Below are positions 1 through 64,000 of a stretch of 64,000 bases of DNA, piece by piece. Position numbers and translations under genes: made by a program. The notes under the pieces were generated by a model. The model saw only the letters and a list, made by a program, of their open reading frames with translations. It ran no database searches and was not told where the DNA came from. Position 1 is the first letter of the stretch, and each line of letters opens with the position of its first letter. Origin of the DNA: Tridacna crocea (lineage: Eukaryota; Mollusca; Bivalvia; Cardiida; Cardiidae); contig OX031070.1 in NCBI GenBank assembly GCA_943736015.1, positions 42,494,173 to 42,558,172 of the forward strand. The letters are read 5' to 3'.

Positions 1-65
1 TATAAGGATGACTTTTTTGCATTTTTGTAAAATTTTCGTCCCCAAATCTGAAGGGCCACCTTTAA
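1..65 (+). repeat. Dispersed repeat truncated by the window start
   Basis: Shares ATAAGGATGA, TTTTCGTCCC and CTGAAGGGCCACCTTTAAA with 9250-9433 and, inverted, with 45590-45775, so it is the end of a dispersed element. Confidence 0.6.
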
Positions 66-407
66 AGAAAAATAACAGTTCAACCTTCAACACATTTCAA
101 CATATGGAAAAGAGACAGCAATAGCACTTAAATCCACAGCATTGCTTGTTTGTCTATATCTTATTGTAACTTTGTTGTTTTCATGTCAGAGTTTAACAAC
201 ATTCCAAAGAAGGTGTTGTAGGGATGTGTATATTTAGTTGGCTGATTCTGCCCATCCACCATGGAGCGTCAGCGCCCTTCATTTGCCCACTGAAAAATGC
301 TCCCTTCAAGGTTGTATGTGTCAGTGTCTGCCCTGCTGTCTGCAACAAAAAAAAAAAAATCAGAAAAAAAAAAGATTTCAGTAGTCTTTAAATTGATATC
401 TGCCTGG

Positions 408-617
408 TTAACCCTTTTATAAAACAATCCTAGGATTTCACTACCCAGAGAAAGAAGCCTTCTGAAAACATTGCGGGAAAAGGAGAACATTTTCCCAGAG
501 TGCTTTCTACCCTTACCAAATTTTCAAAGTTTCAATTTTTGAGTCGGATTAATTTTGACATCTGCGAATGCTTCCAATTTGGACTAGTTAGTCTAAAATT
601 GTATTGTTTGATAAAGT
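408..617 (+). mobile_element. Hairpin MITE, damaged palindrome
   Basis: Starts TTAACCCTTTT and keeps the conserved GCGAATGCTT/CAATTTGGAC distal block, but most of the central hairpin is lost. Confidence 0.6.
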
Positions 618-747
618 CAGCTCTGAGGAAAACAGTTCTCAAAAACAATGCCTGAAAAAGAGAGAATTCCGTTAACCAGAACTTACTCCCTCTGCAACAT
701 TTTCTATCCTTTCAGGGATAACAGCCATCATTCTAGCCATATTTGAC

Positions 748-972
748 TCTTTACCATACAACAAAATTTTGGACTGGTCCAAATTGAAAGCATTTGCTTG
801 CAGACAAAATAAATGTTACTCAAAAATAGAAATTTGATTTTGGAAGGTTAGAAAACATTGTGGGAAAAGGAGAAAATGCTGGTTACCAGCATTTCTCCTT
901 TCCCCACAATGTTTTCAAAAGGCTTCTATCTCAGGGTCGTAAAAAACCAGGGATTGTTTGGTAAAGAGTTAA
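748..972 (-). mobile_element. Hairpin MITE, complete
   Basis: Full palindrome with GGTTACC apex; ends GTTTGGTAAAGAGTTAA. The right arm uses CCCCACAA instead of CCCACAA. Confidence 0.8.
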
Positions 973-1186
973 ATTGCCTTCTGCAAATGCTTTTAAATTC
1001 GACTGCTTTATAACATTGCTGGCTGATACCGGATCAACCCTTGAACACACAATGACAATATCTGATCCCTACCTCAACCATTTAAGATTGATGGCAGGAC
1101 ATAATACAGGCATGGTATCTAGGCAAGGGGCTGGCAACGGAAAATTGGGAATATCTGTCCCTTTTACCAACTTGCATGTGTTAAAA

Positions 1187-1392
1187 TTAACCCTTTACTC
1201 CATAGATACTCATTTCTACACATTGCTTGCAGAAGCCTTTGGAAAACATTGTGGCAAAAGGTGAAATTGCTTGTGATGAGCAATTTCACCTTTTGCCACA
1301 ATGTTTTCTACACTATCAAAAGGCTTCATCCTTGCTGTTAATTAGGGTCAATTAGAGATACCATAGAAATGCCTTATGGGGTAAAAAGTTAA
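1187..1392 (+). mobile_element. Hairpin MITE, subfamily B
   Basis: Ends CTTTACTCCATAGATACTC and CCTTATGGGGTAAA; core is GGTGAAATTGCTTGTGA. Same overall plan as the main family with different arms. Confidence 0.8.
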
Positions 1393-1503
1393 GTAGGCCA
1401 GCTGTCAAGGAATTTTCTGACATAAAATTACAGATTTAAAAAAAAAAAATCCTTTTCGGGATGACTTGCCATTTGTAAGAAAAGCCATGGAATGGTTCGT
1501 CCA

Positions 1504-1866
1504 CATCCTCGGATACCCCAGGGTCTCCCTATTTGCTACGCTACATCGACCCTGGGACAATTGACTAATAAAACTTTGAATCAGCCGCCGAAAATCGATA
1601 CGAAACGTCATACCGTACAGTCCACTCGCCCATCACAAAATGATGATAGAACCAATGAAAAGCCAGCATTCGGCCAGCGGTAAAGCGAGCCGCCGAAAAT
1701 CGATACGAAACGTCATAGCGTACAGTACACTCGCCCATCACAAAATGATGATGGAACCAATGAAAAGCCAGCATTCGGCCAGCGGTAAAGCGAAGGAAAT
1801 TCAACTAATTGTCCCAGGGGTCGATGTTGCGTAGCAAATAGGGAGACCCCGGGGTATCCGAGGATG
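1504..1866. mobile_element. 363-bp TIR element with 9-bp target duplication
   Basis: Inverted repeats over at least 60 bp start CATCCTCGGATACCCC at both ends. GTTCGTCCA is duplicated exactly on both flanks (1495-1503 and 1867-1875). The interior is a tandem pair of about 108-bp units. A 9-bp duplication with long inverted repeats suits Mutator-like (MULE) elements; there is no transposase. Confidence 0.8.
1583..1794. repeat. Tandem pair of ~108-bp units inside the 1504-1866 element
   Basis: Two near-identical copies beginning at AGCCGCCGAAAATCGATACG and ending GGCCAGCGGTAAAGCGA, about 1583-1687 and 1689-1794. Confidence 0.8.
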
Positions 1867-2144
1867 GTTCGTCCAAGTTTCCTTTGAAAAAGCAAGTTTT
1901 GTTTCTCCACATTTCAAATTTACCTACTAAAACAGAAGCTAGACCACTGTGTACACTCACAGCATCAATGACTAGCATTGTCTTTCTGTACGTAGTGTTT
2001 TGGCTAAAAAACGGCCTTGCTGGTATCAAGTTTGGTCAATACATTTTTCTGAATGCTGGAGAAATCATCCCCTGGAGAAGTCGTCCCCTCGAGAAATCAT
2101 CCCCAAACTGCTTAGGGACGATTTCTCCAGAGAATTTGTCCCAC

Positions 2145-2345
2145 AGAAGAGCCAGGAAGGGCAAGGAAGTGTATTTTCGGATTACATATAGAATTAATAT
2201 CTTTAAAAGAGAATATGGTCAAATACTTTTGTTAGTTACTTCTAGAAAAATCTTATGTATCATGTGATGTCCATAAATATATCTAAAAACGACAAAATAA
2301 TAGTACTTCGTAATCAGAAAATACGCTTCCTGGCTCTTCCCGTGA
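2145..2345. repeat. Inverted-repeat insertion within the left foldback arm
   Basis: AGAGCCAGGAAG near 2147 and CTTCCTGGCTCTT near 2328 with adjoining GTATTTTC/GAAAATAC form an inverted pair. The extra ~200 bp separates the left outer and inner arms; the right side has only about 50 bp there. Confidence 0.55.
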
Positions 2346-2616
2346 CGACAGCGAAAGGCCTCCTGGATGGATAGAAATTTTCAAAAAAAAATGTATAACA
2401 TGACAGGGTATCAGGAGAACTCGTATCCTGGAGAACTCGTACCCTAGAGAACTCGTACCCCAATCTTAAGGGTACGAGTTCTCCAGAGAAGTCGTACCCT
2501 GGGTACGAGTTGTCTGGAGAACTCGTACCCCAGATATATTTTTGGGGATAAAATTGTATATATCATTCAGATTTTGGTGAATTGATGATTCTCATTTTAT
2601 TTCTTGTGAAATTAAG

Positions 2617-2845
2617 TTAACCCTTTACCACACAAGAAAATTTTAGACTGGTCCAAATTGAAAGCATTTGCAGACAACAAAATAAAGGTGAGCGAAAAAT
2701 CGAAATTTGGTATGGAAAGGATAGAAAACACTGTGGGAAAAGGAGAAAATGCTGGTAACCAGCATTTTCTCCTTTTCCCACAGTGTTTTCAAAAGGCTTC
2801 TTTCTCAGGGTCGTTAAAAGTCGGGACTGTGTGGTTAAGAGTTAA
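2617..2845 (-). mobile_element. Hairpin MITE, complete, inside the foldback
   Basis: TTAACCCTTTACCACAC start. The apex here is GGTAACC although the flanks are in minus order, so the hairpin may have been inverted or converted. Confidence 0.8.
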
Positions 2846-3379
2846 TCAATAATCAAGCATTGGTAACGGGCATTTGTAGTAAAATATCAGTTTTTTTACC
2901 GGATGTTTCATGGATAAAAATGAAGTACGGTAAATGGTTAGGTAAATTCAAGAAAGATGAAATTAGCAGTTATATCTACATACTCTGGATTCATCTAATA
3001 ATTCGAAGATAGGTTTTTTTTTTTTTTTTAAGGTTGTTTAGATATTTTTAGGTTCGTTAATGGAGTATGTCAATTTTTTTTAAAGTAGTGAAAGGTGTCT
3101 GGTACAATGAAGTCACATATCAGGTGTGATTAACATGACTATGCACACTTCCATTTACCAGCATTTAAACCTGTATAGTTTTTCACAAGGACTCTTAACA
3201 CTTTACCGATCAATCGCGTGGTTTTACGAGGAATAAGACTTATATAAACACTGTTGGAAATGGATAAAACTATTATAACCGGTTCTTTATTACGTAACAT
3301 TAAAAGAAGAAATGTACATGTAGCTCTTTGAATCTTGATGGATCCAAATAGTGCTGAGTTGCTCAATACCACCCTGTGG

Positions 3380-3780
3380 GAGATATAGCTTTTGAAAATG
3401 TTGTTGGAAAAAAGGAGGAGGGTGCTTATATAACCAGTATTTTCTCATTTTTCGGCAATTCTTTTCCATCCTTTCAGTCCGATAAATAAATACGTCTGTT
3501 CCAAATATGATTTTTTTTTTTGTAACCAGATATATACAATATTTTGAAGAGACTATGAGTTCACAAATAGCAATATTTGCATTTTCTCTCGCTTTCTCTC
3601 TCTCATTTTCATTACACAGTCTTCTTCTATGTTTTCCGAGACGTTTACTTCACGGTCTCGAGTTTAAACAACACAGAAGAAGTAACCATTGTGGAAAAAG
3701 GTGCAAAATAAAAAAAAAAAAAAGAACATGGTCTTCTTTTTCCACGTGTTTTCTCACTTTTTCAAACAATTTTTAAAGCT
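3380..3780. repeat. Two very degenerate hairpin MITE remnants
   Basis: Weak TTTTGAAAATGTTGTTGGAAAA-type arms at about 3390-3510 and a second at 3665-3760 with poly-A/poly-T interruptions. The rest of 2850-4580 is A/T-rich with nothing recognisable. Confidence 0.35.
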
Positions 3781-5418
3781 TCTTCAGACGGCTTATATGA
3801 AATTTTCGACTTACACGCGATTCTACGGAGGCATTTTTGTATTCCTGAAACATTGCGGACAAATTATATCACTGACTTTTCCAACCATTATCCTACGTGC
3901 TTAACTCTTTTGGCGCCAAAAGTATACAGGGGACTTCATCGACGATTCACTAAAATTCAGAAAATATTTTTTCTGAAAGGTTTGGCTGAGAATCTTGATG
4001 GTGTAAATCCTAGCTCAGACTGCATTTTTTGCATATTGATCTGGTTCTTTACCATCTGGTTCAATTTTATCGTTAAATGAATTAAGGGTTCAATTTGAAT
4101 ATTGCAATTATGTAACAGTAATTTGGTCATTATCACACCTTTCATCCTCTCTTTGTTCAGGAAATTTGCCTGTTCACCAGGTGTGAAAATTTGATTAATT
4201 CTGTGTTCACTTCATAAACTCCTTCCATTCAACAAATATCTAATCCAATTAAATACTGACTCCTTGACTGTTCTTACACAAAACAGCATCAAACATCAAT
4301 TCAAAACTTGAATGCAAGTGAAGGCCGTTCGAAGAATTGAATAGAGCAAAAATTAATTCTACCAATGATTTTTCAGTTGAATACAATTTATTTATCCCAA
4401 ATGTTTTCCTTATGATTTTTACATCAAATACAACATACACTGCAGGAGAAAACACACATATTTCTGTATTTCATTTATCTTTCCAACACATGTGCAAGAA
4501 AAAAAATCATCAAATCTACATCACAATAACGGCGTAAAAATAAAAGTTGACAGCATGCTGGTAAACTAACATTATATTTATGAGGAGGGGTACGAGTTCT
4601 CCAGAGAACTCGTACCCAGGGTACGACTTCTCTGGAGAACTCGTACCCTTAAGATTGGGGTACGAGTTCTCCAAGGTACGAGTTCTCCAGGGTGCGAGTT
4701 CTCTAGCAACCCATGACAGACATCTCCGGTTAAAAGGTGTCTACTGGGGACGATTTATCCAAAATTTAAATCAGGGAACGATTTCTCCAGAGAAATCATC
4801 CTCAGGGGACGAATTTTCCAGATAACTCGTTCCCAAGCAGTTTAGGGACGATTTCTCCAAGGGACGATTTCTCCTGACACCATTTCTCAACTTTGCCTTT
4901 GGCTGCTGCATGTTCAAAGAAAAGACTCGACGAGAAATACGCAAAAAATATACCTTTATATGCAGGAGCTATCAAGCGCTATGAGTTACGATTTTAATTA
5001 TGAAAACGATCACTCGCCAAATAAACTAAATTCATAGTGAATCGCTATTCGTGCCGGATGGCAACTTCATTTCCATTCCCGTAAATAAATTAAATTCAAT
5101 AGCTTAATTTCGATTGGTGGACTACGGACGTGTGTAATTTGGATTGACCAATCAGAAACAAGAAGAGATAAACGTTTCAAATTGTGATCGATTAATGGTC
5201 TAAGGGAGAAAACTCGTACTAATTTTCGTCTTTATGTCATACAGAGTTGTCTCCCATATTGCGGAACGGTATAAGACCGCAAACGAATGAAATGGGTAAC
5301 GTAATTGTATTTTGTAAAAAAAAAACAGATCGAAATGAGAGAGACTTTTCGTGATTATGAAGAATACTCACATATTATAACAATCAAATATATTTAAGCC
5401 GCGCTCTGGCTAAGAGGG

Positions 5419-5437
5419 GTGGGGGGGGGGGGGGGGG
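5419..5437 (+). repeat. Poly-G tract
   Basis: Run of G interrupted once, directly before the TTAA of a hairpin MITE; likely to be miscalled in assemblies. Confidence 0.85.
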
Positions 5438-5438
5438 C

Positions 5439-5667
5439 TTAACTCATTACCAAACGACAGTATTTTAGGCTTGCCCAAATTGAAAGCATTTGCAGACGAC
5501 AAAATAAAAGTGACTGAAAATTTGAAATTTGTTTTGTGAAGAGTAGAAAACATTGTGGGAAAAGGAGAAAATGCTGGTTACCAGCATTTTCTCCTTTTCC
5601 CACAATGTTTTCTAAAGGCTTCTTTCTCAGGGTCGTCAAAAGTAGGGATTGTGTGGTTATGGGTTAA
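5439..5667 (-). mobile_element. Hairpin MITE, complete
   Basis: Starts TTAACTCATTACCAAACGAC, ends GTGTGGTTATGGGTTAA; palindrome intact. Confidence 0.82.
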
Positions 5668-5754
5668 TGCATTTCTGTTGTGCAAGATTCTAGCTCAAGT
5701 CATGCCATAATTATGAGTCTATAGAAGCTACTTATTTTAGTAACCAACTTAATC

Positions 5755-5905
5755 ATGAGATAGACTGGTCCTGTGACAAAAAGAAAATTGACCAATATCG
5801 AAAAGTTCCAGCCAAGGGCGGACTGCGCAAGCTGGCCGGGGTCGATATTTTTTGCAGATGCATTAAACCCCCTTTTCACAGAGCACAGGTCATTTTGTTC
5901 ATTTT
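5755..5905 (+). repeat. Dispersed repeat end, empty PIF-like target site
   Basis: Shares GCAGATGCATTA and AACCCCCTTTTCACAGAGCA with 29010-29517, which has a 364-bp MITE inserted at the same TTA; here the site is unoccupied. Confidence 0.6.
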
Positions 5906-6074
5906 TGTTCGTTTTCTGTAAAAAAAAATCGACAATTTGATTTTATCGGAAATAAGTTAATAATTAGGTGCTGAATATCTAAATCAATTTCTTATTCTAA
6001 CATACAGTTCTGACTTTTATAAACGCGAGAATAAATAGAACACCATGGCCAAGTAAATTAGATTTAGGACACTT

Positions 6075-6302
6075 TTAACCCTTTCCCAAACAATCCCTGG
6101 TTTTTACGGGTCTGGAAAAGTAACCTTGAAAACCTTTTGGGAAAAGGAGAAAATGCTCGTAACCAGCATTTTCTCCTTTTCCCACAGTGCTTTCTGCCCT
6201 ATCACAGACACCAATCATCTTTTCAGCAAGAGTTGAATTGTCGTCTGCAAATGCTTTCCATTTGGTCTAGTCCAAAAGTTTGTCATTTGGGAAAGGGCTA
6301 AC
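6075..6302 (+). mobile_element. Hairpin MITE, subfamily C
   Basis: Ends CCCTTTCCCAAACAATCC and TTTGGGAAAGGG; palindrome reads CTCGTAACCAGC, one arm mismatch at the apex. Confidence 0.8.
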
Positions 6303-7079
6303 TCGTGGAATTCGTTTTTTTTTTTTTTCAAAGCGATAGTATGACAACACAGCTCTAATTTGACTTTTGGATCTCGACTAAACTGTCGATTATGCTGAAG
6401 ACTAAAGTGAACGAAATTTCACGGAAAATGTATAACATTAACATGTTAACAAATTTTAGGAAAAGTAATTCTGCGAGGGTAAGTGTCATCTTGGAGGACC
6501 TGGGTTAGACCTTGGATTCACAGGAGTTCCCTTAGGCAAGGACAATCTAGAGCACTGGTACTGGTGAAACCGAGTTTATACATTAGTATGATATCTATCA
6601 CCATGTCATGATCGAAAACAAAAGAAATTAAAAGCGGCGTAAAAAACAATTATCAATAAATGTAATGATATACATGGGAGAATACCTCTCAAATAGATAA
6701 GAGAAATTTTATCTTTACATGCATATTCTTCTATAAATTTTACATAATTATATCTTCAGAACAATACACATAACTGATCTTATCGTGAAAATACACATTC
6801 TCTTCATATCAGCCTTAAAGAATCGTTTTTATTCCGATCGTCCTTACAGCCGTTACCCATATACGTGATTTATTCGTTTGCGGTTTTATGCCGTCCATTT
6901 ACTATAAGGGAGACAACTCTGTTAGGCTTAAGAATACAATCAAAGTACGAGTTTTCTCCCTTAGACCATAAAAAGTTCGTAATTTCAGTCGCCTGATTTT
7001 CTTGTTTCTGATTGGTCAACGAGTTACACACCTCCGTTTTGCACCAATCAAAACGATAAGAGTTTCAATTAGATTTTTA

Positions 7080-7590
7080 ATCCGGGTCAGGAAACGAAAT
7101 GGCCGGTGTATGAATGGTGTTTTCGTTAGTTCGAAGGGTTTTTAGCTAATTAAATCATAATTGGTAGCACTTGGTGACATTTGTGCAGGAGATTGAGAGG
7201 AAAAAGGTGTCGTTTTAATCACAAGTTGCTCTTACTGTGCATTTTCCTGTTATTGTTATTTTAAATTTGCGGACCAAGGAAGGTTCGGTCCTTTGCCGAC
7301 TGCTGATTTTTGAGAAGAATCGGCCCAAAATTTTGAGAAGATTCGGCCGAATTGTTGAGAAGATTTGGCTCACGTTTTTGTATAGCGAACTATCTAATGG
7401 AATAGAATTCCTTTTTGAAACTTCATAGTAACCAGTCTTCAGTCTAAAGGGTTGCTCCAATGTTATTTTTGTGACTGGATCTCTCCGCATCCTTTCACAT
7501 CAGTACAGATAACTGTCCCCAAACGACCTTCCCCAAAGACGATGTTACTTTTTTATTGGCCACCTCTGGGTACAGAGACGATCTAGACAA
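7080..7590. other. No recognisable feature
   Basis: Frames here are open by chance only; no repeat match in the window and no splice-bounded coding stretch that I could support. Confidence 0.5.
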
Positions 7591-7596
7591 AACCAG

Positions 7597-7826
7597 TTCA
7601 ACTCTTTACCACACGAGAAAAATTTAGACTGGTCCAAATTGAAAGCATCTGCAGACGACAAAATAAAGGTGACTGAAAAATGGAAATTTGTTCTGGGAAG
7701 GGTAGAAAACACTGTGGGAAAAGGAGAAAATGCTGGTTACCAGCATTTTCTCCTTTTCCCATAGTGTTTTCAAAAGACTTCTTTCTCAGGGGCATCAAAA
7801 GTAGGGATAGTGTGGTAATGGGTTAA
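7597..7826 (-). mobile_element. Hairpin MITE, complete
   Basis: Begins TTCAACTCTTTACCACAC, where the outer TTAA has mutated to TTCA, and ends GTGGTAATGGGTTAA. Confidence 0.8.
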
Positions 7827-8052
7827 GTTTTGTGCGCAAGTTTGAACTCATAATTTCGTAAATAGAGCACAAAACTAGGATTTAAACATACCTGTTGCTT
7901 CTGTATTTAATAATCCTTCCTTTGAAATAAAAAGAAATATTTTTCGATTTTTCGAGATCCGGGTTTGGGGTAAGTAACCACAAGCTTTCGAAGACCTTCT
8001 TCGGGAGGGTGACTTATATTTCGATAACAGACGAGTTGGTTAGCATTATTAG

Positions 8053-8197
8053 TTGTACGGTCAGGTGCCAGGGGACTTGAAAACTTGTTCACACCTGTGG
8101 TGAATTATGTCGCCCCAAGCCGAAGGGGAGGTGGCAACATGATTCAACACAGCTGTGAACAACTTTCCAATTCCCCTGCCACCTGACTGTACATAAA
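8053..8197. repeat. ~145-bp foldback
   Basis: GTACGGTCAGGTGCCAGGGG at the left and CCCCTGCCACCTGACTGTAC at the right, with GTTCACACCTGTGG and ACAGCTGTGAAC nested inside. Confidence 0.75.
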
Positions 8198-8199
8198 TT

Positions 8200-8549
8200 T
8201 ATTATACTGCAAAGTTTTACCCTTTCAAAGCGTGTTAAGTGAAATTTTCCTGTATCAAAATCTTACGAACCGAGTATGCTGACGAAATTCCCTTCTGAGT
8301 GCCCCAATTAAAAAAAAACTGACGTCACTGGAAACTGACATCAAATAAAACGTGCAGTTTGGCGTGTAAATGTGCGTTCTGGTGATCGATTGACGCCACC
8401 ACTTTGGATGTTGCATGTGTAGTGATGTTTACAGGGCACTCAAAAGGAAAACTGGCTTTGCCTGGTTTTTTAGCCAGGGAACATGATATGTAAGTTCCCA
8501 GCATGTTAACCAATCAGATCACGAGAAATTTCTTTGCAGTATAATAAAA
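8200..8549. repeat. Possible ~350-bp MITE with short TIRs
   Basis: TTATTATACTGCAAAG near the left edge is repeated inverted as CTTTGCAGTATAATAA near the right edge. The interior is unique in this window. Confidence 0.5.
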
Positions 8550-8712
8550 AACTTTCTAACAGTGCATGATTCAACATCCTTTGAAGACGTCATTGCGCAA
8601 ATTCCCCAGCACTGATGGGACAGAAGCCACATTTTATAACCATACTGAAGTGCTACAGCGATCATGTTTTATAAAAATGTTTACATCTGAAAAACTATCA
8701 TGATGTTATTTA

Positions 8713-8893
8713 TCCCTTTACACTGGTCCAAATTGAAAGCATTTGTAGACGACAAAATAAACATAACTCAAAAATTGAAATTTGTTTGCAGTAGGATAGA
8801 GCACATTATGGGAAAAGGAGAAAATGCTGGTTAACAGCATTTCCTCCTTTTCCCCCTTCATTTTCAAATGGCTTCTATCTCAGGGTCTTAAAG
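8713..8893 (-). mobile_element. Hairpin MITE, distal end missing
   Basis: Recognisable ACTGGTCCAAATTGAAAGCA block and palindrome with TTCCTCC arm errors; stops after TCAGGGTCTTAAA. Confidence 0.65.
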
Positions 8894-9249
8894 GTGGGTA
8901 TTTAGAATTTTTACACCTCAACAAATTAAAAAACATATATATCACTAAAATTTATATGAAAAAATAATACAAATCATCAATAAGTAAGACTTATAAAATT
9001 ACAAAAAAAAAAAATTTGATGGTGTTCCCTTAAAAGGCTACGTAGCCTGTTAAGCTATTTTTAGATTTCCCGCCAAAAATCAATAAAGCATTTTGGGAAT
9101 GTCAAGTCACTGGCACATGACTTATAACGCTTAAATTCCATTACATAACAAACATGTAATAATTATTTTCCATAATTTCTTCTTCGGACCCTATATTTGA
9201 AACTTTATCTGTGTATTCCTGTATATAAATGAGCGAATTGATCATCTAA

Positions 9250-9433
9250 AAATAGAACGTGTCTCCCGTTGGTGTCAACCTGGGCCGTAGTAAATCTCTA
9301 ATTTCTCGTGCTGTCGGGTGGTTTTCGACTACTGGGGTTTTATGAAGGCAAATTAAAAGGCTTGGGGAGTATAAGGATGATCTTTTTACATCTTTTTAAA
9401 ATTTTCGTCCCAAGATCTGAAGGGCCACCTTTA
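9250..9433 (+). repeat. Dispersed repeat (second copy inverted at 45590)
   Basis: AAATAGAA..GGTTTTCGACTACTGGGGTTTT..ATAAGGATGATCTTTTT..GGGCCACCTTTAAA is found in inverted order at 45590-45775 and in part at 1-65. Confidence 0.65.
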
Positions 9434-9602
9434 AAAACCAGGGATTGTTTGGTAAATTGTTAATCGCCTTGCACCATTTTTGACACAATTATGAATGTTA
9501 ATTTTACGTAAATAGTTTGTTTCAAATCATGCGAAAATTGAAGCCTGGCAATACGCAAGATATGGGTTGCTATGGTAACGCATATTTTTCGATTGAAACG
9601 CA

Positions 9603-9791
9603 TTAACCTTTTACCAGACGACAAAATTTCAGCCTTGTCCAAATTTAAAGCATTTCCAGACAACAATTTCAATGTGGCTCAAATGATGCTAATTTTCTTT
9701 GATATTAGGGTAGAAAAGACTGTGGAAACAATGTTTTCAAAAGGCTTCTTTTCGAGGGTCATTAAAGTCAGCATTGTGCAGTAAAGAGTTA
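9603..9791 (-). mobile_element. Hairpin MITE, collapsed palindrome
   Basis: Flanks are intact but the centre is reduced to ACTGTGGAAACAATGTTTTC, a deletion between the two arms. Confidence 0.7.
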
Positions 9792-9959
9792 TAAGTGCAA
9801 AAATCAAGTTTAGGATACGTTCATGCTATTACAGGCAAATTTTAAGTATCAAGAAACATGATTTCAATAACAATATACCATGAATTTATCGAACAGCCCT
9901 CATACAGTACAAGTAATGTTGGTTTTTATTTGTTTGAATGGTGTTTTACGCTGCTTTCA

Positions 9960-10145
9960 ACATTATTTTAGTTGTATCACTGCCACATCCCACAAAAACA
10001 TGTTTTCCTAGGTTTCACTAGAGGCTGGACTCTGAAGTGTCTTTCCCAAGGACACACCTGTAAAAAGCCAGTGGAGCCAGTGCGGCTCGAACCCGGGGCC
10101 TTCAAGTCACAAGTCCTACACTTTACCACTGAGCTACACAGGGCT
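9960..10145 (-). repeat. tRNA-derived SINE (family 1)
   Basis: Minus strand TGTAGCTCAGTGGTAAAG (A box) and GGGTTCGAGCC (B box) with a tRNA-like spacing. No clean cloverleaf end, so a SINE rather than a tRNA gene. Confidence 0.7.
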
Positions 10146-10186
10146 CTTAATGGATAATACACAAGAAAAAGAAATCTGAAATCAGT

Positions 10187-10548
10187 TAACGCAATACCAA
10201 ATGACAATAGTTTGCGCTTGTCCAAATTGAAAACATTTGCAGATGACCCAATAAAAGTGACTGAAAATTTGAAATTTATTTTTTGTAAAGCGTAGAAAAC
10301 ATTGTGGAAAAAGGAGAAAATGCTGGTTACCAGCATTTTCTCCTTTTCCCACAATGTTTTCTAACAACTTCTTGCAGATGATAAAATAAAAGTGATTGAA
10401 AATTTGAAACTTGCTTTGTGAAGAGTAGAAAACATTATGGTAAAAGGAGAAAATGCAGGTTACCAGCATTTTCTTCTTTTCACACAACGTTTTTTAACAG
10501 TTTCTTTCTCAGGGTCGTCAAAAGTAGGGATTGTGTGGAAATGGGTTA
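10187..10548 (-). mobile_element. Hairpin MITE with duplicated core
   Basis: Two palindromic cores in tandem (about 10291-10362 and 10430-10497) between one left end and one right end; the repeated piece starts at GCAGATGA and covers roughly 140 bp. Confidence 0.75.
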
Positions 10549-10559
10549 GAATATAACAC

Positions 10560-11015
10560 AAAAAAAGACTGAAAGTTTTAAGTGTATTTAATTAGACCTG
10601 AATGTAGTGCCAAACATCCTCCCTACAAAAAAAATAAACAATGAAAGATAAATAGCACAACAGGTTAGAATGCCTCAGTTTATCACACACAATTCATAAT
10701 TATCTACAGATACTTCGAGAGAAAAGGACCATGACATAGAGTGTACAAAAGAGTATGGGTTACTCAAAAAAATACTCTCATTTTTAACCGACAAAAAAAC
10801 CCTGAAAAAATATGGTTGTAAGTAGAGATCTTTTTGTGCACTTCTTCCTAATTGAAACATTTTGCACCTAATGAATCAAAAAAGAAAACAGAAAAAAATA
10901 ACTAAATTATAATTATGATTCATATTTAAAGTCAATATTACAATTATGTATTAATATAATTATAGTCAATATTTACATCTCAATTCATTTGATGATATGA
11001 ACATTGTCATAAAAA
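10560..11015. other. A/T-rich stretch, nothing recognised
   Basis: No ORF of interest, no match to the repeat families described here. Confidence 0.5.
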
Positions 11016-11018
11016 AAT

Positions 11019-11140
11019 TAACCTTCTCCCACACAATGCCGACCTTAAACAACCCTAAAAGAGAAGGCTTCTGAAAACATTGTAGGTAAAGGAGAAAATG
11101 GTGGTAGGCAACATTTGCTCCATTTCCCGAATTTGTTTTC
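11019..11140 (+). mobile_element. Hairpin MITE, degenerate, 3' part lost
   Basis: TTAACCTTCTCCCACACAAT start; hairpin arms carry several mismatches. Confidence 0.55.
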
Positions 11141-11189
11141 TATCTTATTTTAATCCTGTACACATGCTATGTACTAAACATCAAGATAA

Positions 11190-11315
11190 CTTAACCCTTC
11201 AATACACAATCAAAACTTTTAAAGTCTCGAAGGAAGAAGCCTTTTGAAAAGATTGTTGTTCCCAAAATTTTCTCCTTTTCCCACAGTATTTTCTACCCTA
11301 TCGTAGACAAATTCA
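11190..11315 (+). mobile_element. Hairpin MITE, degenerate, 3' part lost
   Basis: TTAACCCTTCAATACACAAT start; left arm deleted, right arm TTTTCTCCTTTTCCCACAG kept. Confidence 0.55.
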
Positions 11316-11344
11316 GTCTTTTAAGATATGCATATGGTATCTAT

Positions 11345-11526
11345 GTGGTGTCCGTGGTCATGAGGTAGAGCGTCAGCCGCATAACCTAAAGGTCCTGAGT
11401 TCGATACCCGGGAGCGGGTGTCAACTTTGGGATTTTTCATTGGCCCACACATTTGGCACAAGTACTGGTGTATTTCCCATGAAGCAGAATCGAGAGAGAT
11501 TAGTACAAGATGTAAAATAAATATGT
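11345..11526 (+). repeat. SINE derived from tRNA-Met-like sequence
   Basis: AGAGCGTCAGCCGCATAACC, AGGTCCTGAGTTCGATACC resembles the anticodon arm to T arm of elongator tRNA-Met(CAT). The tail ACAAGATGTAAAATAAATATG is shared with 53420-53592. Confidence 0.75.
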
Positions 11527-11754
11527 TTAACCCTTTAACACACAATCCCGACTTTTAGCGACCTTGATAAAGAAGCCTTTGGAAAACATTGTGGGAAAAG
11601 GAGAAAATGCTGGTAACCAGCATTTTCTCATTTTCCCACAATGTTTTCTACCTTTTCCAAAACAAATTTCAATTTTTAAGCCACATTTAGTTTGTTTTCT
11701 GCAAATGCTCTCAATTTGGACAAGTCTATAATTTGTCGTTTTGTAAAGAGTTAA
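11527..11754 (+). mobile_element. Hairpin MITE, complete
   Basis: Inserted at TTTAA right after the 3' end of the SINE; palindrome has one T-to-A change (TCTCATTTT). Confidence 0.8.
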
Positions 11755-11873
11755 TCTAAGATGCATATAAATTGTTGTCTGCAAATGCTTTGGATAGGTT
11801 TCAAATTTTGTCATCTAATACCATAAAAAATTTGCATCATAGCGACAAGTTCCCTTTTCACTTCAGCTGGATC

Positions 11874-12073
11874 AAGTAACAAAATTTGAGACGGGTCCAA
11901 ATTAAAAGCATTTGTGGGACTCAAAAATTGAATCTTGGCTTTAGAAGAGTAGAAAACATTGTGGGAAAAGGAGAAAATGCTGTTACCAGCATTTTCTCCT
12001 TCTCCCACAATGGTTTCAGGAGGCTTCTTTGTCAGGGTCGTAAAAACCAGGGATTGTTTGGTAAAAGGGTAAC
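11874..12073 (-). mobile_element. Hairpin MITE, shortened flank
   Basis: Apex is TGTTACCAGC; the block between GCATTTG and the hairpin is about 30 bp short. Confidence 0.7.
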
Positions 12074-12079
12074 TAATTA

Positions 12080-12520
12080 TAAGTGCACCATAATAAGTGG
12101 TAAAATTAAAGTTAGCTTGCTGAACTGACCAACAGGGACTATTCTTTTCAAGTGCTTATTTTGTCAGGGACATAAACACGTTTTTTTCCCTTTCTCGTCA
12201 TTTAGCTCATCAGGGCAAGAAGTGCTCACAGAGACTTTCTGCGATTGTGCCATTTCTGTTGGTGAGTCTTGCATTGTCCATTGTGTTTACTTCAACAATT
12301 ACACTGTGTGCACTCTAGAGGACATATTTTCTGTTGGATACTCTTGAGAACTGGTGGGAATGTTTTTCTTAATAATATCTTGGGTAACTTTGAAACTGGC
12401 CTGATTCCATCTCCCTGATCTCTTCTCTATCTGACAGCTCCTTTGGGAATATCTACAATGTATATTTAGTTAAGAAAAACATGAAAAGGATGACAGAATA
12501 CCAGTAACCTTCAACCAAAA
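12080..12520. other. Non-repetitive stretch of unknown role
   Basis: Not matched to any repeat in the window. On the minus strand TTGTAG at about 12450 is followed by ~150 nt open in one frame; see the rejected list. Confidence 0.4.
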
Positions 12521-12529
12521 AACTAAACT

Positions 12530-12692
12530 TTAGACTCATTTATATGAAAATTACAGGTACTTGCAGAGGACAACTAAACAAAGCTCAAATTATGGGATTA
12601 GTTAATGAGGGGCATAAAATATTGTGGGAAAAGGAGAAAATGCTGGTTAGCAATTCCTCTTTCTCAAGATCTTAACACTTGGCAAAGTGTTA
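12530..12692 (-). mobile_element. Hairpin MITE, degenerate
   Basis: Retains GTACTTGCAGAGGACAAC and one hairpin arm; the second arm is mostly deleted. Confidence 0.5.
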
Positions 12693-12769
12693 ATGTCATG
12701 GCTTGACTTTCAAAAACAGCCGAGCACAGAAGGGGCACTTGTTTGTACCAGAAATTACTGAAGTCATAA

Positions 12770-13010
12770 AAGAAACATTGTTACTGGAGACCGCTCCTTC
12801 ATGCATAGCTTCATCCTGATTTAAATACAATACCTGACAACTGCATCAGAGAGATATCTCTTTGGCATAGTGGTTATGGTATTGGTCTTTTAATCCTCAA
12901 AAAACGAGGTTATTTGTCCCTTCAAGGGTTTGAATCCCATTCGAAGCAGTTTGTATTTGAGTTATGCATTTGTTTCTTAGTTACAGACTTTGTTCATAAG
13001 AACATAACTG
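12770..13010 (+). repeat. tRNA-derived SINE (family 2)
   Basis: CTCTTTGGCATAGTGGTTATGG (A box region) and GGGTTTGAATCCC (B box), preceded by a shared leader CTTCATGCATAGCTTC..AATACAATACCTGAC and followed by GACTTTGTTCATAAGA. Confidence 0.75.
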
Positions 13011-13014
13011 AGTC

Positions 13015-14077
13015 AAACAAGAGCCGTCAGAGACGGGTTATGCTCCCGGAACAAGTGCTTGTCATAAAATATATGAAATTGATATAAATTTACTTCTTTT
13101 ATCCGAAAAGGACCTGTTCATGCTCCCCAAAAACTGAAGTGAAAAGGCAATTACTATCTTAGAGATAGCCAACACAAACTTGTAGAGGACATGACAATAA
13201 GCCCACTAAGCCCCCATTAAGCCCTCTTTTCCCATAAGACAATATTGCATCACTGAAATAAATACAACTAGTGTGTGATTTGTGGCATTTTTTAATAATA
13301 ATTCAAAATTCGAAATTTCATAAAATTTTGAGCAGTCATGTAGTAAATATTACATAAAACGATTTTTTACATGAAGCCCCCTTTTTCCGTGACGTGGCCT
13401 GAAATTGAGAAACTGGAAGAGAGGTACCTGGGCAACGTTCCAACAAGTTCAGATTTGAAATGTCACAAAGTTTTGAGCACCAATGTAGGAGATGCTAGTG
13501 AAAAACTATTTTTTCCATGAAGTCCCCTTTTTCCGTGATGCAGCCTCAAATTGAGAAACCAGGAAAGGGGTATTTGCGCATTAATAATTCATAGATTGAA
13601 AATAACACGGGCACATGCTGACACTTATAAAACAAGATATAACCATGAAGTTTCATGAAAGTTTGACAAAAACTGAACGAGATATTAGTAAAAATTGCAA
13701 TTTTGCATTAGGGCCCCTTTTTCCTTGGCTTTTTACAAGAAACCCCCTTTTTCCATGACAGAGAGTCATGTCATGTAGTAAATATTACATAAAACGATTT
13801 TTTACAAGAAGCCTCCTTTTTCCGTGACACGGCTGGAAATTGAGAAACCCGAAGAGAGGTACCTGGGCAACATTCCAACAAGTTCAGATTTGAAATTTCA
13901 CAGTTTTGAGCACCGATGTAGGAGATACCAGTGATAACAGTGAAAAACAAATTTTCAATTTTTGGGGGGCATGAACAGGTCCTTTTAGGATAAAAGAAGT
14001 GAATTTATATCAATTTCATATATTTAATAACAAGCACTTGTTCGGGGAGCATAACCCGTCTCTGACAGCTCTTGTTT
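13015..14077. mobile_element. 1.06-kb inverted-repeat element
   Basis: Termini of about 110 bp are inverted copies: AACAAGAGCCGTCAGAGACG at the left and CTCTGACAGCTCTTGTTT at the right. The interior carries two direct copies of a ~170-bp unit (13330-13500 and 13762-13930) with CCCCTTTTTCCGTGAC. No ORF. Confidence 0.75.
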
Positions 14078-14209
14078 AAAAACTATATTCAAAGATGTGT
14101 AGTAAAACAAGAATTTTTTTGTAAACTATTTTTCCCTTTTGAAATAATATTTTCAAGATATCTGGAGCAAAAAACAGGTTACATATTCCACTGATGTATT
14201 GTTTTAAGC

Positions 14210-14472
14210 AATTTTCTCCATTGCTACTTTATTAGCAGTGCATTCCAGTTTATACTATACAAGATGATGTGATGCTCACAGCAGAACAGGTCATATCTTC
14301 AAAGAATATATGCCAAGACAACAAATAACAATACCTCCACGTTTTCTTTGAAAACAGCAGAGCTAAAAATTGAGCAATTTCATTGGTTGAGAAAGTACAT
14401 TGAACATTAAGTATGTTATATCCAATAATAATTTACAAAACTGAAATACAAATATCTTTCAAATATACAATG
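14210..14472 (-). other. Probable DNA2 3' UTR
   Basis: A/T-rich non-repeat sequence directly after the stop codon. I infer that it ends shortly past the AATAAA signal; the cleavage site cannot be seen. Confidence 0.5.
14228..14233 (-). terminator. Polyadenylation signal AATAAA for DNA2
   Basis: Minus-strand AATAAA about 240 nt past the stop codon, the first canonical hexamer I found downstream of the gene. Confidence 0.5.
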
Positions 14473-14637
14473 TCAAAAAAAGGATATTTGCTGTTTAGTT
14501 CTTGACATTTCTATGATTTGTTTCAGCGGTGGATATTCCTGTAATACTGAAATATTCCCGATCATGACAAGTTTTGATTTTGCTCTTGTTACAGCAACAT
14601 TCAATCTCCTCACATCATTCAACAACTCTCCCGACTT
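14473..14637 (-). CDS. DNA2: DNA2 coding exon 31 (motif VI and stop)
   Basis: 165 nt including [23 protein letters not shown] holds motif VI with R1617; the protein ends after [10 protein letters not shown] with a short polar tail and ISFF. Human DNA2 continues about 20 residues further. Confidence 0.96.
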   Translation of the reverse strand, partial: KSGELLNDVRRLNVAVTRAKSKLVMIGNISVLQEYPPLKQIIEMSRTKQQISFF

Positions 14638-17600
14638 CTGAAATAAAGAATAGCAACAAATATGGGTGCCAATACATGGCTGCATTTACTCTTAGGTTTA
14701 TAGTGTTTTCGTGTCGTTTTATCCCTTTACCGAACAATCACTGTTTTTTACGACCCTGTGAAAAGAAGCCTTTTAAAAGCATTGTGGGAAAAGTAGAAAA
14801 TGCTGGTAACCAGCATTTTCTCCTTTTCCCACAATGTTTTCTATCCTGCTAGAGATAAATTTCAATTTTTAAGTTTCATTTATTTTGTCATCTACAAGTG
14901 CTCCTGATTTGGACCAGTCCAAAATTTTGTCGTTTGGTAAAGGGTTAAACATCACTGCAGTTGTATAACATCAACCAGTGCACCCAGCCATCCATGCTTA
15001 CCCTTTCTTAACCCTTTACTCCATAGATACTCATTTTGACATATCAACAACAGACATCATTTAAAAACATTGTGGGAAAAGGAGAAATTGCTCGTAACGA
15101 GCAATTTCTCCTTTTCCCACAATGTTTTCCACTTTATCAGATGTTTATATCCTCATTTGTCCATATTTTTGACATCATATCTATATTTGTTGCTGAAATG
15201 GAAGAGCCTCAAATTGGCATATGAGGTAAAGGGTTAAAATCACCAGTACTCACCAAAATATTCTTTTCCTAGCCAATGGCTGCTTTCAAACATAAACATC
15301 ATTGAAACAATGGTGAAGTGTGAGAGAGGAATGAATCCTGTCCCAATGATCATCATCAATCCTCAGAAAGAAATTGGCAGAGCCTAGGAATGAACCAGCC
15401 AGCTGCTTTTAGAATCAGACTGACTTTCAGAGAAAATTTAATTTGAAACAAATTGTCGCAAGATATACCCCACCCACTGCCAGCTGTCGAGGGGGTACAA
15501 TAGCCTTAACTCTTTACCACACGAGAAAATTTTAGACGGTCCAAATTGAAAGCATTTGCAGACGACAAAAATAAAGGTGACTAAAAAATAGAAATTTGTT
15601 CTGGGAAGGGTAGAAAACACTGTGGGAAAAGGAGAAAATGCTGGTTTCCAGCATTTTCTCCTTTTTCCATAGTGTTTTCAAAAGGCTTCTTTCTCAGGGG
15701 CGTCAAAAGTAGGGATTGTGTGGTAATGGGTTAAAGGACAGGTAATGCAACAAACATGTTTACCAAGTCTCAAGTCAATTTGACATGAGGTGAAGTTTGG
15801 TTCCAGACAAGCAAGAAATACTGAAAAAATGATGATCAAAGTGGAATTACTCAAATTACAAGCTAAGTAGAGTTATCGTTCTTGCCCTCTGTACTCTGTT
15901 ATATTGCAATAAACACACATATCAAGTTTGAAGTCATTCTGACTTGAGATGACAAAGTTGTATTCCAGACAAGCACTGAATGCTGTAAAATGGTGATCAA
16001 AGGTATACAAGTCAAAGACAGCACAAGGTAGAGTTACAATTCTTACGCACTGCACTTCTAAATATTGCAACTAATAAGCATACTACCAGTACATTTCAAG
16101 TCATTCCTACTTAAATACTATACAAAAATGAAGATCAAAGGGGAATAACTCAAAATTTGAGCTAGGAAGAGTTATGGTTCTTATGCACTACACTTGGTAT
16201 TTTTTCAACAGTCATGCATGCCAAATTTGAAGATGATCGGACTAAAGATGATAAAGTTATATTCCGGATAAGCAGAAAATGCTATAAAATGATGATCCAA
16301 GGGAAATAACCCAAACACAGCATGAGATAGAGTTATGGTTCTTTGGCACTGCACTTCGTATTATTGCAACAAACTCAAATATCAAGTTTCAAGTCAATTG
16401 GACCGCAGATGACAAAGATATGTTCCAGACAAAGAACTGGGAGCTGCCTGGATGCCATGGGTGATCCCATAAAACCTCCCATCTTCGACGGGGGTATAAA
16501 AAGTCTGTGACTGTTGGTGGAATGCAGCTCAAATAACAAAGTAAACAGAAGAAGGAAAATAAGTCTGTCAGTGTATTTGAACAAAATAAGAGACTAGTTT
16601 TTACCGTGAAACTTTGTTTTTGATTGTTTGTTAACTCCTTAACAAACGACAATATTTAGGCTTGTCCAAATAGAAAGCAACTGCAGATGACAAAATAAAA
16701 GTGACTGAAAATTTGAAATTTGTTTTGTGAAGGGTGGAAAACAGTGTGGAAAAAGGAGAAAATGCTGGTTATAAGCATTTTCTCCTTTTCCCACAATGTT
16801 TTCTAAAGGCTTCTTTCTTAGGGTCGTCTAAGTAGGGATTGTGTGGTAATGTAACATTAACCCTTTCCCAAACAATCCCTGGTTTTTTTATGGGTCTGAA
16901 ATTGTAACCTTTTGAAAACATAGTGGGAAAAAGAGAAAATGCTGGTAGCCAGCATTTCCTCCTTTTCCCATAATGTTTTCTACCCTATCATAGGTAGAGA
17001 TCATCTTTTCAGCAAGAGTTGAATTGTCGTCTGCAAATGCTTTCAATTTGGTCTAGTCCAAAAGTTTGTCGTTTGGGAAAGGGTTAAAAGATTTAACAAT
17101 CCTACCACTGCTATTTCTTACCTTCGTCTCCGCATCACTGCTACTTCTTACAAATGAAATAATAATAACAGCTTTATCGCGACCTTGATACTGATCTACG
17201 GTGTTGACCTCAACCTGCGACCTGTGACCTTCACCTTCCTGTAACTTGTTCCTGATCAGGAACACTTGACTTCTGTAGGGAGCAATGATTCCTATATCTG
17301 TTGTGTCTACGCCAACCTTTAATAGGTAAAAAGGAACAAAAGCACTGTAACCAGGAGCCAACCCTCAGCTGCATTTACTTTTATATATGTATAAATGTGT
17401 CAACTAGAGCTATCACTAAACGTGATTATACCCCCACCAGCTCTTTGTCACAAAAACAGACCTTTGTTACAGAATGCAGTAAGGTAAGTAAAAGAAGTAA
17501 GTAAGAAAAGTTCAAGGGGAGATAATACAGTAAAAAAAAAAAAATCGCAGCAGGATCATGAAAATTGCACATGCACAACTTTATAAATAGGAACTTGTGT

Positions 17601-20600
17601 GTAAATTTCAGTTCAGTATGTGAAAAATTGCAGGAGTATTGCTCCGGACAAATTTGTGTCTACAGACACTCGGATGGACAGATGGACAGACAGCCATGGC
17701 GATTTCAGTATAACCCCCTCCACTACATTGTGGGGGGGGTATAAAAATATTCAGATGGTTACCAGTCCATCCATGTCGGTTTCCCTTTTGATAGTAGCAA
17801 TCTAGGCCAAGTTTAAACTCTTAACCACACAATCCCGACTTTAACAATCCTAAGAAAAACGCCTTTTGAAAACATTTTGGGAAAAGGAGAAAATGCTGGT
17901 AACCAGCATTTTCTCCTTTTCCCAAAATGTTTTTCACCCTTTTTAAAACAAATTACATTCGTTTTGTGGGGGTATAATAATGAAGTCTGATCACTGATAT
18001 ACACTGTCTACTATGACAAGACATTTTACACAAGAGCAGCAATCCAGGCCTCATTACTGGACCAGAAATGTCCGTCAGAAAATATCAAGTTTTTTGCGAG
18101 GCTGTAAGGATAAATAAAGAAATACATGTACAAATTAATACCTTTATGAGAGCATACACTATGGTATCAACAATCTCAGCCTCTGTTTCATTTCTGACCA
18201 CGCCTCCTTTATCTCTGTATTCTGGTGCTGGTATCTATGAAGAAAATGACAAGAAATGTACAATGCTATCATACTCTTAAGCCTTTCCCGAACGACAAAC
18301 TTTTGGACTAGACCAAATTGAAAGCATTCACAGATGACAATTCAATTCTTGCTGAAAAGATGATTTCTGTCTATGATGGGGTAGAAAACATTGTGGGAAA
18401 AGGAGAAAATGCTGGTTACTTAACTCTTTACCAAACAATATTTCAGGCTTGCCCAAATTGAAAGCATTTGCAGACAACATAATAAAAGTGACTGAAAATT
18501 TGAAATTTGTTTTGTGAAAAGTAGAAAACATTGTGCGAAAAGGAGAAAATGTTGGTTACCAGCATTTTCTCCTTTTCCTACAGTGTTTTCCAAAGGCTTC
18601 TTTCTCAGGTCGTCAAAAGTAGAGATTGTGTGGTAATGGGTTAACTCTTTACTAAATAACCAAATATAAGACTTCTATAAATTGAGAGCATAAATTATGC
18701 AAAGGACAAAATGAACACGACTCAAAAATTGATGTTTGTTTTGGGGCAGGTAGAGGACATTGTGCCAAAAAGGGTTTCTCCTTTTCACACAATGTTTTCA
18801 AAAGCCTTTTTTCCCTGTGCTGATAAAGTTTGGCGAGCAGCAGTGTCAGAAGCTTTAACTTTGAAATGTTGAAATATTGTAGTTTTTTTTTTCTTTGGAA
18901 AGTAGCAAAGTTTTGTTTTTTTTCTTTCGAAAGCAGCAATGTCAGGAGCACACAGATAAATGCACTGGATGCTGGGATATCAATGAAAAAATGTTGAAAA
19001 CAACAAACAGACAATAATCCTTGTGACCATTCCAACATTTCTAACAAGGGCTCAACTTTAGGATGCCAATGCTGGGCCGCAGCTCCTTGATTTTCAGTGA
19101 AAATTACAAGTCGATGAAAATAGCATACCAGTAAAAAATACTTTGATTTAACTGTCTTTGGTGTTTGGGTCTCCCTTTTGATAGTTAACTCTTTACCACA
19201 AAATTCCGACTTTTAATGACCCTTAGAAAGAAGCCTTTTGAAAACGTGGGAAAAGGAAAAATTTCCGGTAACCAGCATTTTCTCCTTTTCCCACAATGTT
19301 TTCTGTCCTTCCAAAACCCAATTTCGATTTTTCAGTCACATTAATTTTGTTGTTTGCAACTGCTTTCAATTTGGACTAGTCTAAAATTTTCTCGTATGGA
19401 AAAGAGTTAAAAACTTGTCCAAGTTTAACTCTTTCCCAAATAAGCCCTGGTTTTCATGTGTCTTCTGTACAACTCCTTAGAAAACACTGTGGGAAAAGGC
19501 TAAATTGCTCGTAACGAGCAATGTCTCCTTTTCCCACAGTGTTTTCTAGCCTATCAGAAAACTTTCTGCCATTCTCATCAAATTCAAAATTGTCATCTGC
19601 AAACACTTTTGAGTTTGGGACAGTCTAAAATTTGTCATTTGGGAAAGGGTTAAAGAAAATAACTTCAATAAGAACAGAGATATAGAATGTCACAGTTTTT
19701 GCAAGAAGATGATGCAGACAATATGGCTATGACAATGACTCAATGTCTTTTTTTTTTTGAAAACAGCCAAGCTAATAACTAAATCTAAATTTTAGCTAAG
19801 CGCTGAGAGGACATCTTATTGCATCTAAACAAACATCTGCTTTATATTGCCGAATGATGAAGATAACTTTTTCAATCTTCATCCTTGTCTGTCCCACACA
19901 GGCCAATTTAACCCTTTACTACACAATCCAAAGTTTTTAACCACCTTTACAGTGTAGGCTGTGACAAAAATTGTGATAATAGGAGAAAATACTGGTTTAC
20001 CAAGGAAGTGCCAAGGAAAACAATGTGGAGAAAAGAACTGATAAGCAGCAATGTAATCATTTTTTCACTGAAACCTTTAGTGATAATAGAAGAAAATACT
20101 GGTTCGCCAAGGAAGTGCCAAGGAAAACAATGTGGAGAAAAGAACTAATAAGAAGCAATGTAATCATTTTTTCACTGGACCCTTTACAAAACAAAATAAT
20201 TTTTCAGATATCCAAATCAAAGAAATGAAATATGGCTCAAAAAGCCTGAAAGAATTTAAAACATCTCCGGAAAAGGAGAAAATGGTGAGTAACAGCATCT
20301 TCTCCTTTTCCCTTGGTGTTTTCAAGAGTTTTCAAGAGTTCCTTCCCCATCGTTTTCAAATACAGGAATCTTTAATGAAATTTGTCTTTGATAGAGCAGA
20401 AAACATTATGGGAATATGAGAAAATTTTCTCCTTTACCAACAATCAAAAACCTTTCATACTCAAGGTAGTTCAAATGGTAAAGCATCCACTATCACTTTT
20501 TCATTCATAAATACTACAAGTACAATTATACTTCTACTTACATATTCAGTATTCAGGAAAACAACAGACTTATCTAGCTGACTATCAAGCACAGTTGTCA

Positions 20601-23600
20601 TCCATTGGCTGTTCTGAAGGACCTTATAAGTAAAGAAAATTTTTTATCATTTTTTCTAAACTTTTTTATCAAAAGTATTTCAATCCCAGGACTAAAGTTG
20701 ATAATACACTAGTGTCTATTTCATTCTTAATTCATAGCGCAGTAAAACTGCTGATTCATGACGTAACAATGATGAAAGTTCATGGTATCATTATAGTATT
20801 AAAGATTTGCAGGTTCAGTAGATATATCATTAGAAGTTCAATATGCTAGTTTGTTTACATTACTTTGACTGCAAAAGTAGTCCCATCACTGTTCATTTTT
20901 ATTTCATGGGGCTATGTAAAAAAAAATTCAACCAATCAGAACTCGCAAATGTTCATGAAAAAAAAACTAATACTGATTTATTATCATTATTTTTATTACG
21001 GTAGTAGACCCCTAATACCTCTAGTGCTGCATTGCATAAAGTTTTCTTGATAGTTGATAAATAGATAAATGTGGATTTATACAGTTATAATACGTTTGCA
21101 CATTTTTAAAGGACCAGAAATTTCTTTACGCCTATCTTAAAATTATTTGAAGATTCTTTCACTAGTTTCCAGGAAATAGAGGTAATTACTATCTCACTTT
21201 GTAATGAAAATATAGAGGTTTTACATTTATAAATGATAATTCTAGAAAAGACAAAAAGGGAAAAGTGGCTTGGGTAAAGCAGTACAATAACAGTCTTTTT
21301 TAATCATAGCAAATTTTGTGGGATAATATTGTGGAAATAGCTATTTTGTATTAGGGGTCTACTACGTTAAACATGTTGATATAATGTATATAATGCTCCC
21401 CAATTCACATATCATACAATTCTAGTCAATTCATTTGATAAAAATGATAATACATTTATAAATACTTTTGAAGGATCCTCTCTATTAATGTGAATATTAT
21501 TCAGAAAGTAAATACATGATTAACTCTTTATCACATAACAAAATTTTAGACTGATCCAAACCTGGGATTCTTTGCTAAAGGGTTTTCTCTTTTCAATCTG
21601 CATCAAATTTACAAATAAAATGTTACTCATGTGATTGGAGTTTTCTGTTTACCAGAATTTTCTCCTTTACCCACAACCCTTTTCTTCTCAGGGTCACTAA
21701 AACTTGAAATTGTGTGGTAAAGAGTTAAGCACCCCTGAGTACACTCTTTACTCTTCATACCTCTTGGATTCTATTCTGATCTGTAAAGCTCAAAGTTCTG
21801 TTGGCAATGGTATCTGTTCCACATTTCAAACAGTTGTTGTAGATAAGTCTGTTACTGATCTCCATTATCTCACTACAGAATAGAAAAAAATAAAGATAAG
21901 AAAAACAATATGAAAATATGAGTGCTTTGGGGAAAACACTTAAGTCTTATCAGGATGGCAAAATTTCAAAATCGTCCAATTTGAACACATTTGAGGACAA
22001 CAACTGAAGTATGACTGAAATGATGGATGTGCCTTTTGAGGGATGAAAATCATTATGAGAAAAGAAGAAATTGTTGGTTTATTACCAGTATTTCTTTGTT
22101 GTCTACAATGTTTTAAAATAACGTGCTTGAAATTGTCTTTATATAGAATTCTGGAAAATGAGAAAATGCTGGGTAGCACAATGTTTTAACCCTTTACCAG
22201 TTGACAAATATTAGCTTTGTCCAAATTGACAGCATTTGCAGACGACAATTTCATATGACGAATTCTTCTTTGATAGGATATAAAACATTGTGGAACTAGG
22301 AGGAAATGCTGGTTACCAGCATTTCTCCTTTTTCCACAATGTTTCAAAAGGCTTCTTACCCAGAGTCCTTTAACCCTTTACCAAATGACAAAAATGTTAG
22401 ACTGGTCCAAGCTGAAAGAACTAGCAAACGACAAAATAAGCCTTGCTCAAAAACTGAAATTTGTTTCCAGTATAGTAGAAAACACTGTGAGAAAAGGAGA
22501 AAATGCTGGTTACCAGCATTTTCTCCTTTTCCCACAATGTTTTCAAAAGGCTCCTATCCTAGGGTCGTAAAAACCAGGGATTGTTTGGTAAAGGGTTAAA
22601 GTTGGCATCATGAGGTAAAGGGTTAAAAAGCCTACTTCCTCACAATTGTTAAACATGGAAGTGTTTAGCAAAACAGAAAAAAACATTTATCTTCTCATTT
22701 CCTGTGTATTTTCTCAAAGTCCTTGAGGATTCAGAAAAGGGGAGTATGAGCCCTATTATATCTTTCCAGTTGAGTTATAAATCTATATTTTACCTGTTTA
22801 TTCTGTACTGTAGATTTAAGTCAAAAGTTGCACCAAGTCCATCTAATCTTACAAACAAGCTTTCATCCATTCCAAGTTCTCTGAAACGTTGAGACAATAG
22901 GCAACATAAAGCCATTTGGTCGAAATAACATGAAGAAAACATCATTTCATGCTTTCCGGTAGGTTATCGAGAAATATCGGTGACATATTTTTCGATATTT
23001 TATGATTATGACCAGTTAAAATACACATTTTTATATTCTAATTCTTCAATTAAAGGCAGAAAACATTGTTCCTGCACAGCAGTTATCTAAAATCTGCGTG
23101 CCTCACAACCGTAATATTGTAATGCAGTGCTATGCAGAGGGGTATGCCACAGGGAATAACAGGAAAGAACTGTACTTGATACTGATTAACTCATTACCAC
23201 ACAATCCCTACTTTTGACACCCCTGAGAAAGAAGCCTTTTGAAAACATTGTGGGAAAGGAGAAAATGCTGGTAACCACAGTGTTTTCTTCCCTTCCCAGA
23301 ACAAATGTCAATTTTTCAGTCACCTTTATTTTGTCATCTGCAAATGCTTTCAATTTGGACCAGTCTAAAATTTTCTCGTGTGGTAATGAGTTAAGTCGCC
23401 AGCATTTTCTCCTTTTCCCACAATGTTTTCTACCCTTCCCAAAACAAATTTCAATTTTTGAATCACACTTTTTGTGGTCGCCTACAAAATGCTTTCAATT
23501 TGGACCAGTCTAAAATTTTTTTGTTTGGTAAAGAGTTGCTGATAATCTTAAAGACAGACAGTACAGTACAAACTGTATTCAGATACCACTCAAGGGACGT

Positions 23601-26600
23601 ACTGAAATTGGTCTCTTACAGCAGGTGGTCTTTAAATACAGGTTATATTAGGTTAATGTAAGAAGGCTTGTAGTATCAGAACCGTGGTCTCTTAAAGCAG
23701 GTGGTCTCTTAACTCTTTACCACACGAGAAAATTTTAGACCGGTCCAAATTCAAAGCATTTGCAGATGACAAAATAAAGGTGACTGAAAATTTGAAATTT
23801 GTTCTGGGAAGGGTAGAAAACACTGTGGGAAAAGGAGAAAATGCTAGTTACCAGCATTTTCTCCTTTTCCCACAGTGTTTTCAAAAGGCTTCTTTCTCAG
23901 GGGCGTCAAAAGTAGGGATTGTGTGGTAATGGGTTAATACAGGTGGTCTCTAACACAGGTTTAACTGTATATGAAATGCTGATATAGCTACCTGGCTTCT
24001 TTACTTTGAACCACTGGTGGGAGTTGTTTCGAGTCTCCGACTAGGACAAATCTTTTCGAGGAGAACAGAGGTCCGAGGCAGGCTGGCTGTAACACTTGCG
24101 ATGCTTCATCAATAATGCACACGTCAAATGTTCTGTGAGAAAACATTGGGTGGTTGCTACCCAGACAACTTGTAGCTACGATCATCTGTAAATATTGCAT
24201 CAGATTGTTCATCTATCATTTTACCCTTTAACCCTTTCCCAAACGGCAAATTTTGGACCAGACCAAATTGAAAATATTTCGCAGATGACAAATTAACAGT
24301 TGCTAAAACGATGATTTTTCTATATGATAGGGTAGAAAACATTGTGGGAAAAGGAGAAAATGCTGGTTAGCAGCATTTTTTTCTTTTCCCACAATGTTTT
24401 CAAAAGGCTTCTATTCCTGACCCGTAAAAACCAGGAATTGTTTGGGAAAGGGTTAACAAACAATCCCTGGTTTTTACTGCCCTGATATAGAACCCTTTTG
24501 AAAATATTGTGGGAAAAGGAGAAAATGCTGGTAACCAGCATTTTCTCCTTTTCCCACAATGTTTTCTACCCTGCTGGAAACAAATTTCAATTTTTTGAGT
24601 TACATTCATTTTGTCGTCTGCAAGTGCTTTCAATTTGGACCAGTCTAAAATTTGGTCGTTTGGTAAAGAGTTAATAAGCAATCCTGAGTTTTAACGATCT
24701 CGTGGAAAAAATCTTTTGCAAATAAAGTAAGAAATGGAGAAAACACTGTTAACTAGAATTTGTTTCTTTTTACACAAAGTTTTGCATGCTTTCAAAAACA
24801 AAACTGCAATAGTAAGCCCCGTAATTTTGTCATCTGCAAGTGCTATGAATTTCGACAATTTGTTGTCTGATTAACCCATAAAGTGCTGGAACTGACTTAA
24901 GCTATTTTTGAGAACAGTGCAGATCAAGATCAGACTGCACATGGACTATATAAATGCAATATCAGACTGCACAGAATTTGCAGTCTGATCTTGATCCTTT
25001 CCAGAACAACTTTCAATGTCCAGGTCAAATTCATTTTGTCGTCTGCAAATGCTTTTAATTTGGAATTGTCTAAAATTTCCTCATTTGGTAGAGTTGAAAA
25101 ACTATAGCACTATGAAAAATAAGACTGTCATGTTCAATATTTTGGCTATTGCCTTTTTCAAGTGTTTGAAACACTTTATCCTTCTAGAATATTTTTTAGA
25201 ACATTGAATAGTAAAACAATATGAGTACATGATACAAGCTAAAAAATGTTCTAGAACGATAAAGTGTTTCAAACTCTTGAAAAAGGCAATAGCCAAAATA
25301 TTGAACACTAGAGTGTTATTTTTCATAGTGTTTTAATTATTCTTTAACCCTTTCCCCCATAAGGCATTTCTATGGTATCTCTAATTGACCCTAAATAACA
25401 GCAAGGATGAAGCCGTTTTTTATGTGTATATAATACCTTTTGATAGCATAGAAAACATTGTGAGAAAAGGTGAAATTGCTCGTCACGAGCAATTTCACCT
25501 TTTGCCACAATGTTTTCCAAAGTCTCCTACAAACAATGCGTAAAAATGAGTATCTATGGAGTAAAGGGTTAAGGAATTCAAAGTGTCATTGAAAAATTAT
25601 ACTTTTCTCTGATAACAGGATACCTCAGGGTCTCCTACCTGTGATTTAAAAAAGGTTTGTAACTCTTGTACAGACTTTATGTTGTTTGTGAGAATATCTG
25701 CACAGCTTTCTCGGATATCTGGGTGGACCTTGGACACTCTCCCAAGTCTCAAGAATTTAACTTTGTCCTGAATTAAACAATACACTTGAAGTCATTCTTT
25801 TTATTTCAATAAAGGCAATGTTGAAGGGATATATTCTTACAATGAATTTTACAACTAAATGACTATATGAAAGAGTGAGAGAAAGAGAGACAGAAACATA
25901 CATACAGAGAGGATGGGCAGGAAGAGGGAAATTTCCTTAAAATGTCAAGTAAGAGGTAGCTATGATGAGAGCAAGAGGAGAAAATTAGAACAATACTATT
26001 CTGCCAGAAGAAAGAAAGAAAAAAGAAAGACAGAGAGAGAGAGCAACAGAAAGAGATGGGGGAAAGAGACAGAAGCTTAGATTGTATCATGGCGATCAGT
26101 GACACAACCATTTGTTTTCTGACTTTCTCACACCAGTACTGACACAGCTTTCTTTTCAAAGCCACTGACTACTTTTCTCATTTGCATCTGAGGAGAGAGG
26201 CGAAAAACTGCTGGAAAGAAAGTTTGCCACAACTGGGTGTCAAACCCGACAACTTTTCTCATTTGCATCAGAGGAGACATGCGAAAAACTGCTGGAAAGA
26301 AAGTTTGCCACAACTGGGTGTCAAACCCGAAACTAACGTGTCACTAGTCAGATACACTAGCCACTGAGCCATCGGGCCAAGCAGGCAAAAGTTTCCATAA
26401 AATGTCTAAGCAAGAGGCAGTTATCTAATGCTATCTTTCACAATTTTGATCTGATTTTCACTCCTTTATCTCTGAGATTCTTGCCTGAGCTTACCTTTTT
26501 CAGTTTCAGCAGTATATTATCTACAGCACTGTGGGTATAACTGGTCAGTAACACAGACAGGCCTAGAACATTTAATACTTTAACCATGGCAACTATAGTT

Positions 26601-29600
26601 GAGGTCTTTCCTGAAAAGCAATGAAAGCATAGATCAAGAAACTAACCAATAAAACTTTGTCTTGCTTTAGTGCTGAATGCAGCTATTGTTAGTCCATGAC
26701 AAGGGAACAAGAAGCAGGTATAAGTAAATTGTTTAAAACTTTTTATTTTATACCTTTCAATGATCTTATTTAAATATGGACCTAAGCTAAAAATCACAAT
26801 ATGTGGATGGGTAATATTGAAAACATTTTTTATATTGCCCATATACTCCTGTGTTGGTTTTTGTGTATCACAAAATATGTACTCTACGTAGTACAATCAT
26901 CATTTTCACTGGCTACTTCTATGTACTTATGTTTGACTCTCACTGTCCAATGCCAAAAAATGTGCAGCTATCCAACTTTTTCTACAATTTATTTTGTCAT
27001 CTTTCTATTTACAATTATAAAAAGGAAGGCACATAATGAAAGGAACACTACAACATTCTACATTCCAGTGTGGTCAGATCAGGCCTTGTTGGGTTTATTA
27101 TGAGGTTCAAATTGGATTTCACCTTCAGTCTCATTTTATACGCACATCTTTACACAAGCAACTTTACTTGGTCCAACCATGAAGAAATGTAGGTAGTTAA
27201 ACTCCATTTTTATCTATCCATTTCTAACATGAGAGAGTTAATATTAACACACTATACCTGTCCCTGGATATCCACGTATCAACACATAATGTTTACTCAT
27301 CAGTACCTGATTGAGAAATAAAGGGACAAATTTTAGTTTGTCATACACATAATAAAAAAAAAAAACTTTCTGTCTAGTGTTAAGTAATACTTGCTACAAA
27401 TACTAAAAATATTTTTAACCTAAACAAAATAATTCTGTGTTTTAATCCTTTACCACACAATCCAAACTATTAATAGCTCTAAAAAAAAAAGATTTTGAAC
27501 ACATTGTTGGGACAAGGAGAAAATGCTGCCAACCAGCATTTTCTCCTTTTACCATAATCTTTTCTGTCCAATTTACAAGGACAAATCTTTTAATTTTGGC
27601 CACCTTTAATTTGTCATCTGCAAGTGTTTCAGTCTGAACTAGTTTACAGTTCAGCGGTTTGGTAAAGAGTTGACCAATGATCCATCCTGAGAAAAAAGAG
27701 AATGCTGAAAAAATATAAAGCTCTTTAACCCATTACCACACGACAAAATTTTAGACTGGTTCAAATCGAAAGCATTTGCTGACGACAAAATAAAGCTGCC
27801 TGAAAAATTGAAATTTGTTCTGGGAAGGGTAGAAAACACTGGGGGAAAAGGAGAAAATGCTGGTTACCATTTTCTCCTTTTCCTATAGTGTTTTCAAAAG
27901 GCTTCTTTCTCAGGGGGGTCAAAAGTAGGGATTGAGTGGTAATGGGTTAAAAGATAACTCCCCATTTTTGGAGACATACTGTACTTTCTTTGTTTTTTTT
28001 ACAAATGCTTTCAAGTTGAACCTTCTAAACTTCTGTCACCTGGTAAAGAGCCAGCTTGATCTGCTGAAGAATGTCATCTAGTATGATTCAACCCTTTACC
28101 ACACAATGACAACTTTTGACAACCTTGGGGAAGAAGCCCTTTGAAAACATTGTGGAAAAAGTAGAAAATGCTGGTAACCAGCATTTTCTCCTTTTACCAC
28201 AATGTTTTCTACCCTATCACTAAACAATTGCATCGTTTGAGCCACCCTGAAATTGCCATCTACAAATGCTTTCAATTTGGATGGGGCTAAAATTTTGTTG
28301 TCTGGTAAAGGATTAAGCCTTTAGCAAACAATATCCTGATTGAATGACCCTGAGAGAGAAGCTATTTGAAACCATCGTGAGAAAAGGAGACACTGTTAGA
28401 GTAAAATATTATTGCATGAGCAAAATATGTCTTCAGCCCATATTTTCAATATGGACATGTTTAAACTTTTGTTGTTTGGTAAAAAATTAATGATTAAAAA
28501 ACTGGTAATACAAAAAGTAATAAAAAAAAAGTATCTGATCAATTCTGATCAAATTTGTCAATGAAAATTGCTAAATTGCTTACCTTTAATATGGCAGTTT
28601 TCTGGGGTTTGTTCAAAGCTTTGAAAATGCCCTTAACTGAAGAAGAAGAAGAAGAAGAAAAAAAAAAAAAAGGGAAATAAGTGGCACTCCATTTGTTTGA
28701 AGCTTCGAAAATGCCCTTGACTGAAAACAAAAAGGAAATGTCCTTAACCGAAGAAGAAGAAGAAGAAAAAAAAGGGAAATAAGTGGCACTTCCTTTGTTT
28801 GAAGCTTTGAAAATGTCCTTAATTGAAAACAAAAAGGAAATGAGTGGACTCCGTTTGTTTGAAGCAAAGAGCATGGCACAAATATATTTGAGTCATTGTC
28901 TGGCAAAAGGGGGCTTCATGCATCCATGTGGTGCATGATACCAAGTAAGTTATCACATGTTCACAGATCCACAACAGTCACTTTTTTAACAATTGACCTT
29001 ATCATGAGGTACATATAGACTGGGCCTTCGACATATAGAAAATTGACTGATAGCGAAAAGTTTCGGCGCGGAACAGCCAACGTGGGTTGCACAAGCTAGC
29101 CTGGTTTGAAACTTCTCGCAGATGCATTATGGTAGTGGACCCGTAATACGGCTAGTGCAGCATGGCATAAAATTTCTTGACAGTTGATAAAGACAGATTT
29201 ATACAGATATAACACTTTTGCACATTTTTAACCGACCAAAAATTCCTTTGATGTCTATCTTGAAATTATTTGTTGATACTTCTGTTAGTTTACAGAAAAG
29301 GGAGGTAATTATCATGTCACTTTATAATGAAAATATAGCGGTTTTAGATTCATAAATAATAATTCTAGGAAGGACAAAAAGGAAAAAAGTGGCTCGGTGA
29401 AAGTAGTACAATAATACTCATTTTTAATCTAAGCAAATTTTGTAAGACAATATTAAAGTGGAAAAAGCTATTTTCTATTACGAGTCTACTACGTTAAACC
29501 CCCTTTTCACAGAGCATGACTCATTTAACCCTTTACGCCATAAGGCATTTCTATGGTATCTCTAACTGACCCTAAATAACAGCCAGGATGCAGCCGTTTC

Positions 29601-32600
29601 TTATGTGTATATGACACCTTTTGATAGTGTAGAAAACATTGTGAGAAAAGGTGAAATTGCTCGTCACATGCAATTTCACCTCTTGCACAATGTTTTCCAA
29701 AGGCTCCCACAAGCAATGCGTAGAAATGAGTATCTATGGAGTAAAGGGTTAAAAACCACACATACAGGGTATAAAAAGTTCATGTAAATAGCCCCCAGTC
29801 TCCTCAGAAAATTTTAGCCTTTCATTCTTTGAAAATAGTCCTTTAATAGCACAGTTTTCATAAAGTGCTGACCGTGAAAGAGAACAAATGAAAGAATATT
29901 TACAAGGGTTGTATAAACTGAAAGTGCCTTTTTTTAATTTATTGAAACTTTGCCTGTAATAGGGTAGAAATTAGGGCTCCGTATCGGTCAGTTTGATCGA
30001 TACGATATTTGTATCGATACAAAATGATCGATATTCGATATATCATATGATATTTCAATTTTCAAGAAAAGAAAGAAAAGAATGCGAAAATTGTGTTTGT
30101 TCTTTTTTCAGCATACCTGAAAAACAAAATACCGCAAATTTAACACTTCTAGATTGTATTGAAATTTCATAATTATGTAGGCCTAAATTAATATGAATTC
30201 TAACTAGATCTACATTTACTACTCATTAAAAAGCTGAAAAGACAGTCTAAGAGGACTCTGATCGGACAATGTCAAGGAGATATTTTGTTGTGTCATACGT
30301 TTCCGTGTTTTTTTTTTTTCACCGAACAATTTTTCATGCGTGTTAATTTCTGGATAGGTATGTTCGCATGATTCGACATAGATTTCTCAATAAGGATTAG
30401 AACTAGCATCAAAACCTGTTATTTTACTCACGATAAACAGATAATGGCCTTTTTTGTCCATGGTTTTCCTTCCGTGAGGTCTCGCGTGTGATTAATATTT
30501 GTTATGCAAATTTCAAGTCTATAAAATGATTTACACAATAATTTACACGAGTCGGAACACTGATTTCAGATAATCTAATGGAAAAAAAGATTTGATTTTC
30601 GAGCCACATTTTTCGGCAATATTAAAAGATCGACCAAATAAAATCTTAGGAAGGTTGAAAGGTTACGGCTTCAATTATTTCCATCGCTACCTCTCGATCA
30701 CATCACGAGATGTTCATTACCTTTCTTTAATCAACTATATTGACCAATTATCTGCGTAAATTTGTCTGCAATCTGCTGATTGATGCATAATTTGCAGATT
30801 TCAAACAACATGACGGGGGAACGAGAATAGGGGTATTAGCTAATTGTCATCCATTGTGTAACGGGTACAGGGCGAGGAATAAAGAATGACGCATTTCGAT
30901 TGGTTGTATGTTTCCCAGGTAGCCACACCTACCTCTACGACTACTTGACTTTAGAGATTACCTAAAGTAAACTCGTAATGAATTTCGCCGTTAAAAACAA
31001 CTAAACTGGGTATTTATATGCTTTACTTTTATTTTCTTTTGATGATCGATATTTTGTTCGATACAGAAACGTTCGATCCGATATATCTATCGAACGTAAA
31101 ATACCGGTTTTCGATATATATCGAGTACCGGTACGGAGCCCTAGTAGAAATCATGGTTGTTACCAGCATTTTCTGCTTTTCCCACAATGTATTCAACAGC
31201 CCTCTTTTTCAGGTTGGACCTTTTTGTTCACAGATAAAATTGGTGGTGGGTAACTATTTTTGGACAAAAAAGCAAAAAAGGATTGACTAAACATATGATA
31301 ATTTCACTTTACCTTTTTCAATATTTGTCTTTGATAAAGTGTTTAGAAACTCTGGTTTCTTCCTCTCAATAATCAAACTTCGAAGAACCTCACTGAAAAA
31401 ACAACACATAAACTTTAAACATGTGCTATTAAAGCTCCCTAAAACCTTTGCCACACAATCCTAAGTTTTAACAACCTTAATCCTTTACTACATAGATACT
31501 CATTTCTACGCATTCCTTGTAGGAGCCTTTGGAAAACATTGTGGCAAAAGGTGAAATTGCTCGTGACGAGCAATTTCACCTTTTGTCACAATGTTTTCTA
31601 CGTTATCAAAAGGTGTCATATACACATAAGAAAGGGCTTCATCCTTGCTATTATTTCGGGTCAATTAGAGATAAAACAGAAATGCCTTATGGGGTAAAGG
31701 GTTGAGGAGAAAGCCTTTAGAAAACAATATAGTGGGAAAAGGAGAAAATACTTGTGATCAGATTTAATTTCTAGCCTGAAAATGCTTTCAAATTTAACCA
31801 ATAAAGTATGTGGAAATTTTTGCGATGTGGGAATTTTTTATTTTTCTGTGCGCATATTTTACCACAAGTATGCCAACAAATAACATGTGTCTCCAATTTG
31901 CGTTATTTCCAATTGCGAAATGTCCCAAATTGGTAGATCTTAAATTTTTTGATATGCGTATATGAATCCATGTATACAGTTTACAACTTCGTTTTGTGAT
32001 AAAGACTGACATAAATACAGGTTTATTTGAGAGTTAATGTCTTACATACCTTGTTCTATTACATAGTTTCAAACCATTTCTTTCTCCTATTCAAGTTTCA
32101 AACCAACCTCTATGACAAAATTTGTCTCAGCAAGTATTCACTTTGTTCTTTTATCTATCTGCATGTTACCATAAATAGCATTGTACATAAATCCACCTAC
32201 AACTGGCAATATTGTATCCAAGCAAACATTCTCAAACATTAAACAGCAACCCTTAAATCAACTGAATGACTCTTTACCATGGAACAAAAATCTAGTCTGG
32301 TCCAAAATGAATGCATTTGCAGATGACATATACTAAAAACATAAAACTTGTCTTTCAAAGGTTTGAGAACATTGTGGGTGGGTGGAGAAGGGGAGAGGGG
32401 GAGGGGGAAATGCTAGTTACCGGCATTTTTTTCTTTTCAAACATTTTCAAAAGGCCCTTTCTTCCAGGTAACTAAAACCTGGGATTGAGTGACAAAGACT
32501 TAACCAAAATATCTCATATTTCAATAACCCTGAGAAAGAAACATCTTAAACCAGCATTTCCTCCTTTCCCCACACTATTTTTAGCCCTTCCAAACATATA

Positions 32601-35600
32601 TTTAAACTTTGAGTCACATTATTATGTTTCATCATCTGTAAATGCTTTCATTTTGGACAAATCTAAAATACCAAATAAAAAGTTAACAGCCATGCAGTAG
32701 CAGCAAATATGAAGCAGATAGAGGTAGTGATTTCGATTTCAAAATCGAAAATATTAATCATTCTGCACTAAACCCTATGTTGTGTGTACTCATCAGAATC
32801 GTCCCATTGAGATGATTCTAATGAGTACCCACAACAAAGGGTTTTGAATAGAAATAATAACTTTAGAATATCATCACTCCCTCTCATCCGGAGCTCGGAT
32901 GAAGTAACACATAAGTATACATATACAAGATACTTACTATCTATGTTCATTAGCCATCAGTTGAGATACATTGGTGTAGAAAATTCCTGCTGTACTAAAG
33001 CTATTGCACAAATCAATTCGGAATGTTTCTTCTCTAAGCTTTGACAGTCTGTCAACTCCTTCTCTGAAATAATGCAGAAAAAATGAGCATTGCATCCAGG
33101 TGCCAGGGCCCAGCCTAAGTTGTTTGATTTTCAAGGAGCTTAGCTGAAGTGATTGCGTGATTTTCAGTGAATTTTTTTAGCTGAAAAAGGGCATAACTGT
33201 ATAAAAATACTTTAATCATTACCACACAATCCTGACTTTTAATGACCCCTAGAAAGAAGCCTTCTGAAAACATTGTAGAAAAAGGAGAAAATGCTGGTAA
33301 CCAGCATTTTCTCCTTTTCCCACAATGTTTTCTACTCTTATCAAAGACAAATTCCATCATTTGAGCTATGTTTAAATTGTTGTTTGCAAATACTTTCAAT
33401 TTGGACAAATCTATTATTTGCATTTGTGGTAAAGAGTTAATGGTTACCTGCCCTTGTTCTACTTACGACTTATAACAGCTGAGTTCCCTGTGTGACTTAT
33501 AACAACTTGTTCAAGTATGAAGTAAATACATGTATCTTCCAGTAATAACAGAGATACTGTAAAAAGTCAAAGATGAAGGTAACAAAGAGCAGACATAGTG
33601 TTACGGGAGATCAGTCCTTCCTTACTACACAGCTTTCCCATATAAGATCTGACATCTGCGTCAGAGAGAATTCTCTTTGGCTCAGTGGTTATGGTAATGG
33701 TCTTTGAAACCTCGAAAAAAAAGGATATTTGCCCTTCAAGGGTTGAAATCCCGCCAGAAGCGGTTTGTACTTGAGCTATGCATTTATTTGTTTCTTTGTT
33801 ACGGATTTTGTTCATAAGACAATGACAGACATATAACATGTAAATAACTCAATGTTGTGTTTAAAACCAGCTAAGCTAATAAAAACTTCGGTTTGTCTTT
33901 AATTTTGGAATCGGGCTATTGTGAGAGTGTCAAAATTGTCAAGGCATAACAATGATAATGGAGATCTACAGGTCTATTACAATGCTTTGATGCTTTCTTT
34001 GAAAACTGTTGATTGCAGCAGAACAGTATCAGTTGAAATACTAGCATTTTCTACTTTTCCAACAAGTTTGTTTTATAAGCCTTTTTTTTAAACGAAGAGG
34101 GACACTTTGAAAAATGGCTAACCCTTTTATACACATTCCCAACTTTCAAAGACCCCCAAAGAAGAAGCCTTTTGAAAGCATTGTTGTAAAAGGAGAAAAT
34201 GCTGGTAACCAGCATTTTCTCCTTTTACTACAATGTTTTCTACCCTATCACAGAATTTTAGCTCATTTGCACTAATTTTTAATATGTTGTCTGCTGATGT
34301 TCAAGATTCAAAAGATAGTTTATTTTGATGTTTGGGAAAAAGGTTAAGCAATGTTTTTATCACTTAACCTCCCTTGTTTTCAGAGTGATATACCCATCAC
34401 AATTTTTCTTATCTTTTACATGTTTGATATCACAATTGAGTGACGTCATTTTTGACGTAATACTGTACATATATATATCAAAGATGTGAATAGGTTTTAT
34501 AGATACTGCCACAAGTGTATCTATAGAGAGTTTTGCCCCTCCTGATCTATAACCTATGAAATATCATTATTTGATAGAAATAATCTGAAATTCATTGGTG
34601 TTTGAAATAAAATTTTATTTTGCACGTAAAAATGTTGTTAAGCTCACAAAAGGCTCACTTATTAACATTTTCTTTAATAAGTTAGATAAAGTCTAATCTC
34701 AAACACTAACACATGTCAGATCCAATATATCCTACCTATCTATTAGAACTTGTATTTCTGTTTGTGAAACATGTTGTATAAACCCTGTGCAGACTGCAAT
34801 CCATTGTAAACTTTCACAGCTGATCACCACACTATCAGTTACGACTGGTCCAACATTTGACAGCGGAGTGTTCCTGAAAAAGCAATCCATGTACAGAAAA
34901 ATCCAGATATTAAATCATCGAAAGAATAATTTTGGAACTTGAACGAGCTTTCTTTTAGTACAAATCAAGTGAAATGAACACCATAATTGTCCTTGATCAC
35001 TAACCTCAGTAAACAATGTTATTTGGCCCAAGTTGTTGTTTCGACAATGGTCATGTGGGAAAGCAGCCAGTGGCTTAGGAAGAATATTGTGTGCAGAAAT
35101 GGTTGCAGAAACTCCAGGAAAGAATAGAAAAGTGCATTAGCCGCCACGATATAGCTGAAAATGGCATTAAACACCATACAGTCAATCAATATTTGGCCAA
35201 AGTTAACCCTTTATCACTGAATCTAAGGTTTAATTCACCTTTACTAGGACGACATTTGAAAACATTGTGGTAACTATTATTTTCTCTCTTTTTTTTGGAT
35301 AATGTTTTCTATGCTATGACAAACAAGTTTTATCATTTGAGCAACCTCTAATTTGTCATCTTCAAAGTCTATAATTTTGATCTTACTCTTTCTCTACTTT
35401 ATAGCATGAAAGACTATAACCTTGCCCATTCAGTAATATGATGGTATACTAATTAAAAGAGTTCAGGTGAGCTAAAAAAACAAATTTGACAATGTTAAAA
35501 AAAAAGAAATTGTTCACTTTTCACACGACTTTTACCCTTCCCCAAATAATCCTGCATTTTCGCAACCCTGGAAAAGAAGTCTTATCTACCTCAGAATGTG

Positions 35601-38600
35601 CAATGTAATCTTCGATCAGTAAATTTTAATATGTTACAAAATTTGAAAGAAAAGCAACTAGAGCTGTCACTGAATGTGACTTAATACCCCCACCAGCATT
35701 TTGACAGAAACAGGCAATGTAACAAAAAATTTCTAAGTTCAAGGGGAAATTACCCTGGAAACATATGAGTAGATGATTTAAAGGTGTGTCTTGCACAACT
35801 TCAGTACAATCAATGTATCAATAAACTTTCAATACAATAGCAGCAAAACTGTAGGAGGAGTTTGCAACACAAAATGAGCTGTATTTTGTACATGGAAGGT
35901 CACACTGACAGACACATAGAAGACGGACAAACATATGAATACATGGACAGACTGGCTGATTCCATTATTCCCCAAAAAATATTTGTTTTGCGAGGGTATA
36001 ATAATAAATTTGCTATATCAGAGTCCTATTCTAGAATTCCAATGTCAATTTTAGTTACATTCATAAGGCAATCTGTCTGTCTCCCATCAAAACTTCGTAT
36101 CATACCTTGAAACATTTTTATGTCTAACGAAAGAAACACTGCCATCACTTTGCACAATGTCTGCAGACTCCATCACCATTTGGCTGAAACAAGCTCCAAT
36201 TTTCTCCCTGAAATATGAAATAAGTCACAATATATCTATTTCACTTATCCAAGTTTGTGTTGTTGTATTTATGTATTGGGTTTAACGCCACTTTAACAGC
36301 AAAGGCCATATCATATATGATGCACACATGTTTCCTGGCATTCTCCCACCACTACTAACACGAATTTCTTTCCAGAGCCACCGACTACTTTTCTCACAAG
36401 CTTCAGCAGAGATGAGAGGCAAAAATGCCCCGGAAAGAAAGTTTGCCTCAACTGGGTCTCCAACCCACAACCACCAGGTAATAAGTCCGACATGCTCACC
36501 ACTGAGCCACCCGAGTAGGCTATCCAAAATTCTATTTCTCATAAAGGTCTAAATTTACATTAATGTAATCTCTTAACCCTTTCCCAAACGATCCCTGGTT
36601 TTTACGGGTCTGGAATAGTAGCCTTTTAAAAACATTGTGGGAAAAGGAGAAAATGCTGGTTACCAGCATTTTCTCCTTTTCCCACAATGTTTTCTACCCT
36701 ATCATAGACAAAAATCATCTTTTCAGCAAGAGTTGAATTGTTGTCTGCGTTGTTTGGGAAAGGGTTAATAGAGCCATGCACTGTGAAAAAAAAAAGGGGG
36801 GGGGGGCTTCATGCATCTGCGAAATGTATTGATCCTTTTTACCATTGGTCAATTTTTTGTATGTCCAAGGATCAGTCTACCTCATGATTGAGTTTTTGGT
36901 TGTTATAAAAGATGGTTATTATTGATCCATAAGTATGTGATAGCTTGCTTGGTACCATGGATCACAGAGGTGCATTAAGCCCCCTTTTCACAGAGCATGG
37001 CTCCTACTGAAAAACGTAATGAAAACTTCATACCATAGTAAAGATAAATATAGAGACAATTAAATCCACACTTTCTGATGAACTTTAACACTGCTTATCA
37101 ATAAGTGTCTTTCAGCTTGTATCACATTATTATTATTATGCCTGCATTTTATTACACATGGCTGCATCTTACATCCAAAATTAGTAATTGTAAATGTCAA
37201 ATGGCTGATGCCTGTATCAATTCATGGCATCTAGAAAATAAGCAGGCTATTTTGGGAGGGAAAAAAGTGCAAACATTTGTTAAATGAAGTGTCTTACAAA
37301 CACAGTCTGTAACAAAGAAACAAATGCATAGCTCAAAGACAAACCACATCTGGTGGGTTTCGAACCCATGACACGCAAATATCCTTGTTTTCTGAGCATT
37401 AAAAGGCCAATACCATAACCACTGAACCAAAGAGATATCCCTCTAACACAGTTGTCAGGTATTGTATTTAAATCCAGACAAAGCAATGCATGAAGGAGTA
37501 GTCTCTCGTAACAAACAGTACTGAGGTTTAATGTAAGAGGCAGGAAAATATTTTACCCCAAAAGCAGAAATTAACGTTTTCAATCGATGTCTGCTCTTTT
37601 ACTCAATCTTTTCAAAAGAATGGGTTTCTACTAGTGAAAAAGGATTGTGTGCTGGAAGTAACCTATGAAACAAAATAAAGTCCAACCTCTCTACTGCACT
37701 TAAACACCATGTATCAGCAAGGGTTTTCTTTGCCTGATCTGTTTGTGTCTCCAGATCTAACATCAAACACCAGTGAGTATAATAGTCGATGTGGACGGCT
37801 GACAGGTGGCTCAGTGATTCCTGTATAAGTCTGGCCATACCTCCACTGTTGGCTTGTCTTCCTTCTACATCTCTGTAATGAGGATCAAAGTTTGTCCCAG
37901 ACACACAAATCCCTTTACCAGACAATCCAGACTTTTAATGACCAAGAGGTACAAGGCCTCATTTAGACGACAATTAGAGAGATGGCTTTCTAAAACATTG
38001 TGGGAAAAGAAGAAAATGCTGGTAACAAGCATTTTTTTCTTATCCCACAATGTTTTCTAACCTTTCTAAAACATATTAAATCATCTGAGCAATATTCAAC
38101 TTGTCATCCTCAAATGCATGTTATCATAAAGTAAAGAGTATACCTCCCCTACTCCATATGTACATTCTAGTTCCCTAGCCACTGAAACAGGAAATATCAA
38201 CTCCTTTATCTCTTTACCAAATGACAACATTTTAGAATGAACCAAACCGTAAGGATTATGCAGACAACAAATTAAATGTAGCTCAAATGATGATTTCTGA
38301 TTTTGAAAAGGTAGAAAACATTTTAGGAAAAGGAGAAAATGCTGGTTACCAGCGAAAACTCTTCTTGAACAAAGAGGCAAAACTGTTAAACATTTTCCTT
38401 GTTCCTGCCCCCCTGGGTTCCCTCATGATACTTAAGATCTAGCCCAAGAGTGTATAATATATTTCAATAATGTAAGACATAGTTTATGAGAAACAGTGAA
38501 AGTGTTTGCACCATGACAAATAAAGCAACAGAGCTAGACAGAATTTTTACATTTTTTTCCCAATAATACATCAACAGCTGAGCTAACGAGGCCTCATCTC

Positions 38601-41600
38601 CTCATATCACAGATGCAAGGAAGTAATTTAGATCATCCTTAAGAACAATGTCTGAGAAAAAAAAAAAATCTGAATGAAGCCGGTCCTGTCAGAGAATTTT
38701 TAACTTTAAGTCTTTACCACACAAGTTCTAGACTACACCAAATTGAAAACTTCTGAATATGACAATTTCAAAGTTGATACAAATGAACTGAAGTTCTTTT
38801 ACAGGATAGAAAGCAATATGAAAAACGCAGAAAATGTGAGTTACTGGTACTATTAAGTATTTTCTCTTTTTCCAAAAAAGTTTTCAAAACCTTCCTTAGG
38901 ACCTCTAAGTCACAATTGCATGGTAAATATATACTCTAAAGGCTTTGTGTTTGTTTCATTTTCCTAGCATTGTAATTATTGAAGGAATTTTCTCATTCTA
39001 CTAGAACTTAAAGTTTACACATATCAAACCAATCAAACAACTAACAAACCTCTGATATATAGCACAATTGAGCACTTGAGGACATTTCTCACACGCTCTC
39101 AGGTTTGAGATAGGATCTGGCAACGTTCCAAGAGTATAGGTGGATCCACTTTCATTTGTTGTCTTGACAACCTGGCGGGAAATGTAGAATGCCATCTCAT
39201 TTCTTAGCTGAATCAAGCCTAAAAATACAAGGATTTCCAATAAACAGACTAATGAAAAAGGCTTCTTTAACTCTTTACCAAATTACCAAATTTTAGATTT
39301 GTCCAAATCGAAAGCATTTGCAGACGACAAAATAAAAGTGACTGAAAATTTGATTTTTTTTTTTTTGTAAGGGGTAGAAAACACTGTGGGAAAAGGTTGC
39401 AATTGGAATGTAGAAAATGCTGGATACCTTTTTCCAACAATATTTTCTCGAGCATTCTCTTCTGAAATGTCCAAATATAAGATTGTTTGGTAGAGATCTA
39501 AGCTTGGCCAGTAGCTAAGTAGTTAGTATATCTGACTTGTGACCTGTGGGTTGAAGGTTCAATACCTGGCTACAGCGAACTTTCTCTCTGGCGATATTTT
39601 GCTTCTCACCTCTGATTCATGTGAGAAAAGTAGTCAGTGGCTTTGGAAAGAAAGTTGTGTTAGTGCTGGTGTGAGAAAGACAGGAAACACATGTTGGTGT
39701 CACTAACAGCCATGATATGAACTAAGCTGTTAAATTGGCGTTAAACCTCAATACAAACAAATATAAGAATTCTTAGTCTAACTCTCTACCAATTGACAAT
39801 TTTAGACTTGATCAAACTGAAAGCATTTGTTGGCGAGCGACTAAATGTGGAATCAATGGGAAAAATTATGCACGAAATGGTAGTAAAGTAGAAAACATAG
39901 CACTTTCTCCTTTTACCGCAATGTTTAAAACAAAATTCTCTCTAAAGGTTGTAAAACAAAGGATTGTGTGTTGGTCAGGGTTCCCACAACTTTCTGCTTG
40001 CAAAATTCCAGACTTTTTCCAGACTTTTTCCAGGATTTTTTTCAAAATTCAAGGTTTTTTTGCAACAGAAAAACTGGAAATGCAAAACCTTTTGAAAGCT
40101 ACTTTCTTTCATACAATCCTTGTTTTAATGAAAAATTAAGATCTAAAGAACATTCTAACTGCATGATAGTTATTTCATTTCTTTACTTGGCCAGCTACAA
40201 AACTTCAAATGACCGAATATAGATTAAGATCAGCCTATCCATACAGGCAGTTTAATAAGGATCCATGCTATTCTCTTACAATTCCGAAGTTCCTACAAGT
40301 AATGAAGAATTTGAAGGCAAATAGTATAGATCCTTTTAAGACTACATAACCAGGCAAATTGGGAATGATAGGACCATGATGGTCCTATATCATTCACCCG
40401 AGTACTAAATAGTAAAGGTCTACAGTGAAGATAAATACCAAATATGGAATTTCAAGGCCAAATAATTCTGACAGGGTATGTAACTGTGCAAAAAGCATTT
40501 TCTTCTTTTCCCAAAATGCTTTCACAACCCTTCTTCTTCAGGGTCATTGAAAGTCAGGATTGTATTGTAAGGGACTGAATTAACTTTAAGAGGCATTTCC
40601 TGGTCAAAATGGTGGTCGAAAGACAGATTAAAAAACATCATTCGCTCATTGTTAAGACACAAATGAGACTTGTCTCAATAACTTTTTATCAAATTTCGAA
40701 GGATGTTGACTGAGACAGTAATCAAGCCAAACTGGGAACCCTAGACTAACAGCTCACAACATTACTGACTAATTTATTGGAGCTCCATAAGTCCAGTATG
40801 TGAAAGGTAACCCCTTTGTCCATGACCTATCTTACAGAAGAAAATTGTATCACAAGGCTATCCTAAGGAAGACATGTTTGAAGTTTCATAAGTGCCAAGG
40901 ACTTTAGAAGAGAACCGTCAACGTGGATGGATGGGCTAACTGACTGTAATTGGTCCAGAATGAAATTATACATTTAGTCCCCAATTTGGATAACATGTCG
41001 TTTCATGAAATAAAATCAAATAACTATTGTCTGTGGCTTAACAAGATGAACATTAATTACATTTTGTCCTGTAATGAAAGAGACATTGGTCCACAGTGAA
41101 AATATACACCAAGCCCCCTTTTTCCATGATGTGACATTTAATGAAAAAATGTAAAATATTGTTATTGGCAGACCATCATAAGGAACACATGTACATAAAT
41201 TCCATCTTGTTTCAGAGCAGAAGAATTTTAAAATTTTCCTATTTGTTCCCATGTTCAAACTTGTGACCACCAGGGCAGGGCCAGTTTGAACCGCAGGGGC
41301 ATCATATGAACAATCTTGTTGGAGGTCCAATAGCAGAGGCTGCATACCAAATATCAAAGCTCTATCCCTTCTTGTTTTAATGAAAAAGATTTTTCAAAGT
41401 TTTCTTTTATTATTCCCATGTTCAAACTTGTGACCCCTGAGGTGGGGTCAGTTTTGACCCCAGGGGCATTATATGGACAATTTTTGTAGAAGTATACTAG
41501 GAGATGCTACATACCAATTATCAAAGCTCTATGCTTTCTAGTTTCAGAGAAGATTTTCAAAGATTTTGCTCTTTTTTCTTTGGTTGCCATGGCAACCAGA

Positions 41601-44600
41601 GTTATGGGTGGAATTTAATATCTTGAACAACTTTGGTAGAGATTTAAATAAGGAACATCCCTGCCAAGTTTCATCAAGATTGGCCCAGTGGTTTAGGAGG
41701 AGAAGGTGTTAAGAAATTGTGGATGATGCACAAAAGACATGGGGCGATCACAAAAGCTCACCTTGAGCACTTTGTGCTCAGGTGAGCTAAAAATGTGTTG
41801 TTTTTTTCTAACATTGGGAATTATTGTCTTTATGATTTGAGACACAGAATCAAGTCCTTGCATATCATTTACTATCATAATGCACAACAGTTTTGCTGTA
41901 AGCCTTCAAATAGAGGTTCTTTTCCCTCTTCAGTCATTGAAACTAAAGCCTAATCCAAAAGTACCATGTTTTACTTTCACTTTAATTGTTCAGTTTTCAT
42001 GACCTGAAATACATGAATAAATAAACCGGTCTTTTCAAAGGGTAATATCCCTGCTTTTAATGTTTTTGAAAATACGAATAATCGTAACTTTCTTAGATTT
42101 AATACTTGAAGTGTTTTGATCCATGATTGCAGACAAGCGCTTACTTTCAGTTTCTTCTGACTCGACAACCTCATCCCGACGAGAATCATAACTTGGCTTC
42201 ATAAAGATAAAGTCTGTTAACCTTTCAGACCCCTATGGATTTAAATTTTCAGTAATATTTACTGTTGTAGCTCATTTTCACGTTAATTCACTTCAGCTCG
42301 TCCCCGGGAAAATACAAAGCGCAGCTCCATTGTATTTTAGAATAAGTACCGAGTTCTCCGAAATTAATACACTGGATCCCGGTTTACTTAAATATTAGAA
42401 TTACTATTCCGGGACCAGTGAACCTAAAAAAAAGACCGTAATGTACTTGGGAAATTCACACTCTTCGACCAATGACGGTCTAGGATATATATTGCAGAAA
42501 AATGGAGGACGCAGACCGGAGATTATTATCGTCCTTAATTTTTGTTTCATACCCAAAACGTTTCGTACTTTTCCCGGGTTTTTCCCGATTTTTCATAGAT
42601 ATAACAAAAATCAAGACTTTTTCAAGACCGGGAACGGGTTTTACGAAATTCCCGACTTTTTCCCGTTTTCCCGACTGCGTGGGAACCCTGGTTGGTAAAG
42701 GATGGTTAAATAAGTTTACCTGACTTGCTGGCCTGGTCTGCAGGTATGACTTTCATGCTAGGCTCTTTTAAATACAGCAGTAAACCTTTGCCTGGATCTT
42801 TCCTTCTGTCAGCACTCATCATAGAATATAGAGTTACCTAGCAAAGAAAACATAAACATGTACTCTTTCGACTGTTTCAAATTAAATTATTCCACTTCGA
42901 CAACCTTGGAAATAAACACTTTTGAAAAAATTGTTGGAAAAGGAGAAAATACTGATAACCAGCATTTTCTCCTTTTCCAACAATTTCTTCTCCTATTTCA
43001 TATATTACAGTCCCATCACTTTACAATGCATAAGTTTGTCCATTGCAAAATTAATGCTTTCAGTGTAGAAAGTGAAATATTGTGAGGATAAATGATTTTA
43101 AATACCACTTTATGTCTAACTTACAATTGTCACATTCAAATTGAAAGTAACATAACTTGATTTACTTATTGGTTTAGCCAATCAATTTGTTTAGCCAATC
43201 ATAAGTTGTGTTAATATCTAAATCTTGCATAAAATTAAGTGTTCTTATGAATGATTGGTTAAGACAGACCCAAATACCATGAACAAGCAAACAGTTCACC
43301 AACTCGTAACTAAACTACTGTTGAAATTGTTATTTAATAACAAAAAAATCATACATGTATAAATAATTCAAACATGATGTTACAAAGAAAAACAAGGAAA
43401 CAAATTTTCATTCATTTGGACTTCACCAACAGCCATGGCTTACCTGGCCTTTGTGCTCAATGGAATACGAAGGTCTCCCAGTTTTTAATTCAAGTGGAAG
43501 CGTTGTCACACTTTCATCACCCTTAAAAAGATTAAATATCAGTTACAAAGTTATAGCAAACTTATGTGGGTGCAACCTCTGGGCTGCAGTAACTTTTTTC
43601 AATTGAAAAAGACCTTTACTGTGTCAAAAATAATTTGAGGGTTATCTACCCTTCTAGTAGGGATTGTCCTTTAGATAGTTAACAAATGGGAACCCTTCAC
43701 CATGCAATTCTGAGTTTTAATGGCATGAGGGGAAGGCCTTTTGAAAAAAATGTCAGAAAAGGAGAAAATGCTGGTAACCTTTTCCCAAAGTGTTTTCTAA
43801 CTCTTAACTCTTTACCACACAATCCCAACTTTTAACGACCATGAGAAAGAAGCCTTTTGAAAACACTGAGGGAAAAAGATTAATTGCTGATAACCAGCAT
43901 TTTCTCCTTTTCCCACAGCCTTTTCTATCCTTTCTAAACCAACTTTTAATTTTTCAGTCACCTTTATCATCTGCAAATGCTTTCAATTTGGACCAGTCTA
44001 AAATTTTATCGTGTGGTAAAGAGTTGGAAGAAAATCCAATTATTTCTGTCACTGTAATTGTCGTCTGAAAACGCTTTCAAGTTATACCCGTCTAAAATTT
44101 TGCCCTTTGGTAAAGAGGTAGAAGTTAAAAGTAATATTATGATAAAGATATCTGAAAATATCAAAGGTTTGACAACATATTCACAGCACTATGACACCTC
44201 AACAATTTCCTTGAATAGTAAAGGCAGGCTTATAAAAATCTTAGACGCTACAACATACCAGTTGTAGCATACAAAGGTTCCTTTTGAGCTTGGCCAAATT
44301 CTTTCTCAGGATAGATGGTAGTCTTTGTGACAAAAATGCAGTCCTCTCTCAACACTGTAAATCGTTTCCAAGATCTTTATATGCGAAAGTAGCCAGTGGC
44401 TCATATAGAATAATTGTGCACAAAACCTGCAGACTGATCTTGTATCTACATGGTCCACTATACTAATTCCTCTTACAAAAAAAAGGCACAAACCCTCCTC
44501 TCAAAATTACTATACTTGAGCATACCGTAGTTTTGAAAAATAAAAATAAGTCTATTTCACTAATTACCTTGGCGCTTTGATTGTTAAGAATAACAGAAAG

Positions 44601-47600
44601 AATGCAGTTCAGACACTTGTGATAGATTCTATAAAGTCAAGTTTAGGAAGCAAAGACACCATTAACCCTTTACCAAACGGTAAAATTTCAGACTAGTCCA
44701 AATTGAGAGCATTTGCAGACGACAAACGTAACTAGGGAATTGAATTTTGTTTTGGAAAGGGAAGAAAACATTGTGGGAAAAGGAGAAAATGCTGGTAACC
44801 AGCATTTTCTCCTTTTCCCGCAATGTTTTCAGAAGGCTTCTGTCTCAGGGTCGTAAAAACCAGGGACTGTTTGGGAAAGGGTTAAGAATTTCTTTCATTT
44901 ACCTTCAGTGATACATCAACAGTCAAATCTATTTTCCCTTTTATACCAAGTCTGTGAAAGAAACAAAAAACATAATATGCATATCTGAAAAGCATTCTAC
45001 TTTACAGTTCTACTTAAATTAACCTCTACCTAACGAAAAAATTTTAGACTGGTCCAAATTGAAAGCATTTGCAGATGACAAACTGAAGGTGGCTTTATGA
45101 TGAAACTTGCCTTTGATTGAGTAGAAATTTTAGGAAAAAAGGAGAAAAGGCAGGTCACCTTCCACAATGTTTTTGAAAGCTTTCTTTCTCAGGGTCATCA
45201 AAACTTGGGATCGTGTGGTGATGGATTGAGCAAGCACCAACAATGTGTTTGCTTTACATAGGTGTTTGCTTAACTCATTACCAAACGACAATACTTTAGG
45301 CTTGTCCAAATCGAAAGCATTTGCAGACGATAAAATAAAAGTAATTTGAAATTTGTTTTGTGAAAGTAAGAAAACATTGTGAGAAAAGGAGAAAATGCTG
45401 GTTACTAGCATTTTCTCCTTGTCCCATAATGTTTTCTAAAGGCATCCTCTCAGGGTTGTCAAAAGTAGGGATTGTGTGGTAATTTTAATTTCATGCTTTT
45501 ACTAGTTTAACAGTAAGTAATGGTGGATTTAAGATTTGATAATTCATCATTACAACCAGTGAAATTAACTTTAAATGTTCCCTTAACTCTTAAAGGTGGC
45601 TCTTCAGATTTTGGGATGGAACTTTTACAAAACTAAAAAAAAAAAATCATCCTTATATTCCCAAAGCCTTTTAATCTTAATTCCTAAAAACCCTGTAGTT
45701 GAAAACCATCCGAAAACAAGAAATATTAGAGATTTACTATGGCACAGGCCGAAGCCGCCGGGAAACTCATTCTATTTTTACAAATGCTCAGTGGTTAAGG
45801 TATTGGCCTTTCATCTGGGGGGGTTCTAGGATTTGAATCCTGCCCGGTCCCTTATTTGTGCCATGTATTTGTTCATTTGTTGTTTTGTTTCGGACTTTGT
45901 TCATGAGAATATCTGTAGATAATCATTACCTTGGTGACCAAATATTCTCTTCTATGTCGTTTACCTTTGTCACTAGGACATCTTTGTCTGTATGCCTGTA
46001 AGAATTAAAACATTGAACCTTTACCAAAATATCCCTGGATTCTTACAACCCTGTGATAGAACCCAAAACCAAAAACCAAATTTAGAGTTTTCCAATTTTA
46101 ACCCATTACCACACAATCCCTACTTTTGACACCCCTGTGATAGAACCTTTTGAAAACACTGTGGAAAAAGGAGAAAATGCTGGTAACCAGCATTTTCTCC
46201 TTTTCCAACATGTTTTCTACCCTGCTGGAAACAAATTTCAATTTTTGTATTACATTTATTTTTTTGTCTGTCAGTGCTTTCAATTTGGACACGTCTAAAA
46301 TTTTGATGTCTTTTAAAGGGTTAAGTCACCATTTGACAAACAATCCAGCATATTTATAAGACCCTGAAAATAAAATGTGATGGTAACCAGCATGTTTTCC
46401 TTTTCCTACAATCATTTATTCCCTTCAACAGATCAAGTTCCAGTTTGCACCACACTGTATTTGTTGACTTTAACACTTTCAAATTGGAAAACTCCAAATT
46501 TGGTTTTTGGTTTTGTAAAGAATCAGAAACAAGTATTACTTTGCCTTGGGGTGTGTGCATTTTTGAGGAAAAAAAATACTTGTAGAATAATAAAGCTCTT
46601 TAACAACCCTGAAAAAAAAAGGCTTTTGAAAACTTTGAGGGAAAAGGAGAAAATGCATTTTCTCCTTTTCCCACAATGTCTTCTATACTTCCAAACACAA
46701 AATTTAACTTTTAAGTCACCTTTATTTTGTCATCTGCAAATGTTTTCAATTTGGACTGGCCCAAAAGTTTTTGGTTTGATAAAAAGTTAACAACTAATAT
46801 AAAATATCACAAAGGCAACAAAGTCTTTTGTAAATTGAACTGAAAATTAGGAAGAATATGATCCATCAACACAAGTAAAAAATACCTAGAATTTCCAGAC
46901 CCTAATTTCCCAATATTTGTGAACTGTTTTGTCCAGGATTCAATTTGCGGGATGTAGTTTTTGACTTCCTCCATCACTTGTTCTTCTGTCACATTATTTG
47001 AATATCTGTATTGAGAAACAAAATTAAATGTTTACTTGTATGGTGGCTAATGACGTTTTCAACATTATTTCAGTTAACCCTTAACCACACAATACAGACT
47101 TTTGATGCTCCTGGAAAAGAAGCCTTTTGAAAACATTGTGGAAAAAGAAGAAAATGCTGGTAACCAGCATTTTCTCCTTTTCCCACAATGTTTTCTATCT
47201 ATCAAAAAAAAAACCACACCATTTGAGCCACAATGACACTGAAATTGTCGTCTGCAAATGGTTTCAATTTGGATAAGGCTAAATATTTTGTTGTCAGGTA
47301 AAGAGTTATCGAGGCCGCCAGTGCACCCATCTATACTTTCCCCGAGTTTCTTTTACCAGTAGTCTGTAAAATATTCTTTCCAAGCAAATGGCTGCTTTCC
47401 CACATAACCATTGTCAAAACAATGAACAGCAGTGAGAGAGGAAAAAATCCTGTTGCGACAACTATCATTAATTCACGGAAAGAAAATAGCAGACCGGCCG
47501 TGGGGATCAAACCAGCGACCCCCCTGTTCTCAAGTCCTGTAGCCCACCAACTAAGTCACCTGGGCTCGGCAGATAAAAACTGAACAACAAAATTTTACAT

Positions 47601-50600
47601 CCTGTAGAAGACAATCGTTGAAACATTATACAGCAAAGATATCGTGGCTTTAAATTGTTGCATCTATTTAACCCTTAACCAGACGACAAAATTTTAGCCT
47701 TATCCAAATTGAAAGGATTTGCAGACGACAATTTCAGTTTTCCTCAAATGGTGCAATTTCACTTTGTTAGGGTACAAAAACATTGTGGGAAAAGGAGAAA
47801 ATACTGGTTACCAGCATTTTCCCTTTTTCCTACAGTGTTTTCAAAAGGCTTCTTTCCCAGGATCATTAAAAGTCAGCATTGTTCAGTAAAAAAAAATAAA
47901 CATAACTCAGAAACTTGAAATCGAATATGTTGGCCGTCTTACCTAATCAAAAAAGTTAAATTACAATAATCTTGTGCTCTATGGGATAAACAATAAATCA
48001 AGCTATATACTTACATTTCCAGCAGATTCTCTTTTTGTCTCACTATTTTCAGAGCTTCATGTACAATTTGGTCCCCTGTCAACTCCTTCCTAAGCACCTA
48101 CAAGATCAGAGAAAGTACATATAGAGAATAACAAGGGCTTTTTATTACTCTCATAAAAGAAAAACCCAAAATTTGCTCATCCAGTACTACAGGCTGGTTC
48201 TTCATTAATGATCACTTTTAGCTCATTTTTAATCCCTTACGAAACAATTCTGATTTTTAACAACCCTGATGCAGACGGCCTGGTAAATAGCTAGAGCAGA
48301 AAACTTAAATACAGATTTTACCTTATGATATAAATAGCTTTGTTTTCAACATAATATAGCCATGAGGAATTTACAATTTATGTTGAAAACGTTAAAGATA
48401 AGCAAATAGTTCTGTCACTCGACAAAGCTGTGTAATTTTACACCTCAGTTCTATAACACTGCTGACCAAGATTTCCCTGTTAACTCATTACCAAACAACA
48501 AAACTGAAAGCATTTGCAGACGACAAATGCAAGTGACTGAAAATTTGAAATTTGTTTTGTGAAGGGTGGAAAACGATGTGGGAAAAGGAGAAAATGCTGG
48601 TTACCAGCATTTTCTCCTTTTCCCACAATGTTTTCCGATGGCTTCTCTCTCAGGATTATCAAAAGTAGGGACTGTGTGGTTATGGATTAACAGTTAAAAT
48701 TGATGATTGTGACAAAACTACCAATTTGAATATCTTTAGATGTAAAATCTTATTGTCATAGGTTTACTTCTATAGAAATGGTTTTTGTCTGTGTTGCACT
48801 CACCTGTCATAGAAGAAAATGGGTCCCATTCATGTGAAATTTCAATACAAATGGACACGGCCAACATGAAAGTAGGTCTATGTTTGGTCATTTTACAGGC
48901 TGTATTTCTCGATGTACAGTAAAGTGATACCTGACATTTGCTGCCCTTTTGGGTAATTTCTTTGAACATTTCAAGTGAGAATGTTATCCAGCTTGCAAAG
49001 GGATTGCTTAATAACACTTCGCTAGTACTACCTCAAATGCCAACCAATGTCAATTCCTTATGAAAATTACCTCTTGAAATATACTGTGTAAAATGCTCCC
49101 ATACAACATTTGTATATTGCCTTTTTCACATCCCTGAAAGTATGAGCAAAAAAAACCAATTCTTTAGCATACAGTCCTGTGTTCTAAAGACTATAAAGAG
49201 AGATTATGAAAAACATTCTGGGAAAAGGAGAAAATGCTAGTTTTGTTAGAAAGCTTATCTGTACAAAGATACCATACATTTACGTGAATATCATAAGCTT
49301 TCATAATGCACAAAAGTAACTTCATGAACATTATATGCAACACAGTTTAACCATTTACCAACCAATCCTGCCTTTTAACAACCACTGGGAAAAATATTTT
49401 TGAAAACACTTTGGGAAAAAGACAAAATGCTGGTAACCAGCATTTTCTCCTTTTCCTTGATGCTTCCTTATCAAACTACAAAATGTTGGACTGGTACATA
49501 TTGAAAGCATTTGCAAATGACAAATTAAAAGTACTTCAATTTATAAATTTTTGTCTCTGTAAGAATAGAAAACTCTGTGGGGAAAAGGAGAAAATGCTGG
49601 TTACCAGCATTTTCTCCTTTCCCCACAAGGTTTTCCAAAGCTTTTCTTCCTAGGGTCATGAAAACTAGGGCTTGCATTGTTTGGTAAAGAGTTAACCTTT
49701 TGCCACACAATGATGACTTTTAAAAGCCCTGAGGAAGAAGCCTTGTGAACACATTGTGAACACATTGTGGGAAACGGAGAAAATGCTGGTAATCAGCATT
49801 TTCTCCTTTTTCCACAATGTTTTCGACCCTATCAAAGCAAAATTGCACCATTCGAGCCACTTTGAAATTATTGTCTGCAAATGCTTTGAATTTGGATCGG
49901 CTGAAAAATTTGCTGAGTGGTAAAGGGTTCAACGACAATTCTGGTCCGACGTTTGAACCACATTTAACTTGCTGTCTACAAACCCTTGCAAATTATATTT
50001 GTTCCAAATTGAATTCTGTCATCTAGTAGGAGTTAATCTGAAGAAATAATCTAGAATTACTGACCTTAAACTTTTCTTTCAAAATGGACCTGTAACAGAA
50101 AACAATCGTTGCATTCTAAATATTTTTAGTGCAACATCACACAGACTCATAAAACACATATAATGAATTTCTGTTGGAATGTGTTAACCCATTACCACTC
50201 AATCCCTACTTTTGACGACCCTGAGAAAGAAGCCTTTAGATAACATTGTGGGAAATGGAGAAAATGCTGGTAACCAGCATTTTCTCCTTTTTCCACCATG
50301 TTATCTACCCTTCACAAAACAAATTTCAAATTTTCAGTCACTTTTATCTTGGCGTCTGCAAATGCTTTCGATTTCGACAAACCTAAAATTTTGTCGTGTG
50401 TAATGAGTTAAACCTTTATCAGGCAAGAAAATTAAGAACTTGTTCTAGTTGAAAGCATATGTAGACAAAAATTCTAAAGAAGTTCAAATAATGTGATTTG
50501 TCTTTAGGAATGAATATAATATTGAGGGAAAAGGAGAAAATGCTGGATACCAGCATTTTCTCCTTTTCCCACAATTTGTTCAGAGAGTTCTTCTTCAGGG

Positions 50601-53600
50601 TTTTCAAAAATAAAGATTGTGTGGAAAAGGGATATTTCAAGTTCATTACTTTCAGATAATTCTTCTTATTTGCCCTTCTTTAACTTAGTTTATTATATGC
50701 CTAGCAGTGAAATCCTGGAATTTTCCAGTGTAATAAATTTTGATATCATCACTAGTGACTTTATCAACTTTCACTTTCACTTCCTGCCGTAATTTGGGTA
50801 CTACTTTTTTTTTCGACTGCATTTTTTTGGACTTTCAAATGCAAAATTACAAATAATGATGTTAATAAGGTATATAATAAATAGAATAATCAACTGGTTA
50901 TTTTTGATATGAAAAATATCTCACTCGGATGCGTCGTAAGGCGTTAAAAAAACTCGTGCTGCACACTCGTTTTTTCAACGCCTAACAACGCATCCTCGTG
51001 AGATATTTTTCATATCAAAAACAACCAGTTGATTATCCTCTATTTGTCCACTTGTAGTTAAAAGTTTATTAAATTTATACAAACCTTTTCACCCTTCACC
51101 AAACAATCCCTGGTTTTTACGACCCTGAGATAAAAGCCTTTTGAAAACATTGTGGGAAAAGGAGAAAATGCTGGTAACCAGCATTTTCTCCTTTTCCCGC
51201 AAAGTTTTTGATCCTATCAGGAAAAGTTGTTTCATTTGCGCCAGTATGAAATTATCATCTGCAACTGCTTTCAATTTGGATAGGTAAAAAATTTTGCAGT
51301 GTGGTAAAGGGTTAAGCAGACTCTCACAGGTAAGTACTTAAATTTCATTTTGTTTTTCTTTTTGAACGACGACTCCGGTAACATTTTTTAGGTCCCACAT
51401 AAACATTAATACTGGTACCAAATCCATTCAAAGTTACTTGCTACCCTTATTGATAAATTATTACAAAATCACTCTGAAATACTTATCCATAAATTAACAC
51501 ACATGAAAAAATGCTTGATGCAAAATACGCAGAAACCCGTGACACAACAAAATGTTTCTTAACTCTCAACTCTTTACCACTCAATCCCGACTTTTAATGA
51601 CCCTAAGAAAGAAGCCTTTTGAAAACATTGTAGGAAAAGGAGAAAATGCTGGTAACCAGCATTTTCTCCTTTTCCCACAATATTTTCTACCCTTCCCAAA
51701 CAAAATTACAATTTTTCAGTCACATTTATTTTGTCGTCTGCAAATGCTTTCAATTTGGTCTGGTCCAAAATTTTGTTGTTTGATAAACAGTTAGCCAAAT
51801 GTCAAAATTCTAGACTGGTCCAAATTGAAAGCATTTGCAGACGACAAAATAAATGTGACCGAAAAATTAAAATTTGGTTTGGGGAGGGTACAAAACATTG
51901 TGGGAAAAGGACAAAATGCTGGTTACCAGCATTTCCTCCTTTTCCCAATATGTTTTCAAAAAGTTTCTTTCTCAGGGTCGTTAAATGTCAGGATTGTGTG
52001 GTAAACAGTTAATACATTGTCCAATCAGAGTCACTTCAGACCTTCTTTTTGGATGACTTTAAGCTGTAAATTTCCAGAGATACATATACCTTGATATAAC
52101 AGACTTTATTGCTGCAAATCATCAATCTGGAATGCTTTACTTTAGCTGAAATACCCTCAAATATGAAATCTTACCCCCAGACTTAATTTACAGCTCTGGG
52201 GGTAAGTGTACCCTTGAAATAAACAAAAGTGGGAACACTGCTTGTAGCTACATATATAAATGACCTCACACCAACCTAACTACCAACAACTGTTGTTTCC
52301 CTGACAACAAAAGGTCAAGGTCAGTGACCTTTCTAATACTAGTATGTATAACCTCACCTTCTCATGCAGAACAAACTTCCAACAACTGTTGTCCCTGACA
52401 ACAACAGGTCAGGGTTCACCACAATAAAACCACACTGGTCAGAGATGTGACATTCACTATCCTTGAAATCTGCCAGAACATGAACAATATCTCCAACGCT
52501 AAAATGGGTGTCCTGCCTGTAAAAGAAATTAAAAACATTTTCTTTTCAGGTACAGCATTAATATTTCTATTATGTCAGTTTGAGTCTGATTTTCAAAATT
52601 AGAAAGTAACATAACTTCTAATTGGCTAAAACATTTGGTTTAGCCAACCAGAAGTTGTGTTACTTTAAATGGTTTACCCAATCAGAACTTCTGTTACATT
52701 CAGCAGTTTAGCCAATCAGAAGTCATAGAACTGTTGGTGAACACAGACCCTGATTTCAAACTGTAGAATTAACTTAGAAATATGGAAAAAAATCATCATG
52801 ATTGTGTTTGTTTCAGCACTTAAGAAATTCTAACAAGTTACATTTTGTACACAAACCTGCATCTGTGCATCTGTATACATCACCCATTCTTATGAACATT
52901 CCAAGTCTTTTTTTTTTTTGAGAATTTTCTACATTTGAAAGTAACACAACTTCTGATTGGTTTATAAATAGTTTAGCCAATCAGAAGTTGTGTTACTTTC
53001 TATACCTAGAATAAGACTTAGAATGAAAATGGGTGAATAGAAACCATTGAGTTTTGATATAAACACTATGACAGCAAGCTTTCGATTCAATTTTATTCTA
53101 TCATTTTTTACCCCGTTACCAAACACTCCCTTGTTTTCACGACTCTGGGAAAGAAGACTCTTGAAAACATTGTGGGAAAAGGAGAAAATGCTGACTATGT
53201 TTTTCATCCTATTAAAGAGCTCATGTTCAATTGCATAATTATAAATATATCGCTTGCAGATGTTTTGAAGACGAAAGTCCAAATTTGGACATTTGGGAAA
53301 GGGTTAAAAATCCTCACAGGGCCTTGCGTACACCTAGACACAGTTTTAAGTGTTTCAGCAGACAATGTAGATCAATACCAGGCTGGACAAAACTTAGCTA
53401 CATTATGCTACATCTACTGCAGCTGCAGAGAGCATCAGCCTCATAACCATTAGGTCCTGAGTTCGATACCAGGGGGTGGGTGTCATCTTTGGGATTTTCA
53501 CTCGCCCACACATTCGGCATGAGTAGGCTACTGGTGTAGTTCCCAGGAAGCAGAATCAAGAGAGATTAGTATCGTGGTAAAATAAATATGTTTAAACTAA

Positions 53601-56600
53601 GTTTCTGTGACCTGGCCAAGACTTGAACACACAACCACCTACTCTCATGACAAGCTCTTTACATCATACCCAATGAAAAACATGTATTTACCAGTTTCCA
53701 TGCAGGAAGCACTTTCTGCACATTTCCTCTGGTTGAGACAAAACCTCCAATACCATGTGATCTCTGTGAAATATGAACATACAGTATCTCATCAGAGCTC
53801 CTGATAGTAAGAGTGATTTTTATTTCAAAATTGAAAATATTGATTATTCTCCACCAAACCCTTCTAATGAGTACCCACAACACAGGATTTCAAAGAGAAA
53901 TAATGGATTTAGAATATATCACTCCCTCTTATCTGGAGCTCTGTCTTATGTTTGTTGTATATGAGATAAAACTTTATTAATTAACCCTTTACCACACAAT
54001 GATGACTTTTAACACCCCCTGGAAGAGGTGGCTTTTGAAAACATTGTGGGAAAAGGAGAAAATGCTGGTTACCAGTATTTTCTCCTTTTCCTACAATATT
54101 TTCTGCCTTATCAAAGAAAACTCATTTCATATGAGCCACATTGAAACTGTCATCAGTAAATGCTTTAATTCGGACAAGTCTAAAATTTTGTCGTATGGTA
54201 AAGGGTAAAATTTAACCTCTTACCACACAATCCGGATGACCCTGAGGAAAAATCTACGTCTAAAAAGACATTATAAGGAAAGGAGAAAAAGCTAATAACC
54301 AATGGTTTTTTGTATGCTTTCAAAGATAAATTTAATCATTTTAGCCACATCTGACTTGTTTTCTGAATATGCTTCTTCTTTGAATCATGTGACCGTTTCT
54401 CAAGAATTATAGTGTAATAATATGTTCCAATAAAGGCCTAGATGTCCACCCTTGAGTTCTTTGCTTCTTTAACAAGGTTGTCAATAGTTTAACCCATTAC
54501 CACACAATCCCTACTTCTGACGCCCCTGAGAAAGAAGCCTTTAGAAAACATTGTGGGAAAAGGAGAAATGCTGGTAACCAGCATTTCTCCTTTTCCCACA
54601 ATGTTTTCTACCCTTCACAAAACAAATTTCAAATTTTCAGTCACCTTTATTTTGTCGTCTGCAAATGCTTTCAATTTGGACACGTCTAAAATTTTGTCGT
54701 CTGGTAATGAGTTAAAAAAAAAATGTTTACATGTAACATATAATACATGAGGGTTGATTATCTACATTATCTCATCTGTAATTTTCTGCTTTTAGCACTT
54801 TTTCTTTAACACTTTATTCAACATTCTTATACTGTTTATCCCTGTTCAAACTGAAAGCATTTAACATAGAAACAAAAAATCAGAGCTATCACTAAATGTG
54901 ATCAGCTCCTTGTCACAAAAACAGGTCCTTGTCACAGAACGCAGAATCGTTTAGTACAAAAGTAAGAGCAGCAGAATGGTTTTAACCCTTTCCCAAACAA
55001 CAAATTTTGGACTCTTCCAAACCAAAAGAGTTTGCAGATGACGATTTTAGATTTGGAGAAAATGCCTGAAAGTTTTCAAAAATGGTAGAAAACACTGCGG
55101 GAAAAGGAGAAATTGCTCGTTACCAGCAATTTCTCCTTTTCCCACTGTGTTTTCAAAAGACTTTTACTGCAGACATGCAAAAACCAGGGCTTATTTGGGA
55201 AAGGTTTAAGTACAAAAGTAAGAGTAAGTACTTACATTTTTCTTTCCACTTTTGTTACAATATGACGACCAAACTCTCCGCAAGGGGCCCCTTCAAGAAT
55301 AGGCTTGTTTTCTTGAGATCTGTGGTGAGAGAGAGAAGAATCCTGGATGTTGAAACTTGGGGGAAGTATTTACAAAGCATTATCAACCTTTTACCACATA
55401 ATCGCGACTTTTAACGACTCTCAGGAAGAAGGCATTAGAAAACATTGTTGGAAAATGAGAAAATGCTGGTAACCAGAATTTTCTCCTTTTCCTACAATGT
55501 TTTCTACCCTACTAACCCATTACCACACAATCCCTCCTTTTGACGCCCCTAAGAAAGAAGCCTTTAGAAAACAATGTGGGAAAAGGAGAAAATGCTACTA
55601 ACCAGCATTTTCTCCTTTTCCCACAATTTTTTCTACCCTTCAAGAACAAATTTCGAATTTTCAGTCACTTTTATTTTGTCATCTACAAATTCTTTCAATT
55701 TGGACCAGTCTAAAATTTTGTCGTTTGGTAATGAGTTGAAGAAACTTTGCACCATTTGAGCCACTATGAAATTGTCACCTGCAAATGCTTTCAATTTGGT
55801 TAGATTTAAATTTGCTGTGTGGCAAAGGGTTAAGAATATACTTAGCCTTGTTCACAAAAATTGTTCAAAATTTGTAAAATTGCAGTAAATCTGTAATCTG
55901 TGAAAAAGTTAAAAAAGCTCCAACTTTCGAGAGCTAAATAGCAATGCATGTAAACAGGGGAATTAAAATCCATCTAAAAGTAGTTCGTAACCTTTTATCA
56001 CATGTCAAAGGAGACCATTCCTTCATGCATAGCTTCGTCCCGATTTAAATACAATACCTGACAACTGCATTGGGAGATATCTGTATGGCTAAGTGGTTAT
56101 GGTACTGGTCTTTTAAGGATATTTGTATGCCATGGGTTTGAATCCGCCAAGATACTGTTTGTATTTCAACAGTGCATTTGTTGTGAACTTCATTTCCGTA
56201 ATACAAACAATCCTGAGTTTTGATGACACTAAGCAGGAAGGCCTTTGAAAACATTGTTGGAAAAGGAGAAATGCTTTCAACTTGGACTAGTCCACAATTT
56301 TGTCATTTGCTAAAGAGTTAAACACAAACTTATGTTCTGTCACTCTGTGTAATCGTCAGAATTACCTGATAAAGAAGATTCTACTGAGCGCTCAGAATAT
56401 ATAGGTTTTGGTTTAGAACTATGGGTATTATTACTCTATTAGCCCTGAAAAAATCCCTCTTCTATCTGGTTAACCCATTACCACACAATCCCTACTTTTG
56501 ACGCCCCTGAGAAAGAAGCCTTCTGAAAACACTGTAGGAAAAGGAGAAAATGCTGGTAACCAGCATTTTCTCCTTTTCCCACAGTGTTTTCTACACTTCA

Positions 56601-59600
56601 CAGAGCAAATTTCAATTTTTCATTCACCTTTATTTTGTCATCTGCAAATGCTTTCAATTTGAACCAGTCTAAAATAATGTCGACTGGTAATGAATTAAAT
56701 ATTCAAAAGACTTAGATTACTTTACTTTATATCCAAAATCAATTGCAATCCCAGTGAACATTTGTCACATTCATATTATTTTTCATCAATAACCCAATGC
56801 AAAAGATTAATGGTCATGGTGGTCAAGATTCAATTCAAGTCAAATCAGTTGACATTTTGCGAACAATCCTTAGGTTTAATAACCCTTCTAAGTTCTACAA
56901 GTGTGAAAAACTTGTGGGTAGAGGAGAAAGTGCTGTTACCGCACTTTCTCTACAAATATTTTTACACTTTCATCTAAAATTAGTATCATAGCACAACATT
57001 TGTCTTCTGCAATGTCTTATTCATGAAAACATTCCAAATTTACAAGTAACAGAACTTCTGATTGAATAAACCATGTCATTTTGCCAATTAAATTGTGCAT
57101 TAGTTTCAAATTTTGAAAAAATCTGGAGAATAAGACTAAAAATATTCTTAAACGACAAACTTTTGGACTAGACCAAATTGAAAGCATTTGCAGACAACAA
57201 TTCAACTCTTGCTGAAAAGATTATTTCTGTCTATGATAGGGTAGAAAACATTGTGGGAAAAAGAGAAAATGCTGGTTACCAGCATTTTCTCCTTTTCCCA
57301 CAATATTTTCAAAAGGCAACTATTCCAGACCTGTAAAAACCAGGGATTGTTAGGGAAAGGGTTAAGAATAGTTGGTGATACAGACCCTGCACTCAACAAA
57401 CAACATGTTCCAATGCTGAAGTACGCGTTTGACAATGTCATCACATTTGTATAAACGACAGATTCCGGATTCAAGATAAACTACCAAAACCTTTTATCAA
57501 TGCTTCCTTAAGATAAACTCTTTACCAAACAATCCTAGATTTTTACCAACCCTGTGAATGAAGGATTTGAAAAAATGTGTGAATAGGAAAAAATGCTGAT
57601 AGCCAGCATTTCCTCCATTTTCCAGTGTTTATTACCCTATATAGACTATCTGAGCTACATTTTCTACATTTTGTCACCTGCAAATGCTTTGATTTTGGTC
57701 TCGTCCAAAATGTTATTGTGTGGTACAAAGACTTAACTCTTTACCAATTGACAAATTTTTTTACTGTACCAAATTCAAAGCATTTGCAGACAATAAATTA
57801 AATTTCATTCATATGATGATTTCTGACTTTGATAGAAGGGAAAATATTGTGTTTTCTATAGGCTTCTTTCTTAGGGTCGTTAAAAGTCAGGAATGTGTGG
57901 TAAAGAGTTAAGACAAACCTTTAAATAATAAGTTGCAATAAGAACCCTATACAAACCTTGTATCTTTGAAAGGTGAAAAGCTTTCTATTTTATCACAAAT
58001 CATCTGGCTATCTAACTGTGTTATAAACTCATCAATGTCTTCATCTAGCTCAGTACAGTCTTTACTAGCTTTCACCGGAGTAACATCAACTATCACATGA
58101 TCACTACAGTCCATTGAACTCATGCTGTCAAATTTAGATAAATTTATATGTTTATTTATCACATTTAGCTCGTCAGTTTCAGGGTTTAAATCTTTACAAT
58201 ACTCTAACCGTGCATCTGATTTTACTTCCAATTCCATAGAAGAGTCTTCATTTTGACTGGGCCTTTCTGTGTTTGGTTTATCACTCCAAGATGATACTGC
58301 CTTACCAGTCAAGAGTTTAATTCTGTCATCAACCCTCTGATATTTTTTCGTTTTATCAATTTCTTTCTCACTTTTCTGGATATCAGCGAGCACAAAATCC
58401 TTACAACCTTTTGTTTTTTCGTCAGATTCCATTTCTAATTCCTTCATAAAATCTTCATCTTCCTTCGACCATTCTGAGGTCAGTCTATCACGCAAGGCTG
58501 ACGCTTTCTTTCCATACGAGGTTTCAACACTGCTTTTGACTTCCTGATTTTTTTTCACATCTTGTCCGAACTTCAAAACTTTTTCCAAACTGTAGCGTTT
58601 TCTGTTTGGTTGTTTCAGGTCTTTTCTCAAGGAGTGGTCTTTTTCCACACTGTTTTCCATGTTATCTGATTGTTGTAAAGGTTTGGTTTGACCATTAAGA
58701 TCTTGTTTACTATTGTTCAACTCGTCTAAAATACTGCCAAGCACATCGTCATTTTGTACTGATTCTGTGTCTATCTTTGTCATGCCTGAAATGTACCAGT
58801 AAGCCATTCTTTGTGAAAAGGGATTCTATGCATTCGTAACAAGTACTGACTCAGAGCTCCAGATAGAGATAGTGATTTTGATTTCAAAATCTGGAAATAA
58901 TATTTACTATCTACTGAACCCTATGTTGCGGGTACTCATTAGAATCATCTTATCAAATATATGTGTTTTGATTAATTGACTAGTGTTTTATGGTCCTTTC
59001 AACATCTTTTAATTTTAAGTCATATAAACTGGTCAGTTATACTAAATGCCTTGTAAGAACCTTACAAGCCCTAACACTTAACCACACAATCCCTACTTTG
59101 GACAACCCTGTGAAAGAAGTCTTTTGAAAACATTGTGGGAAAAGGACAAAATGCTGGTAACCAGCATTTTCTCCTTTTCCCGCGATGTTTTCTACCTTTC
59201 ACCAAACAAATTTCAAATTTTCAGTCACTTTTATTTTGTCGTCTGCAAATGCTTTCGATTTCGACAAGCCTAAAATATTTTCGATTGGTAATAAGTTAAG
59301 TGCAGATGGCAAAGATAGACAGAAACACTAACCTGTGTCACAATGGAGTTGGTAATTCATCAGCTTCATGCCATTTTTCTTCTGTTGTTCCTTCCTAACC
59401 TCTCTGTGTCTAATCAATCTATCTTGTTTAGCTTTCTCTAGTTTCTCCAGTTTTTCTTTTCTTTTCTGCTCTAGTATAACATTTGCTTCAGCCGCTCTTC
59501 TATTCATTTCTTCAATTTCTCTGTTTCTTATCTCATCACTATTAAGGTCATTAACAGTTTTTGTATCACTATCAAACTCAAGATTTTTCATAACAGTGTA

Positions 59601-61728: not shown

Positions 61729-61836
61729 CTTCTTTGCTCAAGAGAAATCAACTCTGAAAGTGGAGAAATTATTGTTAATTGTCAACAAAAAAAAAAAGGC
61801 ATAGATTTAAGTTTATCACCTTTATACCTTCAGTGT

Positions 61837-61936
61837 GAAGGTCTGCTTTGATGCTATTTTTGTTATTGGTCTTCGACTTCGTTGCTTTAAAGATCTGCGA
61901 AGACTAGTAACAAAAATAGCATCAAAGCAGACCTTC
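61837..61936. repeat. 100-bp foldback upstream of DNA2 ATG
   Basis: GAAGGTCTGCTTTGATGCTA at the left, TAGCATCAAAGCAGACCTTC at the right; arms about 38 bp, loop about 23 bp. It lies in the inferred first intron. Confidence 0.8.
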
Positions 61937-62257
61937 AGACTGAATGCATCTCCCTTACAGCACCTTTCACAACACCAGTTGCCATTTTGATCTGTGTAGA
62001 TTAAGATCAGACTGCACAAAATGTGCAATCTGATCTTTGATGTGGCTTGTTTAATATGGCCATTTTTCATTTCTCAATTCATTTCCATTTCTCCGTTCAG
62101 GTATTAAAGCGGAAGGAATAAGCGCTTGTGATGTTTTGTCCCACCAGGGTTCTATTCTGTCCGGTATTATGCATTGCATCCTATCCTACATTGATAGTAA
62201 TTTTTTATCAAATAAGATGCAATCAGTTTGAAAGAATATATTGCATAAAAAACATTC

Positions 62258-62483
62258 AACTCATTACCAAACGACAAAATTTTAGATTTGGCCAAATCAA
62301 ATGCATTTACTGATGACAAAATAAAAAGTCACTGAAAATTCGAAATTTGTTTTGAGAAGGGTAGAAAACATTGTTGGAAAAGGCGAAAATGCTGGTTACC
62401 AGCATTTTCTCCTTTTCACATGTTTTCTAATGGCGTCTTTCTCAGGGGCATCAAAAGTTGGGATTGTGTGGTAATGGGTTAAA
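62258..62483 (-). mobile_element. Hairpin MITE
   Basis: Arms GTTGGAAAAGG / CCTTTTCACATG; ends GTGTGGTAATGGGTTAA. Confidence 0.78.
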
Positions 62484-62489
62484 AAGCAA

Positions 62490-62920
62490 ATGTTCAATGT
62501 TTTTCCACATTGAATACGCCTAAATGGGTTGTATTTCCTCTTTACTAAGAAAAGGGTAGTCCGTCTGAACTGGAGTGTAGAATATTCATCAGTCCTTAGC
62601 AGCCTTGTCAACTAATCAAATGAGAAAGTGGCCATGCTACTCCAATTGGCCAGCTATGTTTGAAAATGGACTTGGATCGAACCTTTTGATGCAAGTTGTA
62701 GTGACTTAAATTTTCAGTTAAATGTTTGATTCAGATTTTATAATTGATCATTGCACAAAAACCTTGATTCCTTGACTAAAAATGTCCATTTTGTGAGCTT
62801 ATTTACGCTCAGATGAACAGAGAAAGGAGAATACAGCATAAATAGCACTGCTGATAGACTACAGATGAAATTGCACTTCTCTAATCTACAAATGTTTGTT
62901 TTTTTTTTTTGTTTTGTTTT
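62490..62920. other. No recognisable feature
   Basis: Within the inferred first DNA2 intron; ends in a poly-T run, no repeat or coding match. Confidence 0.45.
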
Positions 62921-62924
62921 CACC

Positions 62925-63139
62925 AGTTACCACATAGCAAACTTTCAGACCTATCCAAATTGGAAGCATTAGCAGACGACAATTTCAAAGTGGTTTAAAT
63001 GGTGCAATATTGCTTTGATAGGGTAGGAAACTGTTGGAAAACTTTGTGGTTACCAGCGTTTAATTCTTTTCCCACGATGCTTTCAAAAGGTTTCTACCTC
63101 AGGGGTGTAAAAAGTCATCATTTTGTGGTAAAGGGTTAA
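62925..63139 (-). mobile_element. Hairpin MITE, left arm deleted
   Basis: CTGTTGGAAAACTTTGTGGTTACCAGC; the last copy before the promoter region. Confidence 0.65.
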
Positions 63140-63167
63140 GATAGTTGAAGACAGGACCGAAACTTAC

Positions 63168-63200
63168 GAAAAGACGCGAAATCCCATTACAATTTTGACA
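63168..63200 (-). other. Possible 5' non-coding exon of DNA2 (donor end)
   Basis: Minus-strand CGCGTCTTTTC followed by GTAAGT gives a strong donor at 63168. It could pair with the acceptor at about 61750 just upstream of the ATG. The transcription start and the outer limit are not visible; the end given is arbitrary. Confidence 0.4.
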
Positions 63201-63490
63201 TTACAATAAGGCTTATGAGCACGTATTAACATAAGTACAACAACAGCTTATCACTGCAAGTTTTTCCATTTGAGATACTTTCATGAAATGGGGACATGTC
63301 AAGTGACATTCAGACGACGGCAAATTTTGACTAAATAACTTGGTTTATTTTGATAAATTCCGCCAAAAAGAAGAGCGAATCATTGAAAACAACGAATGAT
63401 TCATTTCCGGTATAAAATATAACCTTTACAAAACTGGTTCTCAGCTGCTGATAACATCACGAAGATGGTATAAAGAAACAGCAGGAATCA
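63200..63490. promoter_or_regulatory. Putative divergent promoter
   Basis: Repeat-poor stretch between the inferred DNA2 5' exon and a plus-strand coding start. It has a TATA-like TATAAAATATAA at 63411-63422 oriented towards the plus-strand exon. No recognisable hairpin MITE is present, unlike nearly every neighbouring kilobase. Confidence 0.45.
63360..63367 (-). promoter_or_regulatory. E2F-like site TTTGGCGG
   Basis: Minus-strand TTTGGCGG fits the E2F consensus TTTSSCGS. E2F control is established for many S-phase replication genes; its use here is an inference from position upstream of DNA2. Confidence 0.4.
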
Positions 63491-63618
63491 TGATCGAGCT
63501 ACTTGTTGTTGCATTTTTCGTGATCGTCTCTTCGTCTGTATATGTGTACAGAACTCTGACATTTTCGTATGGGAGCGATTACACAGACAACTCGATCGAT
63601 GCTTTCATAATTCATGGT
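63491..63618 (+). CDS. Putative first coding exon of a divergent unknown gene
   Basis: ATG at 63491 opens a frame starting MIELLVVAFFVIVSSSVYVY, a hydrophobic segment that could be a signal anchor or signal peptide, followed by polar residues ending ..DAFIIH, then a donor-like GTAAAA at about 63619. A TATA-like box lies about 70-80 bp upstream. I do not recognise the family, and the rest of the gene lies beyond the window or past the low-complexity tract. Confidence 0.4.
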
Positions 63619-63639
63619 AAAATCAACCTCTAGTTTGGT

Positions 63640-63990
63640 TCCGAGTCGTCTTGCCCCAAAACTATTCCTCCCCTAGTCGTTTCGCCAGGGCGCCTCACCC
63701 CCCCCCCCCCCCCCCCCCCTCCCCCCATATCAAGACAGTTTTCCGACAAGACAGTTCCCAAGTTTTCGAGACATTTCCCGACAGATTTGGAGACAGTTCC
63801 CGGACTCTCTCTCTCTCTCTCCCTCTCCCTCTCTCTCTCTCGCTCTCTCTCATGAGTGTGTGGTGGGGGGGGGGAAGGGGTGGGGGGGAAGAGGGTGCGA
63901 AATAACTAGCATTGGAAATGCATTTAGGGCAAAACAACTAGAGGTTCGAAGGCGAAACAACTATGGGTGAAAAATGGAGGTGAAATGATA
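63640..63990. repeat. Inverted-repeat element with C, CT and G tracts
   Basis: TCTTGCCCCAAAACTA and CTAGTCGTTTCGCC at the left are inverted as GGCGAAACAACTA and GGGCAAAACAACTAG at the right. The centre has a C tract (63696-63722), CT repeats (about 63804-63851) and a G-rich tract. Confidence 0.6.
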
Positions 63991-64000
63991 AGGAGGGAAT

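Follow-up and report, generated by a model that had tools for sequence, protein, structure and literature searches.

The window, by which we mean the whole stretch of 64,000 nucleotides of Tridacna crocea DNA analysed here, contains two open frames on the minus strand that match the DNA2 helicase, at 17122-17364 (with one predicted exon end) and 23991-24212; exons of this gene were identified within the window only there, at 17 and 24 kb, and neither frame has a repeat copy inside. The window also contains 116 pieces, 69 of them near full length, of a TTAA-bounded element with CCC tips and a consensus of 229 bp, which cover 33.3% of it in a profile search. The profile, built from 34 full-length window copies, gave 213 matches at E<1e-3, the palindrome being often matched on both strands; the reversed-window control gave 0 matches below 1e-3 (best 0.003). 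After overlap removal, 66 of the 116 pieces lie on the plus strand and 50 on the minus strand. The terminal sequence next to TTAA is of the CCCTTTACCACAC type, the left-end consensus being TTAACCCTTTACC and the right end GGTAAAGGGTTAA or GGTAAAGAGTTAA, and TTAA is found at both ends in most copies of one listed set. As is typical of MITEs, the elements are short, have no coding capacity, carry inverted tips and occur in high copy number. The sequence-only reading of the window had described about ninety copies making up a quarter to a third of it; its outer limits, 408 and 63139, are correct, and the ends, the asymmetric subterminal block and the central arms are seen as it described them. The idea of non-autonomous elements with a hairpin core and CCC tips is likewise supported.

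Full copies on the plus strand occupy 6075-6301, 11527-11754, 14719-14948, 19185-19410, 27442-27673, 28088-28316, 33211-33440, 46098-46324, 47074-47308, 50184-50411, 51088-51315, 53981-54208, 54489-54715 and 56470-56697, and those on the minus strand 2617-2845, 7598-7826, 15506-15734, 23709-23937, 24228-24456, 27725-27950, 44662-44885, 60717-60943, 62256-62482 and 62919-63139, the last one in the window. Near-full copies were found on the plus strand at 408-616, 23186-23394, 24453-24674, 24679-24869, 34119-34345, 36573-36768, 46595-46790, 49692-49929, 53108-53307, 57516-57725, 60976-61201 and 61425-61668, and on the minus strand at 9603-9791, 11877-12070, 16631-16851, 20179-20366, 21520-21728, 32269-32503, 39267-39495, 39779-39970, 45023-45227, 45270-45482, 47668-47890, 48480-48690, 49466-49695, 50409-50633 and 57148-57365. 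Some copies are distinguished by their position. The full copy at 16857-17087 (plus strand) ends 34 bases beyond the splice donor predicted for the DNA2 exon, and the one at 59072-59299 (plus strand) is flanked by two long open frames, 57947-58825 and 59328-60473. The full copy 18420-18644 and the near-full copy 18641-18827, both on the minus strand, have one TTAA in common, and the near-full copies 51568-51793 (plus strand) and 51795-52012 (minus strand) are the two halves of a 215-bp inverted pair.

Five of the 51 copies tested interrupt an older copy that belongs to the same group, the other 46 being uninformative on TTAA duplication. When the host is rejoined with one four-base end word kept, it aligns gapless in four of these five cases and with a one-base gap in the fifth. 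The copy at 22370-22599 (minus strand) splits an older host copy at 22186-22626 (minus strand), and its flanks, joined with one TTAA, give a full host copy (E 3e-46). The copy at 43804-44027 (plus strand) has its host on both sides (about 43691-44118; joined E 1e-34, with the one-base junction gap), and the joined flanks of 55512-55739 (plus strand; end words now CTAA and TTGA) give a nearly full host (about 55385-55833, E 9e-57). A full copy at 743-972 (minus strand; end words now TTGA and TTAA) is nested in an older copy at about 620-1021, and a copy of family F1 at 31477-31705 (plus strand) is likewise nested. One of the five still has TTAA at each end, whereas in the other four it has decayed at one end or at both. 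The elements insert into TTAA and duplicate it, the restored hosts bearing out what had been proposed from the sequence alone. Several waves of spread, also proposed there, agree with younger copies lying inside older ones and with nearest-neighbour differences of 0.04 to 0.31 among the 69 near-full window copies.

The main copies and those of families F1, F3 and C have one 67-bp central palindrome in common and different flanks. Such a common core could also arise through recombination. Family F1 is represented at 1187-1392 (plus strand), with another subterminal sequence and unchanged tips and core, and at 25344-25572 and 29525-29752 (minus strand); F3 at 15008-15237 (plus strand), with an F1-type left end, a different right end and an unchanged core; and C at 19425-19653 (plus strand), with pairs 26 and 31 switched, and at 54982-55209 (minus strand). 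In the full copy at 5439-5667 (minus strand) the arms show 0 mismatches over 34 pairs compared, and the stretch of its central palindrome at 5540-5625 (plus strand) has a predicted RNA fold of -55.4 kcal/mol (z -12). No match to Rfam was obtained in the window at gathering scores. The motif GTGGGAAAA was considered as a possible CSL/Su(H)-type site, an idea abandoned since F1 carries GTGGCAAAA or a variant of it, two of four copies showing the matching change in the opposite arm.

Lineages that differ by 0.44-0.64 outside the core differ within it by about 0.2. Among 70 window copies, the core difference was 0.055 at an outside difference of 0.066 and 0.218 at an outside difference of 0.640, pair and distance counts omitting copies with too few comparable positions. 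In 44 close pairs of the pooled set, from which L026-L029 were omitted as duplicates of L025, the core differed by 0.062 versus 0.074 outside. At this ratio of 0.84, the core enjoys no special preservation once a copy is inserted, and selection is thus not acting on single copies.

Base pairs of the core covary between lineages. Complementary double differences in the window copies numbered 42, versus a mean of 12.3 and a maximum of 24 in 500 right-arm swaps, a control that leaves common descent in, many complementary cells being inherited by family (pairs 8, 14, 21, 26 and 31). The pooled copies had 133 complementary and 69 other doubles, versus about 40 doubles expected. A second version of the core, in which pairs 26 and 31 are switched, was found at 25,805 sites genome-wide; pair 21, left free in the search pattern, was matched at 56 of 56 distinct second-version sites among the matches listed.

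The arms could also be kept alike by mutation, that is by hairpin-mediated arm-to-arm copying (a quasi-palindrome template switch) during replication or repair, an explanation that we regard as possible and not as likely. Genome-wide, single A>G changes at pair 24 number 421 in the left arm and 461 in the right arm, and 20 sites have the change in both arms versus 1.0 expected by independence; unpaired doubles with the neighbouring pair number 3 and 7. For G>C at pair 31 (275 and 302 alone), both arms are changed at 14 sites versus 0.43, but this excess is not specific to pairing since unpaired doubles are about equally common (8 and 6). Judged by flank similarity, the 20 doubles at pair 24 fall into 19 groups and the 14 at pair 31 into 13, although separate flank groups are not proof of separate events, few background copies having been compared, and for 6 of 19 and 4 of 13 doubles tested the nearest copy was itself a double of that kind (the flank-distance test covered the 55 of 58 double-change loci with sufficient aligned positions). 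The 23 pooled copies that carry three or four changes among the 30 inner positions also speak for such copying, having 9 complementary pairs versus an expected 3.4 doubles of whatever kind, but none of the 19 copies with exactly two inner changes had a complementary pair. In yeast, mutations are known that make the arms of an imperfect inverted repeat identical over a longer stretch, and the changes likewise make two arms identical; the yeast work, in the part of the source considered, consists of reversion assays, whereas here dispersed copies were compared and the control was supportive at one of two positions (PMC3820800). Arm-to-arm copying in single copies is thus supported at pair 24 and not at pair 31, and it leaves the conservation of the core sequence between families unexplained.

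Another explanation would make the core a functionless module that the families recently exchanged through recombination or gene conversion. The left ends of F1 and F3 agree and their right ends differ, so that the elements look like mosaics, and these mixed ends fit such an exchange. However, several pairs of the core differ from family to family, largely by matched changes, which exchange alone would not produce, and we consider this reading doubtful. It is quite unlikely that the palindrome is a transposase binding site, comparable to the 19-bp palindromic internal repeat at each piggyBac end that is bound by the cysteine-rich domain (PMC7351741, PMC11707139): the core is 67 bp long and central, and matched switches occur at several of its pairs, a pattern more in keeping with pairing than with a fixed recognition sequence.

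Matches to piggyBac transposase number 118 in the genome, and many of them have open frames. No piggyBac partner with the same ends was found among the 38 loci read from these matches; 14 of these loci had recognisable inverted ends, all of other types, e.g., CCCTTTATATAC and CCCTAGTCATGC. At L025-L029, a MITE-like tip stands 3.1 kb from another TTAA end; these loci were rejected as a partner because they are copies of one segment that is longer than the examined stretch and has MITEs inside. The transposases of L017 and L051 have tips like those of the window's family on both sides, which belong to separate MITE copies. The mover would most likely be a piggyBac-type transposase reading the tip CCCTTTACC and its variants. 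TTAA by itself does not define piggyBac, Kolobok and Sola3 being other superfamilies with TTAA targets, and an origin from one of these seems to us very unlikely. Among the molluscs analysed in one survey, Kolobok came almost only from bivalves (PMC10294476), but CCCTT and CCCAT are among the common tip motifs of animal piggyBac elements (PMC10813416), and a search of this genome for piggyBac transposases found many of them.

The sequence-only reading placed the family in one saturated gene; it is instead abundant genome-wide. The exact 31-base centre occurs at 191,599 sites in the window's own genome (1,048.8 Mb), the exact tip at 18,004 + 18,094 and a subterminal 31-mer at 12,587 + 12,818, each with 0 control matches. 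The exact core gave no match in viral contigs or in bacterial and archaeal contigs. The window contains 19 exact cores versus 11.7 expected per 64 kb at the genome mean, and its density is thus only about 1.6 times that mean. Ten random 4-kb stretches (40 kb) were covered to 16.8%, with matches in nine of them, and scaling from this random sequence and the one window gives an estimate of about 0.9-1.2 million pieces in the whole genome.

We think it likely that these are non-autonomous cut-and-paste elements with TTAA targets, probably moved by a piggyBac-type transposase. Several families have the same tips and a central hairpin around different intervening sequences. The spreading lineages retained the matched 67-bp palindrome, so that source copies were probably under selection for the hairpin, while copies decay after insertion almost like their surroundings. 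The hairpin would help the elements to spread, either as DNA or as RNA. As the site left by piggyBac excision can be closed with no DNA synthesis (PMC7351741), a gain in copies would require the element to go from replicated to unreplicated DNA; speculatively, a hairpin inside the element that slows the fork could favour such a move. The more specific proposal that the hairpin core is a selfish module, present in several piggyBac-type MITE families amounting to about a million pieces and selected for pairing in the source copies, appears rather improbable to us as a whole.

The elements resemble piggyBac elements and the MITEs derived from them by the duplicated TTAA, the CCC tips and the lack of visible coding capacity, and differ from piggyBac-derived MITEs by a long central hairpin common to several families and by the same-ends partner, which was not found at the 38 loci. 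Literature searches for a very abundant piggyBac MITE gave no paper with such a title. In bivalves, the haemoglobin genes of Lucina pectinata contain several copies, in introns and promoters, of a 210-bp MITE-like repeat 1, which similarly has imperfect terminal inverted repeats and a central self-complementary segment, of 77 bp; in the part of that source considered, no target duplication was found and its superfamily was not named, and the likeness is one of architecture (PMC4732748). Among PMC10294476, PMC6210712 and PMC4732748, a matching architecture is described in the last alone. A lucinid genome of 17 chromosomes and 1.58 Gb contains 5.18% DNA transposons (PMC11830101). The highly conserved domains of SINEs are likewise a conserved module in otherwise differing families, although the module is here the hairpin of a DNA transposon with base-pair covariation (PMC6887750).

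The many copies of this element constitute a natural experiment on whether a hairpin is kept by selection or by arm-to-arm copying, a question that single loci cannot answer. One group of non-autonomous DNA elements covers, by estimate, between a seventh and a fifth of a gigabase genome, a scale of coverage comparable to that of Alu in human.

We built a profile from 34 full-length copies of the MITE; it gave 213 matches in the window at E<1e-3 and 0 matches below E 1e-3 in the reversed window. Removal of overlaps left 116 pieces on both strands, 69 of them near full length, covering 33.3% of the window. The 229-bp consensus carries TTAA at both termini, a left tip CCCTTTACCACAC, a right tip that is the imperfect inverse of the left one, and a central palindrome (the core) with 33-base arms flanking one unpaired base. 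The RNA fold of one core reached -55.4 kcal/mol (z = -12). The architecture and abundance described in the sequence-only reading, about ninety TTAA-bounded copies or pieces with a hairpin core, hold in the window.

Target-site usage was analyzed by joining the flanks of 51 copies, retaining only the left four-base end word, and searching the junctions with the profile. The junction was spanned by an older member of the MITE group in five cases (743-972, 22370-22599, 31477-31705, 43804-44027, and 55512-55739), three of these hosts being recovered over almost their full length (E 9e-57, 3e-46, and 1e-34). The junction showed no gap in four of the five and a gap of one base at 43804. The end words were TTAA/TTAA in one inserted copy; one or both were altered in the other four, e.g., to CTAA and TTGA. 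Since these five nested insertions restore their hosts with a single end word, the MITE inserts into TTAA and duplicates it, and it has spread in at least two waves. The target-site result comes from these five copies, the remaining 46 of the 51 not being nested in the MITE group. Both the TTAA target and the several waves of spread had been proposed earlier, and the older copies hosting younger ones bear them out.

The family noticed in the window extends over the whole assembly (1,048.8 Mb in 31 contigs, the 18 viewed for length being 40 to 77 Mb each): we recovered the exact tip TTAACCCTTTNCCACAC 36,098 times and the exact 31-base core at 191,599 sites, with 0 genome-wide matches for the reversed tip and core patterns. 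Ten random 4-kb stretches were 16.8% covered overall (0 to 54% each) and contained 41 pieces and nine exact cores, i.e., 4.6 pieces and 746 covered bases per exact core; the window, with 19 exact cores for its 116 pieces, gave 6.1 and 1,122. Scaled by the 191,599 cores, these small samples lead to an estimate of about 0.9 to 1.2 million pieces and a genome coverage of about 14 to 20%, the density of the window being around 1.6 times the genome mean. The exact core was 7.5 times commoner than an exact subterminal sequence of the same length (191,599 vs. 25,405), and part of this gap is due to subfamilies diverging in the subterminal sequence.

Three families, F1 (copies starting at 1187, 25344, 29525, and 31477), F3 (15008), and C (19425 and 54982), differ from the main family between tip and core, with similar tips and a core of the same kind. 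Among 70 window copies, the core difference was 0.055 at an outside difference of 0.066, and 0.22 at an outside difference of 0.64 (near unrelated); in 44 close pairs of the pooled set, the values were 0.062 and 0.074 (ratio 0.84). Given the near-equal decay in close pairs, set against 0.22 vs. 0.64 in distant ones, the core is hardly protected once inserted and was retained in lineages that multiplied. The 37 copies whose inner core is perfect and whose outside sequence suffices for comparison had a mean outside difference of 0.187 from the consensus.

Matched double changes in the window cores occupied 42 pair positions, compared to a mean of 12.3 and a maximum of 24 in 500 swaps of the right arms among copies. 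Of the double changes in the 271 pooled copies, 133 were matched and 69 unmatched, for about 40 doubles expected in all. Many sit at a few pairs that distinguish families: 8 (T-A to C-G), 14 (G-C to C-G or A-T), 21 (A-T to T-A), 26 (A-T to T-A), and 31 (G-C to C-G). A core pattern requiring the switched state at both pair 26 and pair 31, with pair 21 unconstrained, was found at 25,805 sites; among the matches listed, from the start of one contig, pair 21 was matched in either state in 56 of 56 distinct sites. Covariation between lineages is strong, in a tally of copies and not of events.

Arm-to-arm copying, which would keep the arms alike, is a possible alternative source of such covariation; mutations rendering the arms of imperfect inverted repeats identical are described in PMC3820800. 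When single and double changes in the main core were tallied genome-wide, pair 24 had 421 and 461 single changes and 20 doubles vs. 1.0 expected under independence (19 groups by flank similarity), and its unpaired-neighbor control (pairs 24 and 25) gave 3 and 7 (10 sites, 10 groups). Pair 31 had 275 and 302 single changes and 14 doubles vs. 0.43 expected (13 groups), but its control (pairs 31 and 32) gave 8 and 6 (14 sites, 13 groups). The excess is thus specific to pairing at pair 24 and unclear at pair 31. Among the doubles tested, 6 of 19 for pair 24 and 4 of 13 for pair 31 had another such double as their nearest copy. Nine matched pairs in 23 pooled copies with three or four inner changes favor copying, although none occurred among 19 with two. 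At the hairpin neck, the unpaired doubles of pairs 31/32 (L091-L104) had A at the center in 13 of 14 sites, with differing flanks.

Two minus-strand open frames, 17053-17364 (exon part 17122-17364, with a predicted splice donor) and 23991-24212, had DNA2 helicase as top match when compared with solved structures. No MITE copy lies inside 17122-17364 or 23991-24212, and one copy terminates 34 bases beyond the predicted donor AAG/GTAAGA. The long frames 57947-58825 and 59328-60473 received no confident family assignment; the former is free of copies and the latter is overlapped over 5 bases at one end by one piece. Apart from this edge, the nearby MITEs thus lie outside the frames.

Several other repeats were observed in the window. 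A 49-base inverted pair (96%) enclosing two 105-bp units at 1504-1866 is a small inverted-repeat element distinct from the MITE. Nearly palindromic units of 16 and 31 bases, of type GGTACGAGTTCTCCAGAGAACTCGTACCC, form short arrays at two places 2 kb apart (2408-2530 and 4588-4874). A 107-bp tandem duplication (19973-20186) adjoins MITE pieces, and a palindrome with 52-base arms (90%) and a 22-base spacer (61824-61949) has no MITE match.

The piggyBac transposase profile PF13843 had 118 matches in the genome, many with open frames. We read 38 of these loci for ends and recognized inverted CCC ends at 14: CCCTTTATATAC at seven (L014-L019 and L023; element of about 2.76-2.77 kb), CCCTAGTCATGC or CCCTTGTCATGC at three, CCCTTTCAGYGC at two, and CCCATTTATGCC and CCCTCTAGA at one each. 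None of the 14 had ends of type CCCTTTACCACAC, the ends being unrecognized at the other 24 loci read. Two candidate partners (L017 and L051) were rejected, their transposases being flanked by MITE-type tips that are parts of separate copies of the MITE. The partner could be extinct or lie among the other 80 piggyBac matches; alternatively, the MITE tips could be recognized by a resident transposase. The 624-codon frames of L014-L017, with equal or nearly equal profile scores, suggest that the CCCTTTATATAC-ended elements were recently active. Separately, a segment of more than 4.0 kb holding a piggyBac transposase and MITEs is present in five copies (L025-L029; 99.5-99.9% vs. L025).

In animal piggyBac elements, CCCTT and CCCAT are among four tip motifs (PMC10813416); piggyBac targets TTAA, its excision is sealed without DNA synthesis, and its transposase binds a 19-bp palindromic repeat (PMC7351741), imperfect palindromes being bound in piggyBat (PMC11707139). 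A 210-bp repeat of Lucina pectinata, located in hemoglobin introns and promoters, resembles the MITE in its described architecture, in that its ends are inverted and its 77-bp center is self-complementary; PMC4732748 reports it without target duplication or superfamily. The MITE group of T. crocea is real, genome-filling, and piggyBac-like, with an ordinary mode of insertion, and it is unusual in its scale and in its shared, covarying hairpin core.
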